The translations under genes were made by a program, and so were the position numbers. A DNA stretch of 64,000 nucleotides from contig CP136066.1 of NCBI GenBank assembly GCA_032622095.1, forward strand, positions 48,582,911-48,646,910, in the 5' to 3' direction. The first letter of the stretch is position 1. Each line of letters starts with the position of its first letter. The DNA comes from Siphonodentalium dalli. Its lineage: Eukaryota; Mollusca; Scaphopoda; Gadilida; Siphonodentaliidae. Positions 1 to 64,000 of the stretch are shown one piece after another. The notes under the pieces were generated by a model. That model did not search any database and was not told where the DNA came from. It worked only from the letters and a program-made list of their open reading frames with translations.

Positions 1-830
1 AGACACCATGTTGATAGTCTTGACATAAGAGCTTTCTTTTCCCTATTCAAATTCCAAATCTATTATAGTAAGAGACACTGATCTTTTGTAATTAAACTCT
101 GTATATAATGTCATATGGTAATCATATGTTAGCACCTATATATCGACCTTTGGTGAATCCGCTTTGGTCTTGGCTAATTATGTGAGGTAGGACGCTTTCA
201 GCCTCTGTTGTGTAACCTTTGGGTGAGACATTGAATACTGTTTTGAGGAGTTGTTGTTACTTTTCTGTTTTTTAGAATAATTGTTATCATGCCTTGTTTT
301 CGTGTAATCGAAAGTTCATTCAGCGATTTAGACAGTATTTGACAAAATGTTCCAGAACTTAAAAGGATAGCAATGTAAGCAAGAAGATATTCCTTTGTTC
401 GATGTTTTAGTGCCACAGCCAGTTCATTTAGATTTATCGGTCGTTCTTTACTCTGTTACTGTCACTCGCTCCATACAAGCCTAATATAAAGCTACATAAA
501 CTGGGCCCAGAACACAGGAAAATGTGTCCTTTAAAATGTAGTATACGCAATTTTCCCGGACCCCCACCTACGAACGGATTTAACCGCCCTCTCGTGCTCT
601 CCCCCACTCGCCGCTTCGCGGCTCGGGTGATGCTACGCATCACATATAGGTATACAGCAATACATAGCTCCCCCCTTTTCAAATTTTATGGAACCGCCAC
701 TGATAACATTCACATATACTGGTCCGTTAAATAATATCCGTACTATACACACACCATAGGTTTACAATAATGTTTAACATGTATGTCAAATAGTATATAT
801 GGGGTATGATGGTACATCGTGTGTTTAATA
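1..830. other. No gene recognised
   Basis: AT-rich DNA apart from the hAT-type end at 690-702 and a CG-containing patch at 545-625. Short frames only. Confidence 0.6.
690..702 (-). repeat. Isolated hAT-type terminus
   Basis: TGGAACCGCCACTG is the complement of CAGTGGCGGTTCCA, a typical hAT end. No matching left end upstream; the higher-GC stretch at 545-625 may belong to the same relic. Confidence 0.35.
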
Positions 831-1319
831 TTAAAGGCCCACTAAATGTTCGAACCCCCAAATCACATTATATAAAACATATGCCATATTATATACCATT
901 TGAAAAAGGAAGCCCCAAAACATTGTATTTTCAACTTATTCGATGTAATAAACTGTGAACATGTTGTTTTTGTTAAGATATCGATATCTGTTCTGTGCTC
1001 AAGTTTCTGCACAAAGTCTATTCTTTTCAAAGGAAGGGGAATAACTCTATATATTTAGATATAGAGTTATTCCCCTTCCATTTGAAATAAACTATGGTTT
1101 GAATTCTGTTGCATTCTGGGATCCATAACGGGGGAAATGATTTTATGATTTCAACTATTTTCTATTACTCTAAGGGCACCTTCTGAAACACAAACGTTCC
1201 AAATGGTGGTGAATTATAGTATTTTAATCATATTTTATGGCATAGATCGTTATTAAAACCGTATATGAAGGAACTATAAAGAAAATAATCGGTGATTCGA
1301 AAATTAAGTGGGACTTTAA
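831..1319. mobile_element. TTAA element family E, copy 1
   Basis: Starts TTAA-AGGCCCACTAAATGTTCG and ends in the inverted match (AATTAAGTGGGACT-TTAA), so both termini and TTAA duplications are present. It carries an internal 50-60 bp palindrome near 1029-1085, where an AAGGGGAATAACTCTATA motif meets its reverse complement. It has no coding capacity. TTAA duplication is typical of piggyBac-type transposition; the superfamily is inferred from this alone. Confidence 0.8.
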
Positions 1320-2967
1320 AATAAAATAAATAATGTGATACAAACAAGTGTTTGTATAGCTCCAAGACAAAAACATGTTATATGATCGCGTTTTCTCTCC
1401 AAATACTATTCTATAGTATAGATACAATCTGGGAATGTTCCGTAAATTCGGTCTAAATTTTACTGAACATCGAGCTGTAAATTAAAATATTTAATGAAAA
1501 TTATCTAATTACTGTATTGTTCGCATTTCTTCAGAAAACGAGCTCGCTCCTGTTGATGCCAGGATAAAAAGAGCGGAAAGCGTATAATATATAAAACATT
1601 TTAACCACGAGGCAAGCATTTTAACCTCTCAACTGTATTATGATCCATAATTTGAATGACTCCGAACCATAGTCAGAAATGGTAACGCGCTCAAGATCAT
1701 ATATTATATACCCATGATTGTAATTATAGAATATAAAATATATTGGTTTCGCGAATGACCAACTCAGAATTCCGTTAAAATAACAACAACAACCAGCACC
1801 TAATTAACGAACCGGCGGCCGACTCGGCCGTCTCCGACCACAACCATCAGTGGGCTGCAGAACGAAAAATATCTATAAAAGTTTAAATATAAGACTTACA
1901 AATTATCTTTTAAATTTCTTTTATTGGTAATTGACATAGCTTGTCACAAACCAAAAATCAGCATTATTGACATAATAATGTAAAGGACAATAAACGAAAT
2001 TGAAATTCCCAACTACACCTTTTACCGGACTCGGCCTCCTGGTCGCGCAGTTCGAATTTTAAACAGGAAAAACCAATTATCTATAAATAAAATGCCCATC
2101 GGTCCACAGCTATCAAGAATTTGGAGAACAGTATACACGGGGTGCGCTCTAATAATCGTAGGTTTCGCTAATTGCAGGGATATTATAAATTTTTGGTATT
2201 GCTGATTGGCCTCAAGGGAGCACAATGTTAATGAGTGTCACGATTCGTCGTTATTCCTACTACGTTCTCCATCCTCGATGGTCGTGCCACCCGAGACGAA
2301 GCGGCGGGTCGACAGCGTAGTTAGTCGGTTCATAGAGCGAAGCTCGGGGAAGCGTAGAAATAAACGTGACTTACGCTGCGCAATTAACCGACTCCGCGCA
2401 CAATCCGACTTGATCAGATTCGACGTTTACTGCGTGTCACCGGATTCGACCCGTGCGGGGCACGTCAAAGCACTCAAATAAATAAAAATTTAATATGTGT
2501 ACGCAGTCGCAGTGTTATCGGATGATCGGGCGTCTCTCAAACAAATTTACAATTGCAGTTCAGAAATGAATTCAGGCTAATTCGGTCACAGGATTCGACC
2601 ATGCATGCAATCGGAGAACGTCAACAGATTCAAATAATTCAAAGATTGAAGACATAATTGCGTTAGTTTTAGTTAATCAAAGTACTCAGACACCTTGCCT
2701 TCAGTGAATCAAAGTATACCCAGACGCCTTGCCCCCCCCCCCCCCCCCCGGAAAGAATGTATCATTCAACAAATATTACCGAAAAATCAAAGCATGCACG
2801 CCAAGCGTACCATTTTACCATGTCAATCGGTGACTGGAATGCATGGGTGTGAGGGCATGGATGTTAGATTAGCCGTAGGTGTGCGTATTTTCTTCACCAC
2901 TAAACTTGCAATGTCGTGATATGAGCGACATTATAACCCCAAGCAATCAACCTAGACTGGCGGTCGG
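1320..2967. other. No gene recognised; CG-rich patch 2220-2480
   Basis: 2220-2480 is richer in CG dinucleotides than its surroundings and open for 91 codons (2206-2481) with a basic middle, but I recognise no family. A run of 18 C lies at 2732-2749. Confidence 0.5.
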
Positions 2968-4157
2968 CCGCTGGTGGCCATCTTGGATTTCAAAATTAAA
3001 TCCATTGGCGCGGTCTACAGGTAGTACTGTTCGTCTGATCATCATGAAATTTGTCATGGATGTTAATATTTACATGTATATTGGAACGAGTCATTTTGGG
3101 GTCGTTCTGTCAAAAAACATGGCCGCCAGCAGCCATCTTGGATTTTACTCTTTGCATGACTAAATCCTTTGGCGTGGGCTACAGGTCGTAGCTTTGATCT
3201 GATCTTCATGAAATTTGTCATGGATGATAACAATGACATGCAGACGGGAACGAGTCCTTTTGAGGTTATTCAGCCAAAAAACATGGCCGCTGAGCCTGGA
3301 GGCCATCTTGGATTTCAAAATTAAATCCATTGATGCCGGCTACAGGTCGTACTATTCGACTGATAATCATGAAATTTGTCATGGATGTTAATATTGAATG
3401 TAGACGGGAACGAGTCATTTTGGGGTCGTTCGGCCAAAAAACATGGCCGCCAGCAGCCATTTTGGATTTTACTCTTCGCATGACTAAATCCTTTGGCGCG
3501 GGCTACAGGTCGTAGCTTTGGTCGGAACTTCATGAAATTTGTCATGGATGTTAATAATGACATGTAGATTGGAACGAGTCATTTTGGGATCGTTCGGCCA
3601 AAAAACATGGCCGCCAGCAGCCATCTTTGATTTTACTCTTTGCATGACTAAATCCGTTGGCGCGGGCTACAGGTCGAAGCTTTAGTCGGATCTTCATGAA
3701 ATTTGTCATGGATGTTAACAATGACATGTAGACGGGAACGAGTCCTTTTGATGTTATTCAGCCAAAAAACATGGCCGCTGGAGGCCATCTTGGATTTCAA
3801 AATTAAACCCATTGGTGCGGGCTACAGGTCGTACTATTCGACTGATAATCATGAAATTTGTCATGGATGTTAATATTGAAATGTAGATGGGAACGAGTCA
3901 TTTTGGGGGTTGTTCGGCCAAAAACATGGCCGCCAGCAGCCATCTTGGATTTTACTCTTTACATGACTAAATCCTTTGGTGCGGGCTGCAGGTCGTAGAT
4001 TTAGTCGGATCTTCATGAAATGTGTCATGGATGTTAACAATGACATGCAGATGGGAACGAGTCATATTGAGGTTATTCAGCAAAAAATATGGCCGCCAGC
4101 AGCCATCTTGGATTTTACTCTTTGCGTGACTAAATCATGTGGCACAGCTACATGTAG
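2968..4157 (+). repeat. Tandem array of about seven 162-bp units
   Basis: The word GGGCTACAGGTCGTA-GCTT/ACTA recurs at about 3015, 3177, 3339, 3502, 3665, 3821 and 3984, i.e. every 156-163 bp. Each unit carries ATGAAATTTGTCATGGATG and CATGGCCGCC...CCATCTTGGATTT. Two unit types alternate: type A with CAAAATTAAATCCATTG, type B with TTTACTCTTTGCATGACTAA, in order A-B-A-B-B-A-B. Confidence 0.9.
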
Positions 4158-5598
4158 GTTAGACATTTCAATTAGCACCTTTCCTATTCCTCCATTTACT
4201 GTCAACCATTAAATTATTCCCTTACCTAAGTTGAACTACAGTGTCATTGACACTTTCATTTCGAATATTTTATCACATAATGTGTTAATAGTTTTTAGAA
4301 CAGACCGTTCAGGCGATATCAGGTAACGATAGAGATTAGTATAGAGTTCTCCGATTTCTACTCTTCGAACGTCATATGTCCCAGATTGATTGTTTGTATT
4401 GTTTTATTCCACAATTGTAAACGATATTGAGTCTAATTTACGTTTTATATTTGTGACAAAGTTACACAATAAAATTTCTGGTCTCAGTTATCACTAACCA
4501 CTATTGGTCGTTAGCTAAACAATCACGCTGTTTATACCAGAAAATATTCTAAATATAATTAATATTAATCGATAGATGTGTTTCCGGACAGATGCCTTCA
4601 GTTCATGTCTAATATGTTATAACCCGGAAATTATATAACACTTGTTTACAAAGAGATAGACCAGCTGTGACCTTTGATTTAATGATAATTGCTATATGTA
4701 ACACCGTATTGAAAATTGCTTTATTCAGTTTCCCTCACGGAGTGTAAATCGATTTATAAATATGTTATAACCCGCTCGGGTATACGTACAAGAAACGTAC
4801 AGACCACTTCGCGTGCAGTTTTCCAAGCGGGTTATAGTACTTACATAGTTAACCACATTTGAAATTCAGAGGAATACACTTTATTGATCCGAAATTGTTG
4901 TCGGACATTATTCAATTATTCAAACACTGACCGCCATTACTAACAGCTTCTGTTACTCTCAATAATAACAAGCTTGACATGCAGTTGTCTGCAGATTTTC
5001 AATAAGTAATTGATATCAAGTTGCTTCGGTCCAAATTAATTGAACTGTTTACACAGACTCTCGTTCCAACCAATATGTTCTAATATTTTACAAATTTCTA
5101 ATATATTGAACCAACAATCAACTTCGCTTATTATTTCCCTTTTCAACTAAGTTCTATAGATCTCTACCAGAGCGCTCTAGTCATATCTCCTTTCTGGAAG
5201 TGCTGGGTGCTATAATCTGTGGTTTCTATATTTAGCGTGGGGTTTTCCAGCCAAAATGGAGAAAATCTATCGCCCCAAACTCAAATTTCCTATGTGGGTT
5301 GAGAACAATTCTCGCACTATAAACTTAATGACCGAATGGAGAATCAAAGCGGTAGTTTTGTTGACGATTTTTGCAAGCTACTCGTCAAAATTGCAGCAAA
5401 TAATCGGATAACCAAATCACACCGTTTCTCAATATAGTTCTGTGGTTCTAGTGGGACTTTCCAAACTTAAGGTACGAAATTACACACATACATACTATTC
5501 ATTTTTAACATGACATATGAATCATACATATAAAGAAGGGATGGGTGGGGCAGACTGCTCATTTATTTTCAATATAAATTGGCGTATGTATATGGTTA
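4158..5598. other. No gene recognised
   Basis: AT-rich unique-looking DNA, apart from the small foldback at 4765-4836. Confidence 0.6.
4765..4836. repeat. Short foldback TTATAACCCGCT...AGCGGGTTATA
   Basis: 11-12 bp arms around a 49-bp loop. A related TTATAACCCGG word lies at about 4618. Confidence 0.5.
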
Positions 5599-5694
5599 GA
5601 CCAAGTCTTCTCCGTCCACAACAGCTCGGGATATAGGTTTGGTTATTAACCCAACACATATCCCAAGCTGTTGTGGACCGAGAAGATTTGGTCC
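5599..5694. repeat. Foldback, 96 bp
   Basis: GACCAAGTCTTCTCCGTCCA...GCTCGGGATAT pairs with ATATCCCAAGCTG...GAGAAGATTTGGTCC; about 37-bp arms with few mismatches. Probably a solo MITE; target duplication not clear. Confidence 0.75.
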
Positions 5695-5791
5695 AATATA
5701 TGGTATGCTATTTATCATGCAGTTAACTTACTGGACGATGTGCATGCGTTGCCTGTAAGGACATTTAGTAAAGTAAATAAATGAGTATAAG

Positions 5792-6155
5792 TTAACCCTT
5801 TACCCAACAGAACGCCCAGAAACGCCCTAACAGCCTAAATTATCTTCGGTCTGTCTCAATAAAACCATGGAAATATGGGTATCATTGGAACCGGCTCATT
5901 GAGCACATTGTGATAGTTACAGTTATGCCCTGTGCCAATGCATTCTCTTATATATGCGAGTCGACCATAGGTCGCCTCGCATATATAAGAGAATGCATTG
6001 GCCTAAAAAAAACTTTTTTTTAACACTTTTTACCATTTTTCTTTAATATGTGTTAAGCCAATGCATTCTCTTATATATGCGAGGCGACCTATGGTCGACT
6101 CGCATATATAAGAGAATGCATTGGCACAGGACCGTTCTGTTGGGTAAAGGGTTAA
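5792..6155 (-). mobile_element. TTAA element family A, copy 1
   Basis: TTAA-CCCTTTACCCAACAGAACG at the left and its inverted match at the right. Two 67-nt hairpins lie at 5935-6001 and 6058-6124; the second is the reverse complement of the first. The long subterminal arm (containing ATCTTCGGTCTGTCTCAATA) is on the left, so this copy is reversed relative to 43755. No coding potential beyond chance ORFs through the hairpins. Confidence 0.9.
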
Positions 6156-6444
6156 AGTAAATAGTATTGTACGTCATGTTCTTGTTGTATGCGAAAACCA
6201 GCGGGAGACATATTGGCTCATTCTGTACTCTATGGATGCACTAATACACTTCATTGACTGCCCTCATAACATTCCGCTTTCTTGTTTATCGGCGTGTCGC
6301 AAGATTTTCCGGAATCCTTACGTCCTCTTCTTTTTATGGGTCTATGTAACTGAAGGCGGAGATTCCTTCGGACTGTACACAGGGGGGGGGGTAAACAGGG
6401 GGTAACCAACCCATCTCACATGTTCGAATAGGCAATGTCATACC

Positions 6445-6730
6445 CCAGTCTTGAAATAGTGTGTCTGTCATTTGCATAACGAGGTCCACGTAAAGTGAAT
6501 TTAGCGATGCTATGCTGTGCGGACTATCATCACTAAATTCTGCTTAGGCCTCATCTTCAAGGAAGTATATAACTTCAACTTGGAAACACATAGCAGTTGA
6601 GGCCTCAGCACCCAGAGTGTGCATTTGGTGACGCTAGCCATTCGTGGCGGATAACGTCACTAAATTCACCTTCTGTGGATCTCAATCTGCAAATGACAGA
6701 CACACTATTTCAGAATCATTTCAAGGCTTG
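6445..6730. mobile_element. hAT-like MITE (AATGAGGTCC core), copy 1
   Basis: Ends CCAGTCTTGAAATAGTGTGT and ACACACTATTTC...CAAGGCTTG, flanked by an imperfect 8-bp duplication (GTCATACC / TTCATAAC). It holds two AAATTTAGCGATGCTA-type foldback modules separated by an AGTTGAGGCCTCAGC spacer. Confidence 0.7.
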
Positions 6731-6944
6731 TTCATAACACGAACACGTACGATATTGGATGTCAATTAGGTTTTATACTATTATATTCTTTTGGACAGCT
6801 TCAAAATTTGGACCACTGCTCCGTGGCACTTGTTATTCTCCGGGTTCATGATACCATGCTGGCGGGGTCGACACCCTCGGCTAAAATAATTATAACTTTA
6901 ATAGAATCACATGCTTGGTACCACAATGGAACTAAGCTGACGAT

Positions 6945-7202
6945 TTAACCCTTCCATGACTGGAGCTCCCTGCAAGTTTGCGAAAACCCTGTGCCAATGC
7001 ATTCTCTTTTATATTCGAGTCTCCCATATGAGAGCCTCCCATATATAAAGAGAATTCACTGGCCTAACAATATTTCCATTGATCTTGTTAACCAGTGCAT
7101 TCTCTTATATAATGCAAGGCTCCCTGTGTGAGACTCGCATATATAAGCGAATGCACTGGCACATGATTTTAATGCTGCACCAGCCCAGCATGAAATGGTT
7201 AA
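6945..7202 (+). mobile_element. TTAA element family B, copy 1
   Basis: TTAA-CCCTTCCATGACTGGAGC at the left; right end CAGCATGAAATGGTTAA. Two family-B hairpins with arms CCAATGCATTCTCTT / TATATAAGCGAATGCACTGG and a GAGTCTCCCAT-type loop instead of the GTCGACC loop of family A. Confidence 0.8.
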
Positions 7203-7590
7203 GTTTTACGGTGTCATCCCGGTCTTTGAGCCGAATAACCTCATTTTCTCACACATATGTAATCTCTGCGTGGGGTGTGTTCCATTGATCGGATTCAGAA
7301 CACCGGAAGTTTCCTCCCATAAACTCGAGTATTATCCTTCCCACTTCAAACCCTGGACTGTAAATAGCGCTCATCGACCGCTCTGTGCTTCAGGATTCTA
7401 TCTTTGTTTTACTTTGAAGTACAGATAATTAGTCCCCGTGTGAATGGGTGACAAAGAGCATCAAATTAATTGACAGTGTTTAACTTCGATTATTTTCGTT
7501 CCACATGATTGTGTTGGTACTCGTCGCATGTTATATGTCGTGACCTGTTTTTTTTTAAATACATGTATATAGTATGACTTATTGTGTTAT

Positions 7591-8045
7591 TTAAAGATGC
7601 ATAATCCTAATTAACCCTTCATAATTAATATTTCTTTGGCTTCGGGGGTTAAAAAATATTTGATTCGAGTCGAGGAACCCATCCATCAAAGCTCAGGGTG
7701 ATCAGATATCGATTTTTGAAGTTTGTTATTTCTCGAAATGTGCAATTATTTGTGGCCCAGAAAAAAGTCATCAAACCGCCGGTCTCGGACAAAATTGCGG
7801 ATGAAGATGGATAACTCTAAATATAAAATATTGTGGTAATACGGCCAAATTTCGTGATACTCAAGTGATAGTAGGGCCATATTTCATTGAACAAAATGTT
7901 GATAAATAACACATTTTGGGAATTTTGATACCATAATTGACAGTGGTTAGCATTATTCTGATAACTAAAGCGTATTTTGGAGGAATGTTGCTGTTGTTGT
8001 ATATTGATGATATGGGGACCCTCTGATCGGATTGAGTACCTTTAA
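7591..8045 (+). mobile_element. TTAA element family D, copy 1
   Basis: The left end is degenerate (TTAA-AGATGCATAATCC). The right end CTCTGATCGGATTGAGTACC-TTTAA is intact. The diagnostic core TTTGATTCGAGTCGAGGAAC and the subterminal GTTGTTGT run are present. Confidence 0.8.
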
Positions 8046-8202
8046 TTAAAGCGGCATATTAAAAATGTTCAAGATATGCATTCGATGACACCGTGCACAT
8101 ATAGGGAGAAACAGAAATGTTCGTCGAAGTAATTTTTCTCTTTAATATCAAGAACAAGGCTCGACAAATTATATTTCATAGTTGATAACTGTACTTTGTC
8201 AA

Positions 8203-8298
8203 GTTTATAAAGGTCCACCGAAATTAGTTTATAAAGGTCCAACGAAATTAGTTTATAAAGGTCCAACGAAATTAGTTTATAAAGGTCAAACTAAATTC
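8203..8298 (+). repeat. Four 24-bp tandem repeats
   Basis: GTTTATAAAGGTCCAACGAA plus ATTA repeated at 8203, 8227, 8251 and 8275 with no length change. The period is a multiple of three, so all frames stay open through it. Confidence 0.9.
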
Positions 8299-8560
8299 GT
8301 GTTTTTCTCTTGTTTTGTATTTATTTGTTGTGCTTTATTTTTCTGTTCATATTTTTGTTGTTTTTGTTTTAGTTTTGTTCTGTTTTTGCTTGTTTGTTAT
8401 TTTGTTCTGGTTTGTTTTAATGATTTTTGTTATGGTTTTTTATATGTGTTTTGTTTTTGTTTAGTTTTGATTTGTCTTGATTTTTGTTTTGTACTTGTTT
8501 TCATTTTTATTCTTTTATTATGTTTTTTTCTGCTTTTTTTACTTTTTCGGCTCGATATCT
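8299..8560 (+). repeat. T-rich, C-poor low-complexity tract
   Basis: About 260 bases made mostly of T with interspersed TTGTTT and TTTTGT words on the plus strand. The hydrophobic-looking ORF here is a composition artefact. Confidence 0.8.
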
Positions 8561-9215
8561 ATGCACTTTACTTTAGACGTCTTTTGTCATGCTAAAATAG
8601 GCCACGTGAGCACACTAAGCTTTACCTTGATGTTTATGGGTCATCAATGTAATCTCGACCGATTGCTGAATAACGACATTCTGACAATTATGCAAGTGGC
8701 TATAATTACATAAATATTTGATCAATGTTCTTCAATAATTAACTGATGAAATTACACATATTGATGCTCGAGCAGCCGACTTATACAACTGTGCCGTTTG
8801 TGAACGGGCGATGGCTTTCTATTTCTCGTGGTGCCAATGCACTTTGTCAACGATTGCTTTCTCGTTGTGCCAACGCGCAGACATCGATAGACCGTGAGCT
8901 GCGTGTAGACCCACCTCCCTATGACGATTTTTGTGGTTATGATATCTTTGTAGAACATCAGTCCTTCAATTTGCCGGCTGTTGACCATCTGGGTATTTGG
9001 GGCTTTCAAGAGTTATCGGTCTTTGAATCCAAGATGGCCGCCATCTGAATATCTGACATAGTAAATGTTATAGGCATGAATACAAATTTCATATATTCAA
9101 AATGGCCGCCAAAATGGTCGCCGGAAGTGAAAAATATGACGCTTTTTCACTAATATCTTCTAGATCAGTGTCTGCTGTTTGGAACTGGTTGAGAAATGTG
9201 ACTTTATTTTGTATT
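8561..9215. other. No gene; relics of the ATGGCCGCC repeat
   Basis: Words AAGATGGCCGCCATCT (about 9031) and AAAATGGCCGCCAAAATGG (about 9100) are single copies of the motif seen in the 162-bp array. Frames here are short. Confidence 0.5.
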
Positions 9216-9458
9216 TTAACCCTTCCATGGCTGGAGCTTCCTGAATTTTTTTCGAAAACCCTGTGCATTCTCTTATATATACAGTCGCCCATAGGGCGCC
9301 TTACATATATAAGAGAATGCAATGACCTAACAATATTTACCTTGATCTTGTAAGCCAGTGAATTCTCTTATATATATGCGATGCTCACTGTGGGAGACTC
9401 GCATATATAAGGGAATGCACTGGCACATGATCTTCAATGCTCAGCATGAAAGGGTTGA
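9216..9458 (+). mobile_element. TTAA element family B, copy 2
   Basis: Left end TTAA-CCCTTCCATGGCTGGAGC. Right end CAGCATGAAAGGG-TTGA with a mutated TTAA. Both hairpins are recognisable; the first has lost part of its 5' arm. Confidence 0.75.
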
Positions 9459-9684
9459 CGACCTATTATGTGGTCTATACCGCCACGGTGTTTGAGGATG
9501 TATCGACATTACATCGACGTTTTACCGTGATCGGCGGCGTGATACAGACCACTCGTGGATGTCGTATCGATATTACATCGACTTTAATTATGATGTATGA
9601 ATTGAGTGAGTGGGTGCATGCATCATGTGAATGAGATTAGAAGTGACTTAGTTAGGGGCAGGGAACTATTTATCATGGGCCCGC

Positions 9685-9711
9685 GACCGACCGACCGACA
9701 GACCGACCGAC
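9685..9711 (+). repeat. (GACC)n microsatellite
   Basis: Six GACC/GACA tetranucleotide units in a row. Confidence 0.85.
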
Positions 9712-10013
9712 AACGCCTTTTAATTTGGTTGGGGCGTGAAACCAAACACGTAATCATGGAGCGATGGAATTGAGACTGGCAATAGTGTTGAGTGGACGGG
9801 TGGACAGTGAACCGTTTCTCGTGGTGTCAACGCCCCGGTCGATAGGGGAAGTATACGATCATGCATTCGTGGAATAATGTGGAAAACATAATGGAGATAT
9901 GGATGACCTTGGATTTGTTTCATAACATGCGTTGATTGTCTTTACATATCAACAAATTCTCTCACACGGACAAGGGGATAATCTTATGTTTAAAAGTTTG
10001 CAAAAAACCCTGT

Positions 10014-10142
10014 GCCAATGCATTCTTTTATGTAAGAGAATGCATTGGCCGAACAAATTTTATATTATTTTTTTTAGATGTTAAAAAATGTAAGAAAAAA
10101 TTATTTAAAAAAAAAAGAGTTAAAGAATGTAAGAAATAAAGA
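10014..10142. repeat. Collapsed family A/B hairpin fragment
   Basis: CCCTGTGCCAATGCATTC is followed at once by the opposite arm (GAGAATGCATTGGCC), so the hairpin loop and inner stem are deleted. Then comes an AT-rich spacer with AATGTAAGAAAAAATT typical of these elements. No TTAA ends. Confidence 0.6.
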
Positions 10143-10737
10143 TAAAAATTACAGGGCAACATGTTGATCTGTTCGCTTAATATATGTCTTAATACCGCGA
10201 AAGTCCACCATCTGTGTGTTAAAATGTCGCCGGTGGCAGCGGGCTTATACCGAATCATCAAGGGGGGTAAACCCTGCGTGGAGTTTTGGTGTGGTGGTCA
10301 CATCAAGACAGGGTGAAGGGACCTGCAAAATGCAGTCCGACAATCCTACCTGGCATGCGACCGGAAACGACTCAACTGCATAAAAATGGACATATAATAG
10401 TCAGTGTCAAGTCAGTCACATCACTACACACAGACAATAGTCATGTACACCGTTTTTCTTTTATCTTTTTGCAGTCTCATCATTACACACAGACAAACGA
10501 TCAGAAAGATCCACACATCTACTACTCACATCGCTCTGTTTAAGGAATGACGTCATTCGGTCATGGTGCCTTGAAGGTTAGTATAAGGTCATATTACTTG
10601 TGATATCACGGTTGGGCTAAATGTAGATGTTGATTGTATATAGTCGGGGTGCGCGAATGCAGTTTTGTCCAATAGGGGTGTACAGTTAGAACTTCAAAAC
10701 TGGACACCACAAGAAACATAAATAGCACGCACGCATC

Positions 10738-10977
10738 CTTACGCGTTACTGCGGCATTAAAGATCCTGTGCCAGTGTATTCTCTTATATATTCGAGTCTC
10801 CCACGTGGATCTTCTCATATATAAGAGAATGCACTGGCTTACAAGATCAATGTAAATATTGATAGGCCAATATATCATATATGTGGCGAGGTTGCATGTG
10901 CAGGGAGACTCGCATATATAAGAGAATGCATTGGCACATTTTTTTCGTAAAATATCCGGACGCTCTAGGCAGGGAAG
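10738..10977 (-). mobile_element. TTAA element family B, copy 3, degenerate
   Basis: GGCATTAAAGATCCTGTGCC and both hairpins (near 10769-10837 and 10866-10936) identify it. Both ends are degraded, and it abuts family E copy 2. Confidence 0.6.
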
Positions 10978-10980
10978 TGT

Positions 10981-11438
10981 CAAATGTCCATTTAATTTTC
11001 GAATCACCGATAATTTGTTTTATAGTGCCTTGATATACGGTTTAAATACCAATCTATGCCATAAAATATGATTAAAATACTATAATTCATCACCATTTGG
11101 ACCGCCTGTGTCTCTGAAGGTGCCCATAGAGTAATAGAACATAGCTGAAATCATAATATCATTTTCCCCGTTATGGCTCCCAGTATGCAACAGAATTCAA
11201 ACTATAATTTATATTCAATGGAAGAGGAATAACTCTATATCTAAATTCCCCTTCGATTGCAAATAATAGGTTATGTGCAGAAAAATGAGCACAGAACAGA
11301 CATCAATATCTCAACAAAAACAACGTGTAATAAGTTGAAAATACAATGTTTTGGGACTTCCTCTTTCGAATGGTATATAATATGGCATATATTTTATATA
11401 ATGTGATCTGGGGGTTCGATCATTAAGTGGGCCTTTAA
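10981..11438. mobile_element. TTAA element family E, copy 2
   Basis: The left end is degenerate (TCCATTTAATTTTCGAATCACC), while the right end is intact (ATTAAGTGGGCC-TTTAA). The AACTCTATATCTAAAT hairpin is half deleted compared with the copy at 24.7 kb. It abuts the degenerate family B copy ending at about 10977. Confidence 0.75.
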
Positions 11439-12086
11439 ACATTGATAAATACCTTCTTGTTTTGCAGCTCTGAATGATGGGGGGGGGGTCTGAGGACTCG
11501 TTTCGACCTCTCCTAAATGTGGTAACTCTTTTTAACTGTTCAAAATTATCTATTTTGGCTATCAATTTTACTTTGGTATGTACATTCCAAATCTCTTTTC
11601 AAAATTTCTGTAAACCGCTCCTGGATCATGCTTCACAATTTTTATCATGATGGACGAGGAAAACAATACCTGTAACATTGGGCAACAGAACCATAAAACA
11701 TCCCACACCTTTAATATGTTTTACAGCTGCATTCCTATTCCATCTTGATATGCATACACCTATATTTTACTATACTGTATCCATTGATAGCCGAGCGGTC
11801 GCTCTCGGTTACCAGTCGACCCTTCACACTAGTATTTTCCTGCTAGTCCGGGGGCGGTGTGGTGCTACGCTCCCAGTTTGAAGTTATTAGGTCTGACATC
11901 AACTTTGCCATGCTGGCATAAACCATAAAACATGCATATCATTGATAAATACCATCTTGTATTGCAGCTCTGAAGGATCGGGGGTCAGAGGACTCGTTTG
12001 AGAGAGAAACGGAAGAAGTTCGAAGGTAATTGATTGTGTTACACAACGGTTTGTAATGCGCCTCGGTTACCACTGTATCGCCCGCC
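11439..12086. other. Local duplication, no gene
   Basis: CATTGATAAATACC(T/A)TCTTG with TTGCAGCTCTGAA occurs at about 11440 and 11940. Between them (11785-11800) is TAGCCGAGCGG, matching a tRNA A-box, but no B-box or cloverleaf follows. Confidence 0.45.
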
Positions 12087-12698
12087 TTAACCCTTTCAGT
12101 GTCAGGGTCCGATCTCATCGGCCCTAATTTACGGTCTGTAAAAAAAAAATTTAAATTAACAAAATTTAGTCTGTAAAAGTGGCCCTAAAAAAAATTTAAA
12201 TCATTTTTTTAGGGGCATGTTATAACTCAAAACTATCACCAAGTATTCATAGTAATAATTTTGATGCCCATGAAAAACGTAAGATTCCCTGATACTAAAC
12301 CTACAAAATAAGTCTGTTAAAGAATATAAGAAAAAATTATTAAAATTGTAAAAAATTGTAAAAAAGAATAACAAATGATGAAAAATTGTTAGGACAACTT
12401 TTGAAGAAACCCTAGCATATGGATTAGGTTCAACCTAATCATAGCAAGGGCTTCGGTTCATACAGTTAAACAAACGACGGCAAGACCTCCACTCGTGTGT
12501 TGATAACTGTTGTGAAAACAATACTTATTCGACCTGATGTGGAACCGTCACAATAGACATGAAAGAGTATCACCTCGCCCTCTCACATGCTTCAGTTGTC
12601 AGTTAAAACATGAAGTTTTTCATAAAACAGTTTCAATTTCGTGAAACTCATGCGAAGAGAGAATTTATTGATGGCAGCTTCGGCAGTCTGAGGGTTAA
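12087..12698 (+). mobile_element. TTAA element family C, copy 1
   Basis: TTAA-CCCTTTCAGTGTCAGGGTCC at the left and GCAGTCTGAGGG-TTAA at the right. It shares ATTTACGGTCTGTAAAA, GGGGCATGTTATAACTCAAA and the AAGAATATAAGAAAAAATTA block with copy 2, but lacks the 67-nt hairpin. Confidence 0.7.
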
Positions 12699-13326
12699 TT
12701 AATCACAAATGCACAGAACTCCTTTACGATATTCCGATAGTACTGTGTTTACTCTATATTCTCTGAACATTTGGTGTAAAAATTCCTAATAGAACGACTT
12801 TTATCAGGCGTTTACTAAAACCGCAAAATATTGAGAAATTAGTGCAAATTTCTGAATTTTCGCATTATTTCATCACATAAAATCAATTAAAATATGACAA
12901 GCAACTGGAAATGTTTTTGAACATTCTAGAAGGGGTACATGTCCCTGATATATGTTAAAATTTCTCGCGTAAACTATGACAGATACCAAAGTTATAATTA
13001 GTTTTATAGACCCACCCTAAATCCCCCATAGCAAATGCATGCGATCGTAAAGCACGTGGCTTTGTTTGGATACTTTCTGGCCCACAATGCAACAGTCAAA
13101 ATGGTTATCTGTAAAATGGTGGTAAAAAGTGGCAAATCGGTCATGTAGGTCATGTGGTATTCGTATATGATTAAATGCCAGAAAATGTAGCAGACGCAAC
13201 AAATAACAGGGCTCAATTTAACTGGATTTCCAATTTCTGCGAACCAATTTACAATGATAAAACATTTATTGGTAGGGAATGCTATACAAAATCTACCCAT
13301 GCATTGCTGCAAAATGCTATACACAT
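12699..13326. other. No gene recognised
   Basis: The minus-strand 126-codon frame (13004-13384) runs into the end of a family D element and shows no domain. Confidence 0.5.
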
Positions 13327-13776
13327 TTAAAGGTACTCCACCCGATTCGATGGTCTCCATATCATCAGATTCCAACAACAACATTTTTTTTTAAATGCCG
13401 CTTCAGTTATTAGAATCGATTAATTAACCAAAAATAATATAGTCAAATATAGTATAAAATTGCCCAAAACCTGTTATTTATCAACATTTTGTTCTACGAA
13501 ATTTTGCCGGTTTGTCAAATATCTGACACAAAGAAGTCACTTGATTTTAGAGTTATCCATATTCGTCCGCAAATTTGGTCAGAGACAGTCTTCTCGTCGA
13601 CTTTTACTGGGCCACTAAATATTCGAGGTGGTGAAAAATAATAGATTTTAAAAATCGATATCTGATCACTCTGAAGATTTGATGGGTGGGTTCCTCGACT
13701 CGAATCAAATATTATTTACCCCCGAAGCCAAATAAATAGTAATTGAGGGGTGCTCAATCGGATTGAGTACCTTTAA
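13327..13776 (-). mobile_element. TTAA element family D, copy 2
   Basis: TTAA-AGGTACTCCACCCGATTCG to CGGATTGAGTACCT-TTAA, reversed: the CAACAACAAC run is at the left and GTTCCTCGACTCGAATCAAA at the right. Confidence 0.85.
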
Positions 13777-14370
13777 AAACTAAATCGACCACTGAATACT
13801 ATGCAACATCCCTGCATAAATCCACATAAATTGGATCATATATATGTATATACGAGTAGGTCTGCACCTGTGGTGATGAACATGGTTCAGAGGTGGTTAT
13901 ACTATAAACAGCCTAGTGTTGTATTATTTTATCTCGTATATTTGCCTGTATACACCTGAATATACCCAAAATACAGGCATGTAAGTAGAAATCCAAATTG
14001 GCCACCAAGGTCACGTGACCTCCATAGGGTGGGCAAAGCGGTTACATGTGATCCAACCATATCTCTACTCACCTGTGAAGTTTGAACAAATTATACCCAA
14101 CGATATCTGAGATACACCACATTAACCATATACACCCTCAATATATGTATAGCTGTACAGAATGCGTGGCACTGAGGCTACCGTCTGTGGTGGTGCTTGG
14201 CATCAAAAGAGTTAATAGTAAGTTGCCCGCCTGTGTATGTATACCAATTTATCTAAAGTCACGCATGTTTACTTACCAAAACAATGATGATTAAATGCTA
14301 GAACGGTGTACTTTCTTAATCAAACAACACTTTACTGTTTTGATATACGTTGCCGACTGCCCGTATATAT

Positions 14371-14797
14371 TTAAAGATGCATAATCCGATTAAGCGCCCA
14401 TCAATTACTATTTATTTGGTTTCGGGTAGTAAAAAATATTTGATTTGAGTCGAGGAACCCACCTATCAAAGTTCAGTGTTATTAGATATCGATTTTTGAA
14501 ATCTATCTTTTTTCACCATCCAGACTTTTAGTGGCCGACCAAATTGCGGATGAAGATAGATAACTTTGTGTTGATAATAAGGCTAATTTCGTCGAACAAC
14601 ATATTGATAAATAACACGTTTCGGGAAATTTTATACTATAGTTGACAGTGGTTAGCATTATTTTTGGGCAATTAATCGATTCTGATAAGTGATAACTGAA
14701 GCGGCACTTCGAAAAATTGTGTTGTTGTTGTTGTTGTTGTTGTTGTAATTGGAATCTGATTATATGAGGACCATCGAATCGGATTGAGTACCTTTAA
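14371..14797 (+). mobile_element. TTAA element family D, copy 3
   Basis: Left end TTAA-AGATGCATAATCCGATT, right end CGGATTGAGTACCT-TTAA. It carries the longest GTT repeat of the family (about seven units near 14725-14747). Confidence 0.8.
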
Positions 14798-15002
14798 GTT
14801 TTCCATTGTCCAACTCGCAATTTTTCAGTTATGTTAGTGCGTGTTTCTTTATATATATTTTTTTTTTATCAGATTCTTTTTTCTCAATGATCCTGTGATT
14901 TTATTTTTTTTTTTCAATTTGGCCAAAGTTTCTGAAAAATGTCCAAACCAATTCAGAAATGGCCAAAAGAATTTCCCCACCAGCGTTAACCATGTTCAGC
15001 AT

Positions 15003-15137
15003 TTTACCCTTTCATGGCGGGAATTGCGCTGGTGCAGCATTAATGATCATGTACCAGTTCATTCTCTTATTTATGAAAGTCTCGCATATGGAACCTCATA
15101 TATAGAAGAGAATGCACTGACTTACAAGGTCCGTGGT
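15003..15137 (-). mobile_element. TTAA element family B, copy 4, half only
   Basis: ACCCTTTCATGGCGGGAATT, then GCTGGTGCAGCATTAATGAT and one degraded hairpin. The second half is missing after GACTTACAAGG. Confidence 0.55.
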
Positions 15138-15418
15138 ATGAGCTAGGAATTTAGGTGCTGTTTATAAACACCTCAAAATAAAAAATATAAATTAGTCTCC
15201 CCTGATATATTACACTGTACCTCAAAAATCCTGAGGCCGATTGTCAGAAAATATTACTGGTAAATAAGTATTCAGTATTATAGGACTGATAAATTGAGCT
15301 AATATTGTCCCGCCGCTGCGTACACCATACATTCTCGAGTGAACAGTGTTCATGTGGAGGTATACAATCATTACTCAATTCAAAAGTCACAAAACCGCTA
15401 TGAGGGTATATAGCTCAT

Positions 15419-15842
15419 TTAACTCTTCCATGGCGGGAGCTGCGCTGGTGGAGCATTAAAGACCCTGTTCCAATGAATTATCTTATATATGAGTTGACCA
15501 TAGTTCGCCTCGCATATATAAGAAAATGCGTTGGCCTAACCATTTTTATCATTGTTTTTATAAACTTTTTCTTACATTCTTTAATATTTTTTATCATTTT
15601 TCTAATAATTTTTTTCTTACATTCTATAACAATTTTTATAATTTTTGTTGTTACATACTTGAACAATTTGATCAATTTTTCTTATATTCATTAACAATTT
15701 GTTATAATTTGTTTCCATTTTTTCTTACATTTTTTAACAATTATAAAAAATAATATAAAATTTGTTAGGCCAATGCATTTTCTTATATGCGAGGCGACCT
15801 ATGGTCGACTCGCATATATATAAGAGAATGCATTGGCACTTC
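15419..15842. mobile_element. Composite: family B end with a family A-type second hairpin
   Basis: The left end TTAA-CTCTTCCATGGCGGGAGC is family B (reverse orientation). The loops are family A type (GTTGACCATAGTTCGCC; GGCGACCTATGGTCGAC) and the spacer is a 230-bp AT-rich block of repeated TTTTTCTTACATT. No right TTAA end is visible. Flanks at 15338-15402 and 15867-15924 are direct repeats of each other. Confidence 0.6.
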
Positions 15843-15967
15843 CTGATTTCGCAAGAAATCAGGAAGTGAGCAGTGTTCGCGTGGAGGAAGTGCTCAATTC
15901 AAAAGTCACAAAACCGCTATGACTTGAGAGCGTTGTCAGATCAAACACATCCTGAATTCAGCTATAC

Positions 15968-16424
15968 TTAAAGGTACTCAATCCGAATTAACGCTCGCAA
16001 ATTACTATTTCCTTGGCTTCGCATGGCTTCGGGGGTAAAATATATTTGATTCGAATCGAGGAACCCACCCATCAAAGCTAGCAGTGATCAGATATCGATG
16101 TTTGGAATCTATTATTTAAATTTTAGGTGGCCCAATAAACTGTCGACGAGTAGAACTAATCTGACCAGATAGCGGGTGAAGATCGATAACTCTAAAATCC
16201 AGTGTTTTTTTGTGTCAGATATTTGACAACTGGCAAAAGTTCGTTGAACAAAACGTTGATAAATAACAGGTTTTGAGCAATTTTATAGTATAGTTGACTG
16301 TGGTTAGCATTATTTTTGGGCAATTAATCGATTATGATAACTGAAGCGTATTTTGAAGAAATGTTGTTGTTGTTGTTGTATCTTGATGATATGGGGACCC
16401 TCTGATAGGATTGAGTACCTTTAA
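15968..16424 (+). mobile_element. TTAA element family D, copy 4
   Basis: TTAA-AGGTACTCAATCCGAATT to AGGATTGAGTACCT-TTAA; core TTTGATTCGAATCGAGGAAC; GTTGTTGTTGTTGT near 16365. Confidence 0.85.
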
Positions 16425-16596
16425 AATATTTAAAATATGTAGTGGTCGTAATCAATGCTTAGTTTTAGGTACGACGGTCCGCAAATTGGTCGGGTGCCAA
16501 AAATGGCATCGAGTCTTGCAAATTTGTATATCCCCGTTTCTAAATGTATATGAACATACAATTCTCCAACACGTGACCAGGTGTCTGACCGCAGGG

Positions 16597-17120
16597 ATAT
16601 GCGACAGGGTGGTTTGTTATGTGTCTGGTTTTGGCAGGGTTGTTTGAGAGGCGTCTCGTTGGGACATGATGATTTGGGATGTGGTTGATTGGGACATGGT
16701 GGTTTGGAAGGCGTCTGTTTTGGACAGGGTGGTTTGGAGGTCGGTGTTCGGGACAGGGTGGTTTGGAGGTCGCTGTTCGGGACAGGGTGGTTTGGAGGTC
16801 GCTGTTCGGGACATAATGGTTTGGGACAGGGCGGTTTGGGATGTGGCTGCTTGTGACCGGGTGATTTGGGATGTGGCTGCTTGGAACAGGGTGGTTTGGA
16901 AGTATTCTGCGTGTTTGGGACAAGGTGGTTTGGAAGATGTATGCGTGGGACATGGTGGTTTGGAAGACGTATGCTTGAGACAGGGTGGTTTGGAATGTGG
17001 TAACCTTGGTTCAGTGCGGTTTTAAAGGCGTCTGTTTAGGGTGGTTTGAAGGTCTTTGTTTGAGACAGGGTAGTTTGTCAAGTGTCTGCTTGGGACATGG
17101 TGGTTCGGTGGGTGTCTTTT
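16597..17120 (+). repeat. G-rich minisatellite, about 18 units of around 30 bp
   Basis: Core GGGACAGGGTGGTTTGGA with a variable GGCGTCTGTTT-like tail, 26-34 bp per unit. The plus strand is G-rich throughout. It leaves long frames open on both strands (119 codons plus, 137 codons minus), with no start context or homology suggesting a protein. Confidence 0.88.
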
Positions 17121-17539
17121 TTGCCTTTAAACATATTTTATTTGTATATCGAATAATACAAAAGGGATTGGGGACAAGTTACAAAACTTACTTTGCCCCT
17201 CTCCCTGTTTACAATAATATTATTCATACAAAATGTTGAAGGAGAGATTCAAAATCATTTATAGGTTAAACATATTTACATTTACAAATGAGTGGGTTCG
17301 GGGTTTGGGGTGGGAGGTGCCAAAACCGATTTGTGACTAATTTGCTTTTTGTGGCTGTTCTGAAATGCGTTCGGTAGGTGTCTGCTTTGTCAGCTCGAAA
17401 TTCCTTACAGACAATAGGTCGAGATTGGTGAATATAACTGCAATGACCATGATTTGTAAACTCTAAATTATAGGATGATAGCTAAGACATTTGTGACTCT
17501 TATCGATTATCACGCAGTCAGTTAAAACATATACTATCT

Positions 17540-17833
17540 ACCACCATCTCCACAATATCCTCTATGTTGAGAGTTGAGTCCATCCGAAACATCCGACATA
17601 TTTATAATACATTTACTATATATACTATGCATATGCATATATTTATGTATTATATAACTTTATACCACTGGTGTGCGAATGCTGTGAGCCAGGCGAGTGC
17701 GTGCAGTAAGAAAGAGATATGTGTGAACGCGAGGAATGCCATATCTGTATACACATATCAATGCCATTGAACATTCTGTATTTGACATTCCTCAATGTGA
17801 TTGTTTCTTCAATAAACATTTAAAAAAAAAAAA
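17540..17833 (+). pseudogene. Polyadenylated retrocopy-like segment
   Basis: AATAAA at 17811-17816 is followed 5 bases later by a run of 12 A (17822-17833), the order left by retrotransposed cDNA. The upstream sequence has no long frame and no recognised homology; its 5' limit is arbitrary. A SINE tail is an alternative. Confidence 0.35.
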
Positions 17834-18066
17834 TTCTCACAAAATAGAAGATTGTGATTTATAGCTTAAATCCTCTGGCATGCCGCCTACCTCTGGTGAT
17901 GGAAGTAATGTTCCATGTTTGGTAAAACGGCATCTGTTAATTATATATTAGATCACGAGCAACTCACATTCACCTCCCTGGCGGTAGATGTTCGATGGCG
18001 GACTTATAACCGGCATCAATATTGTACAGAACAGTGCAGCCAGACTGATCACTAGGCACAAACGTG

Positions 18067-18531
18067 TTAACCCTTTACCCAACAGTCGGGATTTTTTTTA
18101 CCCTGTGCCAATGCATTCTCTTATATATGCGAGTCGACCATAGGTCGCCTCGCATATATAAGAGAATGCATTGGCCTAACAATTTTTTACAATTTTAATA
18201 ATTTTTTCTTGTATTTTTTAACAATTTTATAATTTCACCCATACAGAGCCCCAGACAAACATGAGCAGACGACACTCTTCTATATGCTTCTATATATGTG
18301 TGGGGCTCCCTCCAGGGTAATGGATGTTTTTTTATTTTATGTCCTAAAAATTGTAAGAAACATTTATTTTTAAAAAATGATAAAAAATTGTTAGGCCAAT
18401 GCATTCTCTTATATATGCGAGGCGACCTATGGTCGACTCGCATATATAAGAGAATGCATTGGCACAGGGTATTTTATGCTGTTGAAGCTTTATTTGGCCG
18501 GTTTTGGCCGTTTTGTTGGGTAAAGGGTTAA
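18067..18531 (+). mobile_element. TTAA element family A, copy 2, variant interior, inserted in LINE
   Basis: CCCTTTACCCAACA ends on TTAA, hairpins at 18108-18174 and 18396-18462. Between them is an interior absent from ordinary A copies (GAGCCCCAGACAAACATGAG near 18245), shared in inverted orientation with the element at 24165. The left arm carries GTCGGGATTTTTTTT, also shared with 24165. Target: the LINE remnant described at 18000-19329. Confidence 0.88.
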
Positions 18532-18792
18532 CCACATCTCTCCAACATTGAATGAACTCGACTATCTGCCAATTGAAGAACGCAATGAGTTCAAAATTAT
18601 TATTCTGACATCAGATATATGAATGGCCTAGCCCCCGAGTACCTGTCTGATCTTCTTGTGTGTTATGTCCCTGGTAAATCTGGTCTGAGGTCAAATACAT
18701 GTAATTAGGCGGAATCAGGCGGTTTGGTCACAGGTGGGGATCGGTCATTCACCATATCTAGTCCATTATTATGGAACCGTCTTCCATATAGT

Positions 18793-19240
18793 TTAAAGGT
18801 ACTCAATCCGATCGGATTTATTTGGCTAAATTCTTTGGCTTCCGTGGTAAACAATATTTGATTCGAGTCGAGGAACCCACCCATCAAAGCTCAGAGTGAT
18901 AAGCTATCGATTGTTGAAGTTTGTTATTTCTCGAGATGTGTAACAATATGTGGTCAACAGCACGTGGTCAAACTGAGGGTCTCGGACAAAATTGCGGATG
19001 TAGATGAATAACTCCAAAATCAAGTGGTAATACGGTCAAATTTCGTGATACTTTAATGACAATATGTTGATAAATAACAAGTTTTGAGAAATTTGATACC
19101 ATAGTTGACAGTAATTAGCATTATTTTGTTGTAATAAATCGATCTGATAACTAAAGCTTATTTTGAAGAAATGTTGTTGTTGTTGTTGTTATTGTTGTAT
19201 CTTGATGGTATGGGGACCGTCTGATCGGATTGAGTACCTT
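18793..19240 (+). mobile_element. TTAA element family D, copy 5, inserted in LINE
   Basis: Left TTAA-AGGTACTCAATCCGATCGG; right CGGATTGAGTACCT with a decayed TTAA (TTTC). It interrupts the LINE reverse-transcriptase tail after the LWNRLP block; LINE-like coding continues beyond 19241. Confidence 0.85.
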
Positions 19241-19329
19241 TTCGAGATCCATTTACACCGTTTGAAGAATTTAAATATGGACTCATGCAAGACTCATCTA
19301 ATTGAAAGGCTTTTTTTGTTTTAAACCAC

Positions 19330-19730
19330 TTAACCCTTTACCCAACAGAACGGCCCTGTGCCAATGCATTCTCTTATATATGCGAGTCGACCATATGTCG
19401 CCTCGCATATATAAGAGAATGCATTGGCTTAACACATTAAAAATTATGAAATTGTTAAAGAATGTAAGAAAAAATGGTAAAAAGTGTTAAAAAAATATTT
19501 TTTTTTAGGCCAATGCATTCTCTTATATATGCGAGGCGACCTATGGTCGACTCGCATATATAAGAGAATGCATTGGCACAGGGCATAACTGTAACTAGCA
19601 CAATGTGGTCAAGGAGCCGGTTCCAATGATATCCATATTTTTATGGTTTTATTGAGACAGACCGAAGATATTTTAGGCTGTTGAAGCTTTATTTGGCCGG
19701 TTTTGGCCGGTTTGTTGGGTAAAGGGTTAA
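19330..19730 (+). mobile_element. TTAA element family A, copy 3
   Basis: Clean TTAA duplications and CCCTTTACCCAACA ends. Hairpins at 19361-19427 (one loop substitution, CCATATGTCG) and 19510-19576. The long arm is on the right. It sits a few bases after the last stop codon of the LINE remnant. Confidence 0.9.
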
Positions 19731-20739
19731 AAACTTATTGTAAAGGTAAATACAAATGTAAATAATTTGGAAATAGGGACATTATTTATTTATCTGTGGA
19801 CGTAGCAGATCACATGTTCGTAGCAGATCACATGTACGTATTTATTGTAAAGTCCGTGAGCACAATTTTTTGTGGAAACTTGGCTCTAAAGTATATTATT
19901 ATTACCAATGCAAGAAGAGCGGCGTGAAATAGTTTTGTCCACGCAGGACAGATCAAGTGGACCATTATCGGCATGGACTGCTGTAGGTGACCGGGGTGAA
20001 GAATACGACATATTGGATAGAGTTTTAATCTAATGGCGTCGTCGGGCTTACAAACGAGCTCAATAATCATTCAGCACGTGCGATATATATAGCTATCAGT
20101 CGAATATTCAGCCGCCGTGCACACATAGACGCAAAACAGTGTCACTGTTTTATCGAAGAGTCTTAGTATAATAATTATATATGAAGGTGCCCCCCCACCC
20201 CCACACCATATCTGGTATGCGGGATTGGGGTGATTCTGAAGTGGTACACTGTTAGAAATATGCCCGGCAGTGTCCGTCAGCCGGAATGCTTTGCACTGAA
20301 TACAAACACTTAAGATAATGGTCAGATTTAGTCATAATGTATGGAGTTACTGTCGTATATAATTTGGTCGCCGATAATATAATGTTGAATTTCGACGGCA
20401 TGAACTTGGAATCATGATTTTTTTTTAGCTCAGACCATTTTCAGGGCGCATCAAACAATGGTATGTACGCTCATGAAACGGTATGGGACCGTCGGATTAA
20501 TACGGTCCGATACCGTCAAAGCGACGGTATTTTCAAACAGTGTACACAGGATTCAATCGGTACCATGTAAGAATACACAAAGTCACACACACTCCTCCAT
20601 TCTCCATATTTATCAGGGTTAGAGTTAGGGTTAGAGTTACGGCTAGGGTTACGGCTAGGGTCAGTGTTGGGGCATTATTGCACGAAGGACTATCACACCC
20701 TCTGTTAACTGGTACTCGGGATTCATAATTATGCCGATT
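19731..20739. other. No gene recognised
   Basis: Mixed DNA with the short duplication GTAGCAGATCACATGT (19804, 19820), a run of C near 20190, the telomere-like tract and a TACGGTCCGATACCGT word near 20500. Confidence 0.5.
20616..20660 (+). repeat. Degenerate telomere-like repeat
   Basis: GGGTTAGAGTTAGGGTTAGA followed by GTTACGGCTAGGG words: TTAGGG units mixed with TTAGAG and CTAGGG. It is short and internal, so an interstitial relic or an unrelated simple repeat. Confidence 0.6.
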
Positions 20740-21204
20740 TTAAAGGTACTCAATCCGATCAGACGCTCCTAAATTACTATTTCTTTGGCTTCGGGGATAA
20801 AAAATATTTGATTAGAGTCGAGGAACCTACCCATCAACGCTCCGAGTGATCAGATATCGATTTTTGAACTTTATTATTTCTATTGTTTGTGGTCCAATAA
20901 CACGCCGTCAAAAAGGTAGTCTCGGTCAAAATTGCGGATGAAGATGGAGAACTCTAAAATCAAGTGGTTACTATGACCACTTAATTTTAGAGTTATCCAT
21001 CTTCATCCGCAATTTGTCCGTTTGACCTCGTGTGTCTGTGCTAATTATTAGTACACATCTCGAGAAATAAAAAACTTCAAAAATCAATATCTGATCACTC
21101 TGAGCTTTGATGGGTGGGTTCCTCGACTCGAATCAAATATGTTTTACCCCCGAAGCCAAAGAAATAGTAATTTTGGAGCGTCTGATCGGATTGAGTACCT
21201 TTAA
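20740..21204. mobile_element. TTAA element family D, foldback form
   Basis: TTAA-AGGTACTCAATCCGATCAG to CTGATCGGATTGAGTACCT-TTAA. Instead of one left and one right half it has two left halves head to head: TTAGAGTCGAGGAACC at about 20815 and its complement near 21118, meeting at a centre near 20970. Arms are about 230 bp. Confidence 0.85.
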
Positions 21205-21455
21205 CCGGTATCCAGGATTCAACAACAAGGCTGGTACACAGCTTGTATAGCATCAAATTGTTTAAATGTTTAGTATTATGTGCTGCAGTTATGGATATTA
21301 ATTACTTCAGCAAATATGTGCAAATTGTCATATTAGTGTGAAATAACCATGAGTTGTATTCTATCGCAGCTTAACCGGTACGCAGGATTAACTCCTCTGT
21401 GCGTAATTTATATCCAGGATACTCTGTGCGTAATTGATATCCAGGATACATTGTG

Positions 21456-21585
21456 GTATGGGGGTGTCTGACATTTGGATAATGAGGTTCCGCCATAAGG
21501 TGAATTTAGTGATGCTATCCCGTACGGTGGACTAGCAGCACCAAATTCACCCAATGGGAACCCCATTCTGCTTAGGCTTCAGTTT
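21456..21585. repeat. hAT-like MITE core fragment
   Basis: GGTGTCTGACATTTGGATAA, then GGTGAATTTAGTGATGCTA and its inverted half, ending in TGCTTAGGCTTCAG. One foldback module only; no intact ends. Confidence 0.6.
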
Positions 21586-21770
21586 TTACTGTGACCATCG
21601 CCATAAAACGGTTATAAGTCCACTATGGGCTTATTTCAGCTTTTTTTTTAAATCCATTATAAACCCATGTGAATATTATAGGTCGATTATGAACCTATTT
21701 GCACGATGCGTGTTGAGCGAGATCACTGAATCGCGGCCATATTGTATGCATCCAGCCCCAGTTCAGCGGC

Positions 21771-21950
21771 TTAAGTGCTACAGGTCAAAGTTCTGGAGGT
21801 GTGTTCCATATATGGAGCTTTAGAATATTCATGATTCCATATATGGAGCTTTTGATATACAATGAATTCCATATACATGTATGTAATCATGAATATTCAA
21901 AAGTTCCATATATGGAATGCACCTCCAGAAAATTGACATGTAGCACTTAA
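21771..21950. mobile_element. TTAA element family H, near-complete foldback
   Basis: TTAA-GTGCTACAGGTCAAAGTTC to GAAAATTGACATGTAGCAC-TTAA. Arms include TCTGGAGGTG / CACCTCCAGA and TTCCATATATGGA. It sits exactly between an outer inverted arm (ending at 21770) and the 453-bp repeat starting at 21951. Confidence 0.8.
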
Positions 21951-22403
21951 AGGTTACACTGGTGTAAATAAGGTTCGGAGAGACCTCTAGCAGATGCGGG
22001 AGGAATATATAGGAGATAATAAAATAGACACTGGGCCCTGATTGGTCAATAGCCTTGTGTGCTTTTTGCATAAAAAAATCATCACACCTCTTCCCTATGA
22101 TTTCCCATAGGTAAGATAGCCATTGGCACAGGAATTAACCCTTTGTAGTGAAGTTTGAATTTGTTGGTGTGGTCTAAAATATGACAGTATTTTTTTATGC
22201 GGATCTGACACTAGTTACGAAAACACAAGATTTAAAGGCGAATTCCCTGCTAGACAGATATGATTTTTTTGTGTAAAAAGTTTCCCGAAATGTCAATTTT
22301 TCAGATTAAAAAAAAAAATTGGACCCATGGTTCATATAGCCAACAGCATACGCTAAAACGTTAGCACTGAGGCCTATGGAAAACATTTACACCAGTGTAA
22401 CCT
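21951..22403 (+). repeat. 453-bp repeat, left copy
   Basis: Starts AGGTTACACTGGTGTAAAT and ends in its perfect complement, so it has 19-bp inverted termini. Only one base (21992, A versus G) distinguishes it from the copy at 23304 by eye. No TTAA or clear target duplication around the unit itself. Confidence 0.88.
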
Positions 22404-23303
22404 AAAGGGAAAAATGAACTTTTTGGCATTTTTGATTCCTGGGAGTCACTTTAAAGTATTTTAATGCATTTTTCACAGCCTGGTCTTTCAGTCCAATGAA
22501 TCTCCCATGCATGGTGTGGCTATTCTTGCTGCTGATGTCTTCTTTCACTTCCATCGGCCAAAAAAATGGTATGATTTTTCATAAAAAATGCCAATTTTTC
22601 AAGGTATTTTCAAAAAATTTCAAGGTGGTAATTGTCACATGATAATGCAAATTACCCATTACATGAGCATGTCAATGACACACATACCAATTGTTATAAG
22701 AAGCTAATCTAACAAGTATTTTGGATTTTATAGCCAGTGATATACAGATATATATAATAAAAGTGTCTCATTTTCACTGGTGGGTATGGCCATTTGAAGG
22801 TTAATAGCACTAAAACTTAGACACATTTAAGAAAATGCTTCAGCATTTCAAAGAGAGCATATCTTTGTTCAACTAATTCAATATACACCCACATCCAGTT
22901 ATCTTGGATCACCCTTGCAGACCTGAAAATGTCATATTTTAGTCTTCCGTGTGCTGATAAAGTCATGTGCTTGATGCTCAGCTGATCAGATCTGGACTCA
23001 ATGACCTCACATCACCAGAAGTTCTCTCATGGAAAGGATCTTGTACAGTCTTCCATAGCTGATCCAAGTTTGCAACACCAGACCCCAAAAACTGTGTGAA
23101 AATGGGGCCTGAATATGACTTGTGGTGGGAAAATGTGCTTTTTTGATGAATAATGTGTTACAGAGAGTGGGGTTAAATTGTGTGTGATAAATAAAGAACC
23201 ACAGAAGTGATATTATTTTTGAACACATTTTTTTCATTCATGGGCAATTCTGAAAAAATGTAGGGTGTTACAATTATTCCGCGAAAAAGCGGGCTATCGC
23301 TTT
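22404..23303 (+). other. Centre of the 2.1-kb composite, no gene
   Basis: 900 bp between the two 453-bp repeats. The longest frame is 76 codons. No primer-binding site or polypurine tract at the borders, so an LTR element is unlikely. Confidence 0.5.
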
Positions 23304-23756
23304 AGGTTACACTGGTGTAAATAAGGTTCGGAGAGACCTCTAGCGGATGCGGGAGGAATATATAGGAGATAATAAAATAGACACTGGGCCCTGATTGGTC
23401 AATAGCCTTGTGTGCTTTTTGCATAAAAAAATCATCACACCTCTTCCCTATGATTTCCCATAGGTAAGATAGCCATTGGCACAGGAATTAACCCTTTGTA
23501 GTGAAGTTTGAATTTGTTGGTGTGGTCTAAAATATGACAGTATTTTTTTATGCGGATCTGACACTAGTTACGAAAACACAAGATTTAAAGGCGAATTCCC
23601 TGCTAGACAGATATGATTTTTTTGTGTAAAAAGTTTCCCGAAATGTCAATTTTTCAGATTAAAAAAAAAAATTGGACCCATGGTTCATATAGCCAACAGC
23701 ATACGCTAAAACGTTAGCACTGAGGCCTATGGAAAACATTTACACCAGTGTAACCT
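23304..23756 (+). repeat. 453-bp repeat, right copy
   Basis: Same length and orientation as the left copy, 900 bp away. Flanks of all four ends look alike (AACCTAAAG-like), so the inverted termini may extend a few bases beyond the 19-bp core. Confidence 0.88.
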
Positions 23757-23777
23757 AAACCGCGGAACGGGGACTGG

Positions 23778-24062
23778 ATGTATCCAATATGGCCGCAACT
23801 CAGTGATCTCGCTGTAGGCAAAGCTCATTACGATTTGATACAAACTTATGTTATCCTCTCCTTCCCAGAGTACCTACGTATGACGCGTACGCTGACAGAA
23901 ATTCAGAGGAGGACAATGCCACCAGACGACGGGTACCTACCAAGCGGAGACGCGACGGAAACAAGGATGGTTTCTATAGCAACTGGTGATGGAAGTCAGT
24001 TCTGTATGGCGGGACATATCATGGTTAAAGGACACGTCATGAACAATACGTCGTATCTTTGA
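23778..24062 (+). other. 94-codon open frame, not recognised
   Basis: It starts inside the right outer arm of the composite and runs to a TGA at 24062. Composition looks more protein-like than its neighbours (few A/T-only codons) but no motif is recognisable. Could be a fragment of a gene or of the outer element. Confidence 0.2.
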
Positions 24063-24164
24063 AGCAAAAATGTCAAAACTTGTATGAAAAGAAAGAGTGT
24101 CGTGTCTAGCCTATTTTTCTCTCTGTTGTCTATGCCTTTTCGTCGGGGAGCACCCAACTTATAT

Positions 24165-24622
24165 GTGACCCGCCATATCAAATCCAGTCGTGAGTCGGGA
24201 TTTTTTTACCCTGTGCCAATGCATTCTCTTATATATGCGAGTCGACCATAGGTCGCCTCGCATATATAAGAGAATGCATTGGCCTAACAATTTTTTATCA
24301 TTTTTTTTAAATAAATGTTTCTTACAATTTTTAGGACATAAAATAAAAAAACATCCATTACCCTGCAGGGAGCCCCACACATATATAGAAGCATATAGAA
24401 GAGTGTCGTCTGCTCATGTTTGTCTGGGGCTCTGTATGGGTGAAATTATAAAATTGTTAAAGAATACAAGAAAAAATTATTAAAATTGTAAAAAATTGTT
24501 AGGCCAATGAATTCTCTTATATATGCGAGGCGACCTATGGTCGACTCGCATATATAAGAGAATGCATTGACACAGGGCAAAAAAAAATCCCGACTTACGA
24601 CTGGTTTGATATGGCGGGTGAC
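24165..24622. mobile_element. Family A-like interior with different ends (GTGACCCGCCATATCAAA)
   Basis: About 42-bp inverted termini (GTGACCCGCCATATCAAA... and its near-complement GATATGGCGGGTGAC), not the CCCTTTACCC ends. Inside are the same two hairpins (24216-24282, 24504-24570) and the GAGCCCC interior of copy 18067, but in opposite orientation between the hairpins. The flanking bases are ATAT on both sides; I cannot decide the true target duplication. Confidence 0.8.
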
Positions 24623-24690
24623 ATATCTTGCCACGAACCATTACTCTATAGTCATACGCCCATAGAGATCATACTCCGTCACAGTTCTGG

Positions 24691-25239
24691 TTAAAGGCCC
24701 ACTTAATTTTCGAATCACCGAATATTTTTTTTATAGTGCCTTGATATACGGTTTTGTTAACATTATATGCCATAAAATATGATTAAAATACTATAATTCA
24801 TCACCATTTGGAACATCTGTGTCTCAGAAGGTGTCCATAGAGTAATAGAAAATAGCTGAAATCATAAAATCATTTCCCCGTTATGGCTCCCAGAATGCAA
24901 CATAATTCAAACTATAGTTTATTTTCAATGGAAGGGGAATAACTCTATATCTAAATGTATAGAGTTATTCCCCTGCCATTGAAAATAATAGACTTTGTGC
25001 AGAAACTTGACACAGAACAGACATCGATATCTCAACAAAAACAACATGTTCACTGTTTATTACATCGAATAAGTTGAAAATACAATGCTTTGGGGCTTCT
25101 TCTTTCATTTCAAATGGTATATAATATGGCACATATTTTATATAATGTGATTTGGGGCTTCCTTTTTCGAATGGTATATAATATGGCATATATTTTATAT
25201 AATGTGATTTGGGGGTTCGATCATTAAGTGGGCCTTTAG
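24691..25239. mobile_element. TTAA element family E, copy 3
   Basis: Left end TTAA-AGGCCCACTTAATTTTCG; right end GATCATTAAGTGGGCCTTTAG, with a mutated right TTAA. It contains the AAGGGGAATAACTC / GAGTTATTCCCC hairpin near 24940-24985. A subterminal block (TTTGGGGCTTC, TATAATATGGCA) is duplicated near 25090-25200, making this copy longer than the others. Confidence 0.8.
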
Positions 25240-25389
25240 AACATAGAATCGACAGTAATCGCAGTACTGAGTCTGGATAATTTTGAGGGGGATTCCCATT
25301 ACCACCACCAGGTATTACGTCAATATATCCACAATGCGACTCTAGTTATACGCCCGTAGAGATCACACTCCATCGGTTCAGAACATGGG

Positions 25390-25860
25390 AACGTGTTGGT
25401 CGGTTCTGACAGGGAACGTTATAACATTGGACAAACAATTAAGGCAGGGGTTATACTTCTTTGTTGGTACTTGCTCCTCAACAATCTACTTCACAGTATG
25501 GTTGGTCCCAGCTCGAGATTGCATGCTTTTGTGACTGTTGTGAGCCGATATCGCAATAAACATTGAAATAATTATACCCGGGAAATTTTCATGATTATGA
25601 GCGACGCAATTCAAAATCGTTCGCAACATCGCTTAAATCGTGCAATTTTGTGTTGGGACCTTCACCTAAAGTGATATACACTATTAAGGAAACAGATCTA
25701 AACTAATAAATATATTAACTGCACTGTTTTTCATTGTTATAAACTTCCCTGTAACAATATCAGAAAGTTCCCATGCAGGTTTCCAAATGTTGAAGATTTT
25801 GACCAAAGTTGTGGGGGGGGGGGGTAGACACCACAAACCCCCGATGACGCTACGTTCCTG
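25390..25860. repeat. Dispersed foldback family J, copy 1
   Basis: GGTCCCAGCTCGAGATTGCAT near 25505 is answered by GTGCAATTTTGTG...GGGACC near 25655. It includes TTCATTGTTATAAACTTCCC-like words shared with copies at 33.9 and 41.6 kb, and a run of 12 G near 25813. Confidence 0.55.
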
Positions 25861-25980
25861 ATTCTGCATGATTCAAAGACTCTACAGTCAAGTTAGTCAA
25901 CAGAAACCTCTGTTACAGGAAATGTTTTACTTTATTTTTTGCCAGGCACTGAGACTGAATTGGTCGCTCTCATATGATTT

Positions 25981-26110
25981 TTAAAGGTGGATTATCTCTT
26001 TGTAAACATGTATTATATAGTTACCGAGGTATAAAATATTAGATCTGAGTCGAAGACTCCTGTCCGGAAATGCTTATATCGATTAATATTAATTTTATTT
26101 CGAATATTTT
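25981..26110. repeat. Family I left-end fragment
   Basis: TTAA-AGGTGGATTATCTCTTTG, then TATATAGTTACCGAGGTATA and AATGCTTATATCGATTAATA, parallel to the copy at 57624. No right end seen. Confidence 0.5.
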
Positions 26111-26159
26111 CTTATCTAAAAAGGTGTGGTTGTTTAGCTAACGAACAATAGTGATCCAA

Positions 26160-26640
26160 TTGAACAGATCTGAATTCCAGTCAACCAAGAACCCTCCATA
26201 CCTAATATAAGCTAAATAGGCCTGAATGTTCTTGAGAAGAAAACGCTTAAAGAATTAATATGTAGGGAAAGTTATGTCCCTGGCTGGACCTCTATTTGAC
26301 CTGCTGATCTCTGTATCCCAGTCACTCAAGGGCCCTCTATACCAATTGTAAGCCAAATAGGCCTTGTGCATGGTTCTTGAAAAGTGCACGTTCTAAGAAT
26401 TACTATAATATGAGAGAATGTGTCTGGCTTAATGCATATTTGACCCGGTGATCCCATTTGAACAAATCTGAATCCCAGTCACCTGGGGATCATCCGCACC
26501 AAATGTGACCCCAATCGGTTTTAATATGGTTCTAGAGAAGAAGTTTAAAGAATTTCGGACAGATGGACGGGTGGACGACGGACAGGGACTGATGACTATA
26601 TCTACATCGGAGACTTCGTCTCAGGTGTGCTAAAAAGTGG
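26160..26640 (+). repeat. Mollusc-type dispersed repeat with three internal units
   Basis: Units of about 150 bp start at about 26166, 26308 and 26461, with GAATCCCAGTCACC-like, AATGTGACCCCAATCGG-like and GGTTCTAGAGAAGAAG-like words. The tail (GGACGGGTGGACGACGGAC, CTCAGGTGTGCTAAAAAG) resembles abundant bivalve repeats from memory. Non-coding. Confidence 0.6.
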
Positions 26641-28106
26641 TCCCATGGCCCCCAGACAAGATATTGCGTCCCCATCTTGGCTGCCATGTTGTATGATATT
26701 CACCAGGTGTGTTCGGTCGTCATTATAGTATAGGTCAAATGATATGACTGACGTCTTGTTCTCCGTTCGATTTATATGCTTTTATACAACCCTCAGAAAC
26801 GAGCCAAAAATCTCGACACCTTGATCCAATATGGCGGCCGATATGTGAATACTTACTAACATTTCTACATTTCATCACCTATCGTGCTTTGTTTTCCTGG
26901 GAAAACATGGGAAATTTGGCCGCTGTATGAGCATTTATTCAGTTGTCGTACCAATAACACCCACTGATGTGAAAACAAGGGAATTTGGTTATTTTACCAT
27001 TTATTGTCGGCATTTTGGCCGCCATCTTGGATTTGGGTGATTATTCATAAGCCCAAGTAACCCCATAACATATAAAATCATGGATGGAGTCGTAATAATA
27101 ACATCTATTGAATCGAACAGACATCGTGCGATAAGTTTTTATCAGCATTTGGAAAACGTGAAGGGGAATAACTCTATATCTAAATGTATAGAGTTATTCC
27201 ACTTCCATTGAAAATAATAAAATTTGTGCAGACACTTGAGCACAGAACAGAGATTGATATCAAACAACATGTTCACAGTTTATTACATCAAATAAGTCGA
27301 AAATACAATGTTTTGAGCTTCCTCTTTCAAATGGTATATATAATATGCCATAAATTTTATATACTGTGATTTGGGGGTTCGAAAATTAAGTGGGCCTTAA
27401 AAGTTATCGCCCTTATACGTCACGAAGTATAGACACACCGGTAAACAATCCAGGAGGCATAACTTCTGAAAATAATACGAAGAAATTCACATGTAGAAGC
27501 CATGATTCAAATCTGATCGAAATCGAATTACGTGTGTTAGAGTTATCGCACGTGTAATGCATGTTACACGGATAGACGGCCAGACAGACGGACGCCCGCA
27601 AATCGACATATATGACATTTTAGGCCGAGCTCGGTCGAAATGGATAAAACATAATAATTGGTCTCTAATATAGTGTATCATCTCGTTAATACGAGCGAAT
27701 ACAGCTTGAACCACGGTAGCAATAAATCAGACGAGCATATACGCTTTATCAATGAGTCGTGAGCGAGAAATGGCGCGACAATATTAAAACAGCAGTATTC
27801 ACTTGATGGACTATAATTCATACGTCAGGCGGTTTGTATTGTGGAAAGACCAATAGCCCGAATATGTGGCGTTGGCAGAGACGCATGCAATCACAAACTC
27901 CAGGCAGAGTTATCTCCCATCGCTCCTCTGAGATACCACTGCCATAATGACATTAATTGGTAAGGAATTCTTACGTGTTTTAGTTCTTATGTTTTAGGAT
28001 TCAAATCGTCTATGTCTGGCTCAGTTCATATTGTTCTTATCAATACCGAAAGAATTACCATTATTGCAAACTTAAAAAAAAAATTGGTGGTCAAAACAAG
28101 ATAATA
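26641..28106. other. No gene; relics of the CCATCTTGGATT repeat
   Basis: GGCCGCCATCTTGGATTTGG at about 27016 and AATATGGCGGCCG at about 26828 are dispersed relics of the 162-bp array motif. 27.4-28.1 kb is AT-rich with ACGGATAGACGGCCAGACAG, another mollusc-type repeat word. Confidence 0.5.
27162..27400. mobile_element. TTAA element family E, copy 4, truncated
   Basis: Only the hairpin (27162-27205) and the right half, with end GAAAATTAAGTGGGCCTTAA, remain. The left half is absent. Confidence 0.7.
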
Positions 28107-28115
28107 GGTGACTAA

Positions 28116-28622
28116 AGCAACGTGAATTTCGTTACTTATTCCTTATCCTTTATTCCTTAGTCGCAAAATATCGGAAAGTGTGGCAAATGGCCCCAAATTC
28201 GTAAGTGGCCAGGTGGGCGGAACATTTTGGGCCGAATTTTTTTTGGGTCGAGTTCGTAAAAGTGGTCCGAAAAAGTGTCCAACCTGTGCTCGGTCCGAAA
28301 AAAATTAGGAAATGTGGCAAATGACCACAGGAACATACTAAGTAAAAAATAAAAAAAAATTGGGCGGAAAAAAAATTGGGTCGAATTCGGAAATGCCTCG
28401 AAATTAGTCTAAAAAATGAAGGGAAAATGGTCCCAATGGGTCCCAATTCTCAAGTGGCCAGCTGGGCGGAACATTTTGGGCCGAAAAAGATTTGTGTCGA
28501 GTTCGTAAAAGTGGTCCGAAAAGTGTCGAACCTGTGCTCGGTCCGATTTTTTGGGGAAAATGTGGCAAATGACCCAAAATTTGCAAGTGGCCAGCTGGGC
28601 GAGACATTTTGGGCCGAATTAT
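28116..28622 (+). repeat. Left inverted arm of the MULE-like unit
   Basis: Tandem repeats of roughly 130-240 bp containing AAGTGGCCAGCTGGGCGGAA, TTTTGGGCCGAA, GTCGAGTTCGTAAAAGTGG and ACCTGTGCTCGGTCCGA. Reading frames through it are by-products of the repeat. Confidence 0.85.
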
Positions 28623-29136
28623 TTGCATATCTATAAACTCAGATGGCTAAATCTGTTACTCCCACAACACCTAAAGTATCCAAGTCTGGTATATTACCTG
28701 CTTATCATTTAGTGTAATAGTATAGTTGCCTCAGTAAACTAACAAATGTTGTATGGAATAATGCTGAGCTGGTTGACAGACTAACTTCAAAATATGTCAA
28801 CTCTAGTTGAATTGGAGCTTAACAACTGATATATCACGGACGTGTCTACAAAATGTCAGCAGTGACTCGAAAGTAAATATTGAGTTTGTTGTCCTGAGAT
28901 AATGCTATCAGCTAAAAAGGTATTACAGCCAAATATTCAAACACATGTTCGGTTCATGTAATAGGGTAGCTTGCAAGGGAATTTGGACTAAATGTGATAA
29001 GTTCCCAGTGGTATGAGCAATATGTGTAGGTTTTTATGCTGCTTCGGACCAAAATTAGTGAAATTTGGGGGGCGGGTGTCACAAAATAGGGAGTAAAAAA
29101 TGACAGATGCAAAAAAAAACGGCATACCTTTTTACT

Positions 29137-30240
29137 ACCCCCCCCCCTGTGGGTATGCCGTTATACCCGCAGTCAAAATTGGCCGTGAGTAGACACCCTT
29201 GGGGTAATTCACCGTAATAAGAGTACCAGGGTAGCCCATTATACCCTGCCATGAATTGGTCGTAAGACCCTGAAATGTTGCCAAATTCCCGATTCTGGGA
29301 TTCATCTTATTTGTGGTCACTTTTGGCACCTACGGGCAAATTACTGTAAAAAAAGTATCTGGTTAGCACATTGTACCTGCCACAAATTGGGCGTAAGTAG
29401 AGTCTGGCATCGCAACTGACCCTAAACTTTGGGAAGAATTCGCCTATAGTCACCCTTGGGGCAAGTCAAAAACAAAAAATAATCCTCGGTAGCCTATTAG
29501 CTCCGGTCACAAGTATAAGTAAAGTCTGGCGTCAAAACGGACCCAAAATTGTTGGAGATATATCATATTTGTGGTCCCTTTTGGTGTGAGTTCGTCCATA
29601 GCCAATCACTGTCAAAAAAGTACGGAAGTAACCCATAATAACCGGTCACAAATTGGGCGTAAGTAGAGTCTGACGTCAAAACTGACCCTAAACTGTTGCT
29701 AAATTCCTGATCGTGGGAGACCTATGCAAGTGGAGGCCTCTTTTGGGGTGAACATAACAAATTTAGGGGCGAATCACTATCGGAAAGGTACCCAGGTAGC
29801 CAATTTTACCCGGCCACAAATTGGGCGTAAGTAGAGTCTGGAATCCAAACGAACATTAAAATGTTCATGAATTTCTGATTGTGAGAGATATATGCTATTG
29901 GTGGCCCCCTTTTGTGGTGAATTAGACCAGAACCACCATAGGGCCAAATCACTGTCAAAAACGTATCCGGCTAGCAAATTATATCCGGCCACAAATTGGG
30001 CGTACGTAGAGTCGTAAAATGTTGCTTTACTCCCGATTGTAATAGACCAATATATGCTATTAGTGGACCATTTGAGTGTGAATTCGTCCATAGCAACCTC
30101 AGGGTAAAATTGCTGTCAAAAAAGTATCAGATAGCCCATTATACCCGGCCAAAAATTGGGCGTAAGTAGAGTCTGAATTTATAAAGGACACTAGCATGTT
30201 GCCGAATTCATGATTGTGTGAGATCAATGCTATTGCAAAT
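29137..30240 (+). repeat. Diverged tandem array inside the MULE-like unit
   Basis: About seven units of 130-175 bp, each with ATTGGGCGTAAGTAGAGTCT, ACCCTAAAATGTTGC-like and ATATATGCTATTGGTGG-like words (near 29387, 29650, 29819, 29995, 30153). Extra partial units lie at 29170-29340. Confidence 0.75.
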
Positions 30241-30334
30241 TTAGATATAATTTTTTACCCAAAATCTCACTCTTATCGGTATCCCGGTGGGATTGCAGGA
30301 TTCTGGTGATGTGATAATGTGACAATGGCCTCCC

Positions 30335-30560
30335 ATGTACTATTTGACAGTGATTTCACCTTATGGTGGCTATCGACGAATTTACTCCAAAATGGGCCAC
30401 GTATGAACAACAAAAGCTGAATTTAGCAACATTTTAGGGTTAATTTTGACGCCAGACACAACTTACGCCCAATTTGTGGTCGGTTATAATCGGGTTACCT
30501 CGATATTTTTTGGACAGTGATTCCCCCCTTAAATGGTGGCTATTGACGAATTCACAATTG
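30335..30560 (-). repeat. Inverted units of the 29.1-30.2 kb array
   Basis: ACTTACGCCCAATTTGTGG near 30461 and TGGTGGCTATCGACGAATT are complements of the array words upstream, so one or two units lie in reverse orientation. Confidence 0.7.
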
Positions 30561-30895
30561 TCGGATTGTACGCTGTTCATATTTTGCGCCAAGTTGCGAC
30601 CCTTAAGCAAGGTCGCTCGTTTCGCACCACCCATATGAACGCGTTGAAAAGGGTACCTGATAATTAGCAGTGAAAAATATTGTCAGTATGCCAGCCAAAT
30701 TGTGTTTATACCTCCCCTGTCCCCGGGGAGCAGTAGATGGTTACTGAGTGTTGATGCTCATCAGGGTAATGATTTTCCCGCGCATTGAAACGGGGGTACC
30801 TGTAGAATTGATGTACCAACTGCATGGATAGATTTTTATTCTGGACAATCTTGTGTTAATATGTGCGTATTTTAACATTCGCATTACAATTCTTC

Positions 30896-31270
30896 ATTTT
30901 TTTTAATAGCCCGGGGCCATTGCGGACCACTCTTATCGGCGGATCATCCATCCGTAGCAATAGAAGCCCCCCCCCCCCCCTTACGAGATGGTCAAAGTAC
31001 ATTTTTTCATACGACATACACAAATCCATATATTGTTTTTTTTTAGCCCGGGGCTATTGCGGACCACTCTTATCGGCTGGAGCACCCCGAAAGAGGTGAC
31101 CCACCCTTACGAGATGGTCAAATTGCCTGTCGGGGTCAATCCCCGCTAGAAGCGGAAGTCCGTCAGTCAGGACCACTCGTCCTCCTCAGGCTGCGAACCC
31201 ATACCGTGGAAGGCCCGTCCGATGGGGGTGACCATCGTCGGGGACGTATCTCACAGCACGGGCTCAAGCA
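30896..31270. repeat. Tandem pair plus GC-rich block inside the MULE-like unit
   Basis: AGCCCGGGGC(C/T)ATTGCGG with ACCACTCTTATCGGC and TTACGAGATGGTCAAA occurs twice, about 138 bp apart. It is followed by a 150-bp GC-rich block (GTCGGGGTCAATCCCCGC onward) that I do not recognise. Confidence 0.55.
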
Positions 31271-32169
31271 TTGACTGACATTTCGCAATAACAGTGAAAT
31301 TGTGTATAATTCAGTAACGCTGCTTCCCCTTGTCTATGTGGCGAAGTAATGAACAATGTGGGGTTTTTTAATACTAATTTATTATATTGTCATAACATTT
31401 AAGTATTGGGGGATGACATGTGCATGGTAACTACACCTGCACATTTCATACACCATTTGCTTAATTCTGGTGTGCCTCGTATTCTTGAATACAACAACAT
31501 GGTGAATTGGTCTGCACTTTAATACATATTTGGGTATATTTTTTTAATAGCCGACGTCATTGCACATGCATTAAGTCAGAACACTTTACAATACCTGTCG
31601 GTTGATTAAAGCGAAATAATGAATCGTTATAACAATAGGACAGTCAGGACCGTTATCATAATTATTCACTTGTGACATATCCAGATGATAATGAGAGAGT
31701 TTTATATGGTCAGATCTGATACAACAGAATAGACACGAACTCATGTATATACCAAAACCAGAAGCTAATACAACACCGTATATAGTTCCGTTCCGAAATT
31801 ATGATACCAAACGTAGCGACTAAGGGGCGGCAAGGTTGGGGAATTGGACGGGACATGCTGACTCCCATTCATTCAATTTTAAAATATAATATCTATTAAA
31901 ATGGATTACGTGCACCGGTATGTGTATGTATATGAAATAGTTTCAATAAATTGACGATTGAAAGCTAAAGTCCGCGCATAAGAAGCATATGTTTGACGAA
32001 AAAGTGGGCCAAGCGGAAAAGTGTGAAAAAATTAAACCTCTGAAACCACAGTATCGTTATTTTTTCAAAAATCAAAGTCTGGACATTTTGATTGAAAAAA
32101 AAACGCTGGTTTTAAAAAAGTGAAAACAAAATGAACTACCATTATAAACCGACACAATTTGTGTCGTTT

Positions 32170-32560
32170 TTGGACTCTAAATGTTTCTAGGGGTATTTGA
32201 CGCGGGTCACCCACCCATGCCGTGAAATTGGCCGAAATCCATATCATTCTAGAAAATGGTCCGTACTTCATTGTTCAGCTCATCAGGGAGGTACCACCCG
32301 GGGGTGATGGGTCGGGGTATAGGTGTTTCTACGGGGTATTTGGGGCGGGCCACACACCCATGCCGTCAATTTGGCCGAAATCCACCTTCGTTCTCGAAAA
32401 GGGTCCATACGCCATTTTCAGCCGCTCGGTGTGGTATCCCCGCGGGCGATGGGAGGGAAGGGGCGCCGGAAGAGGGGGGGCAGCTGACCCCCTGCCCTTG
32501 ACCAAGGGGGGGGGGGGGGGGCGAGTGGGGGTAGGACTTGCCCTTTTTCTGGAGACAGAA
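32170..32560 (+). repeat. Tandem units of about 142 bp, GC-rich
   Basis: CCATGCCGT(G/C)AA(A/T)TTGGCCG recurs near 32216 and 32361, with a diverged third copy near 32850. GGTATTTGGGGCGGGCCAC-type words precede each. A run of 16 G lies at 32506-32521. Confidence 0.65.
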
Positions 32561-32879
32561 AATGCTTTTTGTGTTTAATCTCGTGTTTTTATAGCAAAAT
32601 GTGACTTTTTTGGTCCAAATACCACCAATTTCACAAGGAATATTAATTTTTTGTCAATTTTATCACAAAACGGCCATAAAAACCGACAAATACCATTAAA
32701 ATAGGTTTTTTTGCCACAATGAATTTATGGTTTCCCGAGTTTGCGGAAAAGTGCCCTTTTTGTAGGCTCTGCCCCCCTGCCCTTGGATGCTTCCGGCGCC
32801 CCTGGGTAGGGTGTTCCCATGGATTATTTTGAGCGGCCGACCACCTATGCCGTCAAATTAACCGAAACTTTTTCAAACA

Positions 32880-33732
32880 AATTTTTGACCCAAATGTTTT
32901 ATATTTTTTACTGAGTATGTTCCCGTGGTCATTTGCGACATTTTCTAAAAAATTTCGGACCGAGCACAGGTTCGACACTTTTTCGGACCACTTTTACGAA
33001 CTCGACCAAAAAAAATTCGGCCCAAAATGTTCCGCCTAGCTGGCCACTTTAGAATTTGGACCCATTAGCCTTCATTTTTTATACTTTGCCTAATTTCGAG
33101 GCATTTCCTACTTTCGACCCAATTCTTTTAATTTTTTACTGAGTATGTTCCCGTGGTCATTTGCCATATTTTCTAAAAAAATTTGGACCGAGCACAGGTT
33201 CGACACTTTTTCGGACCACTTTTACCCAAAAACTTTTCTGCCCAAAATGTCTCGCCCAGCTGGCCACTTGCAAATTTTGGGTCATTTGCCACATTTTCCC
33301 CAAAAAATCGGACCGTGCACAGGTTCGATACTTTTTCGGACCACTTTTACGAACTCGACCCAAATCTTTTTCGGCCCAAAATGTTCTGCCCAGCTGGCCA
33401 CTTGAGAATTTGGACCCATTGGGGCCATTTTCCATTCATTTTTTAGACTTTGCCTAATTTCGAGGCATTTCCGACTTTCGACCCAATTTTTGTTCTGCCC
33501 AAATTTTTTTTATTTTTAACTGAGTATGTTCCCGTGGTCATTTGCCACATTTTCTAAAAAATTTCGGACCGAGCACAGGTTCGACACTTTTTCGGACCAC
33601 TTTTACAAACTCGACCCAAAAAAATTTCGGCCCAAAATGTTCCGCCCAGCTGGCCACTTGAGAATTTGGGGCCATTTGCCACACTTTCCAATATTTTGCG
33701 AATAAGGAATAAGTAACAAAATTCACGTTGCT
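32880..33732 (-). repeat. Right inverted arm of the MULE-like unit
   Basis: Reverse complement of the left arm, with more units (TCGGACCGAGCACAGG words near 32957, 33185, 33310 and 33565). The arms differ in copy number, so they are not simple mirror images. Confidence 0.85.
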
Positions 33733-33884
33733 GGTGACTAAATACAGTTCCGCGACGATATGTAAAACTAGATTTATCGTCTGCAAAGCACCATCATTGT
33801 GGCAGTGCTATATCGCAGCAATACCGTAGAGGGCGCTGTACGGAGTTTGATGCAATCATTGTCTAATTAAGGGAATTTTAATAT

Positions 33885-34235
33885 GTTCGTTGTCGGGGTG
33901 TATCCAGTAGAATGTTTGCTGGGGGGGGGGGGGGGGGTAGTTACTACATGTTCGTTAATAATGTACTTCGCTGTAGGTGAAAGTCCCAACTCATAATTGC
34001 AGTATTTAAGTGACTTTGTGAACGATTTTGCTTTGCGTCGCTTACAATTATGGAATTTCTTCAATTCAATTAATTGAATGTCCACAGCAGTCAAAGAAAG
34101 GCATGCAATCTCGAGCTGGGACCACCCCTACAATGTGAAGTTGATTATTGAGGAACAAGTATTAACAAAGAAATATAAATACCTACCTTGATTGTTCAAT
34201 GTTATATAGTTCCCGGTCAGAACATAAAAAAAAAA
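33885..34235. repeat. Dispersed foldback family J, copy 2
   Basis: GTAGGTGAAAGTCCCAACTC near 33975 pairs with GAGCTGGGACCACCCCTAC near 34115. CAATGTTATATAGTTCCCGG matches the other copies. A run of 17 G lies at 33921-33937. Confidence 0.55.
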
Positions 34236-35062
34236 TTCTAACCAGGATTTATAGTTGAAAATGTATTTGTTTCAGAAATAAGTCAATTATTTCCTTCTTT
34301 TGGTCGAAATTTGCAACCATATAATTATATATTGGGGTTGTTATTTCCGAAATACCCAACAGTTATAAAGCTTGAAATATGGCCAGTTGGAAAATTGGAA
34401 CTGAAGGGGAAGTACAGATAAAGGTACTGAATTCCAAGCTGGACACCCATCTACACATGTCCCTGTTCTAGGTTGGTACGCATACATGTATCTTGGTATA
34501 TACACAGAAATGGGATAAATGAGGGAAAGAGCAGAATAAGTCCGCCTGGCGGGACTTTCTGGTGACAAGTAGACTCTTGTATGCATCAAATTCTAAATGA
34601 GAAGGAATTAATTGGGTGAGAGTAATAATTGCCCAGTTTTGGTGGATAATATGAAAATTTCAAAATAGTAAAATAAAGTTATACTCAGACATGGGGAGGG
34701 GGTGTTGAGGTGTCTCACCTTGTAAGTTCAGATGTTGCCAGGAACTACATGTATTTGATCGGGGACGTGACAAAGTGTGTAATTAGTGCTACGCTGTGAA
34801 AAAGAGAACAATATTATGCTTTAGAAAGAAATCTGTCTGATACACGAGTCTGATACTCCATCTCATTACTTTGTCAGTTGATTGAAATGAAACACGCTCA
34901 AATTTTATTTGGACCGAGTCTCCACCTGAACATGTCATGATGCACTGCATATGGATACTATGCACAAGCAATTTTCTCAGGTAGCAGTTAAGAAATAAGT
35001 TCAACTATCCTGGTCCTATGTTGTCACCAAGCAGCAATGGGATGAAAGAAAGGAGACAAGAG
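34236..35062. other. No gene recognised
   Basis: AT-rich; short frames only. Confidence 0.55.
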
Positions 35063-35500
35063 CACAGTGGATGAACGGACACGAACCAAAACCGGAAGTC
35101 GTAGATTTCGAGGTGGAGAAATATCTGTCGACAAATATTTGTTGACATTTTTTGGGAAAATAAACGCTTGGATAGCATATCTGACCAACTGAAGGTGAGT
35201 GAATATTTCTTCGCTAATGTTCGGACACCGACGATCAATTTAAGTCGGTTGTCATTGTTCGATCGCGGAAAAAATGTCATTTAATCATCGCCGCGAGACG
35301 ATTTCTTCCCCAAAATATCCCAGAAAATCATACTTTTCACATTCATCGCAGACAACTGTTGCAACAACCTATACACCGATCGAAATGCCTGTTTTCCCCC
35401 CACAAATGCATATTTTGAGTATTTTCACGGACTGTCTCAAAATTCCAAATTTCATCTTTTGATGTAGGTACCCACCTCGAAAATACTGTCCGGTTAGTCC
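35063..35500 (+). repeat. Inverted duplication, left copy (about 438 bp)
   Basis: From CACAGTGGATGAACGGACAC to TACTGTCCGGTTAGTCC; its reverse complement is at 40030-40468. Includes CCAACTGAAG|GTGAGTGAAT, a good-looking splice donor, so it might derive from the 5' part of a gene. No protein recognised. Confidence 0.85.
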
Positions 35501-35787
35501 CGAAAAATTTAATCATTAGTTGTAAAAAATCTGTCTGCTTAGTCGTGATTTTGCTGAGGTCTGCCATCTTCAATTTCTGGTCAAAAACGCAATTTTGCCG
35601 CAGATGATGGGCGTTTCATTTGACTTTTGCGTGGCCACAATGGTTCTGGGTGTTCATAATGTTGTATATGTCTCCTGGTACAACATAACATCCAGGCGGT
35701 GAATTATATATATAACTGAACTTTAACCTGTAACTGAAATCCAACTACGAAGTACATGTTTGGTAAACATATAACTTTTGATGTATG

Positions 35788-36922
35788 CAGGGATGTGGCT
35801 AGAGGGTCTCCGCTGGGGGGGTGTCCACCTTGGGAATTTCTTTGCATAATTCCATTTGCACCCCCCCCCCCCCCATGAGTCGGGAATCATATCAACACAA
35901 CTTTTTGCATAATTCCATTTTCACCCCCCCCCCCTTGTACCTCATGCTCAGGCCTAATTTCATATATATTCATAAGCCATGCTTCTATTTTCCCAGTATG
36001 CGAACATTAAGATATTTTAACCTGAAAATTGCCCCCAAAAAACAACTAGTGATCTAATTCCAGACAAATGCACACAGCTACCGACAACAGACCAGGAAAC
36101 ACCGGGCCAACCATGGTTGTTCGGCCCGGTGTGAGAAAATTTTGAAAAATATACAAGAAAATCGCAAATCCTAGCATCTAGACTGGCCTCAACTGAAGCT
36201 TTCCTAGTGTTGGAAATTTCAAACCTCATACTCCCCCTCAGGTTGGAAAATTCTTCAACTGATGACCATTTATGTCTACAAGTTTGACCAAATGTAGTAA
36301 AATATTGTTTTGCTAAACTAATTAGCAGTTTTGTATTGGCCATGTGGATGGGGCAATGACACACCGGGCCGACCATGGTTCGGCCCGGTGTGCGAAAATT
36401 TTGAAATCTGAACAAGAAAATCGCAAAATCCTAACATCTAGACTAGCCTCAAGCCTTCCTACTGTTGGAAATTTCAAACCCTACACCCCCACTTAGGTTG
36501 GAAATTTTCCAACTGATGACAATTCCAATGACAATGTTGACCAATTGTATGACAATATTGTTTTCTTAAATTAACTAGAAGTTTTTGACTGGCCACGGGG
36601 GAGAGACCAGGACACAAGCTTTCCAAGTGTTGGAAATTTCCAACCTGTCACCCCCCTAAGGTTGGAAAATTTCCAACTGATGACCATTTCTGTAAACAAA
36701 ATTTGACCAAAAATAGGAACATATGCAAATATTGGTCGAAAAACAATAAATTCCCCCAATAAATTGTATTATAATCAAACTACAAGAACATTTTCAACCT
36801 ATTGTTGGTGTGAAATTTCGTTGTGGCAGGTATGAAATTTCCAACTATTGAAAATATAGCTCTCTGCTGGGGGGGGGGTGAGACACCCCCACACCCCCCC
36901 CCCCCCTCTAGCCACATCCCTG
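35788..36922. mobile_element. hAT-like non-autonomous element, 1.1 kb, 8-bp duplication GATGTATG
   Basis: Ends CAGGGATGTGGCTAGAGGG / CCCTCTAGCCACATCCCTG, with GATGTATG at 35780-35787 and 36923-36930. CAGGG-type ends plus an 8-bp duplication point to hAT. The interior holds about 2.3 copies of a roughly 275-bp tandem unit (CACCGGGCC...CATGG...GGCCCGGTGTG near 36090 and 36362; GTTGGAAATTTC words) and subterminal C/G runs. No transposase ORF. Confidence 0.85.
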
Positions 36923-36930
36923 GATGTATG

Positions 36931-38119
36931 TCATATTGTTAACTCTGACTTGTCATCACTCTCGGCAGGCCGACATGATTTACATCCAACTTTTTTCAGA
37001 AAAATGCAGCGGTGTGCCGATTTTTACCCTTTATATTTGATTATACACTCGCAATGAGTTGTGGCCCACAACTTGTGGGGTTATACAGAATGCAGCTTGC
37101 TCGTCCTTTCGTGGATGCAATTTTCCGAGTTTTTATTCCTAAGTTTTGCGGTCATTTGTTTTTTTGGCTTGGCATATATATATTTAGTACCATGGGAACA
37201 ATTTGAACATGCGAACATATATGATTATGAAATATGTCAGACCTTTTTGTGTGGAGTTATATGACATTTTTCGACTTAGAAAATTATTGTTTTCAATATT
37301 CAGCAATGGTTAAAACAATAATGAGGAGGGGACTAAAACATACAGTCGGAGGGGTGTACAGCTATATATGTTACTAATATTAGCTTAAGTTCAAGTCCAC
37401 TAAGCGATATTATTTTATAATTCCAGGTGCTACTGGCGAGAGGATCGCATGCCTGCCTTCATATATGTAACCACTGTGAGGCAAAGGCTTGCGGCTTCGC
37501 TGAGGCAATCGACGATGGGATTTTACAACACCCGAATGAATGTTTGAAAATAAAATTATTGAAAATAAAAAATATAAAAATTATTTATAATAAAATACTA
37601 TACAATACTATACTATACAAAATATTGGTACTCTCGGTTGATATAGAGAATAGAAACATCATCATGAAAACTCCAGTGTTCTTTCGAGTTGTTGTATTCT
37701 TAATCCCACCTTGGCTGTCCATTAATGTAGAAGTGTTGTGTTTCCTACATGTATATAGCGGGTAAAATTCCAATCTATAGCGTACAACTGAATGTGGAAC
37801 CAGGTGCAAGTTACTTTTGTAAATATATAGGCACGTGATTTTTGTCCTGTTGTATTCAAATCGCGCCATAATTAATTGTTTCCACATTGATTCACACACT
37901 GGATAATTTGGTTGGGAAGTTTTTAACGCAAATGGTCGCGTATATATTCAAATTTAAGCGGACAGAAGACATGCAGACAGACCCTACTCGTTCATATATA
38001 TAGACAAAAAAATAACTGTATGGGAGGTCAAATTCACAATTAATAATGAATTGCGCTTAAGCGCATATACCACATACCGCGCTGAAGCACACATATGGCA
38101 TAATTGAAATGAATGGCGC
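36931..38119. other. No gene confirmed
   Basis: AT-rich with a weak exon candidate at 37435-37570 and AATACTATACTATAC low complexity near 37590. Flanks of family F start near 38040. Confidence 0.5.
37435..37570 (+). other. Possible orphan terminal exon (weak)
   Basis: TTTTATAATTCCAG at about 37417-37430 looks like a splice acceptor. It is followed by about 115 bp of higher-GC sequence open in two frames; one frame ends in TGA immediately before an AATAAA at about 37550. No homology recognised and no partner exon seen. Confidence 0.15.
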
Positions 38120-38621
38120 TTAAAGGTACGGTTGGCCTTGGCGGTGGGTATCCTGTGAAAATATTTCCACCCATCAAAATCCGCCACAAACAGAAAGAAC
38201 ATCAAAATGTAGACAGACTTTGTCCGTATACAAATAAGAAATATCGCATAAACAGTATGTTATTGTCATTTGTTTGACCATTGTTATGTAAACAAAAGCA
38301 TAAAAAGTTACTTTTCTGGTGTTTGTTTATATTATGATGGTAAACATAAAGAGCGTTCTTTGTTGCTGAATTCCTGATATGGAACTAATAAAGAGCGTTT
38401 ATATCATTTGTGTGTGATTAGCCAGTGACACTGTGTTGTCTTCTGTAACACAATCAGGCTCTTGCTTATGTAAAATATAGTAAGTCTTTATGATAGCATG
38501 CTGTTTACGCGATGGTCATGGTATATATGAACGAAACTATATGCGTTTTAATGTTTTTCTGTTTACGGTGTTTGGAACAAATATGAATATTTTCGACAAT
38601 TAAGGCCAACCGTGCCTTTAA
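38120..38621. mobile_element. TTAA element family F
   Basis: TTAA-AGGTACGGTTGGCCTTGG at the left and AAGGCCAACCGTGCCT-TTAA at the right; no coding potential. It sits in AT-rich DNA with repeated AATTGCG(C/A)TTAAGCGC words on both sides. Confidence 0.8.
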
Positions 38622-38720
38622 GTGCAATAAATTGCGATTAAGCGCTATGAGTTGCTTGAGAGTAAGTGTAACTACCCATATAACCTATGACCGGGTGTAT
38701 CTGCATTTGGCTAATTTAAA

Positions 38721-39118
38721 CTAAAGGTCCTCAATCCGATCAGAAAGACCCATATTATAAAGATACAACAACAACAACAACAACAACAATATTTCTTCAA
38801 AATAAGCTTTAGTTATCAGAATCGATTAACTGCAAAAAATAATGCTGACCACTTCAACTATGGTATAAAATTTTCCAAAAACGTGTGATTTATAAACATT
38901 TTGTTCAACAAAATATGGCCGTATAATTACTAAAGTATCACGAAATTTTACCGTATTACCACTTGTTTTAGAGTTATCCATCTTCATCCGCAATTTTGAC
39001 CGACAACCACCCTTTTCACGGCGCGTTTCTGGGCAGCAATCTATTGAAATAACAAACTTTAATAATCGATATCTGATCACACTTGAGCTTTGATGGGTTG
39101 GTTCCTCGACTCGACTAA
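38721..39118 (-). mobile_element. TTAA element family D, copy 7, right end lost
   Basis: CTAA-AGGTCCTCAATCCGATCAG at the left, then CAACAACAAC and the core GGTTCCTCGACTCGACT. Terminal sequence after 39118 is missing and the left TTAA is mutated. Confidence 0.7.
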
Positions 39119-40029
39119 AACAGAAGGTAATACTGTCGCGAGTCACCCATTTTGATAAAGAATTTAGGCTAGTTCACAATCCCAACTATCCAAAGCAATG
39201 AAAACAAGGAGGTGATATGTCAATATGAGTTCAGGTTTAGTTATAGATACACCTATTTATTCACCAGGGGTACATAGTTACATACAGTATAACCATGAAT
39301 TGCGCTTAATCGCAAATAATTATGCTTAAGTGCTATTGCTTAACTGCAATTAAATATGAAATGTGAATTTGGCCTCTCATAGAAATGGAAATAAAAATCT
39401 GCATATTTGATGGCTATGCTATAATATGTAATATTAGCGAAAATTCTCCGAAATATGGGTGGGTGCCTGTAGTTTAAAACATAAAAATAAAGGGGTGTAT
39501 ATATACCCGAAAACGAAGTTAAAACTTTATACAATCGTAATCAAAACTCGGGTGGTGGGTCCCGAAAGTGGCCATAATGAAAAAGAACAGCCATGGGTCC
39601 CGATTTGTTTTTTCTGAAATTAATAGAATTTTAATTGTTTTTTGAGTATCAAATTTCACGCTATATACTGGCTGAAATATCAAACTATTGGAAAATACAT
39701 CTACACCCCCCACCATCAAAACAATCCTGTTGCCACCGGCCTTGGTCATGGAGGGCATTGTAATATTCTTGTTCTAACAATATTTCCATAAATGATTCTT
39801 TGGTTAATGACCTTACACGATCTGAACGAATATATGAGAACAAATTGCAAACTGTACTCGGTAACTAAACTTGATCAGTATACTATAGTTGCAACAGAAA
39901 AGCAGTTGCCCAAAAACGTTCCACTGTTAACGAAAGGCAGCCAACCAACTAATCCATTTCGACTCTTGATTGAACAACAAAAACTGTCCGCCGGGTCTGG
40001 TGGATTGCAACTAAATTCCGGGGTGTACA
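39119..40029. other. No gene recognised
   Basis: The 131-codon plus frame at 39792-40187 overlaps the inverted duplication and shows no domain. Confidence 0.5.
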
Positions 40030-40468
40030 GGACTAACCGGACAGTATTTTCGAGGTGGGTACCTGCATCAAAAGATGAAATTTGGAATTTTGAGACAGTC
40101 CGTGAAAATACTCAAAATATGCATTTGTGGGGGGAAAACAGGCCTATCGACCGGTATATAGGTTGTTGCGACAGCTGTCTGCGATGAATGTGAAAAGTAT
40201 GATTTTCTGGGATATTTTGGGGAAGAAATCGTCTCGCGGCGATGATTAAATGACATTTTTTCCGCGATCGAACAATGACAACCGACTTAAATTGATCGTC
40301 GGTGTCCGAACATTAGCGAAGAAATATTCACTCACCTTCAGTTGGTCAGATATGCTCTCCAAGCGTTTATTTTCCCAAAAAACCGTCAAAAAATATTTGT
40401 CGACAGATATTTCTCCACCTCGAAATCTACGACTTCCGGTTTTGGTTCGTGTCCGTTGATCCACTGTG
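40030..40468 (-). repeat. Inverted duplication, right copy (about 439 bp)
   Basis: Reverse complement of 35063-35500 with scattered substitutions and an AAA(A)CCGTCAA change. It lies 4.5 kb away, with the hAT-like element and other DNA between. Confidence 0.85.
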
Positions 40469-40494
40469 AAGAGTATAGTACAGTTTAAAGGTAC

Positions 40495-40972
40495 TCAACC
40501 CATAAAGAGGGTCCCCATCTCAACAGATTCCAACAACAACAATCCGATCAGAGGGTCCTATATTACTATTTCTTTGGCTTTGGGGGTAAAAAATATTTGA
40601 TTCGAGTCGAGGAACCCATCAAACAAAGCTCAGAGTCATTAGATATTGATTTTTGAAAATTCTTATGTTCTCGAGATGAGTACTTATAACTGCCGTCAAT
40701 TTGGTAACATGCTCGAGATTTTAGGCCAAAATTCTATTCAAACAGACAAGGATGGATAACTCTATATTCAAGTGGGTAATAATAACGAATTTTTTACTAT
40801 CTTCTGGGCCAGAAAGAATTCCCGATAATGAAAAATAATAGATTTCTAAAATCGATATCTAACAAATCTGAGCTTTGATGGGTGACTTCCTCGACTCGAA
40901 TCAAATATTTTTGACCCCCGAAGCCATTGAAATAGTAATTGAGAGGAGTTTTATCGGGTTGAGTACCTTTAA
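40495..40972. mobile_element. TTAA element family D, foldback pair member 1
   Basis: TTAA-AGGTACTCAACCCATAAAG to TATCGGGTTGAGTACCT-TTAA. The core TTTGATTCGAGTCGAGGAAC appears near 40598 and inverted near 40890. Very similar to the copy at 41129, 156 bp downstream. Confidence 0.85.
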
Positions 40973-41980
40973 CTTAGATCATGAATCTCTATTTCGGCTA
41001 TGTCTGTGGAGATCGAATTCCATCAGGTCAAAACCTGGGAACTTTTTGAAAATTTGATGGGGAAGTTTATAACATCGAAAAAATTTACACGGGTAATATA
41101 TTTCTTCGTCAATACATGTACCTGTTCTTTAAAGGTACTCAACCCGTAAAGAGGGTCCCCATCTCAACAGATTCCAACAACAACAATCCGATCAGAGGGT
41201 CCTATATTACTATTTCTTTGGCTTTGGGGGTAAAAAATATTTGATTCGAGTCGAGGAACCCATCAAACAAAGCTCAGAGTTATTAGATATTGATTTTTCA
41301 AATTTGTTATGTTCTCGAGATTAGTACTAATAACTGCCGTAATCTGCTCTGGATGTGTACTCAACATCTATTCAAACAGACAAGGATGAATAACTCTAAA
41401 ATCAAGTGGTAATTTTAACGCAATTTTTACTGAGTTCTGGGCCAGATAGTATTCCCGATAATGAAAAATAATAGATTTCTAAAATCGATATCTAACAAAT
41501 CTGAGCTTTGATGGGTGACTTCCTCGACTCGAATCAAATATTTTTGACCCCCGAAGCCATTGAAATAGTAATTGAGAGGAGTTTTATCGGGTTGAGTACC
41601 TTTAATCTTTAGTATTTCACAGTACTAGGTGTCAGTCCCAGCTTGTGATAGCATGATTTACCCTGCTGGACGAAACAAGTGTCCACTTAACCGCGGTGTG
41701 GTTAGCGTTGCCACTGCGGCCGAAATGTAACTACACTGCGGCTCCACCGGCTAACTACAGTTGGGTCACGGTGTACTAGCCGTTCGGCTATGGTGTAGTT
41801 GCCGCAGTGTACGTTCATTAAACTGAAAAAAAGACGATACAAACCAGAAATCTAACCACAGCCTAAATCATGCAATCTCGAGCTGGACATTCACCTAATG
41901 TGAAACACATTATTAAGGAAATATATTATCAATGTTATTTTTTCATTGTTATAAAGCTCCGTCAAATCTTCAAAAAGTTT
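40973..41980. repeat. Dispersed foldback family J, copy 3, interrupted by a family D element
   Basis: AAGTTTATAACATCG before, and GTGTCAGTCCCAGCTTGTGA / GCAATCTCGAGCTGG after, the family D copy at 41129-41605. Removing that element rejoins a J-like order. An extra GC-rich block of about 120 bp sits in its centre (41685-41825). Confidence 0.5.
41129..41605. mobile_element. TTAA element family D, foldback pair member 2
   Basis: Near-copy of 40495-40972 with the same subterminal CAACAACAACAATCCGATC and duplicated core. It sits inside a dispersed foldback repeat (family J) whose parts continue on both sides. Confidence 0.85.
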
Positions 41981-43253
41981 CCAGGATTTGAACTGGTCAC
42001 AGTAGAATATCTCCACGAACGTAGTCCCGAGTAGATTCATGTTATGATTGTGTCTAGCTAGTCAGTCAGTGGATACTTGGCCCCTGCAAAGCTTTGAGAT
42101 TGATTCGCAAATCAGGCTGCCAAATCGATTCAATCATAGGATTCAAATATTTTCGAATCACATACTTGTGGGCGATAAATAAACACAAGTTTGAAGATGT
42201 CTTGTTCTAAATTTCAAATTTAGATTTGTTCACACTCACTGAAGCAAGCACATTTGAAGCAACGGACACTCATACTGAGTCCGTGCCTCCATAAATCTGA
42301 CATATGTCTATTAGAATAACGCCTGAAATTTTAGTCTAACTCGCTGTTTTGTCTTGCCGCATACATTGACTTGCACCATATAGCTCCCAACGATATAACA
42401 GTGCAGTTCATTTCATGAAAATATGGGGCACCACTGGACATATTGAAAACATTTTATGAATGTGAACAATCTTGATTAATCAGATATGTTCGTCTGGGCA
42501 TTCCTTAAATGCACTTGCCGGCTTACAATGTTCATGATTTTCGAAACCCAAACTGTTCCAACCTTTAAAATTTGAAGAAGAGAAAATTTTTTGGCAACTG
42601 AAACTTCCAGTGGGCCTTATACATGTAGATTCCTTATAGGTTGTTATTAAAACGCTCCATCACCCGCAACCGACGCCTTTGCAATTGCACCGCATTTTTG
42701 CCACAGAACACATAATAATACTGCTGAATTGGTATTTATCCCATGGATTTTGGGAACTAAATTTGTTCCCAGCTTCACAAAACACTGGTATAATGTTTCA
42801 CAGGTTCACTGAAACTGGTATTTTGATACACAGGATGGCTCATATATATATTCTATATGATTCACGAATATCACCCCGTTTCTATTTGAGATTCGATTCG
42901 AATATAAACACCCGATGCCCAAGGCTTGAAATGTTTATCTGAAATGGGATAAACAACAGGAAACAGATTATAGTCTAACTACTTCAGCTGTATAGCTTAA
43001 TAATCATAGCTTGACAACATGATAATATAACATATGGAAATATTGGTCGGCAGCATTATACCACAAGATGTATAATAAACACAACAACTACACATAATCC
43101 AGCACTATAAACGATATATAAACCGAGATATGACCAGGAACTGTCAACATTCAGCAGTGTTAACAATTTGAAGAAAAAAAAACCCAACATTACATGACAA
43201 GAAACAGTGCACGCTTTGAAACGTTAACGTGATATGATCAGCTGTCTGCTAAC
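41981..43253. other. No gene recognised
   Basis: Unique-looking AT-rich DNA; longest frame 87 codons (42679-42942), no family. Confidence 0.55.
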
Positions 43254-43678
43254 CAAGCCTGCAAATAATGTGTCTGCCATTTGCAGAATGAGGTCCCAAG
43301 ATGGTGAATTTAGTGATGCTACCCGCATAGTGGGCTAGCATCACAAAATTCACCCTCATTCAGCTGAGGCCTCATCTTCTGGGAAGTATCTATAGTATCA
43401 AATTAACATTGTTTTTAGTTACGTTCTGTTTCCATATCCCTTTAATAATTTACAGAAGATAAAATGCATAAATGAGGTGACTAATGGGTGAATATCACCA
43501 ACTTCAACTGGAGAACTTAAGTAAGTGTCCAAGTCTCCCATAGCAGCTGAGGCCTAAGCAGAATGAGGTCCCCAGAGGGTGAATTTGGTGATGTTAGCCT
43601 GCCAAGCAGGATAGCGTCACTAAAGTCACCCACTGGGGACCTAATTATGTAAATGTCAGACACACTATTCCAGGCTTG
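43254..43678. mobile_element. hAT-like MITE (AATGAGGTCC core), copy 2, perfect 8-bp duplication
   Basis: Left CAAGCCTGCAAATAATGTG, right CACACTATTCCAGGCTTG, bounded by CTGCTAAC at 43246-43253 and again at 43679-43686. An 8-bp duplication with CA-starting ends fits the hAT superfamily. Non-coding. Confidence 0.85.
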
Positions 43679-43754
43679 CTGCTAACAAAATGATCCAGCA
43701 GAGAAACAACATGAAAAGCCCCAAGTGATACCAGAGATTATCATGATTCATCTG

Positions 43755-44145
43755 TTAACCCTTTACCCAACAGAACGGCCCTGTGCCAATGCATTCTCTT
43801 ATATATGCGAGTCGACCATAGGTCGCCTCGCATATATAAGAGAATGCATTGGCTTAACACATTAAAAATTATAAAATTGTTAAAGAATGTAAGAAAAAAT
43901 GGTAAAAAGTGTTAAAAAAAGTTTTTTTTTAGGCCAATGCATTCTCTTATATATGCGAGGCGACCTATGGTCGACTCGCATATATAAGAGAATGCATTGG
44001 CACAGGGCATAACTGTAACCATCACAATGTGGTCAAGGAGCCGGTTCCAATGATATCCATATTTGTATGGTTTTATTGAGACAGACCCAAGATATTTTAG
44101 GCTGTTGGAAGCTTTATTTGGCCGGTTTGTTGGGTAAAGGGTTAA
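43755..44145 (+). mobile_element. TTAA element family A, copy 4
   Basis: Reference-like copy with hairpins at 43786-43852 and 43934-44000, an AT-rich spacer with GTTAAAGAATGTAAGAAAAA, and the long right arm ending TTGTTGGGTAAAGGG-TTAA. Confidence 0.9.
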
Positions 44146-44348
44146 GTTTCGATTTATAACTTCTTACTTGAACCATCAGCATCCACAGACTATAACACAC
44201 TGCGTTGGAGGATGCACAGATCCCCAGAAAATATTTTTACCCCACCCCCAATAATACTTAGTTCTATAGGATTAAGTATTTATGGGGGTTGGGTAAATTT
44301 TTGTTTTGGGGACCTGTGGGAGGATGCTGTATTATGTAAACATTACTG

Positions 44349-44557
44349 TTAACCCTTTCATGATGGGGCAGCATTAAAGATCCTGTGCCAGTGCATTATC
44401 TAGGGAGCCTTGCATATATAAGAGAATGCATTGGCTTACAAGGCCAAGGTAAATATTGTTAGGCCAATGCATTCTCTTATATATGCGAGGCTCCCTATGG
44501 GAGACTCGCATATGTTAGTGAATGCATTGACTTAGGGTTTTCACAAAAATTTCAGGA
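44349..44557 (-). mobile_element. TTAA element family B, copy 5, one end lost
   Basis: TTAA-CCCTTTCATGATGGGGCAGC at the left, then a deleted first hairpin (near 44389-44436) and a complete second one (near 44465-44530). The far end stops at CAAAAATTTCAGGAAG without its TTAA. Confidence 0.65.
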
Positions 44558-45315
44558 AGATCCATCAAAGAACAGGTCAAGGGTGCCAGTCATTTTATTA
44601 ACAAACATCACCCAATGTAATTGTAAATCAAATGTTTTACTTGAAAATCTGTGTTTTCTGGCATATTTTTCATTGCTCTGACCTTTTATTAAATAAACAT
44701 TAATAATTTTATCACAATTTTTTCAACATTAAGTTGATAAAAAGACTGGCACTGTAACAGTATTGTTTACATAACAAAGGTTTTAACATGCGACATCTCT
44801 TCACTGGAGAGTTATTAATAATAATTATAAGAATAATTTCCTTATTCTTCTTAAGTGATAACGGTTTTACAAACTTTTATGATTTTTCACATTTTCCCAC
44901 TGTGAAAGCCTTTTGTCCCTTTAAAGATACATGACAAGAAACATTCCAACATACAAACAATTCATATACTTAATATAATTCAGCCTCCTGAGAAAACCAA
45001 ACAGAAGGTTCATCAATGTTATGTATGAATACACATGTAGACACCATATTTGAATCAATATATTTAAGTTTTATAGTTATCCTTCCTGAGGATGATCAGG
45101 TAGAAGAAACCTCCACATCCTTCATTGTGTGCATTGCACTCTTGCCAAACTATCTCATCAATAATACATGTATTGTTAAAGATAAAGGGGCCACAATCAC
45201 AACAACAACATATTTTTTATAAAACCCAATTTAAAGACTACGAAATTTTGTGTGTGAATAGAATAGATAAAACTGAAGATCAGGTATATTATTTGTCTCT
45301 AAACTTCTAAAGGCT

Positions 45316-45438
45316 GATGTAGCCAAGTGTAAATCACTGTGATGTAGCCAAGAGTAAATCACTGTGATATAGCCAAGTGTAAATCACTGTGATGTAGCCA
45401 AGAGTAAATCACTGATGCAGCCAAGTGTAAATCACTGT
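45316..45438 (+). repeat. Five 25-bp tandem repeats with alternating variants
   Basis: GATGTAGCCAAG(T/A)GTAAATC plus ACTGT. Units alternate between AAGTGT and AAGAGT, implying a 50-bp dimer amplified. Confidence 0.9.
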
Positions 45439-46092
45439 GAAATCTATTAGTTGAAATTAAATTTGCCTAGATCGAGGGAGCACGCAAGATAGCTATCCCC
45501 TTGGTACACTCTGCGATATTTATGTTCTAAAAGAAAATTAAATAGCCCCATTTTACAGTTCCAGGAATGTCAAACTTCTTATTTCAAAACTGGGTCACAA
45601 TTTTAAAATTCAAAATAAACTTGGAACTTGCAATGTTGTGATTTAATCTTATAACAGACAATTATTACCAATACCAAGTTGGAAGTCAAAATCAATGTAA
45701 AAAATAAATGTTCGTTCTTCATGCTTCAACAAAAACCTTCCTTATAATGTACACTTTTCATTCACGAAGCCAAATCTGTTCAAGTCCATGGTCCCCAATG
45801 ATAGCGAATATAGTATTAACAAATAAAAAAATGCAGAAATGTATATGCCCTATGAATAAACAACTTAAGTCAGGTACATGCATGTGACAACCAAATTCTG
45901 ATGATAGAAAAAAATTATATCAAAGAAATGATAAAATAAGGGGTTTTCATTCACATTCAGCAACCATGGCCAAACAGAATACTGTCAGTCAAAGGGATTT
46001 ATTCCAATCTGCAGATGCACGTACAACTAGACACAGCAAATTTTAAGGTGGACATTTGCTTGCTATTTTCACCCATTGTATTCGCATAGTGC

Positions 46093-46230
46093 TTAAAGAT
46101 GGTCTATCTCTTCCTAACACGTTTTATATAGTTTCCAGGGTATAACATAATATATATGAGTAGAAGAAACCTGTCAGAAGATGCTTCTGTCAATTAATAT
46201 TGATCTTATATAGATATTTTGTTTTATCAT
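46093..46230. repeat. Family I left-end fragment
   Basis: TTAA-AGATGGTCTATCTCTTCC, TATATAGTTTCCAGGGTATA and GATGCTTCTGTCAATTAATA, parallel to 57624. A possible right-half relative lies at 47217-47300 (TTGGTACACTCTGAACGAAT). Confidence 0.5.
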
Positions 46231-46659
46231 ATGACTCAATCATTATTTACGTTGGAAAGTATGTCATAAATCAATTTCATATGAACTACTAGTTCATATC
46301 ACCTTCCGATAATTTGATTGGTTTGTTGACAAAAAGTGTGTTCTGATTGGCTGAATAGCAGCCTGAGCCGAGCCGCATCTCTAAACTAAATGCAGGTCAA
46401 ATTCGTGCGCGTCAATCAACGCGATGCCGAAATTCTCGCAATTATAATCTTGAAATATATAGTTTTGGACATTGTTTTATCACATAATTTGGCCATAAAA
46501 GCAGTTTCATAATTATCGGTAATAGACACGTTTAATATCAGCGCGTGCGATGACGTCACGGCGTTCTTCAAATAACTTGCGATCGCTGTTGTTTATGATT
46601 GTTGTTTTCGATGAATATTTCGCGTTGCTTCGGGTTTATTTGATCATGTGATAAAAGGT

Positions 46660-46801
46660 ATCTCACACTCGTCCTATTTTATACGTAATTTATCAACCTC
46701 GTCCTCTAAATTCTATTTGAGCCTCGGTAAACCTCGGCTCAAATCGAATTTAGTGAACTCGGTTGATAAATTCCGTATACAATAGAAACTCATGTGAGAT
46801 C
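46660..46801. repeat. Foldback, 142 bp
   Basis: ATCTCACACTCGTCCTATTT...AATTCTATTTGAGCC pairs with GGCTCAAATCGAATTTAG...CATGTGAGAT around CTCGGTAAACCTCGG. A second foldback follows at 47041. Confidence 0.75.
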
Positions 46802-47040
46802 CTCTATATACGATAAATAGAATATGTAATTCGTATTTATCTAATAAACATATGATATAATGTCACAAACTGAGAACAGAATAGCGCACTATATCTTCGC
46901 GTGCATATTATTTCTGCTAGTTCACCAGGTGTAATTGGGCTTCCGGTGCAATGAAGCGACGTCACATTAACCTTTTGCTGCCGATGTCATATAGCTATTT
47001 AGTGATTTGTGTGCGTTTTGGACATCATAATCAATAATTC

Positions 47041-47160
47041 GTGTTTCTCTCATATGATATTTATGAAACTCGTCACGAATTTTCAGTTTTCTCTCGCCGG
47101 AGGCTCGAGAAAACTGAAAATTCTTAGACTCGTTTCATAAATATCATATGAGAGAAACAC
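47041..47160. repeat. Foldback, 120 bp, near-perfect
   Basis: GTGTTTCTCTCATATGATAT...TTTTCAGTTTTCTC pairs with GAGAAAACTGAAAATT...GAGAGAAACAC around GCCGGAGGC. Confidence 0.85.
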
Positions 47161-47373
47161 TCATTTCATATCCTCTATATATAATGCAATAAGCAAGTGG
47201 GAGATTTGTTCGTTAATATTTTTAGAATGTTAGATAGAGTTATCCCTCTTGGTACACTCTGAACGAATTAATGAGAGCCGTAAAATATCCCAAATTGATT
47301 GTTCAAATTATATTTTACCAAATTTCTCAGCAATAGAGTTAAGAGTTCTTTGACCATTAAACTCATCCAGCTC

Positions 47374-47763
47374 TTAACCCTTTACCCAACAAACCGGCCA
47401 AATAAAGCTTCAACAGCCTAAAATATCTTCGGTCTGTCTCAATAGAACCATACAAATATGGATATCATTGGAACCGGCTCATTGACCACATTGTGATAGT
47501 TACAGTTATGCCCTGTGCCAATGCATTCTCTTATATATGCGAGTCGACCATAGGTCGCCTCGCATATATAAGAGAATGCATTGGCCTAAAAAAAATCTTT
47601 TTTTAACACTTTTTACCATTTTTTCTTACATTCTATAACAATTTTATAATTTTTAATGTGTTAAGCCAATGCATTCTCTTATATATGCGAGGCGACCTAT
47701 GGTCGACTCGCATATATAAGAGAATGCATTGGCACAGGGCCGTTCTGTTGGGTAAAGGGTTAA
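47374..47763 (-). mobile_element. TTAA element family A, copy 5
   Basis: Intact ends on TTAA; long arm on the left; hairpins at 47518-47584 and 47666-47732, both matching the consensus loop. Confidence 0.9.
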
Positions 47764-48110
47764 TTGAGCTTTCATTTTCAAGTTGTATTAACAAAGTCGT
47801 TAGTATATCAGAAGCAACAAGTCAACAAGATATTAAATTTCCACTGGGAAGAAGACTTATTGAAGAGATAATATCGACTGTTTTGATATTAGTATAGCAG
47901 GGCATTAGAATTAAGTTGAAAAAATCCCTAAACCTGACAAAAAAGAAAAGCATGCAATTAAAAAATATGAATAATGCCTCCTTTTCTTTACGATATTTAA
48001 CCAAGATTAGTGACAAGAAATGAGATCAACTCCAAGCCATGTTGAATACATCATAGCACTTTCATTCCAGAATTTGGTTTTCACAATTCCCTGACAAAAT
48101 GCTACAAGTT
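47764..48110. other. No gene recognised
   Basis: AT-rich unique sequence between two TTAA elements. Confidence 0.5.
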
Positions 48111-48331
48111 TTAACCCTTCCATGACTGGAGCTTCCTGAAATTTTGCGAAAACTCTGTGCCAATGCATTCTCTTATATACGCAAATCTTCCATGGGGGGG
48201 GGGGGGGGGGGGGGCTCGCATATATAAGAGAATACATTGGCCTAACAATATTTACCTTGCTATATAAAAGAATGCACTGGCACATTATGTTTAATGCTGC
48301 ACTAGCACAGCTCCCATCATGAAAGCGTTAA
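48111..48331 (+). mobile_element. TTAA element family B, copy 6, with a 21-G run in the hairpin loop
   Basis: Left TTAA-CCCTTCCATGACTGGAGC, right CCCATCATGAAAGCG-TTAA. The loop of the first hairpin has been replaced by a run of 21 G (48194-48214). The second hairpin is reduced to one arm. Confidence 0.75.
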
Positions 48332-48723
48332 GTAAGTATCGCTACAGATAAGCAGCATACATATAACATCATCATTAACAACATAAATGCGAATGATTAT
48401 AAGAAATAACAGATCTGGAAAATAATGAATCGCTATTAAACAATAATTTGATTGAATTTGATTGGACGAAAAATTGTGACTGAATGAATTTTCTGATACA
48501 AACAATTAAGACACTGTAATTCTACTGGGGATAGATTACAAATTTCTTCTGGAAGTTCGAAATTTGAGATTGAAAAGATGGGATGGAATTCTAAAGTCAC
48601 AAAATTGGGACTCAAAGTTAAGGTAACAGTCCAGAAGGGAGTGGAGTGAGAAAACTGAATTTCTCAGAGCTGGCATTGGCAGGCCCCTAGACTCCTCCAC
48701 AATTTGATGGATCAATTTGCGAG

Positions 48724-49188
48724 TTAACCCTTTCAGTGCCAGGGGCCGATCCCTAATTTACGGTCTGTAAAATCGGCCCTAAAAAAATAAAAAAATGTTT
48801 TGTTTTTTTTGTTGTAAATTATTTTGGGTTGAATTTTGTTTGGGTATGCTTAAGCATGCTATAGCGAATTTAAAAACAAACTGGGGATAAAACCTTAGGG
48901 GCATGTTATAACTCAAATCTATCACCAAGTATTCATAGTAATAATTTTGATGCCCATGAAAAACGTAAGATTCCCTAGCACTAAACCCGACAAAATAAGT
49001 CTGTTAAAGAATATAAGAAAAAATAATTAAATTGTAAAAAATAATAACAAATGATGAAAAATTGTTAGGCCAATGCATTCTCTTATATATGCGAGGCGAC
49101 CTATGGTCGACTCGCATATATAAGAGAATGCATTGGCACAGGCTATATGGGTTGATACAAAAATCGGACCTGGCACTGAAAGGGTTAA
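48724..49188 (+). mobile_element. TTAA element family C, copy 2, carrying a family A hairpin
   Basis: TTAA-CCCTTTCAGTGCCAGGGGCC to GGACCTGGCACTGAAAGGG-TTAA, well-matched inverted ends. A single family A-type hairpin lies at 49070-49136 after the AATATAAGAAAAAAT spacer. It shows the hairpin module inside a family with different termini. Confidence 0.85.
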
Positions 49189-50293
49189 TTAAGCACAATA
49201 TGGGTCAATGGTGTTAGTTTACATGTGACAATTCAATTGTTAATCTAATCCAACCTAGAGCTGACTCATTAAAGACATATTATGGAGTTGTTCGGGTTAG
49301 TCAAATTGATCATTTAGTATTCAGGCGCTATGCCGACTAAGAGGAATGTAGCATTTTAACAACATCGCTGAAAATCTCAAAGAAATCGGCTGTACTACTC
49401 CATACAACCATACAAAACATGGTCTGAACTATTGAACTACTGACTATTATTGGCATATCATTATCATAATGGTTATGCCCAATAAAGCGTCTCGAATAAG
49501 TAGTAAATATTTACATTTGTTCAACCGTTGTCTGAAATAGTAGAATTTTAAACAGTCTTAGTTCATTGCTCCATTCTTCCAATGTTTGGATAATACAGTA
49601 ATGCCCGAAGTAATTGACCACTTAACCACAGCAGAATTATGGGTAATTTTTCAGAATATAGTCGGAAATATGGCTTGTTGCCATTCATCGGAAAGCTCTC
49701 AAGAGCTTTCCAATGAATGGCAACAAGCCATATTTCCTGAAAAATTACCCATAATTCGGTCAATTACTTTGGGCATTACTGTAACTGTTTGTTTTATTCA
49801 ATGATGTAAGTCCACAATATGTCTTTAAAGTGATGTGAAACACTCCGGTTGGGTGACCAAATAGAAATGGATAATAATCTTGCTCAAAGTAGTTATTTTC
49901 ACGAATATTAATCCAAATTTCCAGCACACTCAGCGCTATTTCTTATATATTAATTAAATGCAATGACTCTCGATGGTGAAATCATTCACATTAGTTTATC
50001 GCCGATTGTTGAGTCTCGAATCGAGATGTAAATATTTACAATTATGCGTAGTTCAGACGATGATATCTATGGAGTGGTATGGTCGATTTCTTTGAGATTT
50101 TCGGCGATGTTAGTAAAATGCTACATTCCCACAGTTGGCATAGCGCCTGAGTACTAACTTATCAGTTTCACGCATCCGAACAAGTGCATAATATGTCTTT
50201 AATATTTTCTGTGAAGTAAACTCTGCCAGATCTTAGGATGAGTAGCTCAGCACTAATAAAGCAATACCAGAAATAACATAAAACTTTTCACTG
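49189..50293. other. No gene recognised outside the TA foldback
   Basis: GGCGCTATGCC near 49323 and GGCATAGCGCC near 50138, with TGAGATTTTC/GAAAATCTCA, form a loose long-range inverted repeat around the TA foldback. An older element may enclose it. Confidence 0.45.
49594..49783. mobile_element. TA-flanked foldback MITE, copy 1
   Basis: TA-CAGTAATGCCCGAAGTAAT to GGGCATTACTG-TA. Nearly the whole 190 bp pairs with itself around GAAAGCTCTC|AAGAGCTTTC. The TA duplication suggests a Tc1/mariner-type mover, by inference. Confidence 0.85.
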
Positions 50294-50673
50294 TTAACCC
50301 TTTACCCAACAGAACGGCCCTGTGCCAATGCATTCTCTTATATATGCGAGTCGACCATAGGTCGCCTCGCATATATAAGAGAATGCATTGGCTTAACACA
50401 TTAAAAATTATAAAATTGTTAAAGAATGTAAGAAAAAATGGTAAAAAAAGATTTTTTTTAGGCCAATGCATTCTCTTATATATGCGAGGCGACCTATGGT
50501 CGACTCGCATATATAAGAGAATGCATTGGCACAGGGCATAACTGTAACTATCACAATGTGGTCAAGGAGCCGGTTCCAATGATATCCATATTTGTATGGT
50601 TTTATTGAGACAGACCGAAGATATTTTAGGCTGTTGAAGCTTGTTTTGGCCGGTTTGTTGGGTAAAGGGTTAA
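50294..50673 (+). mobile_element. TTAA element family A, copy 6
   Basis: Intact ends on TTAA; hairpins at 50325-50391 and 50463-50529; the spacer between hairpins is shortened compared with 43755; long arm on the right. Confidence 0.9.
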
Positions 50674-50751
50674 AATTACAATAATGGAAACAATTTGTCA
50701 TGCTTTAGGAATGATACCAACTTGTCTATTATTAGCACTCATGATTCCCCA

Positions 50752-51036
50752 CAGGCCTCAAAATATGGTGCTGTACATTCACAGAATGAGGTTCCCAGAG
50801 GGTGAATTTAGTGACACTACCCCGCATAGCAGGCTAGCATCACTAAATTCACCCTCTATGGATGGCAATCTGATTTGGCCTCACTTTCTCTGGAAAGTAT
50901 CTTTATTATCAAATTATTAACAATCTTTTAGTTTTAGCAATGCAGAATGAGGTCCCCACTGTGCAAGATAGCATCACAAAATTCACCCTCTGGGGACCTC
51001 ATTCTGTAAATGTCCAGCACCATATTTTGAGGTCTG
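50752..51036. mobile_element. hAT-like MITE with the AATGAGGTCC core but different ends
   Basis: Ends CAGGCCTCAAAATATGG / CCATATTTTGAGGTCTG instead of CAAGCCT. Flanks ATTCCCCA / ATTCCAAA are an imperfect 8-bp pair. The interior has the same GGTGAATTTAGTGA foldback modules as copies at 43254 and 53138. Confidence 0.7.
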
Positions 51037-51200
51037 ATTCCAAAACTCAATCATCAAAAATAAAGCCCTACATTTATGTTAATTAAATACGTAAAGCAAA
51101 AACTGTGGATGAAAACATGACGACAATGAGACTCTTGTTTTGATATGTGAGGTGAGCAGGATAAAGTGACACATACATGTATGTTCTCAACTTCATATGT

Positions 51201-51592
51201 TTAACCCTTTACCCAACAAACCGGCCAAATAAAGCTTGAACAGCCTAAATTATCTTCGGTCTGTCTCAATAAAACCATACACATATGGATATCATTGGAA
51301 CCGGCTGCTTGACCACATTGTGATAGTTACAGTTATGCCCTGTGCCAATGCATTATCTTATATATGCGAGTCGACCATAGGTCGCCTCGCATATATAAGA
51401 GAATGCATTGGCCTAAAAAAAATATATTTTTTTAACACTTTTTACCATTTTTTCTTACATTCTTTAATAATTTTATAATTTTTAATGTGTTAAGCCAATG
51501 CATTCTCTTATATATGCGAGGCGACCTATGGTCGACTCGCATATATAAGAGAATGCATTGGCAAAGGGCCCTTCTGTTGGGTAAAGGGTTAA
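51201..51592 (-). mobile_element. TTAA element family A, copy 7
   Basis: Intact ends on TTAA; hairpins at 51345-51411 (one stem substitution, CATTATC) and 51495-51561; long arm on the left. Confidence 0.9.
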
Positions 51593-52136
51593 GATCTGAA
51601 TATTATATATCGGTTGAAAAAGCTTATGAATTCATTCATTCACCAAGCCAATTTTTATCTGAAGAACATATAAAAAAAAAACATGAGAGCTTTATGATAT
51701 TTTGGGGATTTGAAGTGAAGAAACATTAATTTTTTAACAAATTTCCATTTAAACACTGAAGTTCCTAGAATTGAAATAATTCAGGTACGGTGTACCAGCA
51801 AAATTAAGAGATGGTGTCAGTAGTAAACTAGGAATATGAGTAATAAATGAATCCTGCTCATGTGGTGAAGAAAAACATGGATATACGGAACATAAAAATA
51901 ACTACAGTATGCATATATATATGATACAACAAAATCTTTGGTACATAATTATCATGGACTTATCAACCCTAATGACTCTCAAAGCTCAATACTTAATAGC
52001 TTGAAAAATGCATGTGGATAAATATTATTTATAGCTTTATATAACACATACTGAAACCTGATACCATAGCATGATAAGCTAAGGTATGGCCAGGTCTCAA
52101 TACTATAAATCTTTTAAACATGCAACAGGCAGGTTA
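51593..52136. other. Possible LINE-tail relic, otherwise no gene
   Basis: ESCSCGEEKHGY-like coding around 51851-51886 recalls the Cys-rich tail of some non-LTR elements, but the rest does not align by eye. Confidence 0.2.
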
Positions 52137-52144
52137 ATTGGGTA

Positions 52145-52619
52145 CAAGGCTCAAAATAAGTGGCCGGTCACGGTCAATGTCCGACGAAAAATAGCTTATG
52201 TCCCGTGAACTTCTGTATCTGTCGGACATTTTGTCCAATGCAATTCTTTGAATAATCTCTATCTGTCCACGGAGCCACTTCTGGCCAAATAGGACATTGA
52301 AAGTAAAAAATAGTTCTTTTTTAATTTCAGATCAATTCAAAGTGAATATAATTATGTTGAATTGCATGTGTATTTATTAATCAACATAACGTTTTTGAAC
52401 TTGTGAAAACAAAAATAACATGGGTTTTTCCTAGGTGGCAATTGGACGCTCACAAAAATGTGTTTATCATTGACGAATAATAAGTCGATTGGAAATTTAA
52501 ATACTCTCTCATACAATACATCTGAAAATTTTACAGGCATCATTTTGAAATGACCAACACCATCCATTTGGTGTCTGTCATTTTGACAGTCAGTAAAAAA
52601 ATAATTATTTTGAGCCTTG
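52145..52619. mobile_element. hAT-like MITE with perfect 8-bp duplication ATTGGGTA
   Basis: Inverted ends CAAGGCTCAAAATAA / TTATTTTGAGCCTTG. ATTGGGTA occurs at 52137-52144 and 52620-52627. The interior includes a 71-codon open frame on the minus strand (52352-52567) of no recognised family. No transposase motifs. Confidence 0.82.
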
Positions 52620-52627
52620 ATTGGGTA

Positions 52628-53137
52628 CTATCATTAACAAAGATTCACCCATAGATGAAAGTGGCTGACCACGAAAACCAAATTCTAAGGTTTAGATGCT
52701 CTGAGATTGAATTCCCATTACTCCTGGAGAAAATTGGTTGAATTTCAGCAATTATGGTAACCTTGTAAGTTACGCATATTGAAGTTTTATAGTACTGAGA
52801 CTGGGGTCAGTCTGTAAGATATTTTACACATGAACATGCAAATGAAATGGGCAATGCTGGTTTGCATGGGTCAAATTTTTCTCCTACATGATAACAATTT
52901 CATTCAAAATTAGATTCATTAAGGTCCTTTCAAACAGCATTTGCTGCACGGTACATTTGATATGAATACACAGGAGGCAATTAGTGCTTGCAGATGGCAT
53001 ATAATGTGGGTGAATGGCAAAATACGGAAAACGAAAAAATACCTGTAACCGTCAAATGATACCGAAATCGCTAAATGTGCTTTTGCTGCATGCTACACAA
53101 ACTATGTGTGGCAAACACCATGTGGAAGGGCCTTTAC
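52628..53137. other. No gene recognised
   Basis: Unique-looking AT-rich DNA. Confidence 0.5.
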
Positions 53138-53288
53138 CAAGCCTTGAAATAGTGTGTCTGTCATTTGCAGAATGAGGTCCCCAGAGGGTGAATTTGGTGA
53201 TGCTAGCCCGCTATGCGGGGTAGCATCACTAAATTCACACTCTGGGGACCTCATTCTGCAAATGACAGACACACTATTTCAAGGCTTG
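53138..53288. mobile_element. hAT-like MITE, minimal palindromic copy
   Basis: CAAGCCTTGAAATAGTGTGT to its almost perfect complement. The whole 151 bp is one long inverted repeat centred near 53213. Flanks GCCTTTAC / GCCTTTAA match at 7 of 8 positions. Confidence 0.85.
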
Positions 53289-53459
53289 GCCTTTAATGGT
53301 CTCCAGGTCAGAAGGCAAACTTATTGCGTGATAAACTAAAATTGTGTTTTATATATCTGTATTTTCACTACAGATATCCATTTTTTTTTTTAATTGACTC
53401 CACAGCTTGGATTCACTATATAATCAGCAAGAAGCAGATTATTTTTCTGCAGAATACTC

Positions 53460-53886
53460 TTAACCCTTTACCAACAAAACGGCCAAAAACGCCCAAATAA
53501 AGCTTCAACAGCCTAAAATATCTTCGGTCTGTCTCAATAAAACCATACAAATATGGATATCATTGGAACCGGTTCATTGACTACATTGTGATGGTTACAG
53601 TTATGCCCTGTGCCAATGCATTCTCTTATATATGCGAGTCGTAGGTCGCCTCGCATATATAAGAGAATGCATTGGCCTAAAAACAATTCTTTTTTTTAAC
53701 ACTTTTTACCATTTTTTCTTACATTCTTTAACAATTTTATAATTTTTTCTACATTCTTTGACAATTTTATCATTTTTAATGTGTTAAGCCACTGCATTCT
53801 CTTATATATGCGAGGCGACCTATGGTCGACTCGCATATATAAGAGAATGCATTGGCACACGGCCGTTCTGTTGGGTAAAGGGTTAA
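53460..53886 (-). mobile_element. TTAA element family A, copy 8
   Basis: Ends on TTAA, with one C lost in the left end (CCCTTTACCAACA). The first hairpin, 53613-53675, has a 4-base loop deletion; the second, 53789-53855, has a stem change (CCACTGC). The spacer carries an internal duplication of TTCTTACATTCTTTAACAAT. Confidence 0.9.
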
Positions 53887-54165
53887 TAAAGTAGATTTTG
53901 GCACTTAGTTATAAAAAAGACTTTCTCATTTCAGTTTATGAAGCTATAACTATGAATTTTGTAGATAAATTTACTATAAAGCTGAACTGAATTGGAAAAA
54001 AAACAGTTATGTCTTAAGTGACATATAATCTTCAAGTGTCAAATTAAGCCTGGTCAATGCTGGGCTTTATCATATTCATAGGTACAGATATGGTAGGTTG
54101 GTAAATACATATTATAATTATAAAGATATTATTAAGCCTCTGAAAAACTGAAGTGAAAAATTTCA

Positions 54166-54543
54166 TTAACCCTTTACCCAACAAACCGGCCAAATAAAGC
54201 TTCAACAGCCTAAAATATCTTCGGTCTGTCTCAATAGAACCATACAAATATGGATATCATTGGAACCGGCTCCTTGACCACATTGTGATAGTTACAGTTA
54301 TGCCCTGTGCCAATGCATTCTTTTATATATGCGAGTCGACCATAGGTCGCCTCGCATATATAAGAGAATGCATTGGCCTAAAAAAACACTTTTTACCATT
54401 TTTTCTTACATTCTTTAACAATTTTATAATTTTTAATGTGTTAAGCCAATGCATTCTCTTATATATGCGAGGCGACCTATGGTCGACTCGCATATATAAG
54501 AGAATGCATTGGCACAGGGCCGTTCTGTTGGGTAAAGGGTTAA
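54166..54543 (-). mobile_element. TTAA element family A, copy 9
   Basis: Intact ends on TTAA; hairpins at 54310-54376 and 54446-54512; the shortest spacer of the family; long arm on the left. Confidence 0.9.
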
Positions 54544-54714
54544 CTCCTTTCAATGTTGCAAACAGAAGTGAGAATTTTTATATATAATCAGAGAATACTC
54601 TTCTTTCTTACATGGTGCAGCAGAATGGAAACCCGCGGTGTCATTTTGAGAAAATAATTTTTGTTCCCTTTGATAAGTCTTTCCTTGGCACAGAAGTCTA
54701 GATATACAGTAATG

Positions 54715-54868
54715 CCCTAAATAATCGACTCCTTAACCACAGCAGAATTATGGGTAATTTTTCAGGATTAAGTCGGAAATATGGCTTGTTGCCATATTTC
54801 CGACTAAATCCTGAAAAATTACCCATAATGCAGTGGTTAAGGAGTCGATTATTTAGGGCATTACTGTA
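54715..54868. mobile_element. TA-flanked foldback MITE, copy 2, loop deleted
   Basis: TA-CAGTAATGCCCTAAATAAT to AGGGCATTACTG-TA. Arms meet at GGAAATATGGCTTGTTGCCAT, so the centre with the GAAAGCTCTC motif is missing. Confidence 0.85.
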
Positions 54869-56444
54869 ACTAGTTCACATACTTATTGACATACTTTGAT
54901 CCCCCAAAAATGTTATGAAAGCGTAATTTGAATATTGAAGATTATTACATTAAATAGAAAACGGTGTGAATGTAATTACAAAACATGCATCCATTCAATG
55001 GTAGATTCTTTAGCCATTAATATATAAGCTTAAGTTCATACAAAAAACATGTACATGTAGACAGTATGGCATTTAAATGTTTCAATGTACAACAACCACC
55101 AATCTCTCTAATTCAGAGTTGTCCCTCTTTCGTCAAGAAAATTCACAACTATGTGACATTTGCATAGAGTACAACAAGTTATGATTTTAATTCTAATCTA
55201 TGTACACGTGTTTGACAGCCACATGTATGATTTTGGCGTTGTTACGTAGAAATTATAAAGATGCTGTCAAGAGTTGCGAAGCCACAGATTACGACAGCCA
55301 TAAATATAGAAAATCCAGCACCATGTATGACACGTTCCTGACAAAAATAACCACCTGGTATAAATATTATCTACCAAAAGTGACAAAAAAGGAGGTATAT
55401 TCCATGCATAACGACCAATGTGAGTAGCAAAACTCAATGTTGCATATCAAAGGGAAATTTTTGTAAACCCCAATTGGGCAAAATCGCAGATAACTGGGTG
55501 TTTCCTTCAGTAGTTCACAAGTAGCTTCCGACAACCTCTTACTATCCCTAAACATGAAAATAAATTTGCATAAAAATATTATCTGCAAAACTCCCCACAC
55601 ATAAATCAATGGGAATGAAGTTAGTGTTGAAACTAACCAACGTTGATGCCGATAGCTCCAAATGTTGACTTTGTATTTTGCCATGGACTAGCCAGAACAT
55701 TGTATATACTTCCCATAATGAAAGTTAAAATACTATTATGTAGGTATATGGCACATTGATCAAACACTTGTCGTTGATGTGACAGTGTTATATAAACACA
55801 ACATAGTCAGTATGCTCAAAATGTAGCACATAAGTCGTGCACCAATCATGAGATAACTGGGTCACCAGGTGCTCCATGTTCCATGATGGTGAAATTAACA
55901 GTAGGGACTCAGTTTCAACGGAACTTTTTTTTTACAATATGAGTGGTTGAAGAACACCGGTTTATCAAAATCACGTGATTAAATACTTCCGGTTTAGTGG
56001 CATGTTAAAAAGCTTGATATTTTACGATGTTTTTAGACCTGTTGTGTTGATCTCTTGCTTTCAACATCTGTGAACATAATCATTACATGAGTTCTTTCGT
56101 CAATTATGAAGATTATTATCACATGATTTGATGAATAAACAGACGTTTTTCCACTGAATTATTGTCATTTGAACAGCGCTTGTAATGGCTGAATTTTGTG
56201 ACTAGAAGAGGAGGTAAATAAGGATATGGGTATAGCTATAGAATTTTCGGCCGATGAGGAGGGAAATAAGGATATTGGTATAGCTATATAATTCTCGGCC
56301 GCAGGTACGACTAGTCGACTTCGACTCGACTTTTGGGGTTCGATTATTCGACTCCAGAATCCCATAGTCGTTTCAACACTAAATGAAGTAAATACCGATC
56401 AGTTAATATTCAGCTGTCCAAGGGTTTGTTTATTTTGATGAAAA
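54869..56444. other. No gene recognised
   Basis: Two frames of 75 (55200-55427, plus) and 105 codons (55367-55684, minus) have no family signature. The 48-bp tandem repeat is at 56208. Confidence 0.5.
56208..56303 (+). repeat. Two 48-bp tandem repeats
   Basis: GAGGAGG(T/G)AAATAAGGATAT...TAGCTATA(G/T)AATT(T/C)TCGGCCG occurs twice in a row. Confidence 0.75.
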
Positions 56445-56660
56445 TACAGTAATGTCCTAAATAATCGACCTTAAACCACAGCATAATTAAGGGAAATTTT
56501 TCAGGATTTAGTCAGAAATGTGGGTTGCTGCTATTCATCGGAAAGCTCTTGGTGAGAGCTTTCAGATGAATGGCAAGAAGCCATATTTCCGACTAAATCC
56601 TGAAAAATTTCCCTTAATTCTGTTGTGGTTAAAGGGTCATATACTTCGGGCATTACTGTA
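56445..56660. mobile_element. TA-flanked foldback MITE, copy 3
   Basis: TA-CAGTAATGTCCTAAATAAT to GGGCATTACTG-TA, with several substitutions between arms. Probably an older copy. Confidence 0.8.
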
Positions 56661-57256
56661 CATTGGTTATAAACATAATCAGACAAATTCAGTTTCATTC
56701 TATATTCCAATAGTGGAAAACAATATGACATCAACTATTGAACACATGTCTTTTGTAATAGATCTCCAAATAGTTTGTATATGCTGCAAAGATACAACCT
56801 ACATGTATAGCAAAGATGGTGAATAAGGATGACCAAAGATAGACAACTCTAAGTGAGAAACGTTTTGATATTAACAAAACTGAACTAAACAGATGTATAA
56901 ACAGTAGTAGCAGACGGCATGAAAATGCTTTCACTAAATACAACAACAAGCATGTAAACTATAAAACATGGGTATAAAAATAAACATGAACAGATATATA
57001 TAACAAGTATTGTATAAATGCAGTAAATCTGTAATGACAAGCAACTAGTGGCATATTAACTAGGGAAAACCAGAGTGTCACAAATATCAGATATTACTCT
57101 TTTAGTGCTAAGATTGACAATATTGGTAAATAAAATAGTGTAGTCTTGGTATGGTCTATGAGTTCAGTACAAGACATTTTGACGTGACTATGATAGATTC
57201 AGTATGTCTATGCTAATATGACTCCAATTGTATTGTTACAGACTGACCATGTATCC
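56661..57256. other. No gene recognised
   Basis: AT-rich, short frames only. Confidence 0.55.
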
Positions 57257-57504
57257 TTAAACCTTCCATAACTGGAGCTTCCTGAACTTTTGTGAAAACC
57301 CTGTGCCAATGCATTCTCCTATAGGGAGCCTTGCATATATATATGAGAATACATTGGCTTAACAATATTTACCTTGACCTTGTAAGCCAGTGCATTCTCT
57401 TATATATGTGAGGCTTCCTATGGGAGACTCGCATATGTAAGAGAATGCACTGGAACAGGATCTTTAATGCTGCACCAGCGCAGCTCCCGTCATGAAAGCG
57501 TTAA
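57257..57504 (+). mobile_element. TTAA element family B, copy 7
   Basis: TTAA-ACCTTCCATAACTGGAGC to CCCGTCATGAAAGCG-TTAA. The first hairpin has lost its GAGTCTCCC half-loop; the second is complete. Confidence 0.8.
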
Positions 57505-57623
57505 CACTAGCTTTTTAATCAGGCTATTTTAAGGCTCTAAAAACACTTGCCACACTTTTTGACAAATCTGTTTGAAATTGTCAGACTGAAATATTTCATA
57601 TCCGAAAATAATGCATAATGTTA

Positions 57624-58011
57624 CTAAAGATGGTCTAGCTCTTCCTGCGACAAGTTTTATATAGTTTAATGGGTATAAAATAATAAATATGAATCGAAAA
57701 CCCCTGTCTGGGGAATGCTTCTATCAATTAATAGTGATTTTATTTCGAACTTTCTGGTATAATATACATGCACTCAATTTGGGACAGTTTACAGCTCGCG
57801 TTCGTTCGGAGAGTACCATGCAGGATAACTCTAAAATTCTAAAAATAGTAAAAAAAAAAAATGTCCCACTTAATTATCGCATTACAAAAGAAAATATCGA
57901 TATAAAATCAATATTAATTGATAGAAGCATCTTCGTTCAAGTATCTTCGCCTCATATCTAATATTTTATACCCTGAAACTATATGTTTAGGAAAAGATAA
58001 TCCATCTTTAA
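57624..58011. mobile_element. TTAA-type element family I, foldback form
   Basis: CTAA-AGATGGTCTAGCTCTTCC at the left and AAGATAATCCATCT-TTAA at the right. TTCTATCAATTAATAGTGAT in the left half is mirrored by ATTAATTGATAGAAGC in the right half. The left TTAA is mutated to CTAA. Confidence 0.6.
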
Positions 58012-58907
58012 TTCAATTGACTTGATTTTGATAATTATTATGAGAGGAATGTGACTAAGATGAATGTAGAAATGGTTTTAATTATTAGAGTAACCTCTAT
58101 TGGCATCACAGAGTTTATGTGACACTCTGGCTTCCCATATCATGGTATGTACATTGATATTTAACAAGTAGATTGATGACTGATCATCTTTTGATTTTTA
58201 CAATTAAGAACAAAATGATTACAACCTTACAGAGTTACAATAATGACCAGGAAGGAATAACGTTTCCTACTGTTTTGATTAGGTTACCATGGTTACACAC
58301 AGAGACCAGCCAAGAGGTTGACTTGGAAGACGGACATCTTCTCCCTAATATGTGCCACTTCATCCCTATTTTTGTCCTAGGGAGAAGTGACGTCTCTCTC
58401 ATATACCAGTATGCTTATCCAAAACATCATATTTGAAGTGTATTTACTGATTATAATGGTATTATAAATGGGCTCTTGAATTGCATCAAACTTATTCGAG
58501 GTGATGTTAAAAATGTTTTACTAGTCTAGTAGTGCTCTGACTAATTAATTCAAGATGAACAATATTCTGTATTGAATCTTTCAATTAATTTGAATTGTGA
58601 AGATTTCTAGATTGAATTGTCAATGGCCCAATGGAATTCAAAATAAAAAAATAAAAAATTCCCTACATGCCAGTACTAATTATTTTGGACCATGTAACCC
58701 TAAACACAGGTATTATTTTTTTTGGCCTAACAGTCTATTTCTCCCTAATAATATAAAGGGAGACATGACTTCTCCCAATGTGAAATTTCTGGGCTGGTCC
58801 CTGATGACACATAGACTACGAACACATCATCAAAGGGAATTAACTCTACGTTCTATCAAATGAGACAAAGGAGTAAGACTAGGTAGGAAAGTTAAGCAAA
58901 ACAATGA
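58012..58907. other. No gene recognised
   Basis: Two frames of 87-88 codons without homology; AT-rich. Confidence 0.5.
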
Positions 58908-59124
58908 TACAGTAATGCCCTAAGTAATCGACTCCTTAACCACAGCAGAATTATGGGTAATTTTTTAGGATTTAGTCGGAAATATGGCTTGTTGCCATTC
59001 ATCGGAAATCTCTCAATGAGAGATTTCTGATGAATGGCAACAAGCCATATTTCCGACTAAATCCTGAAAAATTACTCATAATTCTGCTGTAGTTAAGGAG
59101 TCGACTATTTAGAGCATTACTGTA
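58908..59124. mobile_element. TA-flanked foldback MITE, copy 4
   Basis: TA-CAGTAATGCCCTAAGTAAT to AGAGCATTACTG-TA; complete centre with AATCTCTC|AATGAGAGATT. Confidence 0.85.
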
Positions 59125-59580
59125 GAAACTACTTATTTAGAAATTGGTCACTTAAACCAGCAACATTGTATGTCACGATCATGCCCCATACCAGTATTAA
59201 ATGGCTTATCGAGGAAAGGTGAAGTTAACAGACATCGGAATTGTTACAAGTGTCCATTGTCAAATGTAAGAAATAATGGTCCATACGCCCCCTAATTTCC
59301 GCCACACATCATTTGGCAAAAGTAATTTTTGGGCAAGAGAGGACCTTGGATAAAAAAAAGTAAGAAGAAATAGAGATGATCAGAGAACAACAAAATTACT
59401 GTACAACAAGAATGTACACAAGGGCTCAAAATGTTCTAATTCTCTATTCAACTTTATCCACCAGAAATATAATTTGACATATTAATTCCTTCTCTTTCAG
59501 GACATTAAGGATGGTAGCTAGTGACAACAAACTTAATCTTTAAATATCAAACTGAGACTACGAGATGTCTCCAAATGATA

Positions 59581-59747
59581 TACAGTAATGCCCAAATTAA
59601 TTGACCACTTAACCACAGCAGAATTATGGGTAATTTTTCAGGATTTAGTCGGAAATATGGCAACAAGCCATATTTCCGACTAAATCCTGAAAAATTACCC
59701 ATAATTCTGCTGTGGTTAAGTGGTCAATTACTTTGGGCATTACTGTA
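59581..59747. mobile_element. TA-flanked foldback MITE, copy 5, loop deleted
   Basis: TA-CAGTAATGCCCAAATTAAT to TTGGGCATTACTG-TA; almost perfect arms meeting at ATATGGC|AACAAGCCATAT. Confidence 0.87.
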
Positions 59748-60622
59748 AGTAGATATTACTCTGCTGGTATATTCCAAACAGAAGCCTGCAGACTAAACTT
59801 ACCTGTCATAGATCTACTTGTCACCAAAAACAGAGACCTGTCAGTGACAGGTAACATTTCGAGCCCTGGTGTACATCGTATAATGTAAAGCCATGCACCA
59901 TTGTATATAGCAACGCTATCTTCACAGAAGACAGAGATTAATTACAGGTAAGATTTCTTTGTAAAGATGCCAGAAACTTGTGCCGTACAAATAATGTGGT
60001 CCCACTCAGCATTTGGTCTGATAATTTGTAAGTTAAAATCCCTCGCCAAAACCAAGTCCATGTGAATAGTAGCAGCACATACATGTATATAGTTTATCAG
60101 GACAAAGTCATATGTAGTTTTAGAATCTATGTATGGTATGGTCTAAGAAATCATTGTGAGCACATTTCGGTGTTTTTGGATACCCAGACTTTTGAACCTG
60201 TAATATTGATGTCAATCAATTATCATCCCTATTTTTAAAGTTAATTTGTCATGAAAAAGGCAGAAGTAACCCTTCCTAGAAAGTTTTATATAGATTCCGG
60301 GGTATAAAATAGTAGATATGAAGTGAGGATAGAGATACCTGTCCCAAAAAGAATTTTTCTCAAATAATAAAACCTTCTATCAGGATGGTAAAAGGTGCTA
60401 TTTTTAGAGCAGGCAACCTGCAGAAACTTTCAGAATGTTGCAAGAGACGCTCTTGTAAGCACCCTCCATCAAGGCAAAATATCATTGCGACTCGGTAGAC
60501 TTCCATCAGCTGTATCAGAAATAAACCATTTTATTGTGCCTTTATAGACAAATAATATACCCTATCTTCAGTTCTGGCTGTGCTTTATTCGCAAACAAGG
60601 TACCGGTATTTGCAATGTAGTC
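59748..60622. other. No gene recognised
   Basis: AT-rich. 60230-60360 (AGTTTTATATAGATTCCGGG, GGTATAAAATAGTAGATATG) resembles family I left-end sequence, much decayed. Confidence 0.45.
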
Positions 60623-61275
60623 TTAAAGGGGTACTGTACACAGAGATAGGCAATTTTTTGTTTTACTCCCATTGAAATAACTTTCAAGTTAGATTGTGTA
60701 CGTGTTATATGAGTTTCGTATAAACCTAATTTAGCGAAGAAAATATTGATCTTGGAAAGAAAAATATTACGATTTCAAACTACGCGCCATGTTTTTGACC
60801 TTCACCGGAGAAGACGCAGATCTCAGGAAGAACCAGAAGTTCATTGCTCACAGCTTCGATTGATGCATTCAATCTCTTCCATCAAACAATCTCACTCCCT
60901 ATAAAAGTACTTGACGCTTTATGACTCGTGTTTCTTTCTCCTTTTTTCAGAATCGGTTATAACGGGCCTTCCTTTTGCAGGTAACATGTTTTGTTTTCAA
61001 CTCAATAATGTTCTCGAAAGGTTGTCAATAAAAGACACGCAGCAGATGCGATTTCAAGAACGGTAACTCGTAATGGCATAATTCGCCATTTTATGACTCC
61101 AGCCATAAATGAATTTATATTAAATAATTCAATTTTACTTTTACGATAGCCTGTTAACCGGAACGTTTTGAGTAGACATCGTCGACTCAAATTAGTTATT
61201 TTATAATATAATATTCATATTAGATCGCTATTGTCACTGGGAATTTATTGAAATTGGTGTACAGTACCCCTTTAA
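60623..61275. mobile_element. TTAA element family G
   Basis: TTAA-AGGGGTACTGTACACAG at the left, GGTGTACAGTACCCCT-TTAA at the right, giving about 15-bp inverted ends. The 650-bp interior has no recognisable protein. Confidence 0.8.
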
Positions 61276-61800
61276 AATCAGGTTTTATAAATATTATGCT
61301 GTTGTTGTTGTAATTGTGGCATTAATAAAGATAATTTTATAGTATACCAGTAGGCAGGGCTAAATTTAACTGGATTCACATCGCAATTTGCAATATGCTA
61401 ACCAATTTACAATGAAAAACATCATGTGTTGGTAGGGAATGTTATACAAATTAAAAAAATTAAATCGACCCCTGATTAGGTGTCATGTGATAGATCAAAG
61501 ATTTTTGTGAACCTAACGTATGTTCTCAAAACATTGAAATCGCCAATCTTAGTACCGGTATCGAGAATACATTTTCCCTGAAATGTGCAGACAATGACCA
61601 TAAAAGCTACAGTATGTGTACTCGTGTACACACAGGTTATGGAAGCCAAACATTTTTTAAACAAAACATTGCAGGTATTCTAATTGTTTATCAGCTTATT
61701 TGACTGAGTTTCACCCTCTGTACTCTGATCTGCCAAGTTAAGTTGATGTCATGATTTACATTAGTTTTACCAAAATCATTACTCGCCCTAGTTTGACAAT
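61276..61800. other. No gene recognised
   Basis: A block near 61355-61445 (GGGCTAAATTTAACTGGATT, TTGGTAGGGAATG) also occurs inverted near 13200-13290, so part of this is a dispersed repeat. Confidence 0.45.
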
Positions 61801-61965
61801 TTAACCCTTCCATGACTGGAGCTTCATGAAATTTTGCACAAAAAAACCTGTACCAATGCATTCTCTTATATATGCAAGTCTCCCACAGGAAGTCTCGCAG
61901 ATACAAGAGAATGCATTGGCCTAACAATATTTACCTTGACCTTGTAAGCCAGTGCATTCACATCA
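61801..61965 (+). mobile_element. TTAA element family B, copy 8, truncated
   Basis: TTAA-CCCTTCCATGACTGGAGC and one full hairpin (near 61854-61920). It breaks off inside the first arm of the second hairpin at CAGTGCATTCA. Confidence 0.7.
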
Positions 61966-62057
61966 TTAAATTTGCCGCGGGACATTTTTCCTAATTTCGA
62001 TGGTTTGTTAATATATTTCAACACTAATACTATTAATGGCAGATCAGAGTATATGGA

Positions 62058-62458
62058 TTAACCCTTTACCCAACAAACCGGCCAAAACCGGCCATATAAA
62101 GCTTCAACAGCCTAAAATATCTTCGGTCTGTCTCAATAGAACCATACGAATATGGATATCATTGGAACCGGCTCCTTGACCACATTGTGATAGTTACAGT
62201 TATGCCCTGTGCCAATGCATTCTCTTATATATGCGAGTCGACCATAGGTCGCCTCGCATATATAAGAGAATGCATTGGCCTAAAAAAAAATCTTTTTTTA
62301 ACACTTTTTACCCTTTTTTCTTAAATTCTTTAACAATTTTATAATTTTTAAAATGTTAAGCCAATGCATTCTCTTATATATGCGAGGCGACCTATGGTCG
62401 ACTCGCATATATAAGATAATGCATTGGCACAGGGCCCTTCTGTTGGGTAAAGGGTTAA
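62058..62458 (-). mobile_element. TTAA element family A, copy 10, downstream of the zinc-finger gene
   Basis: Intact ends on TTAA; hairpins at 62212-62278 and 62361-62427 (one stem change, AAGATAATG). It lies about 310 bp past the stop codon of the zinc-finger gene, so it could fall inside its 3' UTR. Confidence 0.9.
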
Positions 62459-62517
62459 TGGATATACCAGAGTAATCTCAGTTGTGTGTGACAAAAATTT
62501 CAGCAACTACAGTAATG

Positions 62518-62724
62518 CCCTAAGTAATCGACTCCTAAACCACAGCAGAATTATGGGTAACTTTTCAGGATTTAGTCGGAAATATGGCTTGTTGCCATTC
62601 ATCGAAAAGCTCTCCCCGAGAGCTTTTTGATGAATGGCAACAAGCCATATTTCCGACTAAATCCTAAAAAGTTACCCATAATTCTGCTGTGGTTAAGGAG
62701 TCGATTACTTAGGGCATTACTGTA
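62518..62724. mobile_element. TA-flanked foldback MITE, copy 6, next to the zinc-finger gene
   Basis: TA-CAGTAATGCCCTAAGTAAT to AGGGCATTACTG-TA, complete centre. It ends 42 bp from the zinc-finger stop codon and so probably lies in that gene's 3' UTR, where transcription would give a roughly 200-nt hairpin. Confidence 0.87.
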
Positions 62725-62766
62725 GTTTGACAATGACAACATCAGCATATATTTAACGAAAATGAC

Positions 62767-63966
62767 TTATTTGATATGACTAGTAAGATGACAGTTAAAG
62801 TCAAACTTATTGCTGAATGAATCGCGACAGATGACACATTTAAAGGGGTCAAGGTCATGCATATGGAAGCCGTTGTGTAAAAGATACAGCGTACAATCTT
62901 TAAAAATTATATCGCAATGATCACATTTATAAATAGCACCTCTGGCAACCAGATAATTGATGACGTCTTCTTCACTTACGCCGTTAAGCTTCGATTCCAA
63001 ACTATTTATGCCGGAGTTAACAGCAGTGTCGAAGGTTGGACCGACGGAGCAGATCTTCATTGGATGCTTCTGTTTACGCGGATTAGTCGACAACAGACGG
63101 GAGTGTAGATTCCGGTGACTGATGCCAGCATTGTAGTTTTCCAAATTTTCTCCGTTTATTGATAAATCGGTCGGTTCGTCATCGCCGTTAGTTTCCCGCA
63201 TATCTGCTAGAAGAGACATCTTTTCTTGCTCCGTAGTTGACACAATTTCATTCTCTGACTGCGATGACCCTCCTTCGGACAGATCTACGACGGTTGATAT
63301 GTTGTATGACTGAGTGATTTCACTTGACTGTGTACGATTCTGTAGCCTGACACCATCCGAATCTGTGTTAGACTCCAGGCTGTCAGACTCTTCATTATCA
63401 TCTTCAAACAGCATAATACCATTCCCGTTCCGAGATGCCATGTCGACATCGTTCACCTCAACACTGACGTCAGTCCCATTACTACCATCCCCCATCACTT
63501 CCAAATCGGAAATTGGCATCTGGTCGCCATCTTCCGTTTTAGCACTGAAAACAAAATCGGCGCCACCTGGCAGGAGATTTTTTGGTAGACTTATATTCTT
63601 ATGGTGTGAAAGGACGTGTTGGTGCAACGTTTGCCATGTGGAGAATGTAGCACTGCAGAAATTACATGTTTGTTGATCTTGTGTAAAATGGCGCTGCTCG
63701 TGCATCCGATAAACACCAGGCAGTGAAAATTTCTTTCCACACACATGGCATATATACATCTGGGGATCGTGCGAGCGCTCGTGAACTTTCAGATGCCCAG
63801 CTTGTGTGAAGACTTTGCCACAAACTTTACATTCAAACGGAGTTTGATTTTTATGCAGACTTCGATGCAGTGCAAGGTGATATGGAGAGTTATATGACTT
63901 TGTACAGATATCGCAGTCAAACGTACCATTTGACTCATTCGTCACATAGATTGGCTCCTCTTTCAT
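62767..63966 (-). CDS. C2H2 zinc-finger protein, Ikaros/Hunchback-like layout (5' end may lie outside the window)
   Basis: Probable nuclear DNA-binding transcription regulator of 399 codons, ending in TAA at 62767-62769. Six canonical C2H2 fingers (C-X2-C-X12-H-X3-H) are visible. Four are N-terminal, with ligands C18/C21/H34/H38, C46/C49/H62/H66, C73/C76/H89/H93 and C101/C104/H117/H121. Two are C-terminal: C348/C351/H364/H368 and C377/C380/H393/H397. Residues 140-340 are an acidic, Ser/Asn-rich, low-complexity linker containing PTDLS (265-269), which fits the PxDLS motif bound by the CtBP corepressor. DNA-binding fingers at the front and a finger pair at the extreme C-terminus is the layout of Ikaros and Hunchback proteins, whose last two fingers dimerise. 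Repression through CtBP is inference. The ATG at 63966 has a purine at -3, but the frame stays open upstream to the window edge, so the true start or a splice acceptor may lie outside. The whole visible coding part is one exon, whereas vertebrate Ikaros genes have several. A TA-flanked foldback element begins 42 bp past the stop. Confidence 0.9.
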   Translation of the reverse strand: MKEEPIYVTNESNGTFDCDICTKSYNSPYHLALHRSLHKNQTPFECKVCGKVFTQAGHLKVHERSHDPQMYICHVCGKKFSLPGVYRMHEQRHFTQDQQTCNFCSATFSTWQTLHQHVLSHHKNISLPKNLLPGGADFVFSAKTEDGDQMPISDLEVMGDGSNGTDVSVEVNDVDMASRNGNGIMLFEDDNEESDSLESNTDSDGVRLQNRTQSSEITQSYNISTVVDLSEGGSSQSENEIVSTTEQEKMSLLADMRETNGDDEPTDLSINGENLENYNAGISHRNLHSRLLSTNPRKQKHPMKICSVGPTFDTAVNSGINSLESKLNGVSEEDVINYLVARGAIYKCDHCDIIFKDCTLYLLHNGFHMHDLDPFKCVICRDSFSNKFDFNCHLTSHIK

Positions 63967-64000
63967 TGCAATTGGTGCGAATTTATAGCTGGCATCGATT

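What the first reader, a model, noticed from the sequence alone, without database searches (positions are those of the whole stretch)
5792..62458. One hairpin module shared by TTAA families with different ends
A 67-nt, almost fully self-complementary hairpin occurs twice, as a reverse-complement pair, in every family A copy. It also occurs in the element at 24165 (ends GTGACCCGCC), once in family C (49070-49136) and in the composite at 15419. Family B carries a sister hairpin with the same stem start but another loop. I count about 25 A-type hairpins, most identical to the base, while the interiors between them differ. Either the module is exchanged between families by recombination or conversion, or it is functional, for example as a transposase-binding, replication-stalling or small-RNA-producing structure.
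Basis: partly seen in the sequence, partly recalled or inferred. Interest (0 to 1): 0.8.

Follow-up and report, generated by a model that had tools for sequence, protein, structure and literature searches.

The report
Hairpin core shared by swapping transposons

Summary
The window has 41 hairpin-like stretches, 16 of them identical 67-mers; the genome has 89,301 exact copies. The shared piece is larger than the hairpin (CCCTGTG, hairpin, TTAGG/TTAAG, A+T-rich strip). It sits in three TTAA families (A, B, C) and in family G (ends GTGACCCGCC), whose flanks mostly duplicate ATAT.

Two tests. (1) Hairpins mutate in individual copies about as fast as the rest, but inherited variants are nearly absent from them: A 1 against 15, G 1 against 46. 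Resting copies are not kept uniform; lineages that spread keep the hairpin. (2) Recombinants with one family's outside and another's inside, joined across an exact hairpin, occur in dozens of dispersed places.

Likeliest: modular MITEs whose palindrome is a cis element needed for spreading and the joint for exchange. A piggyBac-type palindrome-binding domain fits the TTAA families but not G; none of 20 piggyBac loci read carries the hairpin. Small RNAs were not testable. In passing: a Bcl-2-type gene in many copies, flanked by half hairpins opened near the tip.

The parts
5792..6155 (+). family A MITE, TTAACCCTTTACCCAACA ends; hairpins 5935-6001 and 6058-6124
19330..19730 (-). family A MITE; hairpins 19361-19427 and 19510-19576
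43755..44145 (-). family A MITE; hairpins 43786-43852 and 43934-44000
47374..47763 (+). family A MITE (reference copy of the alignments); hairpins 47518-47584 and 47666-47732
50294..50673 (-). family A MITE; hairpins 50325-50391 and 50463-50529
51201..51592 (+). family A MITE; hairpins 51345-51411 and 51495-51561
53460..53886 (+). family A MITE; hairpins 53613-53675 (4-nt deletion) and 53789-53855
54166..54543 (+). family A MITE; hairpins 54310-54376 and 54446-54512
62058..62458 (+). family A MITE; hairpins 62212-62278 and 62361-62427
18067..18531 (+). mosaic: A terminal repeats, G subterminal and G interior; hairpins 18108-18174 and 18396-18462; its A|G junction occurs 75 times in the genome
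24165..24622 (+). family G MITE, ends GTGACCCGCC / GTCACCCGCC, flanked by ATAT; hairpins 24216-24282 and 24504-24570
48724..49188 (+). family C MITE, ends TTAACCCTTTCAGTGCCAGG; single hairpin 49070-49136
49070..49136 (+). the 67-nt hairpin used as query: 26 bp, G-A mismatch, 5 bp, 3-nt loop
6945..7202 (+). family B MITE, TTAACCCTTCCATGACTGG left end, TTAACCATTTCATGCTGGG right end; sister hairpins 6994-7062 and 7092-7159
   Evidence: ends read by eye
9216..9458 (+). family B copy (right end TTGA instead of TTAA); sister hairpins about 9264-9324 and 9355-9423
   Evidence: ends read by eye
48111..48331 (+). family B copy, degraded hairpins 48160-48240 and 48261-48280
15419..15836 (+). composite: B-type left end, A-type hairpins 15470-15534 and 15770-15836, long A+T-rich interior; right end not defined, shown to the end of the second hairpin
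57387..57453 (+). family B hairpin (degraded partner at 57306-57357)

Best explanation
The window samples a clan of short non-autonomous DNA transposons (MITEs) built from exchangeable modules. Each element is a pair of family-specific ends (A, B, C: TTAACCCTT...; G: GTGACCCGCC...) around a core: CCCTGTG, 67-nt palindrome, TTAGG or TTAAG and an A+T-rich strip, usually present twice in inverted orientation (once in C). Shown: the core is common to four end types; after insertion hairpins gain substitutions at about the background rate and are often partly deleted; almost no variant hairpin has been inherited by a spreading lineage; recombinants between families with an intact hairpin at the joint exist at dozens of dispersed places; hairpin polarity is fixed in everything examined. 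Inferred: the palindrome is a cis-acting element needed for efficient mobilisation or amplification, so copies with a damaged hairpin leave few descendants. Because it is the longest identical stretch between families, and palindromes tend to break, it is also where ends and interiors are swapped. Most likely molecular role for the TTAA families: a subterminal palindromic site bound by a dimeric C-terminal domain of a piggyBac-type transposase. For G a different or shared factor must be assumed.
For: Source-level constraint: A (n=37, not chosen on the hairpin): private substitutions 31 in hairpins (6.7/kb) and 34 in the 119-nt left subterminal (7.9/kb), p 0.53; variants shared by two or more copies 1 against 15, p 0.003. 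G (n=13): 27 private and 1 shared in hairpins, 68 private and 46 shared elsewhere, p 8e-5; private rates do not differ (p 0.32). C (n=19): 16/3 against 55/55, p 0.006; private rates p 0.15. The 10 deletions of 5 nt or more that touch a hairpin of A (in 8 of 37 copies) are each seen once. Exchange: searches (75 copies; 44; 38), 65, and L096. Polarity: 141 of 141 exact hairpins in the window and loci face the same way, 133 with the standard flanks, 8 with a changed flanking base, 0 reversed; some loci overlap. Structure kept across the A/B split: 89.9% of cells paired against 27-54% when partners are slid; covariation score above all 500 shuffles. Between A and G the A+T-rich strip differs at 9 of 63 aligned sites plus gaps, the majority hairpin at 0 of 67. 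Palindromic subterminal sites bound by CRD dimers are described for piggyBac and piggyBat (passages of PMC7351741 and PMC11707139). The genome has many listed piggyBac transposase matches without stops, some with TTAACCCTTTA at candidate ends.
Against: No hairpin in any of 20 fetched piggyBac loci and only short weak matches of A, B, C or G elements there, best E 0.003, so no transposase is tied to the hairpin. The A left subterminal 24-mer without the core was found once, by a pattern that would catch about a quarter of unrelated continuations, so no autonomous A partner was found. G does not duplicate TTAA yet shows the same constraint, which speaks against a piggyBac-only site. C spreads with one hairpin, and its contrast rests on A+T-rich sequence: its 26-nt subterminal (6 private, 1 shared) is no different from its hairpin (16, 3). 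The C and G strips differ at only 1 of 49 aligned sites, so hairpin identity between C and G proves little. In the covariation test the number of pairs changed on both sides (4) is reached by 92 of 500 shuffles and further pair types by 250. Rows without a full hairpin were dropped for G and C.
Confidence: 0.55

Rival explanations
1. Exchange without function: hairpins of source elements are kept uniform because recombination or gene conversion repeatedly copies one hairpin version among elements active at the same time. The palindrome is only a break-prone shared patch of homology.
For: Recombinants exist in both directions. Many palindromes are fragile sites (start of the abstract of PMC7999016, listing). 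In all eight Bcl-2 loci read, flanking half hairpins leave the standard sequence at or within a few nucleotides of the tip.
Against: Copies at rest are not homogenised: private substitutions in hairpins do not differ significantly from the rest in A, G and C. The mismatch and the polarity are kept in all 141 exact hairpins (by exactness the mismatch is part of the match), although copying between arms or orientations should erase them.
Confidence: 0.25
2. Young-burst artefact: all families expanded recently from sources that shared a hairpin by descent, and the lack of inherited hairpin variants is chance plus alignment noise in the A+T-rich control regions.
For: Family A is young (private divergence 0.7-0.8% in hairpin and left subterminal). 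Part of the contrast in G and C comes from A+T-rich, gap-prone sequence. Samples are small and, apart from the window copies, come from the first 13 Mb of one contig. C and G strips are nearly identical.
Against: The A contrast uses a largely non-repetitive 119-nt control (1 against 15 shared variants). The A and G strips have diverged at 9 of 63 sites while the hairpin has not.
Confidence: 0.13
3. The hairpin is transcribed and gives small RNAs or another structured RNA that helps the elements or is used by the host.
For: A 31-bp stem with changes on both sides between A and B and a kept mismatch would suit a processed RNA.
Against: No Rfam family reaches its gathering score in 43000-51700; the 45 weaker hits are to many different miRNA models, as expected of any long inverted repeat. 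No transcription data were at hand.
Confidence: 0.07

Closest known systems
piggyBac-type MITEs and the palindromic internal repeats of piggyBac and piggyBat ends
   Same: TTAA at both ends, CCC-start ends (A, B, C), imperfect palindromes close to the ends; [quoted passage not shown]
   Different: The palindrome here is 67 nt, longer than the 19-bp repeat of piggyBac; it is the same in families with different ends, one of which (G) does not duplicate TTAA; no transposase carrying it was found among 20 loci.
REPINs of bacteria (paired inverted REP palindromes)
   Same: Two conserved palindromic units in inverted order around a less conserved spacer, compensatory changes, lone decayed copies (passages of PMC3116915).
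   Different: The authors propose that REPINs are moved as the doublet by a RAYT tyrosine transposase; the elements here have their own terminal repeats and flanking duplications. The likeness is in architecture only.
Composite or mosaic MITE families with a shared interior and different ends
   Same: Interior shared, ends exchanged (recalled as a known phenomenon, not taken from a call).
   Different: Here the joint is an identical palindrome with almost no inherited variation, and recombinants of both kinds can be counted at tens of dispersed places.

Membership tests
piggyBac superfamily MITE (families A, B, C) | TTAA target duplication | tested here: met
Independently, 9 of 9 family C loci that were fetched for their hairpin and have a readable right end (L066, L069, L081, L084, L087, L088, L090, L091, L092) end in TTAA
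piggyBac superfamily MITE (families A, B, C) | ends that match an autonomous piggyBac element of the same genome | tested here: inconclusive
   20 loci read of 128 matches (some loci give two): some TTAACCCTTTA at candidate ends, none with the full A, B or C end or the hairpin
piggyBac superfamily MITE (families A, B, C) | palindromic site bound by the transposase CRD | not testable with these tools
   needs a binding assay
piggyBac superfamily MITE (family G) | TTAA target duplication | tested here: not met
   Same four bases on both sides in 11 of 15 two-ended loci (10 ATAT, 1 AATT), none TTAA; two of the 15 are one insertion in a duplicated segment
REPIN | inverted pair of conserved hairpins with a spacer | tested here: met
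REPIN | the hairpin doublet itself is the mobile unit, without separate terminal repeats and target duplications | tested here: not met
   A, B, C and G have terminal repeats and TTAA or ATAT-type flanks
REPIN | mobilised by a RAYT (Y1-type) transposase | not tested
   no search for Y1 transposases was made
microRNA precursor or known structured RNA | match to an Rfam family at its gathering score | tested here: not met
   45 matches at E up to 0.1 in 43000-51700, all below gathering scores

The most novel reading that the evidence does not exclude
The hairpin core is itself the evolving unit: a eukaryotic, REPIN-like palindromic module that persists by changing vehicles. By breaking and rejoining at the hairpin it picks up the ends of unrelated transposons (piggyBac-like TTAA ends, the ATAT-flanked G ends) and also cargo (a Bcl-2 gene between half hairpins), and is selected as an amplification element independent of any one transposase.
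Probability: 0.2. Interest if true: 0.85.

Novelty: new variant of a known kind. Interest (0 to 1): 0.62.

Why it matters
How MITEs without coding capacity reach very high copy number, and how new MITE families with new ends arise, are open questions. Here one can count, in one assembled genome, an identical internal module under several ends, recombinants of both kinds joined at it, and the contrast between private decay and inherited constancy. That turns 'is the interior of a MITE functional?' into a direct test. If the hairpin is needed, it is a cis requirement acting in families with different target duplications, which recognition of the ends by one transposase does not predict.

Tried and rejected
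Rejected: hairpin as part of the piggyBac loci read (0 of 20); hairpin as a known RNA; repair between copies or arms keeping resting copies uniform (private rates; polarity). L021 and L022 first looked like a spreading hairpin-deleted lineage, but share flanking DNA and are one insertion in a duplicated segment. The 26-nt stem has no exact match in the viral contig collection. Four fragments of the sequence occur in no paper of the held library (0 papers); this says nothing about papers outside it. Searches for mosaic or palindromic MITEs gave piggyBac, REP/REPIN and palindrome papers, none of whose listed titles and abstract starts describes this clan (20 of 41 listed; 54: 15 of 32; 68: 12 of 15). 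Searches for a Bcl-2 gene in transposons gave nothing on point (2 papers; 10 of 522 listed, mostly Bcl-2 reviews, so uninformative).

Limits: 55 A regions were planned and 40 fetched: 30 with both ends exact were aligned with 8 window copies; 10 with one exact end were read but not aligned; window elements 18067 and 53460 were left out of that alignment. L022 was dropped. TIR exactness was a selection key, so TIR conservation is not interpretable. For G, of the 15 two-ended loci L097-L111, I dropped L099 (same insertion as L098), L108 and L111 (truncated; L107, with one truncated hairpin, was kept) and added 24165; L112-L116 were not used. For C, L125 and L129 (hairpin mostly gone) were dropped of 20 and 48724 added. 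Dropping truncated rows favours intact hairpins. The covariation set is one A hairpin, nine B hairpins and one chimera; other B hairpins of the window (for example 9264, 9355 and degraded ones) were left out. The p values treat variants as independent.
Full report
WHAT IS THERE. The query 67-mer (49070-49136) is a 26-bp stem, one G-A mismatch, 5 bp and a 3-nt loop. In the window 41 stretches resemble it: 16 identical, 5 more with one substitution, 24 full-length at 92.7% or more. In the genome the exact 67-mer occurs 89,301 times on both strands, and read backwards 0 times. The exact A end TTAACCCTTTACCCAACA occurs 91,621 times, a 26-nt G end 18,051 times, and a 26-nt C end 6,501 times. A pattern for hairpins with another tip matches 8,345 places, in the listed part mostly the family B type or close to it (each place is counted on both strands because the pattern is palindromic).

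ANATOMY. Family A is about 365-425 bp: an 18-nt end including TTAA, a left subterminal of about 120 nt, CCCTGTG, hairpin, A+T-rich spacer, inverted hairpin, CACAGGG, short right subterminal, end. Family B is shorter, with sister hairpins. Family C has one hairpin next to its right end. Family G (the 24165 element) has two hairpins around a longer interior. Its flanks carry the same four bases on both sides in 11 of 15 two-ended loci, 10 ATAT and 1 AATT, so its target duplication is not TTAA. The piece common to the families is larger than the hairpin: CCCTGTG, hairpin, TTAGG or TTAAG and part of the A+T-rich strip. All 141 exact hairpins in the window and loci face the same way; 133 have the standard flanks, 8 a changed flanking base, 0 are reversed; some loci overlap.

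IS THE HAIRPIN MORE CONSERVED? I chose family A copies by their ends, not their hairpins: 30 from the first 6.2 Mb of contig 1 and 8 from the window, one then dropped as a duplicate. Substitutions seen in one copy only, which mostly arose after insertion, are as dense in the two hairpins (31, 6.7 per kb) as in the left subterminal (34, 7.9 per kb; p 0.53). Variants shared by two or more copies, which were inherited from a source, number 1 in 134 hairpin columns and 15 in 119 subterminal columns (p 0.003). Family G (n=13) gives 27 private and 1 shared in hairpins against 68 and 46 elsewhere (p 8e-5; private rates p 0.32); family C (n=19) 16 and 3 against 55 and 55 (p 0.006; private rates p 0.15). 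The C control is mostly A+T-rich; its 26-nt subterminal alone (6 and 1) does not differ from the hairpin. In A, 8 of 37 copies have lost part of a hairpin, by 10 deletions each seen once. So resting copies decay freely, yet the lineages that spread keep the hairpin. Between the A and G strips next to the hairpin 9 of 63 aligned sites differ, besides gaps, while the majority hairpin is identical. C and G strips differ at only 1 of 49 sites, so for that pair hairpin identity says little.

COVARIATION. In an alignment of one A hairpin, nine old B hairpins and one chimera, 89.9% of cells pair, against 27-54% when partners are slid. Four pairs changed on both sides: A-T to G-C near the base, two pairs at the tip that separate A from B, and one in mid-stem. 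The covariation score and the number of cells with such changes exceed all 500 shuffles; the number of pairs with them does not (92 of 500 reach it), nor does the number of pair types (250 of 500). I read this as the palindrome having been kept while its sequence changed between A and B.

EXCHANGE. The element at 18067 has A ends, a G subterminal and a G interior. Its A|G junction occurs 75 times on all nine contigs. A G outside, exact hairpin and A inside occur together 44 times; comparing the two lists by eye, 28 of these 44 coincide with places. The reverse, A outside, hairpin and the start of a G-type inside, occurs 38 times. I read ten of each. In 9 of 10 of the first set an A end is followed by G subterminal, hairpin and A interior, in different flanking DNA and with at least three junction versions; the tenth (L152) lacks an A end. 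In the second set 5 of 10 have the unmistakable G interior (L156-L160); the other five are short A+T-rich interiors that could be A variants. L158 runs from an A left end to a G right end without matching flanks, as expected of a recombinant between two insertions. L096 combines a G outside, A inside and A subterminal. The composite at 15419 joins a B end to A-type hairpins. Mosaics with A ends lie at different sites, so some were mobile after they formed. The breakpoints lie where the families share sequence, so this does not show that the hairpin is a hot spot.

WHAT DOES IT DO? Equal decay of resting copies excludes continuing homogenisation of all copies. The choice is between need (copies with damaged hairpins do not spread) and a narrower exchange among sources. 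I favour need, at about 0.55, because polarity is never lost in the hairpins examined and paired positions have changed together between A and B. [quoted passage not shown] This genome has many piggyBac transposase matches without stops (128 matches listed), but none of 20 loci read carries the hairpin, and these MITEs match them only in short weak stretches (best E 0.003). One search for the A left subterminal without the core found a single place; the pattern would catch about a quarter of unrelated continuations. Family G shows the same constraint with another target duplication, so a piggyBac-only site cannot be the whole answer. The architecture also recalls bacterial REPINs (passages of PMC3116915), but these elements have their own ends and target duplications, so they are not filed there.

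A CARGO FORM. Two longer G-ended elements (L115, L116) carry a Bcl-2-like frame; the L116 one matches the Bcl-2 family (Pfam PF00452, E 1.7e-13; best PDB sequence match Bcl-xL, E 1.4e-8), while that of L115 has a stop in the matched stretch. The genome has 153 matches to it, most of the top hundred listed rows covering most of the protein without an in-frame stop. In all eight Bcl-2 loci read (L115, L116, L137-L142) half hairpins in inverted orientation flank the gene, and each half leaves the standard hairpin sequence at or within a few nucleotides of the tip. Two loci (L137, L139) are palindromes of about 5.5 and 4.0 kb with two copies of the gene. L137 is inserted in a family B element with an apparent 6-bp duplication, GCCAAT (by eye). 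This suggests that the interior can be replaced by breaking near the hairpin tip; it is an inference from eight loci.

VERDICT. Novelty: a new variant of a known kind (modular MITEs with a conserved palindromic core). No paper in the held library contains four fragments of the sequence; literature outside that library was not searched.

Noticed in passing
L116:566-1099, L115 (C1:4495945-4497748), and 153 matches genome-wide: A Bcl-2 family gene is carried by a high-copy repeat on all nine contigs, many copies open and many in head-to-head inverted pairs with starts about 850 bp apart. One pair lies about 112 kb beyond the window (C6:48758921-48760305).
   Followed up: partly
L137:370-5889 and L139:210-4239: Near-perfect palindromes of about 5.5 and 4.0 kb (97% arms) that hold two inverted Bcl-2 frames; L137 also has two zinc-finger-like/poly-Q frames (named by eye). 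L137 has ends TGATGATACC, an apparent 6-bp target duplication, and sits in a family B element. Origin not determined; observed only.
   Followed up: partly
L107 (C1:12491684-12492167), and the left flank of L108: Family G copies inserted at the ATAT run of a hairpin stem of another element; hairpins may be favoured targets.
   Followed up: no
C1:735512-786277 and C1:825855-915884: Regularly spaced hits (about 14.5 kb and 11.2 kb period) that look like tandem arrays of segments containing these MITEs, judged from hit spacing.
   Followed up: no
L001-L020: Apparently intact piggyBac transposases of several families, some with TTAACCCTTTA or TTAACACGTTGAGTGCC at candidate ends; the latter resembles the family C end.
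   Followed up: partly
window 13327-14797, 15968-16424, 20740-21204, 40485-41605: Another TTAA family, ends like TTAAAGGTACTCAATCCGAT, with long inverted repeats in some copies and no hairpin match.
   Followed up: no
window 58908-59124, 59581-59747, 62505-62727: Long inverted repeats (94-99% complementary) with 1-5 nt between the arms, without a match to the 67-mer.
   Followed up: no
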